From NCBI GenBank assembly GCA_031761875.1, contig CP134492.1:3472001-3536000 (forward strand): a DNA stretch of 64,000 nt, in the 5' to 3' direction. This document shows, in pieces, positions 1-64,000 of this stretch (position 1 is the stretch's first letter; each line of letters begins with the position of its first letter). Position numbers and translations under genes: made by a program. A model generated the notes under the pieces. That model worked only from the letters and a program-made list of their open reading frames with translations, did no database searches and was not told the origin of the DNA. Origin of the DNA: Bacillaceae bacterium IKA-2. Its GTDB lineage: Bacteria; Bacillota; Bacilli; Bacillales; Anaerobacillaceae.

Positions 1-803
1 AGATCAGCTGCAACTGATTCTGATTGAACTTCTTTTGTCTCTTGATTTAAAACAGGCTGGCTTTCCTCTCTTACTGCATCAACTTCTTCATGAACATTTT
101 CGATAATAGCTTCCTCTTCACTATCTACAGCTTCTTCAACTACTGCTTGTTCGGTAGTTGCTGCAATTTCAGTAAAGTTCATACCATTTATTTCTTCTTC
201 ACGCCCAACTTCAGATTCGGCTTTTAATAGAATTTCCGTTTCTACTCCTAATAAGCTCTCTTCTAGTAAGGGTGAATTATTTACTTCCAACTCGGCTATC
301 TCTATAAAACTCGGCTGCTCTTCTTCATTTAATTCACTAATTAACTCGATTCCCGCTAGTTGTTCCTCAATAAATTCAACTTTCTTCCTAAATGGTGGTT
401 TCGAAAACGCAAAAATCGGTGAAGGAATATTTTCAGCTTTAAAATTAACACCTTGAAATTTCTTTCGCTCTTTTGCAGGTTTTTTCTCTATTGAGCGCGC
501 ATTTTGCAATGATGGACGTTTGCTTTCTTGATGCTCTTTTTTAACTCTTGTTGGCTTTGTAGTACTATTTTTCTGGAAATTTTTCGATGACGCCTTGTCT
601 CTTGTTTTCTCATCATTAATAACTGGGAACCGAAACTTCGCTTGCCTTGGGTACTGGTGGATCATTTTTGTTTTTTCATCGTTATCTTTGATAATCCGTC
701 CATAAAATTTGGTTTGTTGTTCGCGAGTATGAATATGTTCTTTTTCTTGTCCAAACAAAAAAGAATAAACCTCTTGATATGCTACTTTTAACTTTCTAAA
801 CAT
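1..803 (-). CDS. sftA: DNA translocase SftA, N-terminal part (runs off the left edge)
   Basis: This is an open frame of 267 codons from an ATG at 803, preceded by AAAGGTGA, that continues past base 1, so the 3' part is outside the window. The visible part is the family's charged, low-complexity cytosolic N-terminus: an amphipathic start (MFRKLKVAYQEVYSFLFG), a conserved KFRFPVI segment near residue 60, a basic stretch, then a long Glu-rich region. SftA is the soluble FtsK-like ATPase that moves DNA away from the closing septum; its motor and gamma domains would lie beyond the edge. In B. subtilis sftA (ytpT) sits close to ytpQ, as here. The call rests on this N-terminus and synteny, because no Walker motif is visible. 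Confidence 0.8.
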   Translation of the reverse strand, partial: MFRKLKVAYQEVYSFLFGQEKEHIHTREQQTKFYGRIIKDNDEKTKMIHQYPRQAKFRFPVINDEKTRDKASSKNFQKNSTTKPTRVKKEHQESKRPSLQNARSIEKKPAKERKKFQGVNFKAENIPSPIFAFSKPPFRKKVEFIEEQLAGIELISELNEEEQPSFIEIAELEVNNSPLLEESLLGVETEILLKAESEVGREEEINGMNFTEIAATTEQAVVEEAVDSEEEAIIENVHEEVDAVREESQPVLNQETKEVQSESVAAD

Positions 804-930
804 AAAATCACCTTTTCTATCTGTTAAATGTTGAATGTAGAAATCTGAATAGGAGCCTTCGGTACCAACCCATCTTTGTCAAACATTTTACGATTCACTT
901 GAACTAGTTTAATAATAACTCATTAAAGGA

Positions 931-958
931 AAAAACCACTAGTTTTTTCTAGTGGTTT
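931..958 (-). terminator. Rho-independent terminator after ytpQ
   Basis: A 10-bp perfect stem (AAACCACTAG / CTAGTGGTTT) with a six-base loop. Read on the minus strand it is followed by a T-run (complement of the A-run at 931-935). It lies 30 bp beyond the ytpQ stop codon. Confidence 0.75.
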
Positions 959-989
959 CTATTGGTTTCTCGAGCTTATGGAATTATGC

Positions 990-1784
990 CTAGTGCTTCG
1001 GTTTCCTATGAGCAAGAATAAAAATTGGTTCTAGTTCACCTTTATTATAGATAAATGGTAAGGCTGTGATTGGTGTAATTCCACTTGTGAAAAATTGAAA
1101 TACCATTTGCGCTAATACATCATAACCTGTTTCATTGATAATATCGGCAATAATTAAAACATCTTGGTGAGGAACAGCAACCGCTAGCTCACCCTCTGCT
1201 TGATTTTCATACTGTTTTAAAAGCTGCTCGTTTAATATTTTACTTGCATCATACCCATCATTTTGATTAATAAAATAAAATGAGTTTCCAGCAACTATGT
1301 CCTTTTTCACTGTTGTTTTTAATGAACGGACATTAAATAGGGCTATTTCTTTTATTTTTGCTTTATCCAATTGTTCATGTTCTAGCAGCTCATTTGTTAA
1401 CAATGTAAACGATAAGCCTCTATCCATAGCGTAATATATTCTTGTTTCAGCTGTATGCTCTTCAAAAATCAATTCTTTTTCGTCCGCGTGGGTTGGAAAT
1501 GATGTTGACCGAATTACGGGGAAAATATTTTTCTCATTCCCTTTTAACGTAAACGGAGTTGCCATCGCTTGTAGAGCTTCATCAACATAATGAACGGCTT
1601 CTTCAAGAGCTAATTCTTTTTTAGCATTCCATCTGTCTTGCAGCTTTGAAATCGAGAGAGTAACTCCTTTTTTAAGATTCATATCCTCAATTCTTAGCTG
1701 CTGTTCATCTCGATTATATGATATCTCCCGCTCTGGACGCTGTAATCTATTTTCTAATTCACGTTTTAGCTCTAATGGCTTCAT
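990..1784 (-). CDS. ytpQ: YtpQ, DUF1444 (UPF0354) family protein
   Basis: A 264-residue cytosolic protein that matches YtpQ in length and in the conserved N-terminal pattern (MKPLELKRELENRLQR, then SYNRDEQQLRIED). No catalytic motif is recognised and the function of the family is unknown. The C-terminal half carries the usual DUF1444 pattern of alternating strands ending in HRKPKH. The start ATG has AAGGAGG about 12 nt upstream. It follows on the same strand as sftA with a terminator between them, so it is probably transcribed separately. Confidence 0.85.
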   Translation of the reverse strand: MKPLELKRELENRLQRPEREISYNRDEQQLRIEDMNLKKGVTLSISKLQDRWNAKKELALEEAVHYVDEALQAMATPFTLKGNEKNIFPVIRSTSFPTHADEKELIFEEHTAETRIYYAMDRGLSFTLLTNELLEHEQLDKAKIKEIALFNVRSLKTTVKKDIVAGNSFYFINQNDGYDASKILNEQLLKQYENQAEGELAVAVPHQDVLIIADIINETGYDVLAQMVFQFFTSGITPITALPFIYNKGELEPIFILAHRKPKH

Positions 1785-1867
1785 TATTTAGATAAGCCTC
1801 CTTTTTTCGTTTGCTTATTTATTCTAACATGAATAAGGCTGAGAAGAGAAAGATTACGCATCACTTC

Positions 1868-2902
1868 TTACTGTTCAATTCTCATATCACCAAGCTTAAT
1901 CAGTCCTTTTTTACGAAGCCACTCGGATATAAGTAAGCTAATTACAGCTGGGCCAATAAAATGTAGTAGTAACACTACTAGTCCTATATTCCACGAAAAC
2001 CCCATTTCTGTGAAAGTCATAATTTGACCAACAAAGCCGCTTGTTCCCATTCCGGCCCCCGCTGGATTATTAACCATTTGAAAAACAATCGTTGCAAATG
2101 GGGCTAATACCATTCCAGCAACAGTTGGAGGTATTAAGATTAAGGGGTTCTTAACAATATTTGGAACTTGGAGCATTGAGGTGCCAATTCCTATTGCTAC
2201 AAAACCAGAAATACCATTTTCTCGATAGCTACTAGTCGCAAAGCCAATCATTTGCGCTGCACAACCAACAGTCGCTGCTCCCGCTGCAAGTCCTTCAAGA
2301 CCTAGCATAAACGCAATTGCTGCACTAGAAATAGGTGCTGTTAAAGCTAGCCCCATTAGCATTGCTACTAATACTCCCATCACAAATGGCTGGCGATCCA
2401 CAGACCACATAATTAGCTCTCCAAAATACTCTATTCCACTAGCGATAAATGGACCTATCGTACTAGCGACTAGGAAGCCAGTGGCAATCGTTACAAATGG
2501 TGTAACAATAATATCAAGCCGCGTTTCCTTTGAAACCAATTTACCAACTTCAGTTGAAATCAACGCTGCTAAAAAACTCCCGGCTGGGCCACCGAGAGCC
2601 GCACCAGCTGCTCCTGTGATCACTGCTGAAAAAAGTACCAGTCGTGGTGCCTTTAGTCCGTAGGCAACAGCTACCCCAATAGCTGGCCCCATTAAGTCCA
2701 TAGAAAGCTGTCCCATCTCAATAAAGATCTTACCAATCTCAAATAAAAATTCAAATTGCTGTAGTTGCTGACCAGCCGTGCGAATGATTAAGCCAATAAT
2801 AAGCGAAGAAAAAAGCCCAAGCGCCATATAGCTAAGCGCTGTAACGAAATATGTTTTTAATGAAAGCTCTACACCTTTTTTTTCTAAAAACTTTCTCAAC
2901 AC
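1868..2902 (-). CDS. PTS IIC-like membrane protein (PTS_EIIC_2 family)
   Basis: A polytopic membrane protein of about 344 residues with roughly eight to ten hydrophobic segments and Gly/Ala-rich helices (GPAIGVAVAYGL, GAAGAALGGPAGSFLAAL, NNPAGAGMGTSGFVGQ). This pattern fits the orphan PTS transporter subunit IIC family that also contains PfoR-type proteins. No EIIA, EIIB or HPr gene is nearby, so sugar transport is not shown and the substrate is unknown. The longest frame begins with GTG at 2908, but GAGG lies only 3 nt before it. A GTG at 2902, 9 nt after GAGG, is the better start, and a TTG at 2899 is also possible. Confidence 0.75.
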   Translation of the reverse strand: MLRKFLEKKGVELSLKTYFVTALSYMALGLFSSLIIGLIIRTAGQQLQQFEFLFEIGKIFIEMGQLSMDLMGPAIGVAVAYGLKAPRLVLFSAVITGAAGAALGGPAGSFLAALISTEVGKLVSKETRLDIIVTPFVTIATGFLVASTIGPFIASGIEYFGELIMWSVDRQPFVMGVLVAMLMGLALTAPISSAAIAFMLGLEGLAAGAATVGCAAQMIGFATSSYRENGISGFVAIGIGTSMLQVPNIVKNPLILIPPTVAGMVLAPFATIVFQMVNNPAGAGMGTSGFVGQIMTFTEMGFSWNIGLVVLLLHFIGPAVISLLISEWLRKKGLIKLGDMRIEQ

Positions 2903-2935
2903 TAACACCTACCTCGTCTATATCGTCCACACATT

Positions 2936-2963
2936 GAAGAGGTAAGCAACTGCTCACCTCTTC
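2936..2963. other. Intergenic hairpin
   Basis: An inverted repeat (GAAGAGGTAAGCA / TGCTCACCTCTTC, one mismatch) between the lipoprotein gene and the PTS-like gene. It has no T-run on either strand, so it is not a classical terminator. It could be an mRNA processing or stability structure. Confidence 0.4.
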
Positions 2964-2987
2964 GCAAAAAATCAGCTTATAGAAATT

Positions 2988-3494
2988 TTAGTAAGAAACT
3001 GAAGTAATAATTTCAATAATTGTCTCAATACTATCATTAATATTTTGAATGTCTGTTATCGTCGTACCTTTTTCCCCACCTCTTCCAACAATAATTTTGT
3101 ATTCATTGTCTCCAAAAGGCGAAATGATAAGGTAATTAAAAGTTTCTTCATTTTTTAATGTCTCTATTAAAATTGTCTTTTCTTCAAAAACCTTATTCTC
3201 TTCAAAGTTTACTTCACTTAAATCATCTTCGGCAGGATTAGAAAAAATCAAGTAAATTTGATTATCTCTACTTAAAATAAGATTGTTCCCATTTTTTTCT
3301 TCTACGTTTAATATTGGGGGTAAAAAATAACTAAATGACTCAGTTTCTTGATTAGGTTGTTGAGATTCTGATTTAACTCCTACTGTAAAGGTTTCTTTTG
3401 CAGCATCAATTGCTTCCTCTTCTGTCATATTACACCCTATGATAAAAGCAAAAACTACTAGTATAGTCAGCATTTTCGTCACTTTTAATTTCAA
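2988..3494 (-). CDS. Predicted lipoprotein of unknown function
   Basis: A 168-residue protein with a lipoprotein signal peptide: basic start (MKLKVTK), hydrophobic core (MLTILVVFAFIIG) and lipobox cysteine in FIIGC, at residue 21. The mature part is acidic and ends in a strand/helix region (NEYKIIVGRGGEKGTTITDIQNI). I do not recognise a family. It should be anchored on the outer face of the cytoplasmic membrane. It lies upstream of the PTS-like gene on the same strand, about 80 bp apart with a hairpin between them, and is divergent from phnD. Composition does not differ obviously from its neighbours. Confidence 0.7.
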   Translation of the reverse strand: MKLKVTKMLTILVVFAFIIGCNMTEEEAIDAAKETFTVGVKSESQQPNQETESFSYFLPPILNVEEKNGNNLILSRDNQIYLIFSNPAEDDLSEVNFEENKVFEEKTILIETLKNEETFNYLIISPFGDNEYKIIVGRGGEKGTTITDIQNINDSIETIIEIITSVSY

Positions 3495-3755
3495 CTTTAG
3501 TCCTCCCTAATTTGATAACTTTTTGAAATATCCCCAATAAAGACTTTCTATATAAGTTCATTACTATTTTTCTTACTCATCTTCATTATAATACTAGATA
3601 TTATACTATACTGACAACTAAAACATCAAAAACTCAACTTTTTTTCAAGTTGTTTTTATTGAATTAAGAGTATTTTTCATGCTATTATTATATTGAATTA
3701 GTATCATTTTTTGTTATGGCATTAATTACAATTTATTATAGGGGTGGAAAAAACA

Positions 3756-4673
3756 ATGAAAAAGGGATTAATTGCGATTTTTTTTGTTCTTATTCTAGTT
3801 ATTGCCGGTTGTGGTGATAATAAAGAAGTGACCAAAGATTCTGAAGCAACTCCAGATAAAGAAACAAAAGAAGAGTTTGTAGTAGGTCTAATTCCTTCAC
3901 AATCTGAAGGTGAAATGGAAATAGCAATTGACAAATTGACAGCAGAATTAGAGGAAAAATTAGACCGCCCTGTAAAAATCACCCATTACCCCGCTTATAA
4001 CGGTGTAGTTGAAGCGCTTATTTACGAACATATTGATATGGCGTATTTCGGTCCGTTAACATATGTAATTGCTCATGAACGCAGTGGTGCTGAAGCTATT
4101 ATTACGCAATTAGTCGATGGCGAACCTTATTACTATTCATACATCATCACACATCAAGATGCACCATGGGATTCTCTTGATGAATTACTCGTTGATAGAG
4201 CAGATCTTCACTTTGCCTTTGGAAGTATGTCATCGACATCTGGATCATTAATTCCCGGTGTTGAGCTAAAAGAGCGTGGTGTTTTCCGTTCTGAAGATGA
4301 TCATGATTTTGATGCCGTTACTTATACAGGTTCTCACGATATTACTGCTCAATCAGTGCTTAATAAAAATGTTGATGTTGGTGCGATCGATAGTGCCATC
4401 TTTGAAGCAAGTATTCGTGCAGGTCGGATCAACGCCGATGATTACAAGATCATTTGGCAATCCGAACCGCTATTCCAGTATCCTTGGGCTGTTCATCCAA
4501 ATATGGACCCAGCACTTGTTACAGAGCTTCAAGACGCTTTTTTAAGTATTACCGATGAAGATATCTTAAATCCATTTGGGGCAAGCGGATTTACAATCGC
4601 AACAAATGAAGATTACGCATCACTTCGTCAAGCGGCTATTGTTGACGGCCGTCTTGATGATCCATTAGAATAG
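3756..4673 (+). CDS. phnD: Phosphonate/phosphite ABC transporter substrate-binding lipoprotein PhnD
   Basis: A 305-residue PhnD-family binding protein. It has a lipoprotein signal (MKKGLIAIFFVLILVIAGC, acylated Cys at 19), an Asp/Glu/Lys-rich linker, and then the family core: GLIPSQSEGEMEIA, YNGVVEALIYEHIDMAYFGPLTYV, and FAFGSMSSTSGSLIPG, the phosphonate-binding loop region. It captures phosphonate, phosphite or a related anion outside the membrane for PhnE/PhnC. The ATG at 3756 is preferred because AGGGGTG ends 9 nt before it; the upstream GTG at 3744 lies inside that site. No C-P lyase, phosphonatase or phosphite dehydrogenase gene is in the window, so the substrate cannot be fixed. Confidence 0.9.
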   Translation: MKKGLIAIFFVLILVIAGCGDNKEVTKDSEATPDKETKEEFVVGLIPSQSEGEMEIAIDKLTAELEEKLDRPVKITHYPAYNGVVEALIYEHIDMAYFGPLTYVIAHERSGAEAIITQLVDGEPYYYSYIITHQDAPWDSLDELLVDRADLHFAFGSMSSTSGSLIPGVELKERGVFRSEDDHDFDAVTYTGSHDITAQSVLNKNVDVGAIDSAIFEASIRAGRINADDYKIIWQSEPLFQYPWAVHPNMDPALVTELQDAFLSITDEDILNPFGASGFTIATNEDYASLRQAAIVDGRLDDPLE

Positions 4674-4693
4674 TTATTGTTATTTTTACATTC

Positions 4694-4725
4694 GAGAGGA
4701 GCCAGTCATGTGCTCCTCTTTCTAT
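4694..4725 (+). promoter_or_regulatory. Hairpin between phnD and phnE hiding a decoy start
   Basis: AGAGGAGC pairs with GCTCCTCT around a nine-base loop, followed by a pyrimidine-rich tail. It could be a weak terminator or a 3'-end stabiliser that lets phnD be expressed more strongly than phnE. The stem holds an apparently ideal SD (GAGAGGAG) and the loop holds an in-frame ATG at 4708. Confidence 0.5.
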
Positions 4726-4752
4726 CATATTAAAAACAGGGAGAACAAATTT

Positions 4753-5514
4753 ATGATTTGGCTAAAACCTAGATATATCTTTATTGCACTCATTTTAGCT
4801 TTATTTGTTTGGCTGAGTATGAACGCCACAGAATTTCAACTTGATAAATTTAAAAATGTTCCAAATATGTTTCATTTTATTTATGACCAATTTTATCCTC
4901 CTAATTGGTCAATCCTGCCTAGATTAATTAATGCCTCATTTGTAACTCTAGCTATGGCTTTTTTGGGTACATTCTTTGCAATTATTATTGCGATCCCGTT
5001 AAGTTTTATGGCTGCTAGAAATACGAACCGCAATCCGCTTTTTGGTTGGGTCAATCGGACAATGCTAAGCAGTCTTAGATCTGTCCCTGAAATTGTTTTC
5101 GGATTAATTTTCGTTGTATCTCTTGGCTTAGGACCTTTTACAGCTGTTTTGGCGATCATGTTACATAATATCGGAGTTCTAGGAAAATTAATTGCCGAAT
5201 TAATTGAGTCCGCTGATCCCGGCCCTCAAGAAGCGATGAAGTCAGTTGGAGCAACGCGGTGGGTGATGGTTTTATTTTCAATAATGCCGCAAATATGGCC
5301 AAACGTATTAAGTCACTTTTTTTACCGCTTTGAAGTCGCGATTCGAACATCCCTTATCCTCGGTTTTATTGGCGCAGGGGGAATTGGACAACAGCTATTT
5401 AATCATTTTCAAACGTTTCAATACCAGTCTGTTGCGATGGACATTATCGTCATTATGTTCCTAGTTATTATCGTAGATTTCATTGGTGGAAAAATTAGAG
5501 GAAGGGTAATTTAA
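4753..5514 (+). CDS. phnE: Phosphonate/phosphite ABC transporter permease PhnE
   Basis: A 253-residue integral membrane permease with about six transmembrane helices. The binding-protein-dependent permease signature is present: EAMKSVGATRWVM, the EAA loop that contacts the ATPase, followed by GFIGAGGIGQQLF near residue 200. I place the start at the ATG at 4753 (MIWLKPRYIF), preceded by AGGGAG. The upstream ATG at 4708 would add a cysteine- and asparagine-rich stretch unlike the family, and it lies within a hairpin. It is the middle gene of phnD-E-C, with one base between its stop codon and the first possible phnC GTG. Confidence 0.88.
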   Translation: MIWLKPRYIFIALILALFVWLSMNATEFQLDKFKNVPNMFHFIYDQFYPPNWSILPRLINASFVTLAMAFLGTFFAIIIAIPLSFMAARNTNRNPLFGWVNRTMLSSLRSVPEIVFGLIFVVSLGLGPFTAVLAIMLHNIGVLGKLIAELIESADPGPQEAMKSVGATRWVMVLFSIMPQIWPNVLSHFFYRFEVAIRTSLILGFIGAGGIGQQLFNHFQTFQYQSVAMDIIVIMFLVIIVDFIGGKIRGRVI

Positions 5515-5524
5515 GGTGAACAGG

Positions 5525-6259
5525 ATGCTACAAATTAATGAATTAACTGTAAAATATCCAAAAACAAAAGAAAATGCCCTTACTAACCTTAACTTGTCGT
5601 TTCGTAAAGGTGAATTTATTTGCATTCTTGGTAAAAGCGGAGCTGGAAAATCGACATTTATTCGCTGTTTAAATGGATTACAACGGCCAACGAGCGGCTC
5701 GGTTATTTGGAAAAATAAAAACATTTCCGCGTTAAAGGAAGAAGATCTGCGCAAAGTGCGAGTTGAAATGGGAATGATATTTCAACATTTTAATTTAATT
5801 CCACGGTTAAGTGTCTTTCAAAATGTCGTCACTGGTATGTTTGGAAAGCGCTCACCTCACAAAAATTTATTAGGAATTTTTTCAAAGGAAGAGCAGGGTT
5901 TAGCTTTTCAAATGATCGATCAAGTCGATTTATCAGCTTATAAAAACAAACGTGTTGAAGAACTAAGTGGTGGGCAAAAACAGCGTGTTGCAATTGCTAG
6001 AGCATTACTACAAAACCCAAAAGTATTTTTAGGTGATGAGCCTGTAGCTAGTTTAGATCCAGGAACTGCTATGCGGATTTTTTCACTGCTACAATCAATT
6101 CATAATCAATATGAACTATTGACGATTATTAACGTTCATGATGTCATATTAGCAAAACGGTTTGCGACAAGAATTATTGCACTAAGAGATGGAAAGATAA
6201 TTTTTGATGATAAGCCAGAGAACTTCACAGATGCTACTTATGATCTTGTTTACCTTTAA
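5525..6259 (+). CDS. phnC: Phosphonate/phosphite ABC transporter ATP-binding protein PhnC
   Basis: A 244-residue ABC ATPase. Walker A is GKSGAGKST (about residues 35-43), the Q-loop region is IFQHFNLIPRLSVFQNV, the signature is LSGGQKQRVAIARALLQ, Walker B is VFLGDEP, and the switch histidine is in NVHD. It powers PhnE. The ATG at 5525 has AAGGTG six bases upstream and gives the usual PhnC N-terminus (MLQINELTVKYP). A GTG at 5516 would add three residues and cannot be excluded. The phnE stop lies within the same ribosome binding site, so the two are probably translationally coupled. Confidence 0.9.
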   Translation: MLQINELTVKYPKTKENALTNLNLSFRKGEFICILGKSGAGKSTFIRCLNGLQRPTSGSVIWKNKNISALKEEDLRKVRVEMGMIFQHFNLIPRLSVFQNVVTGMFGKRSPHKNLLGIFSKEEQGLAFQMIDQVDLSAYKNKRVEELSGGQKQRVAIARALLQNPKVFLGDEPVASLDPGTAMRIFSLLQSIHNQYELLTIINVHDVILAKRFATRIIALRDGKIIFDDKPENFTDATYDLVYL

Positions 6260-6305
6260 AAGGCAACCTCTAATGTATAGAGGTTGCCTTTACCTTTACT
6301 TTAAA
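6260..6305 (+). terminator. phnC: Terminator of the phnDEC operon
   Basis: A 13-bp perfect stem (AAGGCAACCTCTA / TAGAGGTTGCCTT), five-base loop and T-rich tail, directly after the phnC stop codon. A-richness on the other side may let it also end minus-strand transcripts. Confidence 0.85.
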
Positions 6306-6307
6306 AT

Positions 6308-6329
6308 CAGGCACCGAGTCGATGGTGCC
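6308..6329. repeat. Small palindromic repeat (GGCACC...GGTGCC)
   Basis: GGCACC, an eight-base loop, GGTGCC, followed by a CTAGCTGAGAC segment. It resembles the GGTGTCTGACACC palindromes near 53400 and the TCGAGCCGATGGCGCC segment near 9845, and probably belongs to the dispersed intergenic repeats of this genome. Confidence 0.4.
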
Positions 6330-6346
6330 CCTAGCTGAGACAGTAT

Positions 6347-7420
6347 TTAGCTGTTATTTCTAATTGTTTCAACAACTGTTTTATCTGTTGTTTTCACTAG
6401 CTTTATTAATAGTTCTTTGGCAGCTGCATAATCATCAACATGGATGATTGATGCAGAAGTGTGAATATAGCGAGAGCACAATCCAATTACTGCTGAAGGA
6501 ACACCGTTTCCTGAAATATGGACTTTACCAGCATCTGTTCCACCTTGAGAGATAAAGTATTGATATGGAATCTTATTTGTTTCGGCAGTGTCTAGGATAA
6601 AGTCACGAATACCGCGATGTGTAATCATTGTACGATCATAAATTCGTAAAAGCGCTCCTTTACCTAAATGTCCAAAAGCATCCTTATCCCCTGTGGCATC
6701 ATTTGCCGGAGAAGCATCTAATGCATAAAAAATATCAGGATTAATCATATTAGCAGCTGTTTGTGCACCTCTTAAACCAACTTCTTCTTGAACAGTCGCC
6801 CCTGAAAAAACAATATTCGGCGTTTTTTCATCTTTTAACTCTTTTAATAATTCAATTGCCAAACCACACCCATAACGGTTATCCCAAGCTTTCGCCAAAA
6901 TTTTCTTCTTGTTGGCCATTGGTGTAAATGGGCAGATTGGAACAATTTGTTGCCCTGGCTTTATCCCGATTTTCTCGGCATCTGCCTTGTCGTCAGCACC
7001 AATGTCAATAAACATGTTTTTAATATCCATAGGTTTATTGCGCTTTTCCTCGTCAAGTAAATGTGGAGGAACTGAGCCGACAACTCCGATAACAGGACCA
7101 TTGTCTGTGATTATTTCAAAACGCTGAGCTAATAAAACCTGGCTCCACCAACCACCAAGCGTTTGAAAGCGGATTAGTCCTTTTTCAGTAATAGAAGTTA
7201 CCATGAGACCAACTTCATCCATGTGACCGGCTACCATTATTCTAGGTCCATTTTCGTCACCGCGCTTTACACCAAAAATACTACCTAAACGGTCTTGGAT
7301 AATTTCATCCGAATATTTCTCTAATTCACTACGAACAAATTTTCGAACCTGATGTTCGAATCCAGATGCACCTTGTAGCTCGGTTAATATTTTGAACATT
7401 TCTAATGTATCTTGTTTCAT
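6347..7420 (-). CDS. ytoP: M42 family metallo-aminopeptidase YtoP
   Basis: A 357-residue cytosolic M42 (glutamyl/deblocking) aminopeptidase. Visible motifs: [11 protein letters not shown] (first metal ligand), [10 protein letters not shown] (bridging Asp), [13 protein letters not shown] (catalytic Glu pair), DASPAND (third Asp) and [15 protein letters not shown] (last His). Family members form large tetrahedral complexes and trim N-terminal residues from peptides. The start has AAGGGAG upstream. It is divergent from ytzB and convergent with phnC. The length is normal and all metal ligands appear intact. Confidence 0.88.
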
Positions 7421-7632
7421 AATTAACTCCCTTCGGATTCCGTAATATTTATGTACTCTTCCATTTTAACGGAACTGCTAAATGCTTTCCACCTATAAGT
7501 TTTAATTTTTCCAAAAGTAGAGGTTCAATATCCATTTGGTATTAAAGAGTTTTTTAGATATAATATAATTGAGTAAGGGAATTTATTAATTAACAGAATT
7601 TATTTTCATTCAATAAGAAAGAGGTGCTATTG

Positions 7633-7944
7633 ATGGGCTTGAAACGATTTTTATTTGGGGCTGGTATTGGCTTTTTAGTTGGGGCATTCTTTAAAGAAAA
7701 ACTAACGAAAGAACTTATATCCCCAGAAAAAGCATTACGTATTGTTAAGCAAAAACTTAAAGAACAAGGCGCGGTTGAAGGATCATGGATTCACATGATT
7801 CCTGAAAATTATCAAAAAAACCTTCTAAAATACAAAGTTTACCACGGTGGAATTTCCTGCACGATTGGTAGCGAATTTAATCAATTTGACTTTATTGTTG
7901 ATGGGCATTCTGGTGCTATTTTAGATTTATATTCGCAAGACTAA
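7633..7944 (+). CDS. ytzB: PepSY-domain protein YtzB
   Basis: A 103-residue protein with an N-terminal glycine-rich hydrophobic segment (GLKRFLFGAGIGFLVGAFF), probably a membrane anchor. A PepSY-like domain follows: SPEKALRIVKQKLKEQG, then YKVYHGGISCTIG and FIVDGHSGAILDL. PepSY domains are often linked with protease inhibition, but a specific role here is unknown. The ATG at 7633 has GAGGTG six bases upstream; the GTG at 7624 lies inside that site. In B. subtilis ytzB is found between ytoP and ytnP, the same order as here. Confidence 0.82.
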   Translation: MGLKRFLFGAGIGFLVGAFFKEKLTKELISPEKALRIVKQKLKEQGAVEGSWIHMIPENYQKNLLKYKVYHGGISCTIGSEFNQFDFIVDGHSGAILDLYSQD

Positions 7945-7949
7945 TACAC

Positions 7950-8013
7950 TAAAAAAAATTAGTAAAAGCTTCGCTCGCACAGCTCTTTACGCCGCGCAAG
8001 CGAAGCTTTTACT
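7950..8013 (-). terminator. ytnP: Long-stem terminator after ytnP
   Basis: A 15-bp perfect inverted repeat (AGTAAAAGCTTCGCT / AGCGAAGCTTTTACT at 7961-7975 and 7999-8013). On the minus strand it is followed by AATTTTTTTT, a good terminator for ytnP. The AGCGAAGCT core resembles the genome's dispersed repeats. It may also slow plus-strand transcripts from ytzB. Confidence 0.65.
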
Positions 8014-8098
8014 GATCCTCGTATTTAAAAGTAGATATTTAACTTCGTATAAATTTACTTGCATCTTTTTTATTTGTCGGAATTTTTGACAATTCTCT

Positions 8099-8944
8099 TT
8101 AGCGATTTCTCAATATTTGACTGGAGATCTGCTTACCTGTTTTATCCCATTTTAGTGCACAATACTTGTAATCATGATAAAAAATATACCACGCGTCTCG
8201 ACTTAATCCTTCTTTCAGCCATTTTTCCTTGGCAGAAATCGTATCAATTGGAAAGTCATCATAAGCAAGAACCCAAAGCGGATTTTGATGTGCATGAGTT
8301 GGCATTATGTCTGCCATATGGATGATTAATTCTCCTTCTCGCTCTATTTTGATTATGCAATGACCGTTGCTATGACCACCTGTGTGATGCATTTCAATTC
8401 CAGGCAACACTTCAATCATCTTTGTAAAAGTTTGAACTTGGTGCTTGATCGGCAGCCAATTTTCTTCCCAATATGTATTACGCGATCGAATATTTGGATT
8501 TTGCAGCTCATTCCACTCGGTTTCACTAACATAAACAGTTGCATTTTCAAAAGTGGCTACAAGCTTCTCTCCTTGCCACTTTGAAATACCACAAGCATGG
8601 TCAAAATGCATATGAGTCATTAAGATAAAATCGATATCCTTTGTCGATAGTCCTAATTCATTTAAGTTCGTTTCAAGCTTTGATTCCTCTGTTATCCCAT
8701 AGTTTCGTAATTGTTTTTCTGTAAATTTATTGTTACCAATCCCTGTTTCAATGAGCAGATTTTTCCCATCAACTTGAATTAAGATAGGATCAGTGCGTAA
8801 TTCAATTTGATTGATTTCATTAAGAGGATATTTTCGTTCCCATAATGGCTTCGGTACGACTCCAAACATCGCGCCCCCGTCCATATGAGTAACTCCACCA
8901 TTTAACCACGTCAATGTTAACTCGCCTATTTTTAGTTGCTCCAC
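8099..8944 (-). CDS. ytnP: MBL-fold lactonase-like hydrolase YtnP
   Basis: A 281-residue metallo-beta-lactamase-fold enzyme. The dinuclear metal motif is [10 protein letters not shown] (HxHxDH, near residue 110), with a further ligand in [10 protein letters not shown] and an Asp in [11 protein letters not shown]. subtilis YtnP is reported to hydrolyse N-acyl-homoserine lactones and to interfere with Streptomyces signalling, so quorum quenching is plausible here but not shown. The start is GTG at 8944 with GGGGGT upstream. It follows trmB on the same strand after an 82-bp gap, and ends at a strong terminator. Confidence 0.83.
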
Positions 8945-9026
8945 AATTAGTTACCCCCTTTTTAAGTATTTAAAAATCTTCTTTATGCAAATTCTAGGCT
9001 AGTTTTACTGCTTGGCCCATTTATCG

Positions 9027-9665
9027 TTATCGAAATTGGGCCTCACATCGGTAAATTCTCATCCCTTTTTCCGAAAACTTTTCTTCATACTCTGTCATTA
9101 CATTCCCCTCAAATCCACTGTTATGAAGATCTAAACTAACATTATTAAGGATCATACCGTATTTCGAAAAGCTGTGAAGCGAATATTCAAACAGAGCTTG
9201 ATTATCCGTTTTTAAATGAATTTCAGCATTCTTTGTTCGAACTTGCTCGTACATTTTCAAAAAACGTTCATGCGTTAAACGATGCTTTTCTTGACGATTT
9301 TTTGGCCAAGGATCAGTAAAGTTAATAAACACTCTATCCAATTCACCCTCCGCAAAAAAATCTGTTAACTTTACAACATCTTCATTTAGTAATTTAAAAT
9401 TTAAAATTCCAGCCTCTTGAATTCGTTCTAATGCTGATATGATGACGCTATCGTATCTTTCAACCCCAATATAATTAATAGTAGGATTTAGCTGTGCCAT
9501 ACGTGTAAGGAATTGTCCTTTACCAGTACCAACTTCAATATGAATTGGGTTGTTATTACCAAAAAGTTCATGCCATTTCCCTTTATGCAGGTCGGCCTCT
9601 TGAATAACAATGGTTGGGTGGTTTAATAACTCTTCACTTGCTCCCGGTTTATTTCTTAATCTCAT
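9027..9665 (-). CDS. trmB: tRNA (guanine-N7-)-methyltransferase TrmB
   Basis: A 212-residue SAM-dependent enzyme that makes m7G46 in the tRNA variable loop. The SAM site is [16 protein letters not shown], and the family motifs [13 protein letters not shown] and [19 protein letters not shown] (the catalytic DPWPKxRHxKRR-like region) are all clear. The C-terminus [16 protein letters not shown] is typical. The ribosome binding site is GAGGAAGGG. A weak hairpin (GGCCCA / TGGGCC) spans the stop codon. Confidence 0.92.
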
Positions 9666-9757
9666 TTTTTTTATCCCTTCCTCTTTCTTTTCTTCCCTTG
9701 GTAGTTTACCATAAAACTATCTACACTTTAACTATACAAAACATTTTAAGAAAAACG

Positions 9758-9885
9758 CAAGGCGCTCACCTATAGGCGAAAAACACAGGAGGGCTTTCAG
9801 AAGCTGTCAACTCTTCGACCGCAAAGTGCAGGACAAAAGTGTTCGAGCCGATGGCGCCTTAGGCTCGACAGACGACAAAACTTTA
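9758..9885. repeat. Diverged copy of the dispersed hairpin repeat
   Basis: The GGCGCTCACC...GGCGCC region, with GTTCGAGCCGATGGCGCC and GGCTCGACAG, shares the alternating GCGCC / AGCTTCGAC words with the 120-bp tandem repeat at 61908-62377. It fills the gap between trmB and the gene at 9936. Boundaries are approximate. Confidence 0.45.
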
Positions 9886-9935
9886 TACTTTGTTAACTTC
9901 TAAAAATAAATTTTTTACATAAAAGGGTGAATAGA

Positions 9936-10748
9936 ATGATCAACCAACCTGAACCAGTTTATAGCTTTACTATTCCTTACTACACAACCCCAAACGGTGA
10001 TACAGATGAAATTTTTGTTTCTGAGAAAACATACGAAAAATATTTAATGACAATGAAAAAAGAAAATACGGTCTTCATTCATGGATTACTTCATCCCTTA
10101 TCGAGTGATTATGGTGATGTCACAACAACTTTATTTGACCAGAAAAAAGCTATTGTCGTAATTGGAACATTGGATCTGAAAGAATACACAAATGAACTTT
10201 TGGACATCGCCATTGCTCAAGAATTAGAAAAAGTTCTTTTATTAAATAAAGACGAATTCTTCCATTTTTTATATAGCGATGCAACACCTGACACTATTCA
10301 AATATTTATTGATGATATTCAGCAAACATTAACAGAAATCCATATTGCAAAACGGTTAAAAAAAGAAAACTACCGGATTTATGAACGAGAGGCATTGCTT
10401 GCAAAGGAATTATTAGCTAGCGCATTTCACTTTGATGCGATACGAGGTGTTTCACCCTATGAAAATGAACATGCTTTATACATCTTAACTAAAATGATTT
10501 ATTTAGCTTATGTAGACGATGGCCTATTTCAACAATACAAAAAAAAACTTAAGCCTCATTATCCAGCGCTTCTTAATGAGGTTCAACTGCTGTTAAAAAT
10601 GATTATGAAATTGAATTTATCAACTACTAAGGGACGAGAACGGGCATTAATGAAGATTTTTAAAACTTTAAAATACGAAAAATATTTAAAAAAGATCGAT
10701 ATTAATGATATTAGAGCATTCTCATTAAAAATTGACTCGCTTGGATAA
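9936..10748 (+). CDS. Unrecognised 270-residue cytosolic protein
   Basis: A soluble protein with no signal peptide or membrane segment; I do not recognise a family. The N-terminal half (SFTIPYYTTPNGDTDEIFVS, AIVVIGTLDLKEYTNELLDIAIAQEL) looks alpha/beta. The C-terminal half is Lys-rich and helical and ends with repeated K-L-K-Y-E-K-Y-L-K-K patterns. The ATG at 9936 is preferred (AAAGGGTG upstream); a GTG at 9927 overlaps that site. It is followed 106 bp later by ytzH on the same strand, with no terminator recognised between. The codon use is AT-rich like its neighbours and the frame is intact. Confidence 0.6.
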   Translation: MINQPEPVYSFTIPYYTTPNGDTDEIFVSEKTYEKYLMTMKKENTVFIHGLLHPLSSDYGDVTTTLFDQKKAIVVIGTLDLKEYTNELLDIAIAQELEKVLLLNKDEFFHFLYSDATPDTIQIFIDDIQQTLTEIHIAKRLKKENYRIYEREALLAKELLASAFHFDAIRGVSPYENEHALYILTKMIYLAYVDDGLFQQYKKKLKPHYPALLNEVQLLLKMIMKLNLSTTKGRERALMKIFKTLKYEKYLKKIDINDIRAFSLKIDSLG

Positions 10749-10854
10749 TAGTTAGAAATTAAGCATAACTTAACACATAATGAAAGCTTTCTAAGCTAAG
10801 TCGCTTCAGACTTACTTGCTGAGAAAATAAGCTTACCTAGAAGGATGTGTCAAG

Positions 10855-11121
10855 ATGAATTATCAAGATCAATTAACGCTACTTTCAGATATTTTAAAAA
10901 ACCAACAAGCGCATAAATTCGGCACTGAAGATGAGTTCAGTCAAATCTACCGCTTGGCAGAAACTCTTCAAAGTAATGGACTACTTGATGAAAACATGCA
11001 GCAAATGTTGTGTAATATTACAGATTATTGTAGGCATAAAGACGATACTAGAAATGAGCCTCCCTTTGATCATTGGCTCCAATCAATTGAGGAGCTTACA
11101 CTCCCATATCCTCATGAATAA
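10855..11121 (+). CDS. ytzH: YtzH-like small protein
   Basis: An 88-residue acidic cytosolic protein (NYQDQLTLLSDILKNQ ... YRLAETLQSNGLLDENMQ). It resembles B. subtilis YtzH in length, sequence style and position between trmB and ytmP. Predominantly helical; function unknown. The start ATG has AGAAGGATG upstream. Confidence 0.78.
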   Translation: MNYQDQLTLLSDILKNQQAHKFGTEDEFSQIYRLAETLQSNGLLDENMQQMLCNITDYCRHKDDTRNEPPFDHWLQSIEELTLPYPHE

Positions 11122-11173
11122 TTCCTAATAGTTATTACCCTGGAAATATGTCAATAAATGTAGAAGGGTAGAG

Positions 11174-11206
11174 TAAAACCACTAGCCTAAAAGTCTAGTG
11201 GTTTTA
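11174..11206. terminator. Bidirectional terminator between ytzH and ytmP
   Basis: A 12-bp perfect stem (TAAAACCACTAG / CTAGTGGTTTTA) with a nine-base loop and T/A-rich ends, placed between the convergent ytzH and ytmP. Its core CCACTAG/CTAGTGG is the same as in the terminator at 931-958. Confidence 0.8.
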
Positions 11207-11253
11207 TGCTTAATTCCCTGATATTCTGTTATATTTTAGCAATCGAATGAAAT

Positions 11254-12054
11254 TCATTCAACTACTTCTCCCTTTAAAAGCTCTGCTAAATATGATTTCC
11301 AATAGTTTAATTGGCTAATTTCGTGACGTCCTTGATGCCAAAAAATTGCATATATCGTTTGTGAAACTACATACCAATGCATTCTTTTACCTAAATCATC
11401 ATCAAGTTTAACTCCATACTTGCCAAGCCAATCGCGCCAGTCATTTATTGGAATATACCAATATAAAAGTAACCCCAAATCTAGAGCTGGGTCAGCAACC
11501 ATCGCCCCATCCCAATCAATTAAAAATAATTCATCTTCCCCACTTAAAACCCAATTATTATGATTAATATCACAATGACAGACAACAAATTCATGATGAT
11601 TCACTTGATCTATTTGCTCTTTCAAATAAAAAAGAGCTTTATGAATAGTTTCCGCCTCATATTCAAATTCGCTCACTCGCTTTGTAATTTCATCTACAAT
11701 TAATTGGGGAGTAAGTGGTTTATTTCCAATCCGTTTAAACATTTCTAAGAGTTCTTTGGAACGATGAATTTTCTGTAAGAGCTGAGTTACTCGCTGTCCT
11801 TTCATCTCAGAAGATTTAAGCTCTCTACCACTAATCCAACGCTGAGCTGAAATGACATCGCCATTTTCTAAGCGCCTTGTCCAAAGTAGTTTTGGAACAA
11901 TACCTTCTGCTGATAACACCGCGAGAAAAGGAGACGAATTCCGCTTTATAAAAAGCTTATTTTCATCACGGCAGGCATAATATGCTTCTCCTGTTGCACC
12001 TCCAGCAGGAGTAACCTGCCATCCTTCTCCTAATAAATGTTCCAACCAATTCAC
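11254..12054 (-). CDS. ytmP: YtmP, phosphotransferase (APH/choline kinase fold)
   Basis: A protein of about 266 residues with an aminoglycoside-phosphotransferase/choline-kinase fold. The catalytic loop is VVCHCDINHNNW (Brenner-type HxDxxxxN) and the metal-binding segment is LFLIDWDGAMVADPALDLG. N-terminal conservation (TPAGGATGEAYYA, IKRNSSPFLAVLSAEGIVPKLLWTRR) matches YtmP; the substrate is unknown. The longest frame begins with TTG at 12087. Homology starts near VNWLEHLLG, so GTG at 12054 or TTG at 12048 (GAGGGTG just upstream) is more likely. The stop codon lies inside a GAATGAAATTCATTC palindrome at 11245-11259, which matches the ends of the MITE-like repeats. Confidence 0.85.
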   Translation of the reverse strand: MNWLEHLLGEGWQVTPAGGATGEAYYACRDENKLFIKRNSSPFLAVLSAEGIVPKLLWTRRLENGDVISAQRWISGRELKSSEMKGQRVTQLLQKIHRSKELLEMFKRIGNKPLTPQLIVDEITKRVSEFEYEAETIHKALFYLKEQIDQVNHHEFVVCHCDINHNNWVLSGEDELFLIDWDGAMVADPALDLGLLLYWYIPINDWRDWLGKYGVKLDDDLGKRMHWYVVSQTIYAIFWHQGRHEISQLNYWKSYLAELLKGEVVE

Positions 12055-12283
12055 CCTCAATTTATAAACAATATTCTTATTGTCCAAAAAATATTTTAAA
12101 TAACATTTTACTCTTTAAAAGTCTAGCTTTTATTAAAGTGTAAGAAAAAATTAACTTTACTAATAATAATAATAGTATAACGTAGTTTTTGTAAAGTAAA
12201 TATGGAAAAATAGCGCAGTGACCAAAAATTACCTTTGATCAAAAAAACACAGATGCCCCGATAGCTTTGAAAATGTCGAAGTC

Positions 12284-14416
12284 TCAATAAGGATGAGTTT
12301 GATGAAAAACAACAGTAGTACTAAGAGCATGAATAGCTGTTTTTGCTCCCTCAATTGTTCTAAGCGAAGTAATACCAGCTTCTTCGCCCTCTACAAGGAC
12401 GTCCCAAAAACCGTTTGCGGGCAAGATAACTTCTTTATTATCTTTACCTCCATTGTGGATGACGACAAACATGCCGAATTCACTTTTTAGTAAATATGCT
12501 AAAATGCTTGATGGTGTATCAAGAATGTGCATTTTCTTTTTAATTTCATCACTTGACATTAATCGAAATACGCAATGTTTTTTCCTTAAAGAAATTAATC
12601 CTTTGAGATATTCTACATAGTTTAGGTGCAATGCTTTTCTTTTCCAATCAAATTTATTAATTTCATCAGGTGAATTATAACTATTTTCAACACCGTTTTT
12701 TGTTCTGAAAAACTCTTGCCCCGCGTGAATAAACGGAATTCCCTGACTTAAAATTGTCATCGAAGTAGCTAATCGGTGCATAGCAGCTCGTTCTTGTTCC
12801 GACTCGTTGCCATTCGCAAGAATTAGTCTATCCCAAAGAGTATGGTTATCATGGCATTCAACATAGTTCACAGATTGGTTAGGATTTTTAAACATTCCTT
12901 CAATAGGATAAAAACCTTTCGTACTACCACTTACAAGCATTTTTAAATCGTCCTTTAAATCGCCATTGCCATTACAAAAACCCTGTTCCAACATCTGGAA
13001 AATATTCCCTTTAAGTTTATTACGAAATTGATCATTAAAAAAACTAATACCTGGGAGTTGTTCACTATTTGAAATGGTTGATTTTTTTTCCTTTGCTAAC
13101 GGTGTATCTAAATCCCATCCTTCACCGATTACTAGGATAGAAGGGTCTAACTCATTTAAACGCTCACGAATTTGTTGCATCGTTTCGAGATCCAAAATTC
13201 CCATTAAATCAAACCGGAATCCATCAATATTATATTCTTCAGCAAAGTATACAGCTGAATCAACAATAAATTTTTGAACCATTCTTCGTTCCGAGGCAAT
13301 GTCATTGCCTACCCCTGTCCCATCAGCTAAGCTACCGTCGAAATGATAGCGAAAGTAATATCCAGGGACAATCTTTTCGAAATCAGATTTCGAATGAACG
13401 TAAACATGGTTATAGACGACATCAAAAATTACTCTGATCCCATGGTTATGAAATGACTGAATTACTTCTTTAAGCTCTTTAATTCTCAACGTTGGATCGA
13501 TAGGATTTAAAGAATAGCTTCCCTCAATGGCATTGAAATGTGTTGTATCATAACCCCAATTATAGTGATCCAATAGCGTCGTCTCATCGACGCTCCCAAA
13601 ATCTTGAATAGGTAATAATTGTACATGGGTAATCCCTAAATCAACAAGATAATCTAATCCTGTAATTGTTTCCCACGGTCCTTTTGTGTCTGATTCTAGC
13701 AATGCCTTAAATTTACCTTTATGCTTCATGCCACTATGTTCATCAATCGAAAAATCTCTAATGTGAAGCTCATAAATAATTGCGTCAGTACTTTGACGAA
13801 AAGATGGTTTTACCCTGTCTTTCCAAAGATGTGGATTTGTTTTGGATAAGTCTGTAACGACACCTTTTTGACCATTTACTGTAACTGCCCTGGCATAGGG
13901 ATCTACTGCTTTTCTCCAGACTCCGTCGACGTAGACGTTGTACATGAAAATTGAACCTTCCAGATCACCATTTATAGAAATCTCCCAAACACCCTTGTCA
14001 GCTTTTGCTAACCGGGTATATTGTTCTTTATCACCATTGAAAAAAATGATTTGAACGTCTGTTGCTGTTGGTGCCCACAATTTAAAAGTTGTAGCAGAAT
14101 CCGTATACGTAACTCCAAGGTCATTTTCTTGATAATAATATAAATCATCAAAAAAACGGGTACGAACAACTTGACCGATTTTGACATGGTAGATAAGTTG
14201 ATTATTGGCAATTACTCTATATTCACAACGTAACGGAATTGGATTCGCTAAATAAAGCTCATATCGCCCCCGCCCATTTTTTTTAAACCATTCTTTAATT
14301 ATTAATTGTTCACCTGTTACCAAATTTATCATAGTAAAATCGGAGAGTTCCTCATCTACTTCAGAAAAAGGTATCGTGATTAAAGTAAGTTCGTCGATAT
14401 AAGCATTTTTAGTCAC
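12284..14416 (-). CDS. amyX: Type I pullulanase AmyX
   Basis: A 710-residue intracellular GH13 debranching enzyme that cuts alpha-1,6 bonds in pullulan and limit dextrins. There is an N-terminal beta-domain, a CBM48-like module (YTDSATTFKLWAPTATDV, about 105-120), then the barrel. The nucleophile is Asp403 (GFRFDLMG), the acid Glu432 (VIGEGWD), and the third Asp is in ECHDNH (523). The type I signature YNWGYDP is YNWGYDT here (285-291). No signal peptide. The start is GTG at 14416 with AAAGGAGAGAGG upstream. It may cooperate with the glycogen phosphorylase at the right edge. Confidence 0.92.
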   Translation of the reverse strand: MTKNAYIDELTLITIPFSEVDEELSDFTMINLVTGEQLIIKEWFKKNGRGRYELYLANPIPLRCEYRVIANNQLIYHVKIGQVVRTRFFDDLYYYQENDLGVTYTDSATTFKLWAPTATDVQIIFFNGDKEQYTRLAKADKGVWEISINGDLEGSIFMYNVYVDGVWRKAVDPYARAVTVNGQKGVVTDLSKTNPHLWKDRVKPSFRQSTDAIIYELHIRDFSIDEHSGMKHKGKFKALLESDTKGPWETITGLDYLVDLGITHVQLLPIQDFGSVDETTLLDHYNWGYDTTHFNAIEGSYSLNPIDPTLRIKELKEVIQSFHNHGIRVIFDVVYNHVYVHSKSDFEKIVPGYYFRYHFDGSLADGTGVGNDIASERRMVQKFIVDSAVYFAEEYNIDGFRFDLMGILDLETMQQIRERLNELDPSILVIGEGWDLDTPLAKEKKSTISNSEQLPGISFFNDQFRNKLKGNIFQMLEQGFCNGNGDLKDDLKMLVSGSTKGFYPIEGMFKNPNQSVNYVECHDNHTLWDRLILANGNESEQERAAMHRLATSMTILSQGIPFIHAGQEFFRTKNGVENSYNSPDEINKFDWKRKALHLNYVEYLKGLISLRKKHCVFRLMSSDEIKKKMHILDTPSSILAYLLKSEFGMFVVIHNGGKDNKEVILPANGFWDVLVEGEEAGITSLRTIEGAKTAIHALSTTVVFHQTHPY

Positions 14417-14527
14417 TATTTCCTCTCTCCTTTAGTACTTAAATATAGTCATTTGTTTATATTATTTATATGAAAAAATTATCATTTCGTTCAATGCTGG
14501 CTTTTTATATTTACTAGGGAATACAAA

Positions 14528-14561
14528 AGGATCCTTAAAGTCTAGCACTTTAAGTGATCCT
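14528..14561 (-). terminator. Terminator after the HicB-like gene
   Basis: On the minus strand AGGATCACTTAAAGT pairs with ACTTTAAGGATCCT around GCTAG (one unpaired base), followed by TTTTGTAT. Confidence 0.65.
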
Positions 14562-14562
14562 G

Positions 14563-14889
14563 TTAATTAAATAATAAGTGCAAAAGTCGATAATTAACCT
14601 GCTTAAATTCTGTTCTGGTCATTGGAGGCTCCATATAAATCAGCTTTATTTTTGAACTAGGGACTATTGGGACATAAAATCTTTGATGCTTTAACCAAAT
14701 TTTAATTGACTCTCGCAAGCCTTTTTTTGCTTCAGCAAAAGTATCTCCATAGCTAACGCAGCCTGTTAATTCTCTAATTTCTATCATATATTCATCGCTG
14801 CCTAAGTAATCCAGTTGTTTACGAACAACCCAAGTATACGAATTAGGACAAAGACGAAAAGGGTATTCTTCCACTATTTGCATACTCAT
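14563..14889 (-). CDS. HicB-like antitoxin-fold protein without HicA partner
   Basis: A 108-residue protein with a HicB/UPF0150-like core: YMIEIRELTGCVSYGDTFAEAKKGLRESIKIWLKH, the strand-strand-helix pattern of the partial RNase H fold. A C-terminal extension (VPSSKIKLIYMEPPMTRTEFKQVNYRLL) follows. There is no adjacent HicA-type double-stranded RNA-binding toxin, so a toxin-antitoxin role is not supported. The ATG at 14889 has AAAGGAG six bases before it; TTG at 14892 is less likely. It is flanked by terminators on both sides and looks monocistronic. Confidence 0.65.
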   Translation of the reverse strand: MSMQIVEEYPFRLCPNSYTWVVRKQLDYLGSDEYMIEIRELTGCVSYGDTFAEAKKGLRESIKIWLKHQRFYVPIVPSSKIKLIYMEPPMTRTEFKQVNYRLLHLLFN

Positions 14890-14911
14890 CAATTTCTCCT
14901 TTCACAAAGAA

Positions 14912-14936
14912 ACCCTCCAAAAATTGGTTGGAAGGT
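14912..14936 (-). terminator. Probable terminator after the NERD gene
   Basis: On the minus strand ACCTTCCAA and TTGGAGGGT form a nine-pair stem with one wobble, followed by TTCTTTG. It lies 30 bp past the stop of the gene at 14967. The tail is weak. Confidence 0.45.
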
Positions 14937-14966
14937 AACCTTTTACTCTCACTATATTATAGCCTA

Positions 14967-15908
14967 TTAATCGTCGTAATCAAGTGAAATTCGATCTGAA
15001 TCCTCATAATCAGATCTTGTCACAGAAGTTGTCTGACAAACATTTAACAATGCTTGTGCGAACTTAAGTTGATTTGATTTAATGGGAGAGGAATTTTTCT
15101 TTAATTTTTCACTCCATGTTCTACAACCTCGTTGATCAAGAAACTGTGTACTACTCCAAGGTGCTTCAACATCAATATATCCCTCTTGAGAAAGAACTGC
15201 TTTTTCTACAGGAATATCTAGCCCAATATCAGCTAAAATCCGTTTAATAATCGTACTCATTCGATTTAATGATAAGAGTGGATTAATGATCTTTGTTTCT
15301 TCATCTCCATTTACTTCAAGCCAATATCTTTCAGTAGAAGTTTGAAAGATTGTATTATGCTTACCTCTAAGATTAACTATGCACCAAATATCAGTAGGCC
15401 CAATTAACAGTATATCAAACTGTGTTTTCGCTTTCGGGTATGTAATAGTTGGGTAATACATAAGAAAGTAGTTATCAGGAAGCGATTGTAATAACCATTT
15501 TAGTGCTATATCGTAAAAGTACATGTTTTTCATTTGCGATTTTTCTAGAATTGTCGAACTAGCCCAGTTTAATTGGAATTCATATAATTCTTTGATAAAA
15601 TTAACTTTTAATTCTGGTAAAGTTTTATATTTAAATTGATAAGTACTCTCCTCAAAATTATCATAATAAACTTCTGATTTGTCTTTTTTATACCAATTTT
15701 TTAATTTTTTAAATGCACCTTTTACGGTCTGCTGTTGTTGTTCAACAAACTTTTCAACACTTGGAGTGTCTTCTAAATAGGATGTTTCCCATTCTTGTTT
15801 TAGTCTTTTCCAGCGCTCACGCTTGAGTCGCGAAAATTGACTAGGGTATCGATACATATCATATTGATATCGCGATACATAGTCCTCTAGCTTTATTAAA
15901 TGAGCCAC
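14967..15908 (-). CDS. NERD-like (nuclease-related) domain protein
   Basis: A protein of about 313 residues. The N-terminal 120 residues are basic, aromatic and helical. The central part (YPTITYPKAKTQFDILLIGPTDIW, then CIVNLRGKHNTIF and ERYWLEV) fits a nuclease-related NERD domain, with the buried Asp in FDILLIG. The usual E-x-K pair is not clear, so nuclease activity is uncertain. It occupies the position of B. subtilis ytlQ, between amyX and thpR, and may be its counterpart. The GTG at 15908 has GGGAGG seven bases upstream; TTG at 15923 lies within that site. Confidence 0.6.
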   Translation of the reverse strand: MAHLIKLEDYVSRYQYDMYRYPSQFSRLKRERWKRLKQEWETSYLEDTPSVEKFVEQQQQTVKGAFKKLKNWYKKDKSEVYYDNFEESTYQFKYKTLPELKVNFIKELYEFQLNWASSTILEKSQMKNMYFYDIALKWLLQSLPDNYFLMYYPTITYPKAKTQFDILLIGPTDIWCIVNLRGKHNTIFQTSTERYWLEVNGDEETKIINPLLSLNRMSTIIKRILADIGLDIPVEKAVLSQEGYIDVEAPWSSTQFLDQRGCRTWSEKLKKNSSPIKSNQLKFAQALLNVCQTTSVTRSDYEDSDRISLDYDD

Positions 15909-15934
15909 GAATATTCCTCCCAAAAAAAACGTAA

Positions 15935-15965
15935 TAAGAAAAGCGATAGGCGCCTGAAGCTAGAC
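15935..15965. repeat. Short fragment of the dispersed hairpin repeat
   Basis: AAGAAAAGCGATAGGCGCC followed by TGAAGCTAGACAA has the AAGAAAAG / GGCGCCT / AGCTAGACAA words of the 120-bp repeat at 61908-62377. Confidence 0.5.
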
Positions 15966-16079
15966 AATTAAATAGTATCACAATCTTTTCTTTCTTTGCA
16001 GTGATAATAGTAGGAGAACACCAACCTATTTCCTGATGGTTTTAGATGGTTGAGGTACATATATAGTATTTAATGCATT

Positions 16080-16175
16080 TCATTATGCGTTTCTGCACAC
16101 TAAAAAACTACATCTAGTTTAACGAAATCTCTACCAACTAGATATAGTATGTTGTAGTTATTTAATTGTAATTAT
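16080..16175. repeat. Degenerate MITE-like hairpin element
   Basis: ACTACATCTAGTT pairs with AACTAGATATAGT around a short loop, and the flanks (TGCATTTCATTATGC, AATTATAAAATT) are degenerate versions of the family's ends. The same ACTATATCTAGTT core is seen in the element at 45980-46092. It lies just downstream of the lrgB-like gene. Confidence 0.5.
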
Positions 16176-16188
16176 AAAATTAACCAAA

Positions 16189-16878
16189 CTAAAGAAATAA
16201 ATAAAATAGCAGAGGTCCCAAAACTGAAACAACGATAGCGCTTATTGTCATCGAAACTGAACTAATCGCTCCTTCTAATTCTCCGTATTCAAGTGCCCTA
16301 GCTGTCCCAATTGCATGCGCTGCACTACCTAAGCCAATTCCTTTTCCAATAAAATGATCAATCTTAAAGAGCTTTAACAAAAATGGTCCAACTACTACTC
16401 CAAAAATACCAGCTATTACGACAAAAACAGCAGCTAATGCAGGAATACCTCCTAAACTTGCAGCTACTTCCATAGCTACTGGAGTAGTTACTGATTTTGG
16501 CATAACAGAATATATCATTATATCCCCTAAACCAAGCCACTTTGAAAGCTGTACTCCACTAGCAACGCCTAAAAAAGCTCCAACTGATACTCCAACTAAT
16601 ATTGGAAAAAAGTAGTTGTATAATACCGATCTATGCTTATAAAGAGGAAATGCCAGAGCTACTACCGTTGGTCCTAAAAGTTGTTCAATCCACTTTCCAC
16701 CAATCATATAAGTATCATATGTAACTCCGCTAATAGTTAAAAGAGCAATAAGGATCGCTGTTCCAATTAATAACGGTACAGTGAAAGGAGTTGGAAACCA
16801 CTGATAAAATTTTTTCGATATAAAGTAAATGGTAACCGTAACTGTAATCGCAAAAAAAGCAATTCCAAGATTACTCAC
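16189..16878 (-). CDS. LrgB/CidB family membrane protein
   Basis: A 229-residue membrane protein with about seven hydrophobic segments, clearly LrgB/CidB: GLGDIMIYSVMPKSVTTPVAMEVAASLGG, GIFGVVVGPFLLKLFK, GIGLGSAAHAIGTARALEYGELEGAISS. Family members work with LrgA/CidA partners in regulated autolysis, and in plants and some bacteria in glycolate/pyruvate export. Its ATG overlaps the stop of the upstream lrgA-like gene by four bases (ATGA), so the two are translationally coupled. Whether this is the Lrg or the Cid type cannot be told from the sequence; no LytSR-type regulator is present. Confidence 0.88.
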   Translation of the reverse strand: MSNLGIAFFAITVTVTIYFISKKFYQWFPTPFTVPLLIGTAILIALLTISGVTYDTYMIGGKWIEQLLGPTVVALAFPLYKHRSVLYNYFFPILVGVSVGAFLGVASGVQLSKWLGLGDIMIYSVMPKSVTTPVAMEVAASLGGIPALAAVFVVIAGIFGVVVGPFLLKLFKIDHFIGKGIGLGSAAHAIGTARALEYGELEGAISSVSMTISAIVVSVLGPLLFYLFL

Positions 16879-17240
16879 TGTTGTCGCTCCTTTCTTTGTA
16901 CCATGATTTGCCCTACATAAGCAGAACTTACTAAAACGATCATTGTACTAATTAAAACCACTACAATTAGTAAGGCACCCTTCCCTTGAAAAAACGAGTA
17001 ATAGTTAAGTAACCCTGCTGTAACAGGTAAAAATAGTAAGGGCATATGGCTTAATAAAAGTTCAGAACCTTTTTCAAACCATTTTGTTTGAAATAACCCT
17101 GTCAGTAACAAAACAAAAAATATCATCATTCCGATAATACTGCCTGGAATAAATAACTGAAAAGTGTCTTGAAGCCACTTTCCTGTTAAAAACAAACCAT
17201 AAAGCAAAGCTATTTGGACAAAAATTTGGATGAATTTCAT
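16875..17240 (-). CDS. LrgA/CidA family holin-like protein
   Basis: A 121-residue membrane protein with four hydrophobic helices, typical LrgA/CidA: IFVQIALLYGLFLTGKWLQ, LFIPGSIIGMMIFFVLLLTG, LLLSHMPLLFLPVTAGLLNY, with a Lys/Arg-rich tail (QRKERQQ). It is thought to form holin-like oligomers with the LrgB partner. I chose ATG 17240 (MKFIQIFV, with AGGTG five bases upstream). A longer form from ATG 17258 would overlap the thpR stop in an ATGA and cannot be ruled out. It forms a compact operon thpR-lrgA-lrgB. Confidence 0.85.
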   Translation of the reverse strand: MKFIQIFVQIALLYGLFLTGKWLQDTFQLFIPGSIIGMMIFFVLLLTGLFQTKWFEKGSELLLSHMPLLFLPVTAGLLNYYSFFQGKGALLIVVVLISTMIVLVSSAYVGQIMVQRKERQQ

Positions 17241-17254
17241 GTTGACACCTGCAT

Positions 17255-17830
17255 TCATTTTTTTCCTAATGAAAACGAAGCAATTTCTTCATATTTAGGT
17301 GTTTGATTTAGATGAGTTTGATAAATAACAAACCTAGAAACATTCCACGAATGCTCTTTCAATGCTTTTTGAAAAGACAACTTAAGTTTTTCATTAAGAT
17401 ACGGAATATCCCCACTGTACTTCCGTGCCATTGTTAGATGAGGAGTGTAAGGTCGCACATCAAGATGAAAACCAAGTTTAGTACAAGTTTCAAAAATAGC
17501 TTTTTGTAACCTAAATAATTTTTCTTCCTTTTTCACTCCTGCCCAAAAAATACGTGGGTCTTTTTCTTGACCGAAAAACCCAATACCATTAAGTATTAAT
17601 GAAAAGCGAGCATGATCTATAGAGATTTCTGCAAGTGAATTTTTGAGACCCTTAAACAAAGAAGGCTCTACTCCACCAAGAAATACCAAAGTAATGTGAT
17701 AATCTGCTTCATCGATAAACTGTTTGAAAGGAGGGTTTTGATTTTTATTCCAATTCGCAAGCTTCTCTTTTAGTCTTTCATCAATTGGTACCGCTATAAA
17801 ATAATGTGATTGTTTTGTCACTTTTTTCAC
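17255..17830 (-). CDS. thpR: RNA 2',3'-cyclic phosphodiesterase (LigT/2H family, YtlP)
   Basis: A 191-residue 2H phosphoesterase. The two HxTx motifs are YHITLVFLGG (about residue 45) and YTPHLTMARKY (about 130). It hydrolyses 2',3'-cyclic phosphate RNA ends, and E. coli ThpR also has ligase activity. FFGQEKDPRIFWAGV between the motifs is family-typical. It starts the thpR-lrgA-lrgB group, and its stop codon overlaps the upstream candidate ATG of lrgA. Confidence 0.88.
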   Translation of the reverse strand: MKKVTKQSHYFIAVPIDERLKEKLANWNKNQNPPFKQFIDEADYHITLVFLGGVEPSLFKGLKNSLAEISIDHARFSLILNGIGFFGQEKDPRIFWAGVKKEEKLFRLQKAIFETCTKLGFHLDVRPYTPHLTMARKYSGDIPYLNEKLKLSFQKALKEHSWNVSRFVIYQTHLNQTPKYEEIASFSLGKK

Positions 17831-18244
17831 CCTTCTTACTTCTTACTGTTATAATACATTATTTACTGTTATAATACAATATTATTTTAATGCTTTTATG
17901 CTAAAAATTTAACTTCACCATCAGCTTACTTTCAAGTAAAACACGTTCCCTATCTAGCTAGGATCTCTTCTTATCATTAATACCAATTTAAATGAATGAA
18001 TTTCATCATCCAGATCTGCGCCATTAGGAAGTTACATCAAGTTGAACTATATGTGGCTAGTTTATTGGTATTATGAAATTCACTGAATGAAATTCATTCT
18101 AATAGGATTGATCAACTTAAATATGTTAAAATAATCTGTATAAAATAATGAATGAATTTCATGATCTGGCTAGTTTAATGGTATTATGAAATTCATTCTA
18201 GTTGGAAAGAAAAGAAATCTAATATAAGAAGGAAGTGTTACAGG
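17831..18244. repeat. Gap with two MITE-like elements upstream of ytkP
   Basis: This 414-bp gap holds a copy at 17994-18086, with ends GAATGAATTTCATCAT and GGTATTATGAAATTCA. Next comes the palindrome GAATGAAATTCATTC at 18085-18099, and then a 50-bp short copy at 18150-18199, starting GAATGAATTTCATGATC and ending GTATTATGAAATTCATTC. The inverted ends and TGGCTAG(T)TTA subterminal words match the other family members. No gene was found. The ytkP promoter must lie in or after these repeats. Confidence 0.7.
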
Positions 18245-19174
18245 ATGAATGTTGTAAATAATATTGCCGATTTAATTGGCAATACACCTTTACTCAAATT
18301 GAATCACCTTCCAAGTGAGTCAGGCGCTGACGTGTATTTAAAACTAGAGTTCATGAACCCAAGCGGAAGTGTTAAAGACCGTGCTGCTTTACAAATGATC
18401 CTTCAAGCAGAAAAAGATGGGCTCTTAAATAATGCATCAACAATTATTGAGCCTACAAGTGGTAATACTGGCATTGGTCTTGCGATGACCGCCGCTGCCC
18501 GTGGTTATAAAGCAATTTTAACAATGCCTGACACGATGTCAAAAGAACGAATTAATATTTTAAAAGCATATGGGGCAAAAGTTGTTCTTACACCTGGTGA
18601 TGAAAAAATGCCAGGTGCTATCAAAAGAGCACATGAACTTGTTACCGAGACACCAAACAGCTTCATGCCAATGCAATTTGAAAACGGTTCAAACCCTGAA
18701 GCACATCGCTTAACTACCGCACTTGAAATTAAAAGTGCTTTAGACAGTATTGGTAAGTCATTAAGTTCGTTTGTTGCCGCCTCCGGTACTGGCGGTACCA
18801 TCACAGGAACTGGCGAAAAATTAAAAGAGCTCTATCCTGATGTTTCAATTCACGTTGTTGAACCAGCAGGATCACCTGTTTTGTCTGGTGGAAAACCTGG
18901 ACCACACAAGCTTGTCGGTACAAGCCCTGGTTTTATCCCCCAAATTTTAAATGAAGAAATTTACGAAGAGATTTTTAAAATAGAAGATGACGATGCCTAT
19001 CAAATAACAAGACGACTTGCACGCGAGGAAGGTATTCTCGTTGGTCCATCCTCCGGTGCTGCTTGTTTTGCAGCCCTAGAAGTTGCTAAACGACTTTCAC
19101 CTGGTGATGTTGTTGTCGCAATTGCCTGTGACACAGGCGAACGCTATTTATCAACAGATTTATTTGAATTGTAG
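18245..19174 (+). CDS. ytkP: Cysteine synthase (O-acetylserine sulfhydrylase), YtkP type
   Basis: A 309-residue PLP enzyme of the CysK/CBS family. It has LIGNTPLLKLNHL, the PLP lysine in NPSGSVKDRAA (Lys44), the substrate loop EPTSGNTGIGLA (about 74-85), the PLP phosphate loop ASGTGGTITGTG (about 178-189) and the pyrimidine-side serine in VGPSSGAA (about 265). It makes cysteine from O-acetylserine and sulfide, or acts on a related acceptor. No metB or mccA partner is adjacent. The length is normal for the family. ytkP is a paralogue of the main CysK in B. subtilis. Confidence 0.88.
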   Translation: MNVVNNIADLIGNTPLLKLNHLPSESGADVYLKLEFMNPSGSVKDRAALQMILQAEKDGLLNNASTIIEPTSGNTGIGLAMTAAARGYKAILTMPDTMSKERINILKAYGAKVVLTPGDEKMPGAIKRAHELVTETPNSFMPMQFENGSNPEAHRLTTALEIKSALDSIGKSLSSFVAASGTGGTITGTGEKLKELYPDVSIHVVEPAGSPVLSGGKPGPHKLVGTSPGFIPQILNEEIYEEIFKIEDDDAYQITRRLAREEGILVGPSSGAACFAALEVAKRLSPGDVVVAIACDTGERYLSTDLFEL

Positions 19175-19183
19175 TAAGGAAAG

Positions 19184-19445
19184 TGTAAAGGAAGTTGGAA
19201 AGGGAGATCTAAGGCTTCAACAATCCCCTTTTTCATTAAGGTATTAAGAGTGAAGTGCCCTACCTCTAAGCGAAGGTGGGCACTTCTAATTAGGTTGAGT
19301 TGAGATTGCATTTGCTAAACCACTGTTCTAGCAGATGAATAGTTGGTTTTGAAAATCAAATTTAAAAACTGTTCGTTTATCTTTTGACTTTTACTTTCCA
19401 CCCTTCCACCTTTTAACTTTTACTTTCCAACTTTTCGCTTTTCGC
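19184..19445. repeat. Dispersed repeat element ending in AAAGTTGGAAAG
   Basis: The left end has GGAAGTTGGAAAGGG and AAGGCTTCAAC. The right end is, on the complementary strand, GCGAAAAGTTGGAAAGTAAAAG with further AAGGTGGAAGGGTGG repeats. The same words in the same arrangement occur at 62470-62632. The right end runs into the 3' end of the MFS gene at 19413. Inside it, at 19252-19286, is a hairpin (GAAGTGCCC / GGGCACTTC) that may end ytkP transcripts. Confidence 0.55.
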
Positions 19446-20588
19446 TTTTATTAGCAACAACACTAGTAGCGTCAAGACTCCCAGCATTGTCAATATACCA
19501 AAAAGTAAATAGACAGTAAATATATCATAAGAGTCCAACAAAAAACCCGCCATTAGCGTGCAAAAAGAAGCCCCGATTCCTTGTCCTACTGCAGAGTAAA
19601 ACGATACTGCTGTTACACGAACATCTTGAGGGGCAATCTGCCTGACATACTGTAACGCCGCTGGAATAAATAAACCAATCGAAAAACCTTGAGCCACTGT
19701 CGTTACATAGATTACAATCGGTGTTGGTTCAAAATAATAGAAAAACCAGCGTAAACTTGATACAAAAGCGGCAATAAGTAAAATTTCCAGTAATCCTACC
19801 CGTTCAATCCACCTACCAGCCCAACGCATAAATGGAACTTCACTACCAGCGGCTAATAGAAAAGCAAAACCAACACCTGTAAGCGTTCCACCTACATCTT
19901 GAATCAACATACCAAAATAAAAATTATTCGCAAAAATTGGACCAAACACAAAAAAAGTCGCCAGCATAAACAAAATAAATTGTTTACTAGCTAAAAGTTT
20001 TTTTACTCCTTGTTTTAAATCTACCTTTGGTAAGCGACCCTCTTTTGGCATTTTTCGTGAGAAATAAGCACACAGCCAAAGCGACAATGTAAAGCAATAA
20101 AAAATAATTGATAAACCAAATAGATCCGAGAAACTACCCATTAAAAGGACCGCTATAGCGAAGCCTGCTGCTCCCCAAAGCCGTATGCTACCATAATCTC
20201 CACCTTTTGCTTGCACATAATTAAAAGTAATACTATCAGAAATTGGTACGATTGCTCCTTGAAATAACGCAACAAGCGCCGCAATAATAATAAACGCAAC
20301 ATAGTCAGTAAACACGAGATAAAGCAGACCGACAGTCCCTGTTACAACCATTGCCCCGGTTAAAAGCTCTCTCGGTTTCTGTGTATAATCGCTAACAATA
20401 CCCCAAATAGGTTGGGCAAATATCATCATAATTGGTCCAATTGACATAATTGTTCCAATCTCTGTTCCAGATAACCCCACTTCATTCCGAAGATAGACAC
20501 TTAAAAGCGGAAATAATCCTCCAAAACTAAAGAAAATCAAAAAATAAACTTTTTTCACATTTATCGTAACAGACTTTTCATGTTCCAT
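19413..20588 (-). CDS. MFS transporter of the LacY/nucleoside-permease-like group
   Basis: About 391 residues, 12 predicted membrane helices. The start (YFLIFFSFGGLFPLLSVYLRNEVGLSGTEIG) and GSIRLWGAAGFAIAV are typical of the MFS_1-like/LacY-symporter group; the substrate is unknown. The ATG at 20588 has AAGGA eight bases upstream; ATG 20597 lies too close to it. The last ten or so residues (KAKSEKLESKS) are encoded by the repeat at 19391-19445, so the original end of the protein was probably different. Confidence 0.8.
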   Translation of the reverse strand: MEHEKSVTINVKKVYFLIFFSFGGLFPLLSVYLRNEVGLSGTEIGTIMSIGPIMMIFAQPIWGIVSDYTQKPRELLTGAMVVTGTVGLLYLVFTDYVAFIIIAALVALFQGAIVPISDSITFNYVQAKGGDYGSIRLWGAAGFAIAVLLMGSFSDLFGLSIIFYCFTLSLWLCAYFSRKMPKEGRLPKVDLKQGVKKLLASKQFILFMLATFFVFGPIFANNFYFGMLIQDVGGTLTGVGFAFLLAAGSEVPFMRWAGRWIERVGLLEILLIAAFVSSLRWFFYYFEPTPIVIYVTTVAQGFSIGLFIPAALQYVRQIAPQDVRVTAVSFYSAVGQGIGASFCTLMAGFLLDSYDIFTVYLLFGILTMLGVLTLLVLLLIKAKSEKLESKS

Positions 20589-20857
20589 TTTAGTCATCCT
20601 TACTAATAGCTTTTTTAAGTCATTAATCTCCTTGCAACCAATTATACAGCTCTCTTTGCTAAATTATTGTAATTATTGTATAATTGAGGTATAAAAACAA
20701 AAAAACGCGTAATAATGCTCGTGGCTTCGCCATAAAAATGAAGTAAGATTCATTTTCACAAATGAGAAATCACTTGTGTTAGAAATACAATTTCTTTGGT
20801 AAACAAAGCTGATTGGTTTCTATATGAATGGAGAAATGAAAATGAAGGAGTGGTTTT

Positions 20858-21076
20858 TTGGAAACTTCAACTGACAGGATGCTTAATCGAATCAAGTCTA
20901 TCTACCTCTATATAAAAAAAATGGGTACTGTTACGACAAATGAATTAGTTGAAGAATTTGGAATTACCCCTAGGACAATTCAACGAGATTTAAATGTACT
21001 TGAATACAATAGCCTCGTGAAGAGTCCTAGTCGCGGAAAGTGGACGACAACTAGTAGGAAAACAAAAGTTTCTTGA
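20858..21076 (+). CDS. ytzE: Small DeoR-family HTH protein YtzE
   Basis: A 72-residue DNA-binding protein that is only the winged helix of the DeoR family: NRIKSIYLYIKKMGTVTTNELVEEFGITPRTIQRDLNVLEYNSLV. No effector (sugar-phosphate) domain follows; B. subtilis YtzE has the same short form. The target is unknown. The start is TTG at 20858 with AAGGAG seven bases upstream, which gives the conserved N-terminus (METSTDRMLNRIKS). It is divergent from the MFS gene at 20588, which it might regulate. Confidence 0.82.
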   Translation: METSTDRMLNRIKSIYLYIKKMGTVTTNELVEEFGITPRTIQRDLNVLEYNSLVKSPSRGKWTTTSRKTKVS

Positions 21077-21129
21077 TTTACGTGTAATAACGCGAAAAAC
21101 TTTAACTGAAATTATATTGTAAGACACTC

Positions 21130-21170
21130 CCCCAACTAGATAAATAATAGTTGGGGACTTTTATTTATTT
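21130..21170 (+). terminator. ytzE: Terminator after ytzE
   Basis: A nine-bp perfect stem (CCCCAACTA / TAGTTGGGG), nine-base loop, and tail ACTTTTATTTATTT. Confidence 0.85.
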
Positions 21171-21238
21171 GGACTAATTCATCTGAAATAATCGAAATAA
21201 GACCTCTCTACTTTCTTACAATAATTCCTGATTTTTAC

Positions 21239-21949
21239 TCAGCGATTCACCAACATCTCTATTTCTTCCTCAGTAAGTTCTCGATACTCTCCTAATTGTA
21301 GCTCTGAATCTAACTTAAGGGGTCCGATTGATAAGCGTTTTAGATAGATAACTTTTTTTCCAACAGCGATAAACATACGCTTTACTTGATGAAATTTCCC
21401 TTCAGTAATTGTTAATTCAATTTCTGAGATTTCTCCAGATTCTAAAATAACAAGTTCCGCCGGCTTAGTTTGATAACTATCATCGAGAATTACACCTTGC
21501 TTAAATTTAATAATATCCTCATTTGTAACGCACCCTTCAATCCGAGCAAAATACGTTTTCGGTACATGTTTCTTTGGTGAAAGTAGCTCATGAGAAAGCT
21601 TACCGTTATTTGTTAGTAACACAAAGCCTTCTGTATCCTTATCAAGTCTCCCGACTGGAAATGGTTCATACCGTGCGTGTCCAAGTTCCAATATATCAAC
21701 TACCGTTTCATCCTGGGCATCCTCTGTTGCTGAAATGATTCCTTGCGGCTTGTTCATCATTAAATAAATAAACGGCTTAAAAACAACTTCTTGACCATTT
21801 ACAATTACTATATCTTTTTTTTCATCGAGATGGATTTTTGCATCTTTCATAACATCATCATTAATAGAGACTGCGCCTGTTTTTAGTAATTTTTTTACTT
21901 CTTTTCGACTTCCGTAGCCCATATTTGCTAAAAATTTATCTAGTCTCAC
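21239..21949 (-). CDS. ytzG: 16S rRNA pseudouridine synthase, RsuA family (YtzG)
   Basis: A 236-residue enzyme with an N-terminal S4 domain (MRLDKFLANMGYGSRKEVKKLLKTGAV) and an RsuA-type catalytic domain. The catalytic Asp is in GRLDKDTEGFVLLTN (about residue 103), and ARIEG and GKFHQVKRMF follow in the usual order. It converts a uridine of 16S rRNA to pseudouridine, U516 in E. coli RsuA. In B. subtilis ytzG lies near ytgP, as it does here. It is followed upstream, 24 bp away, by the rodA-like gene on the same strand. Confidence 0.87.
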   Translation of the reverse strand: MRLDKFLANMGYGSRKEVKKLLKTGAVSINDDVMKDAKIHLDEKKDIVIVNGQEVVFKPFIYLMMNKPQGIISATEDAQDETVVDILELGHARYEPFPVGRLDKDTEGFVLLTNNGKLSHELLSPKKHVPKTYFARIEGCVTNEDIIKFKQGVILDDSYQTKPAELVILESGEISEIELTITEGKFHQVKRMFIAVGKKVIYLKRLSIGPLKLDSELQLGEYRELTEEEIEMLVNR

Positions 21950-21973
21950 TTATTTCCCTCCTGAACTTTACCT

Positions 21974-23146
21974 CTATTCTTCGGCACCAAACATGTAATG
22001 CTTTGTCCGAATGTTAACGTTCAAAACGATACCTATCGCAATCATATTCGTCAGTAAAGCACTCCCTCCATAACTAATAAATGGTAATGCTAACCCGGTA
22101 ATCGGCATTAAGCCGATTGTCATGCCTATATTTTGGAAAATCTGAAATACTAATAGTCCGATTACACCAGCTACTAAATAACTACCGTACATATTGTTGC
22201 AGCTAAACGCAATAATGATCATCCGGTAAAAAAGTAAAAAGTAAATAACTATTAGGATTGTCGCTCCTATAAATCCGAACTCTTCACCAATAACCGTAAA
22301 AATAAAGTCTGTATGAATTTCAGGAACACGTCCACTTTTTGATAAAATCCCTTCTGTAAAACCTTTCCCATATAGCTGTCCGGAGCCGATACCTTGAATC
22401 GCCCCAATAAGTTGGTAACCTATTCCACCTGGGTCATCATGCGGACTTATCCAACCATAAATTCGATCTAATTGATGTGACTTTATAAACTTACTAAATA
22501 GTTCAAAGTAATTGTTATGGAGCCAAACAAGCACTGCTAGCAACGAGAAAATCGTTGTTCCGAGCAAGGTGAAAATTTTCCACGATATTCCTGCCATAAG
22601 AAGCATCGTCCCCATAATACTTGCGATTACTAGCGCGGTTCCTAAATCTGGTTGAATTAAGATTAAGAAAAAAGGTGGTACGCCTATAGCTAATACTTTT
22701 AGGACAACAATACCATCCTCTTTTAGTGTACGCTTACGATATTCTTTCGTTATCAAAAACAATAAATGCGCAAGCGCAAGTACGAGAAATATTTTTACGA
22801 ACTCAGAAGGTTGAAACATATTGTTACCAACTCCAAGCCAACGCTGAGAACCATTATTTTCAACTCCATAAAAATGAACCGCCAATAGTAACACGATACC
22901 AATGACGTAAAGCGGTATCGTAAAGTTTTTGAACATATCATAATCAATGACCATTGCGGCAATCATTAACACAGTGCCAATCATAAACCACAAAACCTGT
23001 CGTTTCACAAAATGTGAAGGGTCTACGTTATATTGTCCAGCCAAAGCGGCACTATAAATAGCAAGAAAAGATATGCACATTAATAAAAACAGTAAAAATA
23101 ATAGCGTATAATCTAACTGCTGAAAAGAAGTTTTACGTTCGTGCAT
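21974..23146 (-). CDS. SEDS peptidoglycan polymerase, RodA-like
   Basis: A 390-residue integral membrane protein with about ten helices, FtsW/RodA/SpoVE family. Conserved parts: LAIYSAALAG, RWLGVGNNMFQPSEFVKIFL, QPDLGTALVI (catalytic Asp region), GKGFTEGILSKSGRVPEIHTDFIFTVIGEEFG, and MPITGLALPFISYGGSALL. These enzymes polymerise lipid II with a class B PBP. RVPEIHTDFIF and the shorter tail favour RodA. The ATG at 23146 has GGAGG upstream; the GTG at 23164 lies inside that site. It is one of two SEDS genes in tandem, separated by about 240 bp with a repeat between. Confidence 0.85.
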   Translation of the reverse strand: MHERKTSFQQLDYTLLFLLFLLMCISFLAIYSAALAGQYNVDPSHFVKRQVLWFMIGTVLMIAAMVIDYDMFKNFTIPLYVIGIVLLLAVHFYGVENNGSQRWLGVGNNMFQPSEFVKIFLVLALAHLLFLITKEYRKRTLKEDGIVVLKVLAIGVPPFFLILIQPDLGTALVIASIMGTMLLMAGISWKIFTLLGTTIFSLLAVLVWLHNNYFELFSKFIKSHQLDRIYGWISPHDDPGGIGYQLIGAIQGIGSGQLYGKGFTEGILSKSGRVPEIHTDFIFTVIGEEFGFIGATILIVIYFLLFYRMIIIAFSCNNMYGSYLVAGVIGLLVFQIFQNIGMTIGLMPITGLALPFISYGGSALLTNMIAIGIVLNVNIRTKHYMFGAEE

Positions 23147-23274
23147 AACACTAATTACCTCCACAAATAATTGACCTTAATCCTCTAAATTAAATTGAAA
23201 AATTCCCTATCGAGTTCCATTTCAGAAAAGTTTATTCTTATGCTATCATAGCCTTTTTATTTAAACAAAGATAT

Positions 23275-23370
23275 AAAGAAAAGCGAAAGCATCTTGGTAG
23301 CTTCGACAAGCCGCGGTCTGTAGTTAACCAAGCAAATTTCTTTAATTCAAAATGGCGCCTAGCATATTTG
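23275..23370. repeat. Diverged dispersed hairpin repeat between the two SEDS genes
   Basis: AAGAAAAGCGAAAGCATC, TTGGTAGCTTCGACAAG and a distal GGCGCCTAGC match the words and order of the 120-bp repeat at 61908-62377. The inner part is different. Confidence 0.6.
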
Positions 23371-23387
23371 CTATCAGCTCCATTTCA

Positions 23388-24521
23388 CTAACTAACCTTA
23401 TTTAACTCTATGCTATTTTCTACTTTATGATTATTTCTAGCAATATTTGTTAAAATACCGATACTAATAGCGGTAATCATGAGAGATGAACCACCATAGC
23501 TCATGAACGGAAGCGGTATGCCCGTAATTGGGAGCACACCCGAGACTGCCCCTACATTTAAAAAAACTTGCAGCGCAATTTGAAAAGAAATACCGAAAGC
23601 TAGCAAACTTCCAAAAGGATTTTGGCAACGCAAACCGATTAAGATCCCTCGGAAAACGATTATTGCTAAACAACTGAATACGAATAAAACGCCGAGTAAA
23701 CCCAATTCTTCGGCAACAATTGCCAAAATAAAGTCAGTGTGAGCTTCTGGTAAGTAAAAAAGTTTTTGTACGCTTTGACCAAAACCTGCCCCTGTCACCC
23801 CTCCATGAGCGAAAGCAATATATGATTGGATTAATTGATAACCGGTCCCCAACTCATCGGCAAAAGGGTCCATAAATCCAGTAATGCGATTCATTCGATA
23901 AACTTCAGAGGTAGCATATGTCCAAACAACTAGACCTGAAACCCCACCTAATAGTAGAAGGTGAATAATTTTCGCCCCTGAACAAAAGACAATCAATCCA
24001 GCAACTGCTAAAATTAACGTCGCCGTACCTAAATCTGGTTGACGCATGATTAACGAGAAAATGATAATAACAATTGCAAGAGGTGGCAATACCCCTTTAA
24101 GAAATTGATTAATGTACATTTGCTTTCGAGAATACACGTGGGCCAAATAAATAATAACTGCTAGCTTAACAAATTCCGAGGGCTGGACCGTCATAAACCC
24201 TAAATTAAGCCAACGGGTTGAACCTTTGATCTCAACCCCTAATGGTGATAGCACTAATGCTAAAGAAACGATCGATATCACGACTAGTGGAAGTACTAAT
24301 TTTTGATACGCTCGATACGGGAATATCATAAAAATTAAAAAGAGAACAGTAGAAATACTAATCCATTTTAATTGCTTTTTAAAAAAGTATAAGGGATCAC
24401 CTTGCCAATCAAATCCGATTACATAACTTGAACTATAAATCATAATTAGCCCAAATGAGGCTAGTAATACAACTGCAGTTATTAAAAGCCAATCATTTTC
24501 TTTATTAAATGAATTTTGCAT
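23388..24521 (-). CDS. SEDS peptidoglycan polymerase, FtsW/SpoVE-like
   Basis: A 377-residue membrane protein of the same family, with GSTRWLNLGFMTVQPSEFVKLAVIIYLAH, RQPDLGTATLI, GAGFGQSVQKLFYLPEAHTDFILAIVAEELG and LPITGIPLPFMSYGGSSLM. The QSVQKLFYLPEAHTDFI form is that of FtsW/SpoVE rather than RodA. It could be the divisome FtsW, but its position away from a dcw cluster favours a sporulation or accessory copy. Ribosome binding site GGAGG. The intact QPDLGTA motif suggests it is active. Confidence 0.83.
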   Translation of the reverse strand: MQNSFNKENDWLLITAVVLLASFGLIMIYSSSYVIGFDWQGDPLYFFKKQLKWISISTVLFLIFMIFPYRAYQKLVLPLVVISIVSLALVLSPLGVEIKGSTRWLNLGFMTVQPSEFVKLAVIIYLAHVYSRKQMYINQFLKGVLPPLAIVIIIFSLIMRQPDLGTATLILAVAGLIVFCSGAKIIHLLLLGGVSGLVVWTYATSEVYRMNRITGFMDPFADELGTGYQLIQSYIAFAHGGVTGAGFGQSVQKLFYLPEAHTDFILAIVAEELGLLGVLFVFSCLAIIVFRGILIGLRCQNPFGSLLAFGISFQIALQVFLNVGAVSGVLPITGIPLPFMSYGGSSLMITAISIGILTNIARNNHKVENSIELNKVS

Positions 24522-24689
24522 ACTGGCCTCCTAGACTTCAAATTTTAACTAAACAACACACGCATTAATTATAGCAAACTATTTTTTCGATACAAAGATA
24601 TTTTGGTTCTTCTTCCGCCGTCTGCCCAAGTTTAATAAATAGACGTTTGACTAGGGCATCTTCACTTTATAGGCATAAACTGCTGTATA

Positions 24690-24745
24690 AGAGGAAGTTC
24701 AAAAAGTTCGGTAATCACCTCAGCTAAATCTTTTTGAACACGCAC
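24690..24745 (+). repeat. Inverted repeat GTTCAAAAAG / CTTTTTGAAC
   Basis: Two ten-base arms around a 23-base loop with GGTAATCACCTCAGC. The sequence style (a hairpin with GTTCAAAAAG ... TTTTTGAACACGCAC) resembles a common Bacillus intergenic repeat. It is just upstream of the small gene at 24785 and could affect its expression. Confidence 0.5.
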
Positions 24746-24784
24746 TTTTAGCAGCTACCTACTTTTAAAGGAGAGATCGATCTT

Positions 24785-25006
24785 ATGTATGATAACTATC
24801 GCCAATTTCCAGAAACTCAATTTTTCCCTGGTTTTCCATTTCCACCAACTCCTGGACCAACACCAGGCCCTCGTGATTTAGAACGTCGCGTATCTCAGCT
24901 TGAAAGAATTGTTCAGCGCCAAGGCAGAGAAATCGAGCAATTAAATCGCCGCCTTCGTCGTTTAGAACGTCCAATAGGCCATGGCTATGGCGGACCTCAA
25001 TACTAA
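24785..25006 (+). CDS. Small Pro-rich, coiled-coil protein
   Basis: A 73-residue protein in three parts: an aromatic/proline start (YRQFPETQFFPGFPFPPTPGPTPGP), an amphipathic coiled coil of about 35 residues (LERRVSQLERIVQRQGREI then EQLNRRLRRLERP) and a Gly/Tyr-rich tail (HGYGGPQY). It is preceded by AAAGGAGAG and followed by a strong terminator, so it is a genuine gene. Composition recalls small spore-coat or spore-associated proteins, but this is inference. No family recognised. Confidence 0.7.
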   Translation: MYDNYRQFPETQFFPGFPFPPTPGPTPGPRDLERRVSQLERIVQRQGREIEQLNRRLRRLERPIGHGYGGPQY

Positions 25007-25030
25007 GTTAACTTTATGTTTTTTTATAAG

Positions 25031-25095
25031 AGTTTAGAGTTGATTAAGCTGAGTTTTTAAGCTAAAAAAACTCTAAACTTTTATTTTTTTTTGTT
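25031..25095. terminator. Bidirectional terminator between the small gene and ytgP
   Basis: AGTTTAGAGTT (25031-25041) pairs with AACTCTAAACT (25069-25079), with an inner AGCTGAG...TTAAGCT hairpin and a T-tract beyond 25080. The tail overlaps the stop codon of the convergent ytgP gene. Confidence 0.8.
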
Positions 25096-26706
25096 CTTCA
25101 GAAATTTAAAGCGTGAACCTAATATTTGTGCTGCTAAATTTGTTTTTATCCCTAAATATAAATATACAATTCCACCTGCCGCTACTGAAACTAGTAAAAC
25201 AATAAGTGCATAAATGCGATTTTCTAAAGGAAATACTAGAAATAGCAGTTCTTTTACAACTACCACTACAATTGCCATTACTATCGTTAAAATAGTAATT
25301 AATAACGAGCGCCTAATAACAAAGCGATAATTATAATTTGCATACTTACCGATTGCCCAGATATTAACAATTAGCGCTGTCAAGTAGCCTAAACCGGTTG
25401 CATAAATTGCACCTTGTGCTCCGAATTGGCTGATGAAAAACGTGTTTAAACTAAGCTTTACTAGTAATCCACCGATAAGTGCCGCGACGGCAAACCGTTG
25501 CTGATTAATTCCTTGTAAAATGGCTGATGTTACAGCAAACAACGAAAATAACACAGCAACTGGTGCATAATATCTTAATATGAAAGCACCAACTTGTAAA
25601 TCTTCACCTACTCCAAACAACGTCCCATAGGCCGGGTATGCGAGGAGCGATAATCCCACAGCGGCTGGTACTGTTAAAAATAAGATAATTTGATATGTTT
25701 GCGTAACTTGTTTTTGTAATAGTTGCCGATCATCGTTAATAAATGATTTTGTAATTGTCGGTAAAAGTGTTAATGACATCGCCGTTGCAATAGACACTGG
25801 AATTAATATTAGTTTATGAGCCGCTTGAGCAAACGCACCAAAAGCTTCCTCTGCTCCTTGTTGATCATAGCCCACTGCCATTAACGCCTTATTAAACGTC
25901 ATTAAGTCGATCGTTTGAAACAAGGGGATAGCTAGTCCTACAAATGATAATGGCAAAGCATATGAAACAAGCTCTTTATACATCGAACTTAGTGGCATTT
26001 GATGATTAACTTTACTTTTCTCAATTTGTTTTTGTAAATAGCCCTTCCGTTTATACCAATAAATGAGCAGTACCGTTAAGCCCCCTAATGCTCCAACAAA
26101 AGCGCCAAACGTTGCAAAAGCTACTGCCAAAGCGACAGAACCGTTCAACAGATTAACAATGATGAATGTTAATGAAAGAATAAAAATAATTCTAACGATT
26201 TGCTCAATGACTTGAGAAACAGCTGTCGGCCCCATCGATTGATGTCCTTGGAAATAACCTCTGATTAACGACATAATTGGAACAATTAGTAAGGCAACAC
26301 TAACCATCCGGATTGTTAAAATAACATCCTCAATTGAATTTCCTTTTAAGTCTTTTCCATCGACAACTTGGTTAGCAATTGGCCCTGCTAGAAAATATAA
26401 AATAATAAACGAAATAATACCTGTAATCGACATGACGATCAGACCAGACTTAAATAACCTTTGCCCCGTTTGATAATCTCCTAATGCGTTATACTTTGAA
26501 ACGAATTTCGAAACAGCTAGAGGAATCCCTAGTGTCGCTAGGCTTAATAATACTGTATAAGGAACATATCCATATGTATATAACGCTAACCCCTCTAACC
26601 CGACAATCGCCTTAAAAGGGAATATGTAGATAAGCCCTAATATTTTTGAAATAAAAATCGAGGCCGTTAATATCATTGTACCTCTTAGTAACTTAGAATC
26701 GGCCAT
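25081..26706 (-). CDS. murJ: Lipid II flippase MurJ (YtgP)
   Basis: A 541-residue MOP-superfamily flippase with about 14 membrane helices. The start GTMILTASIFISKILGLIYIFPFKAIVG and conserved YVPYTVLLSLATLGIPLAVSKFVSKYNALGDY are typical of YtgP, which B. subtilis uses as its MurJ to flip lipid II outward. The C-terminus is Lys-rich (SRFKFLKNKKK). Together with the two SEDS genes downstream this makes a small peptidoglycan group. The start ATG has AGAGGTG. Length matches the family (about 540). Confidence 0.87.
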   Translation of the reverse strand: MADSKLLRGTMILTASIFISKILGLIYIFPFKAIVGLEGLALYTYGYVPYTVLLSLATLGIPLAVSKFVSKYNALGDYQTGQRLFKSGLIVMSITGIISFIILYFLAGPIANQVVDGKDLKGNSIEDVILTIRMVSVALLIVPIMSLIRGYFQGHQSMGPTAVSQVIEQIVRIIFILSLTFIIVNLLNGSVALAVAFATFGAFVGALGGLTVLLIYWYKRKGYLQKQIEKSKVNHQMPLSSMYKELVSYALPLSFVGLAIPLFQTIDLMTFNKALMAVGYDQQGAEEAFGAFAQAAHKLILIPVSIATAMSLTLLPTITKSFINDDRQLLQKQVTQTYQIILFLTVPAAVGLSLLAYPAYGTLFGVGEDLQVGAFILRYYAPVAVLFSLFAVTSAILQGINQQRFAVAALIGGLLVKLSLNTFFISQFGAQGAIYATGLGYLTALIVNIWAIGKYANYNYRFVIRRSLLITILTIVMAIVVVVVKELLFLVFPLENRIYALIVLLVSVAAGGIVYLYLGIKTNLAAQILGSRFKFLKNKKK

Positions 26707-27034
26707 ATTACACCTCTTTTGTATTTATAAATACGAGTTCTTGATGTTCAATAATTGACTGTAACGCTTCAAAAATAGGCTTTTTGTAACTTCTAGCATT
26801 TATCTGCTGCCCCTTATTTTAGCAGGTTGTACTAAAACCTACAATCGAACTTAAGAGAATTATAATTTACAATTTTTTAAAATAGTGAAAAACTATTTTA
26901 AATTGGAAAGTATTACTATATAATTATTTTTAATCATAATGAATGCTCCCCCACTTATGTGAGCGTTTGAAGTGATAGCCTTCTGGCTTAATGCGTTAGA
27001 TTTTTTTGTTTTTCAATAGAGAGAGAGGTCAGGC
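26707..27034. other. Gap of 328 bp between divergent genes, with two small hairpins
   Basis: No gene found. Two hairpins precede the gene at 27035: GCTC...GAGC around CCCCACTTATGT (26944-26967), and AGCC-TTCT-GGCT (26979-26990), followed by a T-run at 27001-27015. They could be a weak terminator or leader structure. I could not match them to a known riboswitch. Confidence 0.4.
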
Positions 27035-28123
27035 ATGCTTTATCGTCGAATAGATCAAGTTGCCTCCGGAGATATTAACGGAAGAAATATATACGGGGCT
27101 AGTAAACGTACATTAGTGAAAGAAGACATTACTTTAACTGTTGGGATGATTTCAAAGTTGAAAAAGCTTGGAATTAGCGGCATTTTTATTAAGAATAAAA
27201 ATTTCCCCTACATAAAAATTGAAGAAAATGTTTCTCAAGAAACAAAAATCGAAACATTAGCATGTCTTTATTATGTCGTTGATTCAATTAATAGTAATAA
27301 TAAAATTGACCTAAAACCTATCAAAGAAAATGTTAATAAGTTAATTCAAGAAATAGATGAACATAAAGATATTTTAGTACAATTCACCGATATTCGTTCT
27401 AAGGAAAATCAAATTTTTATTCATACATTGCAAGTATGTATTGTCGCTACAACTATTGCGACAAAATTAAAGATTAGTAAAGATGGTTTAAATATAATTA
27501 CAACAACAGCACTTCTTCATGAAATGATTAAAAATGATCAAAGTAAACAGCATTTACGTGAACTAAATAAGATGAGTGGGGCAGTTTATACTTTGTTTAA
27601 TGAAATGAAACAAAAAATTGATTTTTTCCTCATTCATGATATTCCTTTACCTCCTTACAAAAGTCATGCCAATAAAGAGGTCCAAAGATACGCTGAAATT
27701 TTGGCTCTTGCTGATTGCATCGATAATCTCTCTTCTCAGTTTTCAGATGCACCAATACTATCACCTTACGAAGCTATAGAATTTATAATGGTCATGACAG
27801 AGAAGATTTTTGACTTTGAAGTAGTGAATGCTTTTATCCGCTCTTTTTCTATTTTTCCAAATGGACACTCCGTCGAATTAAGTAACGATAAATCAGGGAT
27901 AGTAGTGAGACAAAATCCAGCTTTGCCTACTCGTCCTATTGTAGGCGTTTTTGATGGTGACTTCCAAAAAGAAGAGGCTATTACATTAAGTATAGAAGAA
28001 TTTGATTTATCTATTTTACCAACTCTATTTGTTACCTCTATAGTAAGTCCTAATAGCTTAGCCTTAGAGGAGCAAAATGAAAAAAAAGAAAAGTCAACAC
28101 AATCTACAAAAGACCTTATATAA
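27035..28123 (+). CDS. Degenerate HD-GYP domain protein
   Basis: A 362-residue cytosolic protein whose order matches HD-GYP c-di-GMP phosphodiesterases: an N-terminal segment with LKKLGISGIFIKN, then HTLQVCIVATTIATKL (first His), LLHEM in place of LLHDIGK, and ILALADCIDNLSS in place of the VADxFDAL region. The GYP loop (HHExxDGSGYP) is reduced to HDIPLPPYK. The C-terminal FPNGHSVELSNDKSGIVVRQNP is typical of the family. The catalytic HD pair is therefore altered and phosphodiesterase activity is unlikely; it may bind a ligand or partner. The last 25 residues are Lys/Glu/Ser-rich and probably disordered. Confidence 0.72.
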   Translation: MLYRRIDQVASGDINGRNIYGASKRTLVKEDITLTVGMISKLKKLGISGIFIKNKNFPYIKIEENVSQETKIETLACLYYVVDSINSNNKIDLKPIKENVNKLIQEIDEHKDILVQFTDIRSKENQIFIHTLQVCIVATTIATKLKISKDGLNIITTTALLHEMIKNDQSKQHLRELNKMSGAVYTLFNEMKQKIDFFLIHDIPLPPYKSHANKEVQRYAEILALADCIDNLSSQFSDAPILSPYEAIEFIMVMTEKIFDFEVVNAFIRSFSIFPNGHSVELSNDKSGIVVRQNPALPTRPIVGVFDGDFQKEEAITLSIEEFDLSILPTLFVTSIVSPNSLALEEQNEKKEKSTQSTKDLI

Positions 28124-28130
28124 GTAAAAA

Positions 28131-28170
28131 CTAGCGCCAAAGTAAGCATTCTGCTTTGGCGCTAGCTTTT
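28131..28170. terminator. Bidirectional terminator between the HD-GYP-like gene and rocD
   Basis: A 12-bp perfect stem (CTAGCGCCAAAG / CTTTGGCGCTAG), loop of 11 and CTTTTTG tail on the plus strand. On the minus strand the stem is followed by TTTTTAC, so it also ends rocAD transcripts. Confidence 0.88.
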
Positions 28171-28190
28171 TGTATAGATTCGACGACGAT

Positions 28191-29384
28191 TTATTTAGAT
28201 AATACGTCTTTAATTCGCTTAATTGCCCAATCTAAGTCTTCTTTAGAGATAACTAATGGTGGGGCAAAGCGGATTACATTTTCATGGGTTTCCTTACATA
28301 ACAAACCGACTTGCTTTAATTTTTCGCAGTAACTTCTTGCCGGAACACTTAGCTCAACACCGATAAACAACCCTCTACCACGTACTTCTTTGATAATTGG
28401 GTTATCTATTTCTTTGAGTTTTTCTTGAAAATAAGTTCCTAATTCAAGAGAACGGTCAGCAAGCTTCTCCTCGACGATTACATCTAGTGCCGCTGATGCA
28501 ACCGCACAGGCCAAAGGATTTCCTCCAAAAGTAGATCCATGTGAACCCGGTTCAAACACCCCAAGGATATCGCTATTGGCAGCCACGACCGAAATAGGCA
28601 TCACCCCGCCACCAAGCGCTTTTCCAAGAATGTACATGTCTGGTACAACGGCTTCCCAATCGCAGGCAAACATCTTCCCAGTTCTTGCTAGACCTGATTG
28701 GATTTCATCTGCTACAAATAAGACGTTCTCTTTTTTACAAAGCTCCAAGGCGGCTTTCAGGAAACCGGTTGGCGGAATGATAATCCCTGCTTCACCTTGA
28801 ATTGGTTCGGTTATAAATGCAGCTGTATTTGGAGTGATTGCCGCAGCTAATGCTTCTAAATCGCCATAAGGGATGATCTTGATACCCGGAAGCATCGGAC
28901 CAAATCCTCGTTTGTATTCTTCATTTGAAGAAAGAGAAACGGCCGTCATTGTTCGACCATGAAAGTTATCTTCACTGACAATAATCTCCGCTTGGTCTGT
29001 TGGCACACCTTTTACATCATAAGCCCAACGGCGAACAGCTTTTACTGCTGTTTCAACCGCTTCAGCACCGGTATTCATCGGCAGCAACATATTTTTTCCA
29101 GTTAATTTAGAGACTCTCTCATAAAAGTGCGCGAGCTGATCATTATGAAAGGCCCTTGATGTTAAGGTAATTCGATCTGCTTGGTCTTTAAGTGCTTGAA
29201 TAATTTTCGGATGGCAGTGCCCTTGATTTAATGCCGAATAAGCACTTAACATATCAATATATTTATTACCCTCTGGATCTTCTACCCAGACTCCTTTTGC
29301 TTTTGAGATGACAATTGGTAGCGGTTTATAGTTATTAGCTCCATATTTATCGGTTGTTTCTATAATTGAATTTGTTGCGTTCAT
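28191..29384 (-). CDS. rocD: Ornithine aminotransferase RocD
   Basis: A 397-residue class III PLP aminotransferase. It has [67 protein letters not shown], the PLP lysine in ILGKALGGG, and the substrate pocket [15 protein letters not shown]. It converts L-ornithine and 2-oxoglutarate to glutamate-5-semialdehyde and glutamate. ATG 29384 follows GGGGGAAACA; a GTG at 29414 would overlap rocA. It sits 17 bp behind rocA on the same strand, so the pair forms an operon driven by the sigma-54 promoter at 30992-31009. Confidence 0.93.
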
Positions 29385-29400
29385 ATTGTTTCCCCCTTTA

Positions 29401-30942
29401 TTAATATTGCTCACAAGTTAGTTTGCCTTGTGTGAATTGTAGTAGATAATCTGGTCCACCAGCTTTTGAATCCGTACCTGACATATTAAAGCCACCAAAT
29501 GGATGGTATCCAACGATCGCTCCTGTACAACCACGGTTAAAGTAAAGATTTCCGACATGGAAGTCTTCACGTGCTTTTTCGAGATGCGTACGGTTGTTTG
29601 TAATTACAGCACCCGTTAAGCCAAATTCTGTGTTATTAGCAACATCTAATGCATGATCAAAATCTTTCACTTTACAAAATGCAACGACGGGTCCAAAGAT
29701 TTCTTCTTTCATTAGTCTTGCATTCTCATCGACATCGGCAATAATTGTTGGTTGAATGAAGTAACCTTTTGAGTTATCGCCTTCACCACCTGTGACTAAA
29801 CGTCCTTCTTCTTTACCAATCTCAACATAACTCATGACTTTATCGAAAGCAGCTTGATCATTAACAGGTCCCATGCGAGTATCATTCACTGGTGCACCGA
29901 CTGTTAATTTTTTCGTTAGCGCAATTGCCTTAGCTAATACTTCATCATAGACATCCTCATGAATGACGGCTCTCGAACATGCCGAACATTTTTGTCCTGA
30001 AAATCCAAATGAAGATTGAACGATCGCTTCTGCTGCAAAGTCCGTATCGATGTTGTTATCAACAACAATTGTGTCTTTTCCACCCATTTCAGCGACCACA
30101 CGCTTTAACCAAATTTGGCCCGGTTGAACTTTCGCTGCGCGCTCATAAATACGAATACCAACCTCTTTAGAACCTGTAAAACTAATGAAGCGCGTTCTTG
30201 GATGATCAACTAAATAATCACCAACTTCTGCTCCACTTCCTGGGATAAAGTTAACAACACCCGCTGGCAGTCCTGCCTCTTCTAGCACTTCTAAAAACTT
30301 ATAGGCGATTACCGGTGTTGAACTTGCCGGCTTTAATAAAACTGTATTTCCTGCAACGAGTGATGCCGAAGTCATCCCTGCCATAATCGCAAACGCAAAG
30401 TTCCAAGGAGAAATAACGACACCTACACCTAATGGAATGTACGATAAGCGAGTATCTTCAATTTTACGACTTTCAATTGGATAACCTTTTTTCATTTCAA
30501 CCATTTGGCGACCGTAGTATTCTAGGAAATCGATTGCTTCAGCAGTATCAGCGTCTGCTTCGTTCCACGGTTTGCCAGCTTCATAGACAAGATACGCCGA
30601 AAATTCATGCTTGCGACGGCGAATAATCGCCGCTGCTTTAAATAAAATATCAGCACGTACGGCTGGATCCCATTTTTTCCACGTATTAAATGTCTTGTCC
30701 GCAACTTGCATTGCTTTTTCAGCTAACTCACGAGTTGCTTTAGAGACAATCCCAACATGTTGTTCTTTATTAGATGGATTTTCAGAAATGATTTTATTCT
30801 CAGTGGTAATTCTTTCTCCACCTATAACTAATGGATATTCTTTCCCTAGCTCTGCTTCTACTAATTTTAAAGCTGCCTCAAATTCTTGACGATTATTCTC
30901 TACTGAGAAGTCCGTAAACGGCTCGTGTTTATATGAAATCAT
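29401..30942 (-). CDS. rocA: 1-pyrroline-5-carboxylate dehydrogenase RocA
   Basis: A 513-residue NAD-dependent aldehyde dehydrogenase that oxidises glutamate-5-semialdehyde/P5C to glutamate. The N-terminus [12 protein letters not shown] is the RocA type. Catalytic Asn is in [10 protein letters not shown], catalytic Glu in [12 protein letters not shown], catalytic Cys in [14 protein letters not shown]. The ATG at 30942 has AAGGGAG nine bases upstream; ATG 30948 is too close to it. First gene of rocA-rocD. A sigma-54 promoter is at 30992-31009, about 40 bp upstream of the start. Confidence 0.94.
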
Positions 30943-30991
30943 TTTCATCTACTCCCTTATTAAAATAATTATGTTTCCCTACATTTTATAT

Positions 30992-31009
30992 ATGCAATTT
31001 AAATGCCAA
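30992..31009 (-). promoter_or_regulatory. rocA: Sigma-54 (-24/-12) promoter of rocA-rocD
   Basis: On the minus strand TTGGCATTTAAATTGCAT has the -24 GG and -12 GC separated by exactly ten bases, matching the SigL consensus TGGCACNNNNNTTGC. Transcription should start near 30982, about 40 bp before the ATG. This promoter lies inside one arm of an inverted repeat (TTTAAATGCCAAC / GTTGGCATTTAAA, 30998-31033). Confidence 0.82.
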
Positions 31010-31442
31010 CTATTTTCTTAGTTGGCATTTAAAGTTTTTTTGTGCAGAAACTGTCTAGTAATCTTGCCACCACTTAGTAAACTATCTTTCATTACACTTA
31101 TAATCAGAATAAAAGCAAAAAAATTTTAGAGGTTTCGCAATAATATTTTGCTTTTTTTCTAAAAATAAACTAAAAAAGCAAATTTTTTTTGCTTTTTTTC
31201 AAAACTAAGAAAAACCGCCGGGGGGGGGGATGTGGGTGCTCTCCGAAAAAATACCGTTGCAATGATTAATATCGTCTCTAGAAATAGAATTTTCGCATAA
31301 ATAAAATAAAATGAGTCACATTCCAGAGCCATACTTCGCTCTCAACTGAACTTATTCCCTGGTCCGATTTTGAGTTTTTGAGATTATTAGAGTTTATTTT
31401 TTTGATAAAATCATTGTTAATGACGAAGGGGACAAAACTTTT
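31010..31442. promoter_or_regulatory. Upstream activator region between rocA and the racemase gene
   Basis: No gene found in this stretch. Palindromes at 31137-31151 (GCAATAATATTTTGC) and 31178-31192 (GCAAATTTTTTTTGC), with a further GCAAAAAAATTTT at 31115, are probable sites for the sigma-54 activator, 130-190 bp from the rocA promoter. A run of ten G (31220-31229) follows, preceded by CCGCC. The remainder is AT-rich and unremarkable. Confidence 0.6.
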
Positions 31443-32513
31443 TCAATAATTTTTTTCTATCATTACATAAGGAGAAGTCATCAATATTAATAAAGACTTG
31501 TAATTCAGTGAGAAAGAAATTATACTTCCTACCTTTATCTCCTCTTGATACATTGTAACATCCACTATCAGATGATCACTGCTCGCTCCTAAAATAATAA
31601 TATCAGGGGAAACCGGAGTTAAACCTTCAATATATACATCCTGCTGACCTATTGCTAATATAGCCCTCTTGCGGATACCTAAATCTTGAAAGGTTGGCGT
31701 TTTACCAAATGCATTCTTTCCAATAATTCCTTTAGGAACGGATCCCTTTTCCTTTAACTCAATTATCTCTGCCTCCAAATGAAAAACATCCTCATAGCAA
31801 TCAAGAATTTTATTTCCATAGGCCGTTTCTTTACCTAGAAAAAGAGATTCCCCTAAACGTAATTGATTGATCCCTTGAGGAAGTCTACACTTTGGTAGCA
31901 GGTACAGACTGCTAGAGTTTCCACCCGAAACTATTTTCAACTCATACTTCAGCTTATCTTTTACAAGTTCCTTGAGATTAACAAGTTGAGATAAGTTATT
32001 AGGGGTAGGAATAACGCCACCATAACAAGTTAAATTTGTTCCTATTCCTTCCCATTGAATATGAGCAAGTTTTAGTATTTTTTGACCAAAAGAAATTAAC
32101 TCATTAGGAAGGATCCCTTCTCGTAAATCCCCTAAATCAACCATTAATATAATTTGATAAATCTTTTTTTGTTTCTTGGCTTCTTCATCTAACGCTTGTA
32201 TCGTTTCCCATTCAGATACTAGACTGCAATCAGTATAGAGAACCACTTCTTTCACCTCACGTATCGCCGGTAAACGTAATAACGTAGCAAATGATTGAGG
32301 AAACAAACGTTTTATCGATTTAATATTCTTTACTCTTGAATCGGCAAAGGAGGTATATCCTTTTTTATATAAACTGGTCACTATTTCCTGCTCAGCACAG
32401 ATCAGTTTCGTAACCGGAACCCATGTGACTCCTTGTTGCTTACATAATCCTTGAAGAACCGCTGCATTATGTAGTAACTTATTTTCACTCCAAATAACTC
32501 GAGGGTAACTCAT
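31443..32513 (-). CDS. Ornithine racemase-like PLP enzyme (alanine racemase fold)
   Basis: A 356-residue PLP barrel protein whose order follows clostridial ornithine racemase (Orr): VIWSENKLLHNAAVL, PLP lysine in WVPVTKLICA (Lys36), FADSRVKNIKSI, ILMVDLGDLREGILP, GIGTNLTCYGGVIPTPNN, IVSGGNSSSLYLLPK and LRLGESLFLGKETAYG. It should interconvert L- and D-ornithine; another basic amino acid is possible. The ATG is preceded by no SD. A perfect AGGAGG lies 65 bp upstream (32579-32584), and a TAG stop directly precedes the ATG. It lies between rocA-rocD and the opp genes, on the same strand, without its own recognisable promoter. Confidence 0.82.
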   Translation of the reverse strand: MSYPRVIWSENKLLHNAAVLQGLCKQQGVTWVPVTKLICAEQEIVTSLYKKGYTSFADSRVKNIKSIKRLFPQSFATLLRLPAIREVKEVVLYTDCSLVSEWETIQALDEEAKKQKKIYQIILMVDLGDLREGILPNELISFGQKILKLAHIQWEGIGTNLTCYGGVIPTPNNLSQLVNLKELVKDKLKYELKIVSGGNSSSLYLLPKCRLPQGINQLRLGESLFLGKETAYGNKILDCYEDVFHLEAEIIELKEKGSVPKGIIGKNAFGKTPTFQDLGIRKRAILAIGQQDVYIEGLTPVSPDIIILGASSDHLIVDVTMYQEEIKVGSIISFSLNYKSLLILMTSPYVMIEKNY

Positions 32514-32914
32514 CTAGTAAAATCTGACATTTTTTTGAAATGCACTCAATACAAACAAACGTTTTCTAATAACAAAAACCTCCTAATATCACTTTTATTG
32601 CATTGTAAAGTTTCTAGTAATCGTAATTAAGGACATAGCTGAAACTACTGTCCAGCTATTTAATTTCCATACTATTAAATTAAGGGAACAGAAAGCTTGA
32701 AACACACTTCCTACCCTCTCTCTGGAACATATTGAAACGAATGTACAGCTAATGTAGCAAAAATTTTGAAAAACACACGTATCACAAGGAATAAAAATTC
32801 AAGTTAATGTTCCGCTGCAGCAACATTTGTTAAGATAGCAGAACTAAGAGCTGTCGATACTAATCTCTATCCGTTTTGCATTTTTAATATTTGCCTTATT
32901 CCAGACTTTTTACG
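32514..32914. other. Gap of 401 bp between the racemase gene and oppC
   Basis: No gene found. Contains a minus-strand AGGAGG (32579-32584) with no standard start codon at the right distance, and two interleaved inverted repeats near 32627-32662 (GGACA/TGTCC and ATAGCTG/CAGCTAT) that could act as a weak transcript end for the opp operon. No -24/-12 promoter seen. Confidence 0.5.
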
Positions 32915-33823
32915 CTATTCCTTTTTTAACCGTGGATCTAGTATATCTCGTAAAGCATCCCCGAAAAGGTTGAAGCCTAATACAAATAACGCTAAAGCCA
33001 AGCCCGGAAATAAAATTATCCATGGAGCTTCTACAATATATGATCTTCCTGCACTCATTATAGAACCCCAACTAGGTGTTGGCGGTTGCACACCTAAACC
33101 AAGAAAACTTAATGATGCTTCAATAATGATTGCCTTTGGAACTTCCATTGTCGTCAATACGATGATTGGAGCGAGCGAGTTTGGTAATAGGTGCTTAAAG
33201 ATGATTCTCATGTCACTCATTCCTAATACTCTAGTAGCATCGATAAATTCCTGCTCTCTCAGAGTAAGGAATTGCGCTCTAACGATTCTTGTAAATCCAC
33301 CCCAACTTACCAGTGCAACAACAATAATTACCGTTGGAAGACTTGGACCTAATACAGCAACAAAAGCAATAGCCAAAATAACTGCAGGAAAAGACCAGGC
33401 GATATCTGTCAAACCTGTAATTATATGGTCAATGATGCCGCCATAATATCCCGCTAAAGCTCCTAACGTAATCCCAATGATCATTGTAATACCTACTGCA
33501 CCAAAACCAACTAATAATGAAACCTGAGCTCCATAAACAACCCTACTGAAAATATCTCTACCAAACTCATCTGTTCCAAAAAAGTTTTGCAAGCTAGGAG
33601 CTTTCAACATTTGAGGTAATTCCATTACAGCATATCCGTGAGTAGCGAAAAAAGGTGCAAAAATGGCGATAATAAGTGTAATGATTATGATTGAAATTCC
33701 AAAAACCGCTCCTTTGTTGGAAAGAATTTTTTTCCATACATTCGGTCCCCTATTAGTATCTCCGATTATTTCTGGAGCCATTATCTCTGTAGTTTGTTTA
33801 TATTGTAAATCATTGTTGCCCAT
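32915..33823 (-). CDS. oppC: Oligopeptide/dipeptide ABC transporter permease OppC/DppC
   Basis: A 302-residue membrane permease. It has a cytosolic N-terminus of about 40 residues, a FFGTDEFGRDIFSRVVYGAQVSLLVG motif (OppC/DppC hallmark), and the EAA-type loop ATRVLGMSDMRIIFKHLLPN, followed by ASLSFLGLGVQPPTPSWG. It pairs with OppB to form the channel. Last gene of the operon (D-F-A-B-C order); 20 bp after oppB. Confidence 0.9.
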   Translation of the reverse strand: MGNNDLQYKQTTEIMAPEIIGDTNRGPNVWKKILSNKGAVFGISIIIITLIIAIFAPFFATHGYAVMELPQMLKAPSLQNFFGTDEFGRDIFSRVVYGAQVSLLVGFGAVGITMIIGITLGALAGYYGGIIDHIITGLTDIAWSFPAVILAIAFVAVLGPSLPTVIIVVALVSWGGFTRIVRAQFLTLREQEFIDATRVLGMSDMRIIFKHLLPNSLAPIIVLTTMEVPKAIIIEASLSFLGLGVQPPTPSWGSIMSAGRSYIVEAPWIILFPGLALALFVLGFNLFGDALRDILDPRLKKE

Positions 33824-33843
33824 ATTAATTACCTCCTTCCTGA

Positions 33844-34761
33844 CTAGTACTTAATCCTTGGATCAACTACTGCATAGAGAACATCCGCTAAAAGGTTTGC
33901 GATCAACACGCATGCTCCAAGGACTAAAAGTGAACCTTGAATAACCGGAAAATCCCTTGCAAATATAGCATCTACCATAGTCCTACCAATTCCTGGGATA
34001 CTAAACACAGTCTCAATAATAACAGAACCTGAAAATATCATTCCGATTCTTAGACCTAATATAGTAATAAGCGGTATTAAGGCATTTCTTAATGCATGCT
34101 CATTGATAACGACCCGCTCCTTTAATCCTTTGGCCCTTGCCGTTCTTATATAATCCTGCCTAATAACCTCGAGCATACTCGACCGTGCCATCCTAGCTGT
34201 TATCGCCGCATCGGTTAATCCCATAGCAATTACGGGTAAGACCAAATGCATCCAAGTTCCATAACCAGAGATAGGGAACCATCCTAGACGATAGGAAAAA
34301 AAGTAGACTAGTAACAGTCCAAACCAAAAATTAGGCAAAGACATACCTATTAACGCCGCCGTCATCGCCCCATAATCTATAGCTGTATTTCTTTTAACAG
34401 CTGCAGCAATACCTAACGGAATAGAAATTACAAATGATAGAATCAATGCATAAATTCCTAACTCCAATGTAATCGGTAAACGTTCCATAATAATTTCACT
34501 AACAGGTCTTTTCTGTAAAATTGATATCCCAAGGTCCCCTCTTAATATATTACCCATAAATGTAAAATATTGAGATGTGCTTGATTTATCCAATCCTAGG
34601 CTTATACTAACTTTTTCATAAGCTTCTGGAGTAACATTTGGTCCTACTAGTAAGTGCACAGGGTCTCCCGGTGCTAGGTGAAGGATCAAAAATATGACAA
34701 TCGTCATTCCAATTAATACTGGGATCATCAATATCAATTTCTTTATAATATATTTCAGCAT
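33844..34761 (-). CDS. oppB: Oligopeptide/dipeptide ABC transporter permease OppB/DppB
   Basis: A 305-residue permease. It begins MLKYIIKKLILMIPVLIGMTIVIFLILHLAPGDP (OppB signature), with the EAA loop RTARAKGLKERVVINEHALRNALIPL and the C-terminal VVDPRIKY. About six membrane helices. Located between oppA (80 bp) and oppC (20 bp). Confidence 0.9.
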   Translation of the reverse strand: MLKYIIKKLILMIPVLIGMTIVIFLILHLAPGDPVHLLVGPNVTPEAYEKVSISLGLDKSSTSQYFTFMGNILRGDLGISILQKRPVSEIIMERLPITLELGIYALILSFVISIPLGIAAAVKRNTAIDYGAMTAALIGMSLPNFWFGLLLVYFFSYRLGWFPISGYGTWMHLVLPVIAMGLTDAAITARMARSSMLEVIRQDYIRTARAKGLKERVVINEHALRNALIPLITILGLRIGMIFSGSVIIETVFSIPGIGRTMVDAIFARDFPVIQGSLLVLGACVLIANLLADVLYAVVDPRIKY

Positions 34762-34841
34762 TTTTTCACCTCAATTTATTAGTATATTGTCCGCAGATTT
34801 ATTCAATCAGCGGACAATAACCAAACTATTATTCTTTTGTT

Positions 34842-36446
34842 TTACTCTAAATCTAGTTCTTGAAATTGAGTTTGCCAAGGATGAAATTTGAAGTTCATAA
34901 CATCCTTACGTACAGCGACACTTCTAGTTGGATGGTAAACAGGTGTCCAAACAGCTTGCTCAATAAGGTGCTTCTGCACTTCATGATAGCCAACTGCTCT
35001 TTCTTCCCATGATGATGCACTTCTTGCTGTAGCGATTAATTCATCAGTCTTATCATCAATCCATCTTGAATGATTAGGAAAAGGGAACTGGCTAGATTCC
35101 AAGAACCAATCAAGGATATCTGCATTTAGCCAGTTATATACTCTAAGGAAAAGCTCTTGTTCTCCCTCTCGAAGCATCGCCACATAACTTGAACTATCAT
35201 ATAACTGAATCTCCACTTCGATTCCTACTTCACCAAGTTGATTTTGAATTACTTGAGCAAATTGCGTCATCTCGCTATTATTTTCTGCTGATAATTTCAA
35301 TGTTAAGCCATCTCCATAACCCGCTTCCTCAAGTAATTGGATGGCTTTTTCTTTACTGTACTCATATCCGGCTGCCTCACTACCTTGATAGTATTCATCT
35401 GTTAGCATTGGAGGTAAATATCCATGAGCGACAGTCGCATTATCTCTAAATATATATTCAACAATTTCTTCTTTGTTTATCGCATGATTGATCGCACGAC
35501 GTACCCTTACATCAGTAAAAGGTTCTTTATCCGTTGCGTAGGCAAGATAACCTAATCTAGGAGCGTCACCGTCATGGATATCAACTGTGTCACTATCTCG
35601 TAGTCTCTCGATAATTGTTGCTGATGTATCTCTTAGTATATGAACATTACCTGCTTCAATCTCCATAATTCTTGACGTTTCTTCTGGGATTGTCCTCATG
35701 ACAATTTCGTCAATGCTTGCGTCAACTGCCCAGTCTGGTCCCCATTCATAATCTGGATTTATTTCAAGAACTATTTTATCTCCCCTTACCCATTCCTTAA
35801 ACTTATATGGTCCTGTACCGATTACATAATTGCTGCCATATTCATCACCATATTCTTCATAGGCTTCTTGGCTTCCAATTCCCGCTACTGTAGCAGAAAT
35901 GACAAACAAAAGATTTGGAAAAGCATGTTCCAATACGAGATCTACCGTATATTCGTCAATAACATTGACTTCTTTTATTGGACTAAAATCACCGGCTGCT
36001 GGTGATCCTACATCTGGATCAAGTATTTGATCGAACGTCCATTTAACATCATCTGCAGTGAAAGGCTTTCCGTCATGGAAAGTTACTCCCTCCTTCAAAT
36101 AAAAAGTCCATGTAAGTGAATCGTCGGATATTTTCCATTCCTTTGCCAAACCAGGTTGATAGGTAAAATCATAGTCTCTGCTCACCAACCTATCCAACAT
36201 CAATATTAGTGCATCAGAATAATTAGCTGTTCTTATATGATCTAGTGACTCATAGTCCATTTCATAACCGATGACCAAACTCTTAAATTCTGCTTCCTCA
36301 TCAACCTCAGTTCCTGGCTGATTAGCTTCTTTTCCATCATTATCAACTTCTTGGTCAACTTCTTTTGTAGAGCAGGCAGCCAAACCAAGAGCCAGTAGAC
36401 TAACGATAAGTAACATGACTAATCTTCTCAATAATTTTCTATCCAT
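34842..36446 (-). CDS. oppA: Oligopeptide/dipeptide-binding lipoprotein OppA/DppA
   Basis: A 534-residue SBP family 5 (cluster C) protein. It has the lipoprotein signal (MDRKLLRRLVMLLIVSLLAL, lipobox LAAC at about 25), an acidic linker, and family core pieces: WTFYLKEGVTFHDGKPFTADDVKWTFDQI, YVIGTGPYKFKEW and VRRAINHAINKEEIVEYIF. It binds peptides outside the cell. The preferred peptide cannot be read from the sequence, but its location with an M19 dipeptidase suggests short peptides, possibly with D-residues. Confidence 0.9.
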   Translation of the reverse strand: MDRKLLRRLVMLLIVSLLALGLAACSTKEVDQEVDNDGKEANQPGTEVDEEAEFKSLVIGYEMDYESLDHIRTANYSDALILMLDRLVSRDYDFTYQPGLAKEWKISDDSLTWTFYLKEGVTFHDGKPFTADDVKWTFDQILDPDVGSPAAGDFSPIKEVNVIDEYTVDLVLEHAFPNLLFVISATVAGIGSQEAYEEYGDEYGSNYVIGTGPYKFKEWVRGDKIVLEINPDYEWGPDWAVDASIDEIVMRTIPEETSRIMEIEAGNVHILRDTSATIIERLRDSDTVDIHDGDAPRLGYLAYATDKEPFTDVRVRRAINHAINKEEIVEYIFRDNATVAHGYLPPMLTDEYYQGSEAAGYEYSKEKAIQLLEEAGYGDGLTLKLSAENNSEMTQFAQVIQNQLGEVGIEVEIQLYDSSSYVAMLREGEQELFLRVYNWLNADILDWFLESSQFPFPNHSRWIDDKTDELIATARSASSWEERAVGYHEVQKHLIEQAVWTPVYHPTRSVAVRKDVMNFKFHPWQTQFQELDLE

Positions 36447-36491
36447 TAACTTGTACCCCCCTATTATTTTTATTCTGATTAAAATAATATG

Positions 36492-37460
36492 CTATAGATC
36501 AAAGTGACAGGCTACATTGTGACCACCTCCTTCATCTCTATATTCAGGCTCCTCTTTTAAACAAATTTCCTCTGCATAAATGCATCTAGTATGAAATCGA
36601 CAACCCGAAGGGGGATCAATTGGACTAGGCATATCTCCAACCAACAGTATTTTTTCTCGTCTTAATTCAGGATCACTGACAGGGACGGCTGATAAAAGTG
36701 CTTTTGTATATGGGTGCTTTGGGTTTTTAAATAGTTCATCACTTTCAGCTATTTCGACAATCTTCCCAAGATACATCACAGCAATTCGATTACTAATATG
36801 TCTAACTACACCTAAATCATGGGCAATAAAGAGATAGGTCAAATTAAGTTCTTTTTGAAACTCCACTAACAAATTTATTATTTGTGACTGAATAGAAACA
36901 TCCAACGCCGACACAGATTCATCACAAATAATAAATTTAGGGTTTACAGCTAGTGCCCTAGCAATAACAACTCTTTGCCTTTGTCCACCGCTAAATTCAT
37001 GAGGAAACCTTGATAATTGTTTTTTATTTAATCCAACCATTTCAATAAGTTCTTCTACCCTTTTCTTTCTTTCTTCTTTTCCACCATATTTAAATACGTA
37101 TAATACCTCATCTAGAGCATCCCCAATTTTCATTCTTGGGTTAAGGGAAGCATAAGGATCCTGGAATATAAACTGCAGATCCTTTCTTGTATTTTTCAAC
37201 TGCTTTTTATTCATCGAAAGGACATCGTTCCCTTGGAATAATACTTGACCTTCTCTAGATTTAACTAATCTCATAATCGCTCTGCCTGTTGTAGATTTGC
37301 CGCATCCACTTTCTCCAACTAAACCAAGAGTCTCACCTTGTTTTATGTCGAAACTAATCCCATCGACTGCCTTTACATAACCTACAGTTCTCGGGATGAA
37401 GTCACCAATAATTGGAAAATGTACTTTCAGATCTTTTACTTCTAATATGTTTCTCGCCAT
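36492..37460 (-). CDS. oppF: Oligopeptide ABC transporter ATPase OppF
   Basis: A 322-residue ABC ATPase of the OppF type. Walker A GESGCGKSTTGR, signature FSGGQRQRVVIARALAVNP, Walker B FIICDES, switch His in IAHD. The C-terminal Fe-S-like cysteine region RFHTRCIYAEEICLKEEPEY is typical of Opp/Dpp ATPases. The ATG at 37460 has TTGGAGG upstream; the TTG at 37475 lies in that site. Second ATPase of the operon, 15 bp after oppD. Confidence 0.9.
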   Translation of the reverse strand: MARNILEVKDLKVHFPIIGDFIPRTVGYVKAVDGISFDIKQGETLGLVGESGCGKSTTGRAIMRLVKSREGQVLFQGNDVLSMNKKQLKNTRKDLQFIFQDPYASLNPRMKIGDALDEVLYVFKYGGKEERKKRVEELIEMVGLNKKQLSRFPHEFSGGQRQRVVIARALAVNPKFIICDESVSALDVSIQSQIINLLVEFQKELNLTYLFIAHDLGVVRHISNRIAVMYLGKIVEIAESDELFKNPKHPYTKALLSAVPVSDPELRREKILLVGDMPSPIDPPSGCRFHTRCIYAEEICLKEEPEYRDEGGGHNVACHFDL

Positions 37461-37475
37461 TTTATTGTCCTCCAA

Positions 37476-38441
37476 TTATTCATATTCCCAGCATCGGACT
37501 AAACTCTTACCCACTTTAATAAGAGGAGGTTCTTCCGCTTGACACCTACTCGTTGCCAGGTGGCAACGAGTATAAAATTGACAACCCACTTTTATTTGGC
37601 CTGGCATTGGAACTGATCCTTCGATAGTGAAAAGTTTTGTTCTTGGCCCTTCCGTCTTTGGTATCGATTTTAATAGTCCGGCAGTATACGGGTGCTTGGG
37701 ATCTTTAAATAATGTTTTTACATCTGTATATTCCTGCACTCGCCCACCATACATAACGAGTACATTATCCGCTACTTCTGCTACAACTCCCATATTATGT
37801 GTGATCAATAACATCGCCGTACCTATGTTTTCTTTTAATTCTTTAATTAACTGCAATATTTGTGCTTGGATGGTGACGTCCAATGCTGTAGTAGGTTCGT
37901 CAGCAATTAGTAGATCTGGACTACAGGATAGCGCCATCGCAATCATAACCCTTTGACGCATACCCCCGCTAAGTTGATGAGGGTACTGCTTCAGTCTTTT
38001 TTCTGGTAGCGGGATTTTTACCTGTTTTAGCATTTCGAAAGCTACTTCCATTGCCACTTTCTTGGATAGTTTTTTATGAAGAATGATCGATTCAGATAGC
38101 TGTTTCCCTATTGTAAATACAGGATTAAGAGAGGTCATTGGCTCTTGAAAGATCATCGCGATCCTGTTACCCCGTATTTTTCTCATTTCTTCATTACTAA
38201 TCTTGAGCAGATCTTTACCTTTAAAAATAATTTGACCGTCTACTATTTTTCCAGGTGGTTCAGGTATCAATCTCATAATCGACAACGAGGTTACACTTTT
38301 GCCTGATCCAGATTCTCCGACTATGCAAAGCGTTTCACCTTTTGACACGTTGAAACTAACACTTTTCACTGCAGGTATTTCTATATCTCCGCTATAAAAG
38401 CATGTTGTTAATTCCTTTACTTCTAGTAAATAGTCCTTCAT
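37476..38441 (-). CDS. oppD: Oligopeptide ABC transporter ATPase OppD
   Basis: A 321-residue ABC ATPase. Walker A GESGSGKSVTSLSIMR, Q-loop AMIFQEPMTSLNPVF, signature LSGGMRQRVMIAMAL, Walker B LLIADEPTTALDVTIQAQI, switch His in ITHNMG. The C-terminal cysteines in CQFYTRCHLATSRCQ match OppD/DppD. The ATG at 38441 follows GGGGGT; TTG 38462 is within that site. It begins the opp part of the operon, 278 bp after the dipeptidase stop. I saw no promoter in that gap, so read-through is likely. Confidence 0.9.
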   Translation of the reverse strand: MKDYLLEVKELTTCFYSGDIEIPAVKSVSFNVSKGETLCIVGESGSGKSVTSLSIMRLIPEPPGKIVDGQIIFKGKDLLKISNEEMRKIRGNRIAMIFQEPMTSLNPVFTIGKQLSESIILHKKLSKKVAMEVAFEMLKQVKIPLPEKRLKQYPHQLSGGMRQRVMIAMALSCSPDLLIADEPTTALDVTIQAQILQLIKELKENIGTAMLLITHNMGVVAEVADNVLVMYGGRVQEYTDVKTLFKDPKHPYTAGLLKSIPKTEGPRTKLFTIEGSVPMPGQIKVGCQFYTRCHLATSRCQAEEPPLIKVGKSLVRCWEYE

Positions 38442-38718
38442 CGTAATACCCCCACTTATCAAATGTATCTAGACTGAAAATAAGCTAGTTAACAAAATTT
38501 ATTATCGATTGACAAAGTAAAGAATGTTTAACTGAAAATTTCCTGATTTCATAATTCAATTTAAGTCATTTAATCTTAATAGAACTTTATTAATTACTAA
38601 AATTTCTTAATTTTTATTCGATTTTAAAACTTTAGAATTTTCAGTTTTTATAACTTAAAACTATACCTCTTGCGAGAAATAATCAAGGGTTATGAATTGT
38701 ACTCACCTATTTGATTAG

Positions 38719-39678
38719 CTACTTAGCCTCAGATAAAGTTATCGAATTTCGTTTTGTCGGTCTATGATTAAGGAAATTTTGATAGGCAAATCCTCTTACT
38801 TCGTCATCTTTAAAATGCTTTAATAATTCATTAATTAAATTCGGGTACATTGATGCATCCTTTAATTTTTTCAAGGACGTTTCAGTTCCATCAAAATCAG
38901 AACCAAAACAAATGTGATTCAATCCGCCTATTGAGCAAAAGTGGTCAATGTGTTTGATCAAATCCTTTATGGTAGCTACCCCATTTTCTTTCACAAATGG
39001 TGGGTAAAATAAGTGACTCACAAAGCCACCGTTTTTAAAAAGTATTTCAGCTTGTTGATCCGTTAAATTACGGGGATGGTCACATATTGATCTAGAGTTA
39101 GAATGACTGGCAATTGGGTATTCCGCTATCTCCATCACATCCCAAAAGGCATTTTCACTTAGATGAGATACATCGGTCCACACTTGATGATCATTATTTA
39201 AATGAACAACTTCCTTACCAAACTCCGTTAATCCGGCCCCTCTTCGTTCTCCGACGCCATCTGCACAGAGATTAGCGTTATTCCAAGTTAATCCCATAGC
39301 CTTAATTCCTAATTTGTATAACAATCTTAATTTTGTTAGATCATTATGAAATACATCTGCGCCTTCTAACGTTATCATAGCACCAATTTCATTTGGTCTA
39401 AGTTGTTCGATTTCATCCCAAGATATAATCTGTTTCATTTCGGGATGCTTTGCTAAGATTTCATTGTTAAAAATATCAATCTGCTCTAGAGCCACTTGAA
39501 ATTTATGTTCTGTCTTGACCTGTGGTGGAACAAATATAGCAAAGCACTGTATAAAAACACCTCCCGCTTGTAGGCGCCTAAAATTTGATTTAAGGTTAAT
39601 TGAGTCACTGAACCTACTTTTTTCAGGACTCCTCCATAGTTTGAGCAGAACATCACAGTGTGTATCTATTACCTTCAT
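38719..39678 (-). CDS. Membrane dipeptidase family (M19) zinc dipeptidase
   Basis: A 319-residue M19 peptidase (renal dipeptidase family). Metal and active-site motifs: VIDTHCDVLLKLW (HxD), ITLEGADVFHND (bridging Glu), MGLTWNNANLCADG, WTDVSHLSENAFWDV (His), IASHSNSRSICDHPRNLTD (His-Ser-Asn) and CFGSDFDG (Asp). M19 enzymes cleave dipeptides and many accept a D-amino acid at the C-terminal position. No signal peptide, so it works in the cytosol. I chose ATG 39678 (AAAGGAGG eight bases upstream); the longer frame from 39759 adds 27 residues not seen in the family. A sigma-54 promoter lies at 39879-39897. Confidence 0.88.
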   Translation of the reverse strand: MKVIDTHCDVLLKLWRSPEKSRFSDSINLKSNFRRLQAGGVFIQCFAIFVPPQVKTEHKFQVALEQIDIFNNEILAKHPEMKQIISWDEIEQLRPNEIGAMITLEGADVFHNDLTKLRLLYKLGIKAMGLTWNNANLCADGVGERRGAGLTEFGKEVVHLNNDHQVWTDVSHLSENAFWDVMEIAEYPIASHSNSRSICDHPRNLTDQQAEILFKNGGFVSHLFYPPFVKENGVATIKDLIKHIDHFCSIGGLNHICFGSDFDGTETSLKKLKDASMYPNLINELLKHFKDDEVRGFAYQNFLNHRPTKRNSITLSEAK

Positions 39679-39878
39679 AGTTTGTACCTCCTTTACATAT
39701 CCGCTATTATATACCCTATAATCATATAACCTATCATTTAAAGTTCCAATCCAATTCAAATTTATTGTCTCTTAACAAAATTCCATCCTAACACTGCATA
39801 TATATCAAGATCGATAATTAAACTCGGTAGGTTCATCGTACGCCTATTATAACCTCTTACATACTTACACCCTATTTT

Positions 39879-39897
39879 ATGCAATTTCTATGCCAAG
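39879..39897 (-). promoter_or_regulatory. Sigma-54 promoter of the dipeptidase-opp operon
   Basis: On the minus strand CTTGGCATAGAAATTGCAT has GG and GC ten bases apart (TTGGCAT / TTGCAT), matching the SigL consensus. It lies about 200 bp upstream of the dipeptidase start, giving a long leader. Confidence 0.8.
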
Positions 39898-40372
39898 CTT
39901 AGTCACTACTGTTCACAACTTCCCTATCAAATTAAACGCCATAATATCATTACATTTGCCCATTTTTTTTGCTTAAGCAAAATTATTTTGCCTTTTTTTC
40001 TACTGAATTAATAGTTTCATAGTTCACAAAAATAATACAAGTACATCGTTCATCCACTACACACAACGGATAGAGCTAGTTGGATGATAGTTACACTTTG
40101 ATGACATTAAAGTTGGCCCTAATACAATTTAAATTTACTAATTTAATTTCCCCGAAAAAATAAATAGAATTTATATTGTCAATACATTTACACTATTCAA
40201 AAAATTCGTTGTAAAATAGAGCACTCGTGAGTATAATGTGTTATAACAATAAATTACTAACGTTGTATTATTAACAGCAGTCCTCCCTAGGACAAAAGTC
40301 AACGAAGAGAAAGAGTTCTATTAAATTGTAGTTATTCAACGACTTCTAACTAGACAAGGAGAGTATAAGTTT
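39898..40372. promoter_or_regulatory. Divergent regulatory region with activator palindromes and a sigma-A promoter
   Basis: No gene found. TTTTGCTTAAGCAAAA (39967-39982, perfect) overlaps GCAAAATTATTTTGC (39977-39991, perfect), giving three TTTTGC/GCAAAA half-sites 80-110 bp from the -24/-12 promoter of the dipeptidase. On the plus strand TTGTAA, 17 bases, TATAAT (40209-40237) is a good sigma-A promoter for the gene at 40373, with a leader of about 130 bases. The rest is AT-rich. Confidence 0.65.
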
Positions 40373-41098
40373 ATGGATGATCAAAAACCTATTATTGGTA
40401 TAAGTTTAGCCTATTATGGTGTCGAGTCACTGTTTGAAAGAAAATATCATGTAAATGATGCATATATTGAAGCTATAAAAAAATCTGGTGGAATTCCTTT
40501 ATTAATTCCTATTATGGAAAAAGAAGATCTTTTACAAGTTTTTAATCAAATTTCAGGCTTGTTATTAACAGGGGGAGGTGGGCTTCTTCCCCATATAAAA
40601 AAAAGGAGTCGCTTGCCATCATTGTATGAACAAAACCCTATACGTCACCAATTTGATAAACTTCTTGCTAATTTAGCCTTAGATAAAAACTTGCCGGTCA
40701 TGGGTGTTTGTCGTGGACTTCAAGTGATAAATGAGTGTTTAGGTGGGACTTTACACGAAAACTTAAATGAAGTGACGAATGAAGACCATAGACAAGAAAC
40801 ACTTGGCGATGTACCAAGTCATACGGTTACCCTTGAAGAGAATAGTATTATGTTTTCATGCTTTAATAAAAGTAAGATTAAGGTAAATAGTTTCCATAAT
40901 CAAGCAGTCAAAGAAGCTGGTCATAGATTAAAAGTAACCGCGAAAAGTAAAGACGGAATAATAGAGGCCGTAGAGGGAATTGAAAACTCTTTTATCTTAG
41001 GATTGCAATTTCACCCTGAAGAACAAATGATTGATGATCCATCATTTGCTAAACTATATCAAAAGTTTATTCAAGCTGCAAAAACGACAAATGTTTGA
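40373..41098 (+). CDS. Class I glutamine amidotransferase-like / gamma-glutamyl-GABA hydrolase family protein
   Basis: A 241-residue peptidase C26 protein of the PuuD type. The nucleophile cysteine is in MGVCRGLQVINECLGG (about residue 111), and the catalytic His-x-Glu is in LGLQFHPEEQM. LLTGGGGLLPH near residue 66 and NSFHNQAVKEAG fit the family. Members hydrolyse gamma-glutamyl bonds, such as gamma-glutamyl-GABA or other gamma-glutamyl amides. The true substrate here is unknown; peptide side-branches with gamma-Glu links are a plausible target in this cluster. The ATG has AAGGAGAG upstream. Confidence 0.82.
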   Translation: MDDQKPIIGISLAYYGVESLFERKYHVNDAYIEAIKKSGGIPLLIPIMEKEDLLQVFNQISGLLLTGGGGLLPHIKKRSRLPSLYEQNPIRHQFDKLLANLALDKNLPVMGVCRGLQVINECLGGTLHENLNEVTNEDHRQETLGDVPSHTVTLEENSIMFSCFNKSKIKVNSFHNQAVKEAGHRLKVTAKSKDGIIEAVEGIENSFILGLQFHPEEQMIDDPSFAKLYQKFIQAAKTTNV

Positions 41099-41392
41099 CT
41101 ATAGGCCACTCAATTTAATATCTGATCAAAAACTAAGAATATTTAATTTGAAATAAATATTGATAGAGAAATAGTAAAATTAGGAAAGGAATTGTTTGCA
41201 TTATCAAAGATATCACCTAAGACTATGGTTAGATCCGAAAAAGACCATTTTTGAAAAATCAGTTGTTAAAAATCATAAAATATAGTATTTTTACAAAAGA
41301 AAACAACACTATATTTTGTATCTCAGAGCTACTGAAAACTTTTATAGGTATCAACCAAACTATTAGTTAAGGAATAAGGGTGAGTTAAAACG
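41099..41392 (+). other. Gap of 294 bp; possible small gene remnant
   Basis: No clear gene. A 35-codon open stretch (41147-41254, FEINIDREIVKLGKE ... KDHF, no ATG near its beginning) reads like the end of a real protein and may be a degraded remnant, but I cannot assign it. A direct promoter for the regulator at 41393 was not identified. Confidence 0.3.
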
Positions 41393-42817
41393 ATGATCCG
41401 AAAACAATCACTTCAGTCACTACTACAAATCATCAAAATCTATGAAACTTTAATTAATGAAATCGATGTTGGAGTTCATATTATTGATCAACAAGGAAAA
41501 ACAATTCTGTATAATAATAAAATGATGGAAATTGAATCGATGACCAAAGAAGATTTTCTTAACAAGGATTTTTTAGATGTGTTTATGTTTGAAGAAGGCC
41601 AAGAAAGCACTTTACTTAATGCCTTACATCAACATAAAGAAGTGAAAAATAAAAGACAAACTTACTTTAATAATAAAAGCAAAGAAATCACAACAATTAA
41701 CAATACATTTCCAATTTACCATCTAGATAAAGTCATTGGAGCCATTGAAATTGCAAAAGATGTTACGGTTATTGAACGATTAATTAGAAAAAATATGGAA
41801 CATAAAGGAAATACACGTTATTCCTTCGATAGCATCATTGGAGTAAGTCCTGCAATAAAAGAAGTGATTGAAAACACAAAAAGGGCTACTCGTACATCCT
41901 CATCAGTTCTCATTATTGGGGAAACCGGAACCGGTAAAGAATTATTTGTCCAAAGTATCCATAATGGAAGCGAACGATCATCCGCTCCTTTTATATCTCA
42001 AAATTGTGCCGCAATGCCTGATAGTCTCATAGAAAGTCTATTATTTGGCACTAAAAAAGGGGCATTTACAGGGGCTATCGATCATCCAGGCTTATTTGAA
42101 CAAGCAGAAGGTGGAACACTTCTACTTGATGAAATAAATTCGTTAAGCCCAATGTTACAAGCAAAACTATTAAGGGCAATTCAGGAAAAATCAATTAGGC
42201 GAATAGGCGATACTATTGATAGAAAAATTGATGTACGAATAATTTCGACAATTAATGAGGATCCTATTGAAGCTATTGCCAATCAACGATTAAGAAAGGA
42301 TTTATTTTACCGTCTTAGTGTCGTTTCACTATTTATTCCGCCATTGCGTGAGCGTAAAGAAGACATTTTACCATTGATAGATCACTTCATTATGAAATAT
42401 AGTTATATGTTTAATATGAATATAAACGGTGTTTCAGACGGGGTTCTTCTTCAATTTAACAACTATGACTGGCCAGGAAATATTAGAGAGTTAGAACACG
42501 TCATTGAAGGTGCTCTCAATTTAATGATTGATGAAGATACTATTGAAGTCTTTCATTTACCGTTTAACCTTAGAAATAAACCCCAAAGTTCCATACCAAA
42601 TGAACAATCAGTTGTGGGTGTTCACCATGTAGCTGTTAAAGACAAGCATTTACCACTTCGTCATCTTAAGGATTATTTACTAGAAGCTGAAGAATATTAT
42701 ATTAACAAGGCCTTAGAAAGAAATAAATACCATCAAACAAATACCGCAAAAGAGTTGGGCCTTAGTAGACAAAGTCTGCAATATCGAATAAAACGCCTAA
42801 ATAACGAAAATCTTTAG
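41393..42817 (+). CDS. Sigma-54-dependent transcriptional activator, RocR type
   Basis: A 474-residue bacterial enhancer-binding protein. An N-terminal PAS-like sensor (INEIDVGVHIIDQQGKTILYNNKMMEIE, residues 22-49) is followed by the AAA+ domain: Walker A GETGTGKE (176-183), the sigma-54-contact loop GAFTGA (223-228) and Walker B GGTLLLDE (240-247). A C-terminal Fis-type HTH (NTAKELGLSRQSLQYRIKRL) ends it. The architecture is that of B. subtilis RocR, which activates rocABC and rocDEF in response to ornithine or citrulline. Position and the three sigma-54 promoters nearby make it the likely regulator of this cluster. Ribosome binding site AAGGGTG. Confidence 0.87.
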   Translation: MIRKQSLQSLLQIIKIYETLINEIDVGVHIIDQQGKTILYNNKMMEIESMTKEDFLNKDFLDVFMFEEGQESTLLNALHQHKEVKNKRQTYFNNKSKEITTINNTFPIYHLDKVIGAIEIAKDVTVIERLIRKNMEHKGNTRYSFDSIIGVSPAIKEVIENTKRATRTSSSVLIIGETGTGKELFVQSIHNGSERSSAPFISQNCAAMPDSLIESLLFGTKKGAFTGAIDHPGLFEQAEGGTLLLDEINSLSPMLQAKLLRAIQEKSIRRIGDTIDRKIDVRIISTINEDPIEAIANQRLRKDLFYRLSVVSLFIPPLRERKEDILPLIDHFIMKYSYMFNMNINGVSDGVLLQFNNYDWPGNIRELEHVIEGALNLMIDEDTIEVFHLPFNLRNKPQSSIPNEQSVVGVHHVAVKDKHLPLRHLKDYLLEAEEYYINKALERNKYHQTNTAKELGLSRQSLQYRIKRLNNENL

Positions 42818-42850
42818 TTATGTATATTGCCTCTCGTTCAAGCGTAATAA

Positions 42851-42897
42851 AAAAGATGAAACCTTGGTTCTAAATTTATTCCAAGGTTTCATCTTTT
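42851..42897. terminator. Terminator shared with the 3' end of the GNAT gene
   Basis: AAAAGATGAAACCTTGG (42851-42867) pairs with CCAAGGTTTCATCTTTT (42881-42897). It ends the RocR-type gene, and one arm is inside the coding sequence of the convergent GNAT gene (stop codon in the loop). Confidence 0.85.
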
Positions 42898-43604
42898 GAT
42901 TTTCCGAAGACAATCTTCTTCTCCAGTTTATTTTCTATCAAATTAAAGCCAGCAAATCCGTTTTCTAATAATTGATGTTGTTGTTCAAAATCATTACTTG
43001 ATACAGAAATTATTGTATCTTCTCTGATTTTCATTTGAGTATGTAAATCTTTTAAAAGAATATATCTAATTCCACCACTATATTTTTTCTTTAATTTAAC
43101 AATATGCATTCCCTGAATAAGTTTATCTTTTAGACTAGGAAAATTGTTGGGACTTACGGTACAACATAGATAACGATGGTTAATACTTGATTGAATAAAT
43201 TCTTTCATAAGTATGTTTCCAAGTATTTTTTGTAAACCATTCCCTCTATACTTTGGTATAACACAGGTTATTTCTAGGTGAATAACCTTCATTTGTTCAT
43301 CTTTTGTTAAATCTAAATCACTACCTAAATTTTCCATATTATCCCCTGGATAAAGAAGTGCTCGAAACGCTATTAAACAATTTTTAACGAAGACACCAAT
43401 GATATGACCCATGTCGTTAAAAATGTGCCTTATTTCTTCTTCCGTTAAAGGCTCTAATGATTCTTTTACTTGCTCATTCTCCAAAACAATACTTTGAACC
43501 TGAAGAATTTCAGATATATGCCTTTGATTAAGCTTTTTAACTTGAAATTTTTTGCTTATGCCGTTTGTTTGGCACACTAGAGTTCCTTCATAGATTTTAT
43601 CCAT
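42876..43604 (-). CDS. GNAT family N-acyltransferase paired with the racemase
   Basis: A protein of about 242 residues with a GNAT fold in the centre: IGVFVKNCLIAFRALLYPG, IHLEITCVIPKYRGNGLQKILGNILMKEF (acyl-CoA loop RGNGLQ) and CCTVSPNNFPSLKDKLIQGM. The N- and C-terminal flanks are longer than in a minimal GNAT. ATG 43604 is 4 bp after the racemase stop, with its AAAGGAG inside that gene, so the pair is translationally coupled. In Geobacillus an N-succinylamino acid racemase is paired with a GNAT succinyltransferase in a D-to-L amino acid route; by analogy this could acylate the racemase's substrate. The acyl donor and acceptor are unknown. Confidence 0.75.
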   Translation of the reverse strand: MDKIYEGTLVCQTNGISKKFQVKKLNQRHISEILQVQSIVLENEQVKESLEPLTEEEIRHIFNDMGHIIGVFVKNCLIAFRALLYPGDNMENLGSDLDLTKDEQMKVIHLEITCVIPKYRGNGLQKILGNILMKEFIQSSINHRYLCCTVSPNNFPSLKDKLIQGMHIVKLKKKYSGGIRYILLKDLHTQMKIREDTIISVSSNDFEQQHQLLENGFAGFNLIENKLEKKIVFGKSKDETLE

Positions 43605-43608
43605 TTTC

Positions 43609-44724
43609 TTATTCTCCTTTGAATACCTCATGCTTTTCTGTTAATTCTTTTAATACATTTTCATCAACATCAATCCCCAAACCTGGGCGATTATTTAATC
43701 GGATATAAGGTACTTCATAAGCTAAGTTACCTACATCTTTGCCAAACTTTAAAGGCCCTGTTAGCTCTACACTAGTAATATTTTTCTTTGAAAAAGCTAC
43801 ATGAAATCCCGCTGCTGAACCGATTGAAGATTCGACCATGGAGCCAATTTGACAACCTATTCCTGCCATTTCTGCTTGATGTACAAGTTTTGTTGCTGGA
43901 TAGATTCCACCACACTTCATTAATTTGATATTAATTTTATCAGCGGCTCGTTTTATAATAATTTCTCGCATCTCTCTATTTCCTTTTAACCCCTCATCAA
44001 CCATGACAGGTATATTGGTTTTTTGTTTTACTTCTAATAAAGAATCAATATCATCAGCTAGTACAGGTTGTTCAATCCAATCAATTTCACACTCTTGAAT
44101 TCTATTTAATACAAATATTGTGTCAGCACTGTTTACCCAACCTTGATTCGCATCAACACGAATAATTATATCTTTGCCTACTTTTTCTCGTACCGCTTTT
44201 ATTCGTTCGATATCTTTCCATTTATCAGTCCCTACTTTCATTTTTAACAAACGGTATCCCTCTTCAACTGCTCGAGCAGCTTCAATAGCCATTTCTTCTG
44301 GCTCAAGAATACTTAAAACATGAGCAAGCGGAAACTTCTCATGATACTTACCCCCTAATAAATTATAAACAGGTTGATTGACTACTTTACCAATAATATC
44401 AAAACAGGCAATGTCAATGGCTGCTTTAGCAGTTGTTGACCCATATATTTTCCGATTCATTACATCATGGATCTTTTCAATATTGAATGGATTCTGTCCC
44501 AAAATTGCTGGGATAAGTATTCCTTTTAGAACTTGATAAGTACTTGCCTGCGTTTCTCCCGTTACATGTTCATCTGCAACACCTTCACCATAACCAACAA
44601 TTCCCTGATCTGTTTCCATTCTGACTATAATAGATGGCATAGATGTATACGTATCATAACTAATGATAAATGGATCTTTTAATGGAAGGTGGATCTTGTA
44701 AATGCCGACAGCAATAATTTTCAT
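43609..44724 (-). CDS. Enolase-superfamily racemase/epimerase (MLE subgroup)
   Basis: A 371-residue mandelate-racemase/muconate-lactonizing-type enzyme. All catalytic residues for a two-base racemase are present: Lys161-x-Lys163 (LLKMKVG), metal ligands Asp191 (VDANQGW), Glu218 (WIEQP) and Asp243 (VDEG), and Lys267 (INIKLMK). The barrel-end segment GSMVESSIGSAAG is not diagnostic. Candidate substrates are N-acyl amino acids, dipeptides (as in L-Ala-D/L-Glu epimerase) or proline/hydroxyproline-type compounds. It sits between rocF (150 bp upstream) and the GNAT gene, so it probably belongs to the rocF transcript. ATG 44724 has AAAGGAG. Confidence 0.8.
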   Translation of the reverse strand: MKIIAVGIYKIHLPLKDPFIISYDTYTSMPSIIVRMETDQGIVGYGEGVADEHVTGETQASTYQVLKGILIPAILGQNPFNIEKIHDVMNRKIYGSTTAKAAIDIACFDIIGKVVNQPVYNLLGGKYHEKFPLAHVLSILEPEEMAIEAARAVEEGYRLLKMKVGTDKWKDIERIKAVREKVGKDIIIRVDANQGWVNSADTIFVLNRIQECEIDWIEQPVLADDIDSLLEVKQKTNIPVMVDEGLKGNREMREIIIKRAADKINIKLMKCGGIYPATKLVHQAEMAGIGCQIGSMVESSIGSAAGFHVAFSKKNITSVELTGPLKFGKDVGNLAYEVPYIRLNNRPGLGIDVDENVLKELTEKHEVFKGE

Positions 44725-44763
44725 AACATTTCTCCTTTTACAATTAGTTAATACTTAGTAACC

Positions 44764-44795
44764 CTCCCCCCCGAGGCTACGGAGGATTTTTTCGT
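44764..44795. other. C-rich tract with hairpin between rocF and the racemase
   Basis: CCCTCCCCCCC then GAGGCTACGGAGG followed by ATTTTTT. CCTCC and GGAGG can pair, and a T-run follows on the plus strand, where no gene is upstream. A tract of seven C is of interest because another intergenic G-run occurs at 31220-31229. Confidence 0.4.
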
Positions 44796-44874
44796 ATTTA
44801 TTTTTAAAAAATAATAGGAGTCATTAATACGACTGCTAGAAGAGTTATTAATTTTCGTTGCAGAAAAATAAGAA

Positions 44875-45783
44875 CTAAAGTAACCTTTTCCCTAATAAAG
44901 AAGTAACTAAAGCAACGGCCACATCTGCTGTCCGATTTTTATCATCTAGAATAGGGTTTATTTCAACAAATTCAGCTGATGTGATTATTTTTGCTTCAAA
45001 TAACATTTCTAGAGCTAAATGGCTTTCTCGATAAGAAACTCCACCCATCACAGGCGTTCCTACTCCTGGAGCATCTAACGGATCAATAGCGTCTAAATCA
45101 AGACTTAAGTGAACACCATCAGTTCGATTAGCTAAATACTCGATCGTTTCTTCGATGACTTTTGTCATACCTATACGATCAATTTCATGCATTGTATAGA
45201 CCTTTATTCCTTTCTCCTTTATTAAATCTTTTTCTCCATCATCTATTGATCTGGCACCAATAATCACGATATTTTCAGGCTTAATTTTAGGACAGTAGCC
45301 ACCAATGTTTATCAGATCATTATGACCAATACCGAGATTTACAGATAATGGCATGCCATGAATATTTCCTGACGGTGATGTTTCAGCAGTATTTAAATCA
45401 GCATGAGCATCGTACCAAATCACTCCTAGATTTTTATACGATTTAGCAAGTCCTGCAATAGAACCGATACTAATACTATGATCACCTCCTAAAACAAGTG
45501 GAAAACTTCCTTCACTATGTACACGATTCACTTCTTTTTGCAGCTCTTCACTTACTCTAATAACTTCCCTAAAATTTTTCATGGTTTCATGGCTAGTTTC
45601 GCCTTTCACACTTGAACGATCAATATTTATATCTCCATAATCGTTAACACTAATGCCCATACCCTCCATTTGTTCTATTAGTCCTGCATACCTCATAGCA
45701 CTTGGGCCCATGTCTACCCCTCGACGTACTTGACCTAAATCCATTGGAACCCCTATAACGGATACTTCCTTTACTTTTTTCAT
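44875..45783 (-). CDS. rocF: Arginase RocF
   Basis: A 302-residue arginase that hydrolyses L-arginine to L-ornithine and urea. Manganese ligands: His in GGDHSISIGS (99-105), DAHADLN (125-131), and DLDAIDP (about residue 230). The N-terminus VIGVPMDLGQVRRGVDMGPSAMRYAGL and PVMGGVSYRESHLA are typical of bacillar RocF. ATG 45783 has AAGGAG. First gene of the rocF-racemase-GNAT operon; a sigma-54 promoter is at 45820-45838. Confidence 0.94.
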   Translation of the reverse strand: MKKVKEVSVIGVPMDLGQVRRGVDMGPSAMRYAGLIEQMEGMGISVNDYGDINIDRSSVKGETSHETMKNFREVIRVSEELQKEVNRVHSEGSFPLVLGGDHSISIGSIAGLAKSYKNLGVIWYDAHADLNTAETSPSGNIHGMPLSVNLGIGHNDLINIGGYCPKIKPENIVIIGARSIDDGEKDLIKEKGIKVYTMHEIDRIGMTKVIEETIEYLANRTDGVHLSLDLDAIDPLDAPGVGTPVMGGVSYRESHLALEMLFEAKIITSAEFVEINPILDDKNRTADVAVALVTSLLGKRLL

Positions 45784-45819
45784 ACTCTACCAACTCCTTT
45801 TTGTTCTATCACATTAATA

Positions 45820-45838
45820 ATGCAATTATTGTGCCAAG
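45820..45838 (-). promoter_or_regulatory. rocF: Sigma-54 promoter of rocF
   Basis: On the minus strand CTTGGCACAATAATTGCAT matches the -24/-12 consensus closely (TTGGCAC, GG and GC ten bases apart, TTGCAT). It lies 37-55 bp upstream of the rocF start. This is the best of the three sigma-54 promoters. Confidence 0.88.
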
Positions 45839-45979
45839 TCTTCATCTGCGAACGAACTGTATAATCAACTGCATAACGCATATATTATCACAATATATTA
45901 AATTAAAACAGTTTAAAAATTGCTTTTAGCAAAAAATTTAGAAAATTCACGCAAAATTATTTTACTTTAATAAGTGAGT
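45839..45979. promoter_or_regulatory. Upstream activator region of rocF
   Basis: Contains GCAAAATTATTTTAC (45951-45965), almost the same as the palindrome near 39977, and TTGCTTTTAGCAAAA (45920-45934). Both are 80-140 bp from the -24/-12 promoter. Probable sites for the RocR-type activator. Confidence 0.6.
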
Positions 45980-46092
45980 GAATTTCATAATTACAATAAG
46001 TTAGCCACATCACACTATATCTAGTTGAAGGCGGTTCAATTCAACTAGATATAGTTTCTTAGTGGCGAGAAATCGGTATTATGAAATTCATT
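45980..46092. repeat. MITE-like element, near full-length inverted repeat
   Basis: The left half (GAATTTCATAATTACAATAA, GTTAGCCAC, CACTATATCTAGTTGAA) is repeated inverted in the right half (TCAACTAGATATAGT, AGTGGC, GGTATTATGAAATTC), so nearly the whole 110-bp element can fold back on itself. It lies between rocF's control region and ytfP. No ORF is inside. Confidence 0.8.
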
Positions 46093-46216
46093 AAGGATCG
46101 GTTTTATTAAAATTTTAACTGAAAATTGTTAGTACCGCCATTCTTAATTACTAAAAGATAGGAACACTATGCTATAATACATGAATTGATTTTATTAATT
46201 ATGGTGGTGTTTATAA

Positions 46217-47485
46217 ATGTATGATGTAATCGTAATTGGTGGTGGACCCTCTGGACTAATGGCAGCCATTTCAGCAAGCGAACATGGAGCTAGTGTACTG
46301 CTTGTTGATAAGGGAGATCAATTAGGTCGAAAACTAGCCATATCTGGTGGCGGTCGTTGTAATGTTACAAACCGGATGGCAACTGATGAATTGATAAAGC
46401 ATATACCTGGAAACGGCCGTTTTATGCATAGTCCATTCTCAGTATTTAATAATGAGGATATTATAGATTTTTTTGAAAAACTGGGTATTAAATTAAAAGA
46501 GGAAGACCGTGGCCGGATGTTTCCTATAAGTGATAAAGCGAAGAGCGTTGTCGAAACTCTACTGAAGAAACTCCGCGACTTAAAGGTAACGATGTGGACA
46601 AATAATCCTGTAGAAGAGGTGCTTTACGATCAAGAAATGGTCTTGGGGATAAAACTAACAAACGGTAAAGTTATCTACAGTAAAGCTGTGATTATTGCTG
46701 TTGGCGGCAAAAGTGTGCCTCACACCGGTAGCACTGGTGATGGCTATCCATGGGCACGTAAAGCTGGTCACACGATAACTGAACTATTTCCAACCGAAGT
46801 ACCGATTACCTCAAATGAGTCTTTTATAAAAAAGAAGTTATTGCAAGGGATCTCTTTGCAAAATGTTGATTTATCTGTGATTAATCCAAAAGGAAAGGTG
46901 ATCAAACGTCATCAAGGTGATATGATTTTCACTCATTTTGGTATTTCAGGACCAATTGCACTTCGTTGTAGTCAGTATGTTGTCAAAGCGTTAAAAAAGT
47001 TTTCTGTTGATAAAATGGAAGTCAGTATTGATCTTTTTCCTCTGAAAAGTTCTGAGGAAGTTTTTCAAGAGTTAGTTAAGTTAGCAAAGCAAGGCGAAAA
47101 AAAATCAGTAAAAAATTGTTTAAAAGGCTATATTACCGAACGTTTACTTCATTTTTATTTAGAAAAAGCTGCTATTGAACTTAATGGAACATTTGCTAAT
47201 GTACCACATGATGCAATCCGCCAATTATCAAGATTAATTAAAGACTTTACTTTCAATGTAAATGGAACATTACCTCTAGAAAAAGCTTTTGTAACCGGAG
47301 GTGGAATTTCTATAAAAGAAATTCATCCAAAGACGATGGAATCAAAAATGATGAAAGGCTTATTCTTTTGTGGCGAAGTGTTAGACATTCACGGCTATAC
47401 CGGTGGCTATAACATTACCGTCGCTTTTTCCACAGGTTACACAGCTGGAAAAGGAGCTGCCGAAAAAAAAATGTTGACAGAATAG
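46217..47485 (+). CDS. ytfP: FAD-dependent oxidoreductase YtfP (HI0933-like)
   Basis: A 422-residue HI0933/BaiN-family flavoprotein. Dinucleotide-binding motif [21 protein letters not shown] (residues 4-24), [16 protein letters not shown] (about 41-56), [20 protein letters not shown] (about 158-177), and the C-terminal FAD site [19 protein letters not shown]. Electron donor and substrate are unknown. Ribosome binding site GGTGGTG. The downstream gap (47486-47653) contains several DnaA boxes. Confidence 0.88.
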
Positions 47486-47511
47486 TTAGATATACACTGA
47501 CAGCACTTAAC

Positions 47512-47645
47512 TTATCCACATCGGCCAGTTATTTATACACATATAAACATTTTGTTAACAAGCATTTAGGGCGTTTGTGTGTAAATAGCTAACTTATGCA
47601 CAAAACTATTAACATCCAACTTCTTTCTCCACATTTTTATACACA
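47512..47645 (+). other. Cluster of DnaA boxes
   Basis: Four perfect matches to TTATNCACA, all in the same orientation: 47512-47520 (TTATCCACA), 47533-47541 (TTATACACA), 47594-47602 (TTATGCACA) and 47637-47645 (TTATACACA), with one-mismatch TTCTCCACA at 47625-47633. They lie in the 3' intergenic region of ytfP and not at a recognisable origin (no dnaA or dnaN nearby). DnaA-box clusters that bind DnaA away from oriC are known in B. subtilis, and this is a candidate. Confidence 0.75.
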
Positions 47646-47653
47646 GACAAAAA

Positions 47654-47695
47654 AAGAGTCATTCTGAATGGGTAGACCCAAAAAGAATGACTTCT
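47654..47695 (+). terminator. ytfP: Terminator after ytfP
   Basis: AAGAGTCATTCTGAATGGGT pairs imperfectly with ACCCAAAAAGAATGACTTCTT, loop TAG. The stem is long, the T-run short (CTTCTTC). Confidence 0.6.
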
Positions 47696-47729
47696 TCATA
47701 CTGAAAACTTTTGCGTTGGTTATCAAATA

Positions 47730-47838
47730 ATTAATTTGAAATATTGCTTCCGCTCCATGAAGAAGCTACATCAAGTTGAGTTAAATCATTGTCGACTTGA
47801 TGTAGCTTTTTTATAACTAATTTATTGATATTATGAAA
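47730..47838. repeat. MITE-like element with a long hairpin
   Basis: AAGCTACATCAAGTTGA (47763-47779) pairs with TCGACTTGATGTAGCTT (47792-47808), then TTTTTTATAAC and a right end GATATTATGAAATTA like the other family members. It may work as a plus-strand terminator because of the T-run at 47807-47812. The left end is degenerate. Confidence 0.6.
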
Positions 47839-47842
47839 TTAC

Positions 47843-50260
47843 TCAATTAGCAACAAAATTGACAAGTTTATTTGGTACAACAATCACCTTACGTATTGTT
47901 TTACCGGTTAAATCCGCTATAATTTTATCAGTTTCTTTTGCAAATTGTTCCATTTCTTCACGACTAGAATCTTTTGGAATCACAATCTTCGCTCTTAGTT
48001 TACCATTTACCTGGACAACGACAAGTACCTCTGCTTCTACTAACTTCGTCTCATCGAAAGTCGGCCACATTTGATAAGCTATCGTTCCGGTAAACCCTAG
48101 TTTCTCCCATAGTTCTTCTGCAAGGTGTGGCACAATTGGTGCGAGTAGCTTCACAAAGCCTTCAACCTGCTCTTTCGGTAGCTGCTTTTGCTTATAGCCT
48201 TCATTTATATACACCATTAATTGTGATATCCCAACATTAAAGCGTAGTCCTGCAAAATTGTCAGTTACTTTCTTTACTGTTTTGTGATAAAGAAACGTCA
48301 GCTCTTCTGTTCCTGCTCCATCAGTAATAATTGGGTTTAGCTTTCCTTCATCGGTAACAAAAAGACGCCAAATGCGATCTAAGAAACGTCGGGCTCCATC
48401 TAAACCGTTTTCACTCCAAGCAATTGATGCATCCAACGGGCCCATAAACATTTCGTAAAGGCGAAGTGTATCTGCACCATGACTTAAAACAATTTCATCA
48501 GGGTTTACAACATTACCTTTAGACTTACTCATTTTTTCATTATTTTCACCAAGAATCATTCCTTGATTGTATAATTTTTGGAATGGTTCTTTCGTCGGAA
48601 CAATCCCTAAATCATAAAGAACTTTGTGCCAAAAACGAGCATATAAAAGATGCAGAACGGCATGCTCAGCACCACCAATGTAAATATCAACTGGTAACCA
48701 TTTTTTTAATTTTTCTGGATCTGCTATAGCTTCAGTATTGTCTGGATCGATAAATCTCAAGTAATACCAGCAACTTCCTGCCCACTGTGGCATTGTGTTC
48801 GTTTCTCGACGCCCTTTTTGACCTGTCTCTGAATCAACAACATTTAGCCAGTCACTTGCATTTGCAAGCGGTGACTCTCCTGTTCCTGACGGTCTGATTT
48901 CTTCCATTTTTGGTAAGAGTAACGGCAATTCACTCTCAGGAATCGGTTTCATCGTACCATCGTCAAAGTGGACGATTGGAATTGGCTCACCCCAATAACG
49001 TTGACGACTAAATAACCAGTCACGAAGACGATAGGTAACTTTTTTCGTGCCGTTTCCTCTCTTTTCAAGCCAGTCAATCATTTTTGGGATCGCTTCTTGC
49101 TTATTTATACCATTAAGGAAGTCAGAATTTACAAGGATTCCGTCTCCAGTGTACGCTTCTTGATCAATATTACCTCCTTCAACAACTTCGATAATAGGTA
49201 AATCAAACGTACGAGCAAATTCATAGTCACGCTCGTCATGAGCTGGGACCGCCATAATTGCTCCAGAACCATATGTAGCTAATACATAATCAGCAATCCA
49301 AATCGGAATCTTTGCACCATTTACCGGATTTATTGCATAAGCACCTGTGAATACACCTGTTTTTTCTTTTGAAAGCTCTGTACGTTCTAGGTCACTTTTC
49401 GTAGAAACTTGTCTTTTGTAAGTATCTACTGCTTGTTTTTGCATCCCCGTGGTCAATTGATCTACTAATTTATGTTCTGGGGCAAATACAGCATATGTAG
49501 CTCCAAAAAGTGTATCTGGTCTTGTTGTAAAAACTTCAAATTGTTTGTCTGTACCGTCGATAGCAAAGCTAATTTCTGCTCCCTCAGAACGTCCAATCCA
49601 ATTTCGTTGCATATCTTTAATACTTTCTGGCCAATCCAATTCTTCTAAATCCTCAAGTAAACGATCGGCATATAAAGTAATTCTCAGCATCCATTGACGC
49701 ATTGGCCGTCTTTCCACGGGGTGTCCGCCACGCTCACTTTTTCCATCAATTACTTCTTCATTAGCAAGAACTGTTCCTAAAGCTTGACACCAATTAACTG
49801 GGACTTCGTCAACGTACGCAAGACCTTTATTATATAGTTGTATAAAAATCCATTGTGTCCATTTGTAATAGCCAGGATCAGTTGTACTAATTTCGCGATC
49901 CCAGTCGTACGAGAAGCCTAACGCCTTGATTTGGCGTCGGAAATTATCAATATTTATTTGGGTAAACTCATTTGGGTGTTTACCTGTATCTAATGCAAAC
50001 TGTTCAGCGGGTAAACCAAATGCGTCCCATCCCATTGGATGAAGAACGTTATAGCCTTGCATTCGCTTCATTCTTGATAAAATATCAGTTGCTGTATATC
50101 CTTCTGGATGTCCAACGTGAAGCCCTGAACCCGACGGATACGGAAACATATCAAGAGCATAAAATTTTTCTTTTGAGTCATCATCTTCTGTTTTAAACGT
50201 TTTATTTTCTTCCCAATAACGTTGCCACTTTTGTTCTATGTTTTGATGAGAAAAAGCCAT
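47843..50260 (-). CDS. leuS: Leucyl-tRNA synthetase
   Basis: An 805-residue class I synthetase. The HIGH motif is in [16 protein letters not shown] (about 37-52), an editing (CP1) domain lies in the centre with [24 protein letters not shown] is in [12 protein letters not shown], and a C-terminal domain ends [12 protein letters not shown]. Length and sequence are typical of Bacillus. ATG 50260 has AAGGGAGG. A T-box leader precedes it. A possible transcript end is the MITE hairpin downstream. Confidence 0.96.
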
Positions 50261-50281
50261 TATTAATTGCCTCCCTTATAT

Positions 50282-50561
50282 AAAAAACCTCCCACCACTA
50301 ACGTATTCGTTAGGGACGAGAGGTTATTTGCATGTTTATTCCCGCGGTACCACCCAATTTAGTGTTGGATACACTCACTTAATGACACCTTAACGCGGAT
50401 ATACGGCAAGGACTACTGGGCTGGATTCACCCTTGCAACTTTAAGGCGAGTTCATGGATCTCTATGATTGACTTACTCCCACCGTCAATTCTCTAAATCA
50501 AGAGGTTCCATTACTACTCCTCATCATAGTTTTTACAAAAATTCAATTAATTTACCTCATT
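50282..50561 (-). ncRNA. leuS: T-box riboswitch leader of leuS
   Basis: On the minus strand the leader begins GATGAGGAGTAGTAA (stem I base). It carries the stem I distal region GGTGGGAG and a probable CTC (Leu) specifier codon at 50448-50450 (in TGAACTCGCC), then the T-box sequence GGGTGGTACCGCGGG (about 50341-50355), which pairs with the uncharged tRNA end. The terminator is ACCTC...GAGGT with TTTTTTAT at 50282-50325. Low tRNA-Leu charging should favour antitermination and leuS expression. Confidence 0.93.
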
Positions 50562-50568
50562 AGTTTGT

Positions 50569-50597
50569 ATTGTATGAATATGTCGAATAAAAGTCAA
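50569..50597 (-). promoter_or_regulatory. leuS: Sigma-A promoter of the leuS T-box transcript
   Basis: On the minus strand TTGACT, 17 bases, TACAAT, with transcription starting near 50561, just before the T-box leader. Confidence 0.8.
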
Positions 50598-50770
50598 GAG
50601 CTTATTTAACATTATCGTCATATTCTTAGCTTTTATACCAGAAGTGTAGTTTTTGTCTTTCTATTTATCATCTACATACACTGCTTTAGAGGATTTAGCT
50701 TAAACAGATTTCATATGACATAGACAAAGATTGATTCAATCAGCTTTTAAATTCTACTTTACTACTTTAT

Positions 50771-51871
50771 TCATATTGACATCTTTATGCCCTGATTTGT
50801 AAAGACACGATCACGCCCTTCTTGTTTAGCTTTGTAAAGAGCTTCATCGGCGTCTTGGTATAGTCTAGCTGTGTCGGCTTCTTTACCATGATATGCTGCT
50901 ACACCAATCGAAACTGTTAAGCTTATTTTCATTTTATTTGGTAAAAGAAAATGTTGCTCACGAACTGCTTTACAAGTTCTAGAGGCAATAACCTCAGCTT
51001 CTTTAAGGGTACAGTTTTCTAAAAGAATTGAAAATTCTTCACCGCCATTTCTAGAAAGGACATCATCTTCTTTCCGCATTAAATTTTTCAAAAGCTTGGC
51101 AAGCTGCCTCAATACTTCATCACCAGCCGAATGTCCGTATAAATCATTAATATTTTTAAAATAATCTATATCAACTATACAGATCGCACAGTTTCCAGAT
51201 TCTATTTTTGTTTTTTCCAACATTAAATTATAATAGTGATCGAAAGCTCGGACATTATATAATCCTGTTAAAAAATCCTGATATGATCTTTCTTTGTAAC
51301 TATTATATAAACGAGAGTATCTATGAATATATAAAGCAAAGTAAAAGGTCAAATAACCACCGATTAATGAGAATATAATATGATAAATAGCAGTAAGTAA
51401 TACAACTGAAAATTGCTCAACAACAATGAACAAACCCAATGTGAAGATAAATTGGCTATAAAATAGCAATACTGTCCATTTTTTCCAAGGACTCGCTTTC
51501 ACGTACCTGGAAATTAAACCTCCACCGATTGTCATCGTAAAGACCATAATTAAGGCAACAACGGAGGAGAAATTCACATCAAGAAAAAAGCGAGCGAGCG
51601 AGATAATAGTTGCTGCTATAATTGTCGGGATAAAACCACCAAAGTAAGCCAGTAGTGCCAGTGGAATATGTCTTAAATCTAACATCGATATTCCATTCAC
51701 TTCGATGCTATAATGCATTAAAATAATTCCTAAAAAACCGCCAGCAAGTCCCTCAATTAGTTTAACTTTTAGGGGAGAATTGGGACTCAAACGATATTTT
51801 TGAAAAAGTTGGTGCCAAATAAAAGTGAATGACGTCAGAATTGAAACATTCACAATAAAGTCACTAATCAT
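50771..51871 (-). CDS. Membrane diguanylate cyclase (5TM receptor LYT + GGDEF)
   Basis: A 366-residue protein. Residues 1-190 hold about six membrane segments similar to the 5TMR-LYT sensor (HIPLALLAYFGGFIPTIIAATIISLARFF, FTMTIGGGLISRYV). Residues about 195-366 are GGDEF: DFLTGLYNVRAF, IVDIDYFKNINDLYGHSAGDEVL, active GGEEF at 276-280, and SIGVAAYHGKEADTARLYQDADEALYKAK. It should make c-di-GMP. The product-inhibition I-site (RxxD) has Lys267 instead of Arg (with Asp270), so feedback may be weak. The arrangement resembles B. subtilis DgcK. Confidence 0.88.
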   Translation of the reverse strand: MISDFIVNVSILTSFTFIWHQLFQKYRLSPNSPLKVKLIEGLAGGFLGIILMHYSIEVNGISMLDLRHIPLALLAYFGGFIPTIIAATIISLARFFLDVNFSSVVALIMVFTMTIGGGLISRYVKASPWKKWTVLLFYSQFIFTLGLFIVVEQFSVVLLTAIYHIIFSLIGGYLTFYFALYIHRYSRLYNSYKERSYQDFLTGLYNVRAFDHYYNLMLEKTKIESGNCAICIVDIDYFKNINDLYGHSAGDEVLRQLAKLLKNLMRKEDDVLSRNGGEEFSILLENCTLKEAEVIASRTCKAVREQHFLLPNKMKISLTVSIGVAAYHGKEADTARLYQDADEALYKAKQEGRDRVFTNQGIKMSI

Positions 51872-52049
51872 CAGATTTTATTCTCCCCTCTTTTAGGAAC
51901 ATTCAGGAAATAAATCCATTTCCAACTTGCTTATTTTATCATACTTTTCAGACTCTTAACTATTGATTTCAATATCATTAAATAAATTTACCAACACTCA
52001 AGAAGGTTTTATGAAATAAATCCCGCTCAATTAGTAAAACAATTAAAAA

Positions 52050-52080
52050 ATAGGCTGATCCATAAAACGAATCAACCTAT
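52050..52080 (-). terminator. Terminator overlapping the end of the MFS gene
   Basis: On the minus strand ATAGGTTGATTC pairs with GATCAGCCTAT, followed by TTTTTTAA. One arm contains the stop codon of the gene at 52072. Confidence 0.75.
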
Positions 52081-53277
52081 ACCTGAAGTTATATTTTCCT
52101 CAATACGTTCAACAACAAGGTGGCGATCGTACATGTAGGTTGTTACAAAACTAATTATAAACATCAACATTATACCGTAAAATAATGCCTGCATTCCAAA
52201 CGAATCAACAGCAACACCTCCAAGAAATGGGCCTAGCATTCTCCCACCTTGAGCAACACTATTAACAATTCCTTGGTAAAAACCCTCTTTCCCTTTTGGC
52301 GCCAACTGATGAGCAATTGTTGGCACGACTGGCCAAACAAACATCTCTCCAATCGTTAAAATAATCATAGCCACCAAAAACATAAGAAAAACTTCTGCTT
52401 GGGCCAAAATAAAAAATGAAACCATAAAAATTCCGAGACCAAAGTAAATCTGTCCTTTAAAAGTGTGGAACCATTTTTTTATCAATAGTGCGATTATAGG
52501 CTGTCCAAGAACGATCAAAGCACCATTTACTGTCCAAATAAAGCTATACTGCCTCAAGCTAATCCCTAGTGACTGAGTGTGCACTGCTATCGTTGTTGGC
52601 CACTGTGAATAGGCAACCCAACAAATAATAAACCCGACACAAAGAATTAATAACGCCTTAAACCTAGACTTATTTTCAATTGTCACCCTTTGATCAAAAA
52701 CGCTCGTCGCTTGCACTTTATCAGCTCCCGCGCCCTCCAACCCTTTATATCCGAAAAAAGCAACTATAAAGAAAATCACATACATAAAGCCATTTGCAAA
52801 AAATACATAATCAAATCGAATTGAAGCAACAAGTCCACCAAGTGATGCCCCAATTGCTATTCCAAGATTTTGAGCTACATAAATCGCATTAAACGCCTTT
52901 CTGCCACCTTCAGGCCAAACAAAACCAGCCATTGCATACATAGCTGGAAACGTGATCCCAGAACCAAAACCTAATCCAACTAATAAAACAACATAATAAA
53001 TCCAACTATGAAAAAATGCTAACGTAAATGCGCTTGCCATCGTAATTGAAATTCCCAATATGATGGTTTTATAGCCGCCAATTCGATCAAAAAGTCTGCC
53101 CCCAAATAAATTACCAAGTACTCCTGCTCCTGCATTAACCATCAATACAAGACCAGCCACACTCAATGATTTCCCCAGTTCTTGATGAATATAAATTGTA
53201 TTAAGTGGCCACAAAAAAGAAGCGCCAGTTACGTTGATCACCATACCGATGACAAGCAACCATAACGCCTTTGGCAT
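52072..53277 (-). CDS. MFS transporter (YttB-like)
   Basis: A 401-residue MFS protein with about 12 helices. The motif A-like loop is GNLFGGRLFDRIGGYKTIILG (about residues 55-75). The repeated middle loop has EGAGADKVQATSVFDQ. Substrate unknown; multidrug efflux is common in this group. It is in the same gene neighbourhood as leuS, as is B. subtilis yttB, but the identity is not certain. ATG 53277 is preceded by AGAGAGGTAGAGG. Confidence 0.78.
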   Translation of the reverse strand: MPKALWLLVIGMVINVTGASFLWPLNTIYIHQELGKSLSVAGLVLMVNAGAGVLGNLFGGRLFDRIGGYKTIILGISITMASAFTLAFFHSWIYYVVLLVGLGFGSGITFPAMYAMAGFVWPEGGRKAFNAIYVAQNLGIAIGASLGGLVASIRFDYVFFANGFMYVIFFIVAFFGYKGLEGAGADKVQATSVFDQRVTIENKSRFKALLILCVGFIICWVAYSQWPTTIAVHTQSLGISLRQYSFIWTVNGALIVLGQPIIALLIKKWFHTFKGQIYFGLGIFMVSFFILAQAEVFLMFLVAMIILTIGEMFVWPVVPTIAHQLAPKGKEGFYQGIVNSVAQGGRMLGPFLGGVAVDSFGMQALFYGIMLMFIISFVTTYMYDRHLVVERIEENITSGIG

Positions 53278-53627
53278 AGACCTCTACCTCTCTCTTATTT
53301 CGTCTCTCTAAAGAAATTGTATGCGATATCCTTTAAATTAGCAATCGAATTTTAATAGAATACTTACGACCATATCACTCGTTTACACCTCACCTTTGTG
53401 AAAAATTCACATGGTGTCTGACACCCAATGCATAAAAAACATTCAAGTCGTTCAATTTCGCTTAACTACTATCCGCGTCCGGCAGGCAAGAGCAGCATTT
53501 AATTGTGCATAAGTTCACATGGTGTCTGACACCGAGTAAAAGAATTATTTTGTCTGACACCCGCTCGTCACTATGGTAAAATCATTCTATGTTTTAATTC
53601 AGAAAATGCTAGGAATGAGGTACTATA
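53278..53627. repeat. Gap of 350 bp with palindromic REP-like repeats
   Basis: TTCACATGGTGTCTGACACC occurs twice (53407-53426 and 53516-53535), and TTTTGTCTGACACCC once more (53551-53565). GGTGTCTGACACC is a perfect palindrome. Such repeats are common in Bacillaceae genomes and are thought to be spread by REP-associated transposases; no such gene is in the window. No gene was found in the gap. Confidence 0.7.
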
Positions 53628-54644
53628 ATGATTGATTTACGTAGTGATACAATTACAAAACCTACAAATAAAATGCGCGAGGCGATGTTTAATGCTGAAG
53701 TTGGTGACGACGTTTATGGAGAGGATCCAACTATTAATAAACTAGAAAACCTTGCCGCCCAAATGTTAGGTAAAGAAGCGGCATTATTTGTGACAAGTGG
53801 GACTCAAGGCAATCAAATTGCGGTACTAACCCACTGTCGCCTAGGAGACGAAATAATTTTAGATGAAGATTCCCATATCGTTTTTTATGAGGCTGGTGCT
53901 ATTGCAGCTTTTGCTGGAGTTCAGCCGCGGACAATTAAATCTCACCAAGGTCTAATCGACCCAGAGAAACTCGAGAGTGCAATCCGCACAAATGATATTC
54001 ATTTTCCTGATACTAGTCTTATCTGTTTAGAAAACACCCATAACCGGGCAGGGGGGGTTGCAATTTCCGCTAGTCATATGTCCAAACTTTTCGAGGTTGC
54101 CAACCAAAAAAATATTCCTGTTCATCTAGATGGAGCTCGTTTGATGAATGCCGCAGTTGCTTTTGGAGAGCCTCTCACAATGTTCACGCAGTACACAACA
54201 ACTGTCCAAATTTGCCTGTCAAAAGGCTTAGGTGCTCCTGTCGGCTCGATTTTGGCTGGTCCAAAGCCATTTATTGAAAAAGCACGAAAATGGCGAAAAC
54301 GTTTAGGTGGTGGTCTAAGGCAGGCCGGCATTCTAGGTGCTGCCGGTATCATCGCCTTAACAGAAATGGTCGATCGTTTGGCAATCGATCATGATAATGC
54401 TAAAATACTTGCAGATGGTTTGAGCAAGCATTCATCTTTAACAGTCATAAACAACGTCGATACGAACATTGTTTTAATTGATATAAGCAAGACCGGAAAA
54501 GACTCTTCACAATTTATTGAAGATCTGAAAAATTCAGGTGTTCTTGCTGTCCCATTTGGCCCATCAACTGTTAGATTTACAACCCATTACGATGTAAGTC
54601 GAGAAAAGATTGAACAATCAATAGATTTAATTATGAATTTATGA
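53628..54644 (+). CDS. ltaE: Low-specificity L-threonine aldolase
   Basis: A 338-residue PLP enzyme of the LtaE/GlyI family that cleaves L-threonine and L-allo-threonine to glycine and acetaldehyde. Signature MIDLRSDTITKPTNKMREAM, EVGDDVYGEDPTINKLE, FVTSGTQGNQIA, ENTHNRAGG, HLDGARLMNAAVA, and PLP lysine in CLSKGLGAPVGS (about residue 200). It is monocistronic; ATG has GAGGT upstream. Length normal. Confidence 0.9.
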   Translation: MIDLRSDTITKPTNKMREAMFNAEVGDDVYGEDPTINKLENLAAQMLGKEAALFVTSGTQGNQIAVLTHCRLGDEIILDEDSHIVFYEAGAIAAFAGVQPRTIKSHQGLIDPEKLESAIRTNDIHFPDTSLICLENTHNRAGGVAISASHMSKLFEVANQKNIPVHLDGARLMNAAVAFGEPLTMFTQYTTTVQICLSKGLGAPVGSILAGPKPFIEKARKWRKRLGGGLRQAGILGAAGIIALTEMVDRLAIDHDNAKILADGLSKHSSLTVINNVDTNIVLIDISKTGKDSSQFIEDLKNSGVLAVPFGPSTVRFTTHYDVSREKIEQSIDLIMNL

Positions 54645-54727
54645 AGTTTCAAGTAATCAATAGCGAAACTTTTATCTATAAAGTCGTTATTTAAATTCAA
54701 TTCTACATCTAAGAAAGGATCCTGATT

Positions 54728-55681
54728 ATGACATTAAACGATCAACTAATACCGATCATGTTCGGCGACAAACGCTATCATTCATGGAACTTTCATCTAC
54801 GCCAAGAGTTTGGTGAAAAAATATTTAAAATCCCTTTAGATGCTGGTTTTGATTGCCCAAACCGAGATGGCACTGTCGCTAGTGGCGGCTGTACTTTTTG
54901 TAGTGAACGTGGTTCAGGCGATTTTGCCGGTGACCGTAAAGATGATCTTATTACTCAGTTCAATACAATTAAAGCAAAAATGCATGAAAAATGGCCCAAC
55001 GGCAAATACATTGGTTATTTTCAAGCTTATACAAACACATACGCACCCGTGGAGGAACTTCGCGAAATGTTTGAAGTGATTTTAGAACAAGAGGGGGTCA
55101 TCGGTCTCTCGATTGCGACCCGACCAGATTGTTTACCAGATGATGTCGTCGAATATTTAGGTGAGCTCAATAAAAAAACGTACCTCTGGGTTGAATTAGG
55201 TTTACAGACCGTGCATGAGCGAACTGCTAACTTAATCAACCGTGCCCATGATTATCAAACATATGTTGATGGTGTTAAAAAATTACGCAAGCATAACATT
55301 CAAATCTGTGCCCACATTATTAACGGATTACCTCTTGAAACACCTGAGATGATGATGGAAACGGCAAAAGAAGTAGCAAAGTTAGACGTTCAGGGTATTA
55401 AAATTCATCTTCTTCACCTTTTACGCAAAACAGCAATGGTCAAGCAGTATGAAAAAGGCATGCTAGAGTTTATGAGTTCAGAAGAGTATATTAAGCTTGT
55501 TTGCGACCAACTGGAGATCATTCCGCCTGAAATGGTTATTCATCGCTTAACGGGTGACGGCCCCCCTGATTTACTGATTGGACCAATGTGGAGCTTAAAT
55601 AAATGGGAAGTCCTAAACGGGATAGATGCTGAACTAAAGCGGCGCAACAGTCACCAAGGCAAATACTATTCTAGGGGGTAA
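54728..55681 (+). CDS. mnmL: Radical SAM protein YtqA (MnmL), tRNA mnm5s2U pathway
   Basis: A 317-residue radical SAM enzyme of the TIGR01212 family. The 4Fe-4S site is CPNRDGTVASGGCTFC (Cys-x11-Cys-x2-Cys spacing), followed by GYFQAYTNTYAPVEELREMFE and LWVELGLQTVHERTANLINRAHDY. It is the counterpart of B. subtilis YtqA, recently proposed as MnmL, which acts with MnmM to convert cmnm5s2U34 to mnm5s2U34 in Gram-positive bacteria. The following gene (12 bp later) is its partner. ATG has AAAGGATC upstream. Confidence 0.86.
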   Translation: MTLNDQLIPIMFGDKRYHSWNFHLRQEFGEKIFKIPLDAGFDCPNRDGTVASGGCTFCSERGSGDFAGDRKDDLITQFNTIKAKMHEKWPNGKYIGYFQAYTNTYAPVEELREMFEVILEQEGVIGLSIATRPDCLPDDVVEYLGELNKKTYLWVELGLQTVHERTANLINRAHDYQTYVDGVKKLRKHNIQICAHIINGLPLETPEMMMETAKEVAKLDVQGIKIHLLHLLRKTAMVKQYEKGMLEFMSSEEYIKLVCDQLEIIPPEMVIHRLTGDGPPDLLIGPMWSLNKWEVLNGIDAELKRRNSHQGKYYSRG

Positions 55682-55692
55682 TCAATATCAAA

Positions 55693-56259
55693 GTGTTAGG
55701 AATTCTCCCTTTTGCCCGTAAGCTTTTAAAAGATGCAGTTTCTAATGGAGATACTGTCATCGACGCAACCGCCGGAAACGGTCATGACACATTATTTTTG
55801 GCTCAACTTGTTGGCGCGTCTGGTCGTGTCTATAGTTTTGATATCCAAGAAACTGCGATCGCTAATACAAAGGCTCGTTTATGTGAACACAACTGTCTTA
55901 CTCAAGCCACTCTTTTCCAAATCGGTCATGAAAATGTAAAATCGCTCCTATCAGCCGCGGATCATGGCAATATTTCCGGCTGTATTTTTAATCTCGGCTA
56001 CTTACCCGGTGGAGATAAGGAGATTGTTACAAAAGCTGAAACGACCTTAAATGCGATTTCTGATATATTGCCTCTCTTAAAAAAAGAGGCAATTATCGTT
56101 CTTGTCATCTATCAAGGCCATGATGAGGGAAAAAAAGAAAAAGACCATTTGCTTAAGTTTGTCACTACAATCGACCAAACAAAAGCACACGTCCTAACCT
56201 ATCATTTTATTAATCAAAAAAACAATCCTCCATTTATTATCGCGATTGAGAAAAGATAA
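55693..56259 (+). CDS. mnmM: tRNA (mnm5s2U34)-methyltransferase MnmM (YtqB)
   Basis: A 188-residue SAM-dependent Rossmann-fold methyltransferase. Motif I is VIDATAGNGHDTLFLA, motif II VYSFDIQETAIANT, and the conserved FNLGYLPGGDKEI and VVYHG-like VIYQGHDEG are also present. It should methylate the nm5s2U34 group of tRNA. I give the start as the GTG at 55693, but alignment with YtqB (MILKKILPY) would place the start at an ATC (55687), 8 nt behind GGGGG; the start is therefore unresolved. It is coupled to mnmL, 12 bp apart. Confidence 0.87.
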   Translation: MLGILPFARKLLKDAVSNGDTVIDATAGNGHDTLFLAQLVGASGRVYSFDIQETAIANTKARLCEHNCLTQATLFQIGHENVKSLLSAADHGNISGCIFNLGYLPGGDKEIVTKAETTLNAISDILPLLKKEAIIVLVIYQGHDEGKKEKDHLLKFVTTIDQTKAHVLTYHFINQKNNPPFIIAIEKR

Positions 56260-56371
56260 ATATTTTTGTAATTTTTTGAAAATATATTATTATTTTCTAC
56301 TAAAATTGTATTGACAGATCTCCACACTTTATATAAAACTTAAATCAGAGGATATCAAAGGGGGATTTTTT

Positions 56372-56944
56372 ATGAATTTATTAGATGAAACTATTTTACA
56401 TAACGAAGCTTTTGTCGTCGAGAAAAAGTATGAACCATTTATAACAAGTAAATTCCCAGATAAAAAATTAGTGATTCTTTCATGTATGGATACAAGACTT
56501 ACCCACATGCTGCCACAAGCTTTAAATTTAAAAAACGGAGATGCAAAAATTATTAAAAATGCTGGTGCCGTTATCTCTCATCCATTTGGGAGTATTATGC
56601 GTAGTATCATCGTAGCAGTTTACGCGTTAGGTGCTGAAGAAGTTTGGATCATTGGTCACCACGGTTGTGGCATGGCAGGACTTGAGGCGAAATCTGTATT
56701 AGATAAATCTGAGGCAAGAGGAATTAATCCAGAAGTGATTAAAAACCTTCATTTCTCAGGTATTAACATTAATTCATGGCTAAAGGGATTTGCAAATGTA
56801 GAAGATAGTGTTCAACACAGTGTCGAAATGGTTAGGCACCACCCCTTATTCCCAGCAGATATTCCTGTTCACGGCCTTGTTATTGACCCCGGAACTGGGA
56901 AGTTAGATGTTATAACTAATGGCTATGAAAATGGAAAAATCTAA
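56372..56944 (+). CDS. ytiB: Beta-carbonic anhydrase YtiB
   Basis: A 190-residue beta-class carbonic anhydrase (CO2 hydration). Zinc ligands Cys38 (LSCMDTRL, with Asp40-Arg42 dyad), His96 and Cys99 (GHHGCGM), all present. KNAGAVISHPFGS is a typical family segment. It follows a GC-poor intergenic region with AAAGGGGGA before the ATG. Cytosolic. The window also has a gamma-class enzyme at 61413. Confidence 0.9.
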   Translation: MNLLDETILHNEAFVVEKKYEPFITSKFPDKKLVILSCMDTRLTHMLPQALNLKNGDAKIIKNAGAVISHPFGSIMRSIIVAVYALGAEEVWIIGHHGCGMAGLEAKSVLDKSEARGINPEVIKNLHFSGININSWLKGFANVEDSVQHSVEMVRHHPLFPADIPVHGLVIDPGTGKLDVITNGYENGKI

Positions 56945-56949
56945 ACATT

Positions 56950-56990
56950 AAAAAGGGTTACCCTAAGTTTACTTTTGGGTAACCCTTTTT
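56950..56990 (+). terminator. ytiB: Terminator after ytiB
   Basis: AAAAAGGGTTACCC / GGGTAACCCTTTTT, 14-bp perfect stem; on either strand it ends with a T-run. Confidence 0.9.
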
Positions 56991-57029
56991 CTCACATGTG
57001 AAACAAACTTTGCCTTTCTCCTCAGCCGC

Positions 57030-57269
57030 TTAAACTGCAGTCCATGAAGCACCAATTATTACTAGTAAAATAAATAACACAATAATTAACGCAAAGCCAC
57101 GTCCCGCCGCGCGGGGAGCCGGAGCAGCTCCGTGACCGTAACCTGAACTATAAGCTTGAGCATATGCTTCACCGTTTGCTTTAGCATAAGCCTCAGCCAT
57201 ACCATTTGCTTGAGCTTGAGCGTAAGCTGCCGCACCATGATCTACTGAACCAAAATTTCCAAACATCAT
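57030..57269 (-). CDS. YjcZ-like small spore/membrane protein
   Basis: A 79-residue protein with a C-terminal hydrophobic segment (GFALIIVLFILLVIIGASW), the hallmark of the YjcZ family, whose small members are made during sporulation. The N-terminal 50 residues (HGAAAYAQAQANGMAEAYAKANG, in part AYAQAY...AYAQAYSSGYG) are repetitive Ala/Gln/Tyr/Gly-rich and longer than in minimal YjcZ proteins. Start ATG has AAAGGTGGTG. Confidence 0.75.
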   Translation of the reverse strand: MMFGNFGSVDHGAAAYAQAQANGMAEAYAKANGEAYAQAYSSGYGHGAAPAPRAAGRGFALIIVLFILLVIIGASWTAV

Positions 57270-57428
57270 AACACCACCTTTCGCATTACGTATTACTAAC
57301 CTATGCTTGAAGTGATATTTATGAGTTAGGTTAAACGCGGAGATCCTAGATCATTTTTTATTGTTGAATTCTAGAATAAATATGCCAAACGCTATCCGAA
57401 TATCCCCTTGTTAACCAGCAATTCTATG

Positions 57429-58238
57429 TCAATTGATAATGTTTTTCCCATAAAATATTTCATCCATTTCCAATTTTAACCTGCTCTCGATCTCCCGCTC
57501 CTCCTCAGTAGTTAATTGTTCTTTTTTATATCTAAAAAGATAGTTGTTCAATTCAAAACCTTTTAGCTTACATTTTGTATGAAAGATGTTTTCTTGATAG
57601 ACATTGACATCAATCATCTCATATAATTTTTTTACATCCTCTGGAATGTAATTTTGAATTGAATTGATTTCATGGTCAATAAACAGCTTATTACCACTAA
57701 TATCTCTAGTAAAACCTCGGACGCGGTAATCGATCGTCATTACATCAGTTTCAAACGAGTAAATTAAATAATTTAATGCTTTTAGAGGAGATATTTCACC
57801 GCATGTGGCTACATCAATATCGGCTCTAAACGAACTAATACCTTCAATCGGATGATATTCTGGATACGTATGGACAGTTATATGACTTTTATCTAACTGC
57901 ATCGTAACAGCATTAGGAAGTGGTCCTGGTGTTTCTTCATAAGATTCAGATGGCACTTCGACAATTGGCCCCTCTGAAACTAACATCGTTACACTTGCGC
58001 CTTGCGGGACATAATCTTGTTTTGCTACACTTAAGACATGAGCGCCAATAATTTCAGCTACATGATTTAATTTTTTTGATAACCTTTCCGCACTATACTC
58101 TTCATCAATGTATTCTATGTACGCTTGTCGTTCTTGTTTCGTCCTCGTAAAACAAATATCATACATATTAAAACTTAATGATTTTGTCAAATTATTAAAT
58201 TCATGCAATATTATTCGTTGCTCTGGAATAATCATCAT
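57429..58238 (-). CDS. speD: S-adenosylmethionine decarboxylase proenzyme SpeD
   Basis: A 269-residue pyruvoyl enzyme. The self-cleavage site is [16 protein letters not shown], where Ser118 becomes the pyruvoyl group. [16 protein letters not shown] contains the catalytic Cys. It provides decarboxylated SAM for spermidine synthesis. The length (about 265) matches the E. coli-type enzyme, not the short 130-residue Bacillus SpeH form. No speE is in the window. Start ATG 58238 (or ATG 58235) has AAAGGGG. Confidence 0.92.
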
Positions 58239-58374
58239 TCAATTCCCCTTTTAATGAGTTCAAGAAGAAAGATAATCAGAACTTATAAGAAATTCGATCA
58301 CAATACTTATCCCATCTTTATGAACATCATTATACTAATTAAATATTACTATCATGCCCATTCACACTAAAAAA

Positions 58375-58407
58375 ACGCATGCAAACCATTTAAAGGTTCG
58401 CATGCGT
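58375..58407 (-). terminator. Terminator of the ytpA-ytpB-oxidoreductase operon
   Basis: On the minus strand ACGCATGCGAACC pairs with GGTTTGCATGCGT (one mismatch), followed by seven T. Confidence 0.88.
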
Positions 58408-58430
58408 AAATTTTGCAACAAATTATTCAT

Positions 58431-59411
58431 TCATAAAAGTTTAGTCATTTCTTTCCCCGCCGCTATCCCTGAAATCGCTGCTGTTTCAAGGCGAGCTCTT
58501 TTAGACGGATCATTTGGAGCTAAAAAAGCATCTCCTGCAAAAATGAGTGGAAAAGAAAGCTCAGCATTTAAAAACGGCTGGTTAACCACTCTGACAGCTT
58601 CCGAATATCGCCATTTCTTCAATTGAATAGAGACAACTTTAGCTTCATTCAAATACTTATCGGAAATCAGTTCTAAAACATTGGCAAGTACTTGCTCATC
58701 TTCTCTAGCAAAATTTTCTTTTGACCACTCACCAGTCATATAAATACTTAAAATTGCCGTAGAAGATATTCCCTTTTTTTGATGGTCAACGATTCTATCA
58801 ATTCCGTTTGGTAACTTACTATCAGCATAACCAAGGGAATCTAAGTTACTGGGTTGATCAAGCTCAACAATAGCTACTAAACAGGGGGAAAATTCAATCG
58901 CTTCAGTTACCTCTTTAATCGATGTTTTAAGCTCAATGTTTCCTGTTTTCAGTAGTTCAATTATTTGTGGCATTGGCGCAGTCATAATCAGTGCTTTTGC
59001 TTGAAGCTCTTCTTTGTCTGTTTTTAGATGGAATCCTTGTGCTCCTTCATGAACAGATATTACTTTTGTGTTTAACTTTGTGTTTAAACCTTCCGCTAAC
59101 ATACTGGCTAAACCATTCATTCCTGATACACAGTAATACCTTGGATGAGTTCCACCAAACCATTTTTTTGTCCAACCATTTTCATGCCAATTTAGAGCTT
59201 GTTTGTTAAATAGGTCCGTAAAAGCTGTAAAAAATTGCGTACCGTGATCAGCTTTCCCACCTCCGACACGACGAGTAGCTAATCTACCTCCCACACTTTT
59301 ACCTTTTTCTACTATTAAAACATCATTTACCCCTGCTTCTTTAAGCGTATTTGCCGCCATTATACCTGCAAGGCCACCACCAACGATGATAACATCTACT
59401 TTGTTCATCAT
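58431..59411 (-). CDS. FAD-dependent amine oxidase-like protein
   Basis: A protein of about 326 residues with an N-terminal FAD/NAD-binding motif (VDVIIVGGGLAGIMAANTLKEAG) and GKSVGGRLATRRVGGGKADHGTQFF, similar to renalase/amine-oxidase-like flavoproteins. The C-terminal PLIFAGDAFLAPNDPSKRARLETAAISG holds the second FAD site. Substrate unknown. ATG 59411 follows AAGGGTG; ATG 59408 is also possible. It is 23 bp after ytpB on the same strand and may act on a terpenoid, but that is inference. Confidence 0.78.
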   Translation of the reverse strand: MMNKVDVIIVGGGLAGIMAANTLKEAGVNDVLIVEKGKSVGGRLATRRVGGGKADHGTQFFTAFTDLFNKQALNWHENGWTKKWFGGTHPRYYCVSGMNGLASMLAEGLNTKLNTKVISVHEGAQGFHLKTDKEELQAKALIMTAPMPQIIELLKTGNIELKTSIKEVTEAIEFSPCLVAIVELDQPSNLDSLGYADSKLPNGIDRIVDHQKKGISSTAILSIYMTGEWSKENFAREDEQVLANVLELISDKYLNEAKVVSIQLKKWRYSEAVRVVNQPFLNAELSFPLIFAGDAFLAPNDPSKRARLETAAISGIAAGKEMTKLL

Positions 59412-59433
59412 TTCTTTCACCCTTCCTAAGTTG

Positions 59434-60510
59434 CTACCTCTTTAATCGCCTATAAATCCAACTATTAAAAAAGAAAAACCAAGTTGAGCCGCCACCGATT
59501 CGGATCAACCGTTTCGCGATTTTCTCAACATTTTTCTGCTTCCTTACTTTTTCATCTGCTAAGTAAATAGCGATTAAGCCTTTATTAATAAAATAATGAA
59601 ACGGTTGATCTGGCAATTGTTGAATACTCTTATCTGCCTCAATTGCAAAGTGTTCGAGACGCTCCATTAAATGTTCTTGATTGTCATAATAAAAACAGAA
59701 GTTTAAATCTCCCCCGACTCGATCTTCTGCCTGATCAATAAAATAGTCAAGCATAATATGTAACCCCTGCACCCAAGGAAAATAACTTTCTTTAACTTTC
59801 AGCGCTTCTTTACTAGTAAAATTATTATTAGTTGCATAAGCAACTAAACAAAAAATTCCCAGTGTCGAACCGGCACATGCTGAAAATTCAAACCACGTCA
59901 TTGATGGCAACTGGTCTTTTTGCTGATTAAACCACTTCTCTAAACGAGGAACTCTTTCTGATGCTTGAACATGCTTATGCACTTGTAAGTCACAATAATA
60001 TTGAGCTAATTCGATAGTAAACGGCTGAATACTCTCATAGACAGGCAACGTCTTGATAACTTCCTGACAAGTAGTAACAAGTTCATGTAAATAACCACCA
60101 TCATCCTTTTCTTCTCGATAACGATAATAATCCTCTAGGGCTGCTTCAGGAGTTAACGCATGCAGCATTGAGTCGTGCAATGTCCGGAAATCTGCAGGAT
60201 CTAATGAAGTGCTACGGTCACATAGATTGTCTAAATAATCGCTAATCGTTTGGTAAGCAACAATAAAGCGAATTACTTTATCAATATCTTCACCTGCTAG
60301 TATCCCATAAATACTACCGCCCTCACAGTGAAACGTCTTCCCCTCTATACTTGCCAGGGCTTGTTTTTGCAACTCTGGATTTGGAATGCTTCTCGCCTTT
60401 TGCTTCCATTCCTCTAAATAATAGTGAACACGCGGTAAAACCTTTTTATAAATTATCGCCATCATTGACCATGGTCTTTTTGGTGTACCCAATCTATTTT
60501 CACTCCCCAC
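59434..60510 (-). CDS. ytpB: Tetraprenyl-beta-curcumene synthase YtpB
   Basis: A 358-residue large terpene synthase (DUF2600, class IB). Aspartate-rich motif DYLDNLCDRS (about residue 91), second Asp-rich motif DYFIDQAEDRVGGDLN (about 256), both intact; IPNPELQKQALASI and GKTFHCEGGSIYG are family-typical. It cyclises tetraprenyl diphosphate for sesquarterpene synthesis in spores. The start GTG 60510 lacks a good SD; a TTG at 60492 after GGGGAG is an alternative. The stop of ytpA is 5 bp upstream, so the two are coupled. Confidence 0.86.
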   Translation of the reverse strand: MGSENRLGTPKRPWSMMAIIYKKVLPRVHYYLEEWKQKARSIPNPELQKQALASIEGKTFHCEGGSIYGILAGEDIDKVIRFIVAYQTISDYLDNLCDRSTSLDPADFRTLHDSMLHALTPEAALEDYYRYREEKDDGGYLHELVTTCQEVIKTLPVYESIQPFTIELAQYYCDLQVHKHVQASERVPRLEKWFNQQKDQLPSMTWFEFSACAGSTLGIFCLVAYATNNNFTSKEALKVKESYFPWVQGLHIMLDYFIDQAEDRVGGDLNFCFYYDNQEHLMERLEHFAIEADKSIQQLPDQPFHYFINKGLIAIYLADEKVRKQKNVEKIAKRLIRIGGGSTWFFFFNSWIYRRLKR

Positions 60511-60515
60511 TCGGA

Positions 60516-61295
60516 TTAGTGCAAATGTAGCTCCGTAAACATTCTTGCCACTTTATACACTTTTTCCTTTTCAGGCTCATTGAATACTTCATGGTAAAGA
60601 TCTGGCCACTCTTTATAATATTTTTCTGTTATATTTAGATTATTAAACCACGGTATGACTGCTTCCTTATCAACAATTAAATCATCACCAGCTTGTAAAA
60701 GTAACAAAGGAACATCGGGAAAAAAATTGACTTTTTCGTGACTAGCTTTCATAGCTGTTTCCAATTCAAAATACCATCTTACAGATACTTTTTTTACACT
60801 ATATGGGTCATTTTCATCCCATTTTCTCATCTCTTCGCAACGCGTTCCAGCACCAGGTTGTAGATTAGTTGGCAATCTTAATTTTGGAGAAACCTTATTT
60901 AAGATCAAGGCACTAAAATGCTTTAGTTTTGAAGGTGGATTTACTAATCCTAAACACGGCGAAGATAAAATTAGCGCGTTAACAGGTAGGTTTTTTTTCA
61001 ACATTGTTTGAATAACTGCAAGCCCACCCATACTATGACCGAAGAGAAATATAGGTAACTGAAACTGAACTGCTCGCTCATACCACTCAGTTATTGCATC
61101 AATATATTCTTGAAACGAATCAATATGACCTTTAAATTCCGGATTTTCCCCTTGCCCTGGCAAGTCACCAATCACAACATGAAACCCGTCTTTAACAAGC
61201 TTGTTAACTAACCATTTATATCGAGCATGATGCTCATTCGCTCCATGAACTACTACAAATACACCTTTAGCATTTTCACTTTCATGTACCCACAT
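60516..61295 (-). CDS. ytpA: Alpha/beta hydrolase (phospholipase-like) YtpA
   Basis: A 259-residue monoacylglycerol lipase/lysophospholipase-like protein. Nucleophile in GHSMGG (about residue 91), Asp in LLQAGDDLIVDKEA, His in DLYHEVFNEPE; oxyanion region VVVHGANEHHARYKW. B. subtilis YtpA makes the lysophospholipid antibiotic bacilysocin. ATG 61295 with AGAGGAG. First gene of ytpA-ytpB-oxidoreductase. Confidence 0.87.
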   Translation of the reverse strand: MWVHESENAKGVFVVVHGANEHHARYKWLVNKLVKDGFHVVIGDLPGQGENPEFKGHIDSFQEYIDAITEWYERAVQFQLPIFLFGHSMGGLAVIQTMLKKNLPVNALILSSPCLGLVNPPSKLKHFSALILNKVSPKLRLPTNLQPGAGTRCEEMRKWDENDPYSVKKVSVRWYFELETAMKASHEKVNFFPDVPLLLLQAGDDLIVDKEAVIPWFNNLNITEKYYKEWPDLYHEVFNEPEKEKVYKVARMFTELHLH

Positions 61296-61412
61296 ATAAA
61301 CATCTCCTCTTACTTATCTGCTACCTAATTAAGCTATTCTTTGTTAAACTAAACTTAATGACTACCAAGAATCTGTTATAAAAAAAATACCATAACTAAA
61401 GGGAGGATTCAA

Positions 61413-61961
61413 ATGATCTATTCTTATAAGGGAAAGCATCCTAAAATTGCTGATACAGCATTCATTGCTGATTACGTTACGATAACTGGTGATGTACAAA
61501 TTGGCGAATACTCAAGCATTTGGTTTAATACTGTCATTCGTGGTGATGTTTCACCAACCATTATCGGTGATCGTGTTAATGTACAAGATAACTGTACGCT
61601 TCATCAAAGTCCACAATATCCGCTCATTTTAGAAGATGATGTTACGATTGGTCATCAAGTTTTGTTACATAGTAGTTTGATTCGAAAAGGCGCACTAATC
61701 GGGATGGGCTCAATTATTCTTGACGGAGCAGAAATTGGCGAAGGTGCCTTTATTGGTGCCGGTAGCCTGGTTTCCCAAGGTAAAAAAATCCCCGCAAACA
61801 GCTTAGCTTTTGGACGCCCCGCAAAAGTAGTTCGTCAATTAAATGAAGCAGACCTTGAAGATATGGCCCGCGTCCGCAACGGATACGTAGAAAAAGGCCA
61901 ATATTACAAGAAAAGTGCAAGCGCCTCGGTAGCTTCGACAAATGTTGGAGACTTACCATAA
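61413..61961 (+). CDS. ytoA: Gamma-carbonic anhydrase family protein YtoA
   Basis: A 182-residue left-handed beta-helix (hexapeptide repeat) protein. It has IGEYSSIWFNTVIRGDVSP, VQDNCTLHQSP (first His), TIGHQVLLHSS (two His), GMGSIILDGAEIGEGAFIGAGSLV. The zinc histidines are present, so it may be an active gamma-class enzyme. The last 17 or so residues (KKSASASVASTNVGDLP) are encoded by the first copy of the 120-bp repeat and are unlike the family, so the gene's 3' end was changed by the repeat. ATG has GGGAGG. Confidence 0.88.
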   Translation: MIYSYKGKHPKIADTAFIADYVTITGDVQIGEYSSIWFNTVIRGDVSPTIIGDRVNVQDNCTLHQSPQYPLILEDDVTIGHQVLLHSSLIRKGALIGMGSIILDGAEIGEGAFIGAGSLVSQGKKIPANSLAFGRPAKVVRQLNEADLEDMARVRNGYVEKGQYYKKSASASVASTNVGDLP

Positions 61962-62377
61962 AGAGGCGTTCTTTGCCTCTGCATGGTAAGTTGAAACATT
62001 CGAGAAGCTAGGCGCTGTAACTAGACAAAGAAAAGTGCAAGCGCCTCGGTAGCTTCGACAAATGTTGGAGACTTACCATAAAGAGGCGTTCTTTGCCTCT
62101 GCATGGTAAGTTGAAACATTCGAGAAGCTAGGCGCTGTAACTAGACAAAGAAAAGTGCAAGCGCCTCGGTAGCTTCGACAAATGTTGGAGACTTACCATA
62201 AAGAGGCGTTCTTTGCCTCTGCATGGTAAGTTGAAACATTCGAGAAGCTAGGCGCTGTAACTAGACAAAGAAAAGTGCAAGCGCCTCGGTAGCTTCGACA
62301 AATGTTGGAGACTTACCATAAAGAGGCGTTCTTTGCCTCTGCATGGTAAGTTGAAACATTCGAGAAGCTAGGCGCTG
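61908..62377. repeat. Tandem array of a 120-bp hairpin repeat (3.9 copies)
   Basis: Four head-to-tail copies with a period of exactly 120 bp and almost no differences (copies begin at 61908, 62028, 62148, 62268; the last is cut at about 62377). Inside each, AGCGCCTCGG...AGCTTCG pairs with CGAGAAGCTAGGCGCT, and ACTTACCAT / ATGGTAAGT with GAGGC / GCCTC inside it. Diverged single copies occur at 9758, 15935 and 23275. The high identity suggests recent expansion. Confidence 0.95.
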
Positions 62378-62640
62378 CTCCTGCGGTTACTCGTCGCAAA
62401 ACCTACTATGAAGTAACTCAAAGATGTGTCTTAGAACTAGACAAAGAAAAAGGCAAGCGTAAAACAAGTTGGAATGTTGGAAAAGTAGAAAGTTGGAAAG
62501 GTAGTTCAAAGGCTTTCTAAGTACTGTTGGTTAGGAATTCACAAAGCTTTAAGGGCTTTTGGTTTGCTTTTTGACGTTTGCTTTTACTAATCAACTAATC
62601 ACTTTTGTTTTCCCTTTCCAACTTTCTACTTTCTATTATT
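62378..62640. repeat. Second dispersed repeat with GTAGAAAGTTGGAAAGG ends
   Basis: A 17-bp inverted repeat (GTAGAAAGTTGGAAAGG at 62487-62503, and its complement CCTTTCCAACTTTCTAC at 62613-62629) encloses about 109 bp without an ORF. A related element is at 19184-19445. The part at 62378-62470 still holds CTAGACAAAGAAAAAGGCAAGCG, a fragment of the 120-bp family. No gene in this gap. Confidence 0.6.
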
Positions 62641-62646
62641 CCAGAT

Positions 62647-62684
62647 GAAGAAAAAGCTTAGGAGACTCCCTAAGCTTTTTCTTC
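62647..62684 (-). terminator. glgP: Terminator after glgP
   Basis: GAAGAAAAAGCTTAGG / CCTAAGCTTTTTCTTC, a 16-bp perfect stem with the T-run inside the stem. It lies 12 bp beyond the glgP stop. Confidence 0.85.
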
Positions 62685-62695
62685 TATAAACCCTA

Positions 62696-64000
62696 TCATC
62701 TCACCTTAAACGGTCGAATTCCCCAAATATCCGAAGCATACTCACCAATTGTTCGGTCACTTGAAAACTTCCCGGAATGAGCAATATTAATAATCGATTT
62801 TTTCGTCCATTCAGCTTGATTTCGGTAGGTAAGATCAACTTTTTGATGTGCTTCTACGTACCCGTCAAAATCCTTTAAAACGAAGTATTCATCATTATTT
62901 GAAAGGATTTGGTAGTAAATATCTTTAAACTCGACTTTATCATTGCCGAAAAACCCATCCATTAATTGATCAAGTACGGCACGGATGCGGTGGTCATTAT
63001 TATAAATACTCCTTGCAACGTAGCCTCCATGAGTATAGTAATTTAACACTTCCTCGGAAGTTAACCCGAAAATAAAAATGTTTTCTCTACCAACCATATC
63101 AGATATTTCCACATTCGCTCCATCTAGCGTCCCTATTGTTAAAGCTCCGTTCATCATAAACTTCATATTTCCTGTCCCAGATGCTTCTTTACTTGCAGTA
63201 GATATTTGCTCACTAACATCTGCTGCTGGAATAATTTTTTCTGCCATTGAAACACTGTAATTCTCTAGGAAAACAACTTTCAACTTCCCTTGAATATACG
63301 GATCATTGTTAACAACATTCGCAACCGTATTAATGAGCTTAATAATTTTTTTGGCAAAGAAGTAGCTTGGCGCAGCTTTTGCTCCAAAAATAAATGTACG
63401 GGATACCATGTCTAGATTAGGGTTTTCCCGAAGCTGGTTATACAGTTCCATAACATGAAAAATATTCAACAATTGACGTTTATAAGCATGAAGACGTTTT
63501 ACCTGTACATCAAAAATTGAGTGTTCGTCGACAATAATACCTGTTTGATCTTTTATAAAGCTTGCCAAAGCTAGTTTATTTTCTAGTTTCACTTCGGCAA
63601 CTTTTTCTTGAAAGCTAGCGTCAGTGGACATTTTTAATAAGCCGATTAAATCGCGGGGCTGTTTGATCCACCTAGTTCCAATTGCTTCAGTAATATAAGA
63701 GGTCAACTTTGGATTCGCATTCATAAGCCAACGGCGATGCGTAATCCCATTTGTTTTATTATTAAATTTCTCAGGATAAATCGTATAAAAGTTCAGCATC
63801 TCACGCTTTTTTAATATTTCTGTATGAAGCTTTGCGACACCATTGACACTAAAGCTGCCTACAATCGCTAAATGGGCCATACGAACTTGATCATCAGCAA
63901 TTACTGCTAAGTCGCTGATCCGTTCGCTCTTTTCTGGAGATTCTTCCCATAGTTCGCGGCAAAACCGCTCATTGATTTCTTCAACAATCATAAATATTCT
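62696..64000 (-). CDS. glgP: Glycogen phosphorylase, C-terminal part (runs off the right edge)
   Basis: The frame is open to base 64000 (no start codon needed at 63991), so the 5' part is outside. The visible 434 residues are the C-terminal half of glycogen/maltodextrin phosphorylase: IFMIVEEINERFCRELW, GITHRRWLMNANP, VKRLHAYKRQLLN, PSYFFAKKIIKLIN and the PLP lysine region KEASGTGNMKFMMNGALTIG. It ends with ISNIWGIRP-like SDIWGIRPFKVR. It releases glucose-1-phosphate and could work with AmyX. In Bacillus it is the last gene of the glg operon. Confidence 0.93.
   Translation of the reverse strand, partial: RIFMIVEEINERFCRELWEESPEKSERISDLAVIADDQVRMAHLAIVGSFSVNGVAKLHTEILKKREMLNFYTIYPEKFNNKTNGITHRRWLMNANPKLTSYITEAIGTRWIKQPRDLIGLLKMSTDASFQEKVAEVKLENKLALASFIKDQTGIIVDEHSIFDVQVKRLHAYKRQLLNIFHVMELYNQLRENPNLDMVSRTFIFGAKAAPSYFFAKKIIKLINTVANVVNNDPYIQGKLKVVFLENYSVSMAEKIIPAADVSEQISTASKEASGTGNMKFMMNGALTIGTLDGANVEISDMVGRENIFIFGLTSEEVLNYYTHGGYVARSIYNNDHRIRAVLDQLMDGFFGNDKVEFKDIYYQILSNNDEYFVLKDFDGYVEAHQKVDLTYRNQAEWTKKSIINIAHSGKFSSDRTIGEYASDIWGIRPFKVR

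Follow-up and report, generated by a model that had tools for sequence, protein, structure and literature searches.

A predicted RocR/sigma-54 arginine and ornithine regulon of Bacillaceae bacterium IKA-2 carrying putative modules for D-basic amino acids and peptides

The sequence of Bacillaceae bacterium IKA-2 suggests that a RocR/sigma-54 arginine-ornithine regulon has probably been enlarged by a module for D-basic amino acids and by an Opp-dipeptidase-Orr module, with both the chemistry and the regulation being predicted. The island lies within the 64,000 nucleotides that were analyzed (the window). Its parts are known, and none of the other genomes examined was found to combine them in this way. 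All genes named for it in an earlier note were found to be present, the ornithine racemase assignment being the weakest:

28191..29414, minus strand: rocD, ornithine aminotransferase (NF003145, 772.9 bits, cut-off 656)
29401..30948, minus strand: rocA, L-glutamate gamma-semialdehyde dehydrogenase (NF002852 and TIGR01237, both above cut-off)
31443..32513, minus strand: orr, PLP-type ornithine racemase homologue (NF040742, 446.4 bits, cut-off 480)
32915..38462, minus strand: oppC-oppB-oppA-oppF-oppD, peptide-type ABC importer (ORFs; oppA, PF00496, 317 bits)
38719..39678, minus strand: M19 dipeptidase, 319 aa from ATG (PF01244, 350 bits, above Pfam cut-off)
40373..41098, plus strand: C26 (gamma-glutamyl hydrolase/PuuD-type) cysteine hydrolase (PF07722, 191 bits, above Pfam cut-off)
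41393..42817, plus strand: RocR-type sigma-54 activator (PF00158, PF25601, PF02954, PAS_9)
42876..43631, minus strand: GNAT acyltransferase, proposed D-Arg/Lys N-succinyltransferase (AlphaFold and Foldseek; gene context)
43609..44724, minus strand: enol, enolase-superfamily racemase (MR_MLE above Pfam cut-off; close kin of the 2P88 protein)
44875..45783, minus strand: rocF, arginase (TIGR01229, 358.8 bits, cut-off 227.6)

OppA was named from the Pfam scan (PF00496), and the permeases and ATPases from reading their sequences. Similarity checks were run for the DUF1611 and putB assignments used below. The three -24/-12 promoters described earlier were recovered at their positions, and enhancer-like palindromes were found by pattern search:

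45821..45836, minus strand: -24/-12 promoter of rocF(-enol-GNAT), TGGCACAATAATTGCA, TGGCA-N6-TTGC[AT] match
39880..39895, minus strand: -24/-12 promoter of the M19-opp(-orr) unit, TGGCATAGAAATTGCA, TGGCA-N6-TTGC[AT] match
30993..31008, minus strand: -24/-12 promoter of rocA-rocD, TGGCATTTAAATTGCA, TGGCA-N6-TTGC[AT] match
31137..31151, no strand: palindrome with one mismatch to GCAAA-N5-TTTGC
31178..31192, no strand: palindrome, exact GCAAA-N5-TTTGC
39977..39991, no strand: palindrome GCAAAATAATTTTGC
45951..45965, no strand: palindrome with one mismatch to GCAAA-N5-TTTGC

The promoters are the sole TGGCA-N6-TTGC[AT] matches in the 64 kb. Genome-wide, TGGCA-N6-TTGCA was found at 17 sites compared to 4 for the reversed control pattern. 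Three of the 17 are the island promoters, all inside 15 kb, and seven of the other 14 have a gene for another sigma-54 activator at a distance of at most 3 kb. Looser scoring (10 of 12 consensus bases) gave three further sites in the window, none of which precedes an island gene. A consensus-score scan of the window identified no sigma-54 site upstream of C26, the activator, oppD, enol, or rocD, and the best match upstream of orr reached only 8/12. The suggestion that three promoters drive three transcripts was therefore upheld for the promoters only; since C26 and the regulator lie outside the three units, on the plus strand and with no sigma-54 site upstream, more than three transcripts are expected. 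Because 402 bp separate oppC from orr and 150 bp separate rocF from enol, co-transcription of orr and enol with the genes upstream of them is a tentative assignment. The rocF-enol gap contains a stable fold (z -2.5), and no terminator-like site was found in it on the strand of the two genes.

All three island promoters have an exact or one-mismatch GCAAA-N5-TTTGC upstream. The intergenic regions of the window contain five such palindromes with at most one mismatch, four of which fall into the zones of up to 250 bp upstream of the island promoters. Together these zones make up 711 of the 10,362 intergenic positions; this count is not blind, since the pattern was drawn after viewing the window promoters and then fixed on sister promoters. 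A fairer test is the count in relatives, even if some of their promoters too had been inspected before it was made. There, a palindrome lies within 250 bp of 16/20 sigma-54 sites preceding rocA, rocD, or rocF (rocG promoters and other sites being left out), compared to 8/161 stretches upstream of other genes in the same loci. No palindrome with at most one mismatch was found before rocG in L143, rocA in L167 (77% regulator), or rocF in L223 (79% regulator). The form at 31178..31192 also precedes rocA in sister species (L168, L172, L174, and L176). The exact sequence GCAAAANNNTTTTGC occurs in the genome only at 39977..39991, and its reversed control likewise occurs once.

The regulator at 41393 has a PAS domain (PAS_9), an AAA+ domain (PF00158), and a Fis-type HTH (PF02954), all above the Pfam cut-off. 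In a tree constructed in the absence of B. subtilis RocR itself it groups with seven other activators in a clade supported at 100/100, and all seven adjoin roc genes. The clade was unchanged after adding four activators without roc neighbours (L169, L173, L177, and L232); L175 and L230 also carry RocR-type activators without such neighbours. PrdR, the top NCBIfam name for the activator (325 bits against a cut-off of 795), was ruled out by the neighbours of its relatives and by the tree. Promoters, palindromes, and regulator tree thus lend good support to the predicted RocR/sigma-54 control of the island, as proposed earlier. The Bacillus RocR/SigL arginine regulon is described as comprising rocABC, rocDEF, and rocG (PMC4348106; PMC4428206). 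The island shares with it arginase, ornithine aminotransferase, semialdehyde dehydrogenase, -24/-12 promoters, and a PAS-AAA-Fis activator. Beyond this it carries Opp, M19, C26, orr, enol, and GNAT, whereas neither rocB nor a rocC/rocE-type permease is present among its ORFs.

We propose that enol is an N-succinyl-Arg/Lys racemase, as predicted from its identity to a solved B. cereus protein (2P88/2P8B/2P8C), its best solved relative. The two agree in 243 of 366 residues (66%, full length; 567 bits). We take the B. cereus protein to be an N-succinyl-Arg/Lys racemase, and its three entries presumably represent the protein whose prediction was published. Residues K161/K163, D191, E218, D243, and K267 of enol are identical in 2P88 and in all five sequences of alignment A1 (numbered one lower there); presumably they are the KxK motif, the three acidic metal ligands, and the second catalytic lysine of the enolase superfamily. 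The next solved relatives are the dipeptide epimerases 3jva and 1jpm, the nearest of which scores 253 bits against 567, so that a dipeptide epimerase identity was disfavoured. NCBIfam matches of enol (muconate cycloisomerase, cis-3-hydroxy-L-proline dehydratase, L-Ala-D/L-Glu epimerase, and others) were all below cut-off. The comparison to the B. cereus racemase, whose prediction is described in PMC4372640, was made by protein sequence; in the island, enol comes after rocF, downstream of a sigma-54 promoter.

The enol and GNAT genes overlap (43609-43631). The 251-aa GNAT protein had no Pfam or NCBIfam match. Its AlphaFold model (pLDDT 86.9) matches GNAT structures, the best being 1tiq (Foldseek E 3.5e-10), and Y128-R129-G130 and L133-Q134 of the acyl-CoA-loop motif are invariant in 11 sequences; the modelled fold and the motif both place it in the GNAT superfamily. 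Among 162 racemase relatives the 80 best-matching named ones were counted and the 82 weaker left out. In 74 of these 80 the racemase gene is immediately followed by a GNAT gene; other neighbours, matches below 80 bits being left out, are a dedicated regulator (62/80), an NhaC antiporter (61/80), and an M20 hydrolase (39/80). The island differs from this usual module, as enol-GNAT follows rocF behind a sigma-54 promoter. The dedicated regulator had no match in the genome of the window, nor in G034, whose locus L050 has the gene row and identities of L143. It is also missing from G001-G006, and since these are without GNAT too, its absence may be a genus trait.

An NSAR-GNAT-M20 pathway for the irreversible conversion of D- to L-amino acids was reportedly described by Sakai and co-workers in 2006. 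The island shares with that pathway a racemase directly followed by an acyltransferase; unlike it, the island lacks a deacylase, and the proposed substrates are basic amino acids. All 11 M20 genes of the genome are located outside the island. The nearest of them was rejected as the desuccinylase, with only 31% identity to the M20 of the module, for which no solved relative was found at 1e-40. Three RocB-sized M20 proteins encoded elsewhere in the genome (32, 32, and 42% identity to the RocB-like protein of G006) are candidates for the deacylase. Supply of N-succinyl-L-Arg by the AST route was ruled out, as the succinylarginine dihydrolase AstB is missing from the genome (0/1); the same search in 14 control genomes gave matches in E. 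coli and Caulobacter.

The island Orr is a putative ornithine racemase. It matches NF040742, a family which we take to be of clostridial origin, over its full length, yet below the curated cut-off, and on inspection no D-ornithine aminomutase was seen among the island ORFs. With 446 and 451 bits, respectively, the island Orr and a homologue in G006, of the same genus, come nearest to the Orr model, and four others scored 347-411. The G006 protein is 59% identical to the island Orr and its gene directly follows that of the RocB-like M20. Elsewhere, Orr homologues adjoin DUF1611 in four loci, and in L061 and L064 they follow a gene of about 620 aa and precede ABC-transporter-like genes, a setting we presume to be siderophore synthesis. 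Given the score below cut-off and these other settings, direction and substrate are uncertain. No solved relative of Orr was found by sequence at 1e-5, and our literature search found no paper joining RocR with ornithine racemase.

For M19, C26, and Opp, the predicted roles are those suggested by their family names. Solved relatives of OppA include dipeptide-binding proteins. The nearest solved relatives of the M19 dipeptidase are 3neh/3lu2, and its H-x-D, E, H, H, and D positions, presumably the metal ligands, are invariant in three sequences (alignment A3). Its start is better placed at ATG 39678, behind an AGGAGG-type site, than at the listed TTG 39759. Known C26-type relatives cleave gamma-glutamyl amides.

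No second genome with the full gene set was found, and the expectation that it would be conserved in relatives was not borne out. A GNAT match was found in 0/6 genomes of the same genus (three of the six being 62-90% complete) and an Orr match in one of the six; two of the other 100 genomes had both, on different contigs. The coupling of enol and GNAT with roc genes recurs. Locus L143 of Peribacillus acanthi has the activator (63%), a sigma-54 site, rocG, NhaC, enol, and GNAT, and L135 of Cytobacillus purgationiresistens has rocD, rocG, M20, NhaC, enol, and GNAT in a single row. G328 has the activator (69%), a sigma-54 site, rocG, and GNAT. Opp is located near the racemase in L121, as are Opp and M19, without oppF or GNAT, in L072.

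In the reading we favour, the regulator at 41393 would bind the GCAAA-N5-TTTGC palindromes and activate the three -24/-12 promoters. From the rocF-enol-GNAT unit, GNAT would succinylate D-Arg (or D-Lys), the enolase-fold enzyme would racemise the succinylated amino acid, a desuccinylase with its gene outside the island would release L-Arg, and arginase would convert this to L-ornithine. With the M19-opp-orr unit, peptides would be imported and cut by the dipeptidase, and Orr would turn D-ornithine into L-ornithine. The rocA-rocD products would then convert L-ornithine via glutamate semialdehyde to glutamate. A route to glutamate that starts with D- or basic residues had been proposed before; the resemblance of enol to 2P88 and its pairing with GNAT among the best 80 of 162 relatives speak for it, while the lack of a conserved set and of an island desuccinylase speaks against it.

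An ordinary roc regulon with a generic peptide scavenger would explain much of the same evidence: the activator is standard, as are rocF, rocA, rocD, and the sigma-54 sites, Opp and M19 are broad families, and the full set is not conserved. Opp and the dipeptidase would then supply L-Arg, stereochemistry would be irrelevant, and orr and enol-GNAT would be passengers. We consider this unlikely, though the strongest of the alternatives, as two unrelated racemases occur within a single 17.6 kb stretch and enol-GNAT is again tied to roc genes in L143 and L135, as is GNAT in G328. Much less probable is that enol and GNAT have a different substrate, for example N-acylated D-amino acids of other kinds or dipeptides, and that the link to arginine is purely regulatory. 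The sub-threshold NCBIfam matches and the dipeptide epimerases as next solved relatives would fit such a substrate, whereas the 66% identity to 2P88 over 366 residues, the gap in bit score to the nearest dipeptide epimerase, and the position behind rocF argue for the N-succinyl substrate.

Orr might also work from L- to D-ornithine, for a building block (siderophore, cell wall) rather than in catabolism. The presumed siderophore setting in L061 and L064 favours this direction, but the neighbours of the island orr are rocA-rocD and an importer, and its closest relative follows the RocB-like gene; we regard this direction as doubtful. We are equally hesitant about a more far-reaching version of the enlarged regulon, in which one RocR/sigma-54 switch would govern import and cleavage of D-residue peptides and two routes that meet at RocD, D-Arg being racemised in N-succinyl form by the enolase-type enzyme and D-Orn by the PLP-type enzyme. 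In the D-Arg module, RocR would here have taken the place of the dedicated regulator, and C26 would be the missing N-succinyl-amide hydrolase.

If the enlarged regulon is real, it would give the N-succinyl-Arg/Lys racemase family a physiological setting and make D-arginine and D-ornithine ordinary food of an arginine regulon. A swap from the dedicated regulator to RocR/sigma-54 would be suggested, and some Bacillales RocR-type activators would be predicted to respond to D-basic amino acids or peptides containing them.

The genome carries a second rocD with 98.6% DNA identity to that of the island, and a rocA adjoining putB with 98.5% DNA identity to the island rocA. A perfect 15-bp hairpin (30998-31033; fold z -6.1) contains the -24 box of the rocA-rocD promoter.

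The island at 28191-45838 is best read as an arginine regulon under RocR and sigma-54 that has gained a module for D-basic amino acids and another for peptides and ornithine racemization; the components are of known kinds, and the combination was seen in no other genome examined. Regulation of the island by RocR and sigma-54 is likely, and the substrates of its enzymes and the complete D-Arg route are putative, as read from the sequence. Every island gene named in the earlier note was found at its position. On the minus strand the genes run rocF, enol (an enolase-superfamily racemase) and the GNAT gene (a 251-aa acyltransferase), then the M19 dipeptidase gene, oppD, oppF, oppA, oppB, oppC, orr (an ornithine racemase homologue), rocA and rocD. 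The C26 hydrolase and the activator are encoded on the plus strand between these two runs.

The three -24/-12 promoters proposed earlier were confirmed, being the sole matches to TGGCA-N6-TTGC[AT] in the 64 kb. Across the genome, TGGCA-N6-TTGCA was found 17 times compared to 4 for the reversed pattern, and a spacer one base longer gave 5 matches compared to 4. Of the 14 TGGCA-N6-TTGCA matches beyond the window, seven have another sigma-54 activator gene no more than 3 kb away. We infer that the genome carries a gene for the sigma-54 factor. The promoter search within the window found no sigma-54 site upstream of C26, the activator, oppD or enol. A perfect inverted repeat of 15 bp (30998-31033; RNA fold z -6.1) contains the -24 box of the rocA promoter and, on the plus strand, resembles a terminator hairpin with a T run.

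Enhancer-like palindromes of the form GCAAA-N5-TTTGC (at most one mismatch) were found nine times in the window. Of the five intergenic ones, four are at most 250 bp upstream of one of the three promoters, in stretches that together make up 711 of the 10,362 intergenic positions; this count was not blind, since the pattern was first noticed in these same promoters. The count in relatives is a fairer test. At least one such palindrome was found within 250 bp at 16 of 20 sigma-54 sites preceding rocA, rocD or rocF (from loci of other genomes and one from elsewhere in the window genome, rocG promoters being outside the count), compared to 8 of the 161 stretches that precede other genes of these loci. 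With the same tolerance, the rocG promoter of locus L226 has one palindrome and that of locus L143 none. The rocA promoter of L167 and the rocF promoter of L223, which lie beside the two activators closest to that of the window, also had none. The exact sequence GCAAAANNNTTTTGC occurs once in the genome, ahead of M19, and so does its reversed control; therefore its location, not its count, is taken as evidence.

The activator falls into a clade of eight with a support of 100/100 in a tree of 31 rows. The same clade was recovered with 100/100 support in a tree of 28 rows that included four further activators lacking roc neighbours and omitted the own-genome activators that were most distant. 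The other seven members adjoin rocA, rocD, rocG or rocF, with sigma-54 sites. In a comparison across 397 genomes of the order, the nearest activators are those of G148 (79%) and the same-genus G006 (77%). Activators of the wider RocR type without roc neighbours were found at L169, L173, L175, L177, L230 and L232.

The roc genes are dispersed in the window genome, a single contig of 4.42 Mb, of which the window spans 3472001-3536000. In addition to rocF and rocA-rocD of the island, rocA-putB lies at 1.11 Mb together with a transporter that by eye resembles PutP and with a second activator of the RocR type, and a rocA-rocD pair with no sigma-54 site ahead of it lies at 2.97 Mb. In the same-genus G001, G002, G003, G005 and G006, another RocR-type activator (61-63%) lies beside rocA-rocD-putB-rocF, a compact sigma-54 unit whose putB was assigned by Pfam in L168. 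At the DNA level the island rocA matches the copy at 1.117 Mb with 98.5% identity, and the island rocD matches the rocD at 2.972 Mb with 98.6%; the rocA adjoining that rocD reaches only 78.9%. The closest paralogue changes at the rocA/rocD border and identity drops outside 28191-30948, a pattern suggestive of gene conversion by two separate paralogues. The leuS gene (47843-50260) lies near the island, and in G006 and G005 (L170, L178) leuS is adjoined by a further activator of the RocR type, which has a sigma-54 putB with it; roc-type genes may thus share this site.

The enol product shares 243 of 366 residues with the chain of 2P88/2P8B/2P8C, which we take to be a B. cereus ATCC 14579 protein of the muconate-lactonizing type, with measured N-succinyl-Arg/Lys activity. 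The GNAT protein had no profile match, and its predicted structure resembles GNAT enzymes in structure comparison. According to PMC4372640, which cites Song 2007, docking predicted a B. cereus ATCC 14579 protein of this type to be an N-succinyl arginine racemase; BC0371 appears in PMC9912610 as 'Mandelate racemase/muconate lactonizing enzyme family protein'.

Genome contigs were scanned for enol relatives; of the 162 found, the best 80 were taken for counts of neighbouring genes, with matches under 80 bits dropped. Among these 80 loci, GNAT was found near enol in 75 (directly downstream in 74), the HTH-type regulator reg428 in 62, an NhaC antiporter in 61, an M20 hydrolase in 39, rocG in two, rocD in one and a sigma-54 activator in two, L143 (63%) and L074 (37%). 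L143 (Peribacillus acanthi) has the row activator, sigma-54 site, rocG, NhaC, enol, GNAT, and L135 has rocD, rocG, M20, NhaC, enol, GNAT, with a contig edge just upstream. In G328 a GNAT gene (46%) follows rocG behind a sigma-54 site, with no racemase adjoining it.

At 1e-10, reg428 had matches in four of 12 genomes searched (G078, G033, G075, and G328 at 29%) and none in the window genome, G001-G006 or G034. If RocR had taken over the module, reg428 would be expected to be missing in this way. It may also be simply absent from the genus, because G001-G006 are without both reg428 and GNAT. The locus of G034, L050, which is without reg428, has the same gene row as L143. The reg428 protein (427 aa; L046 14430-15713) exceeded the cut-off of no Pfam family, and its HTH matches were weak and confined to the C-terminus.

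The D-Arg route would need N-succinyl-L-Arg to be hydrolysed before arginase could act. The window genome has 11 M20 genes, three of them RocB-sized, none in the island, and the best is 31% identical to the M20 of the module; AstB is absent from the genome. C26 enzymes of known function cut gamma-glutamyl amides, which resemble succinyl amides, and by this analogy our guess is that C26 might supply the missing hydrolysis.

Conservation of the gene set in relatives, raised in the earlier note, was not borne out. At the thresholds used, GNAT was found in 9 and Orr in 14 of 101 genomes; both occurred in three (the window genome G000, G027 and G083), and on one contig only in G000.

The closest solved structures to the M19 dipeptidase are 3neh and 3lu2 (Lmo2462), one of which presumably contains an L,D-dipeptide mimic. 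Peptide import beside D-amino-acid conversion recurs, since Opp is found near the enol-type racemase in L121, near that racemase and M19 in L072 (without oppF or GNAT), and in G001 together with a distant enolase-family fragment (28%), GNAT, M20 and an M55 D-aminopeptidase.

The match between the Orr-like protein and the Orr model is full-length, with a score under the cut-off; this protein and its G006 homologue scored highest of the six homologues compared with the model. Orr-like genes (37-45% to that of the window) adjoin DUF1611 genes in L056, L060, L063 and L065, the DUF1611 genes being 59-72% identical to the Pfam-tested L056 copy, and one such pair lies at ~2.956 Mb in the window's own genome. 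Orr-like and DUF1611 proteins are possibly a further pair for D-amino-acid conversion. In L061 and L064 an Orr-like gene directly follows a gene of ~620 aa and precedes ABC-transporter-like genes, a setting that we take to be perhaps that of D-ornithine siderophore clusters.
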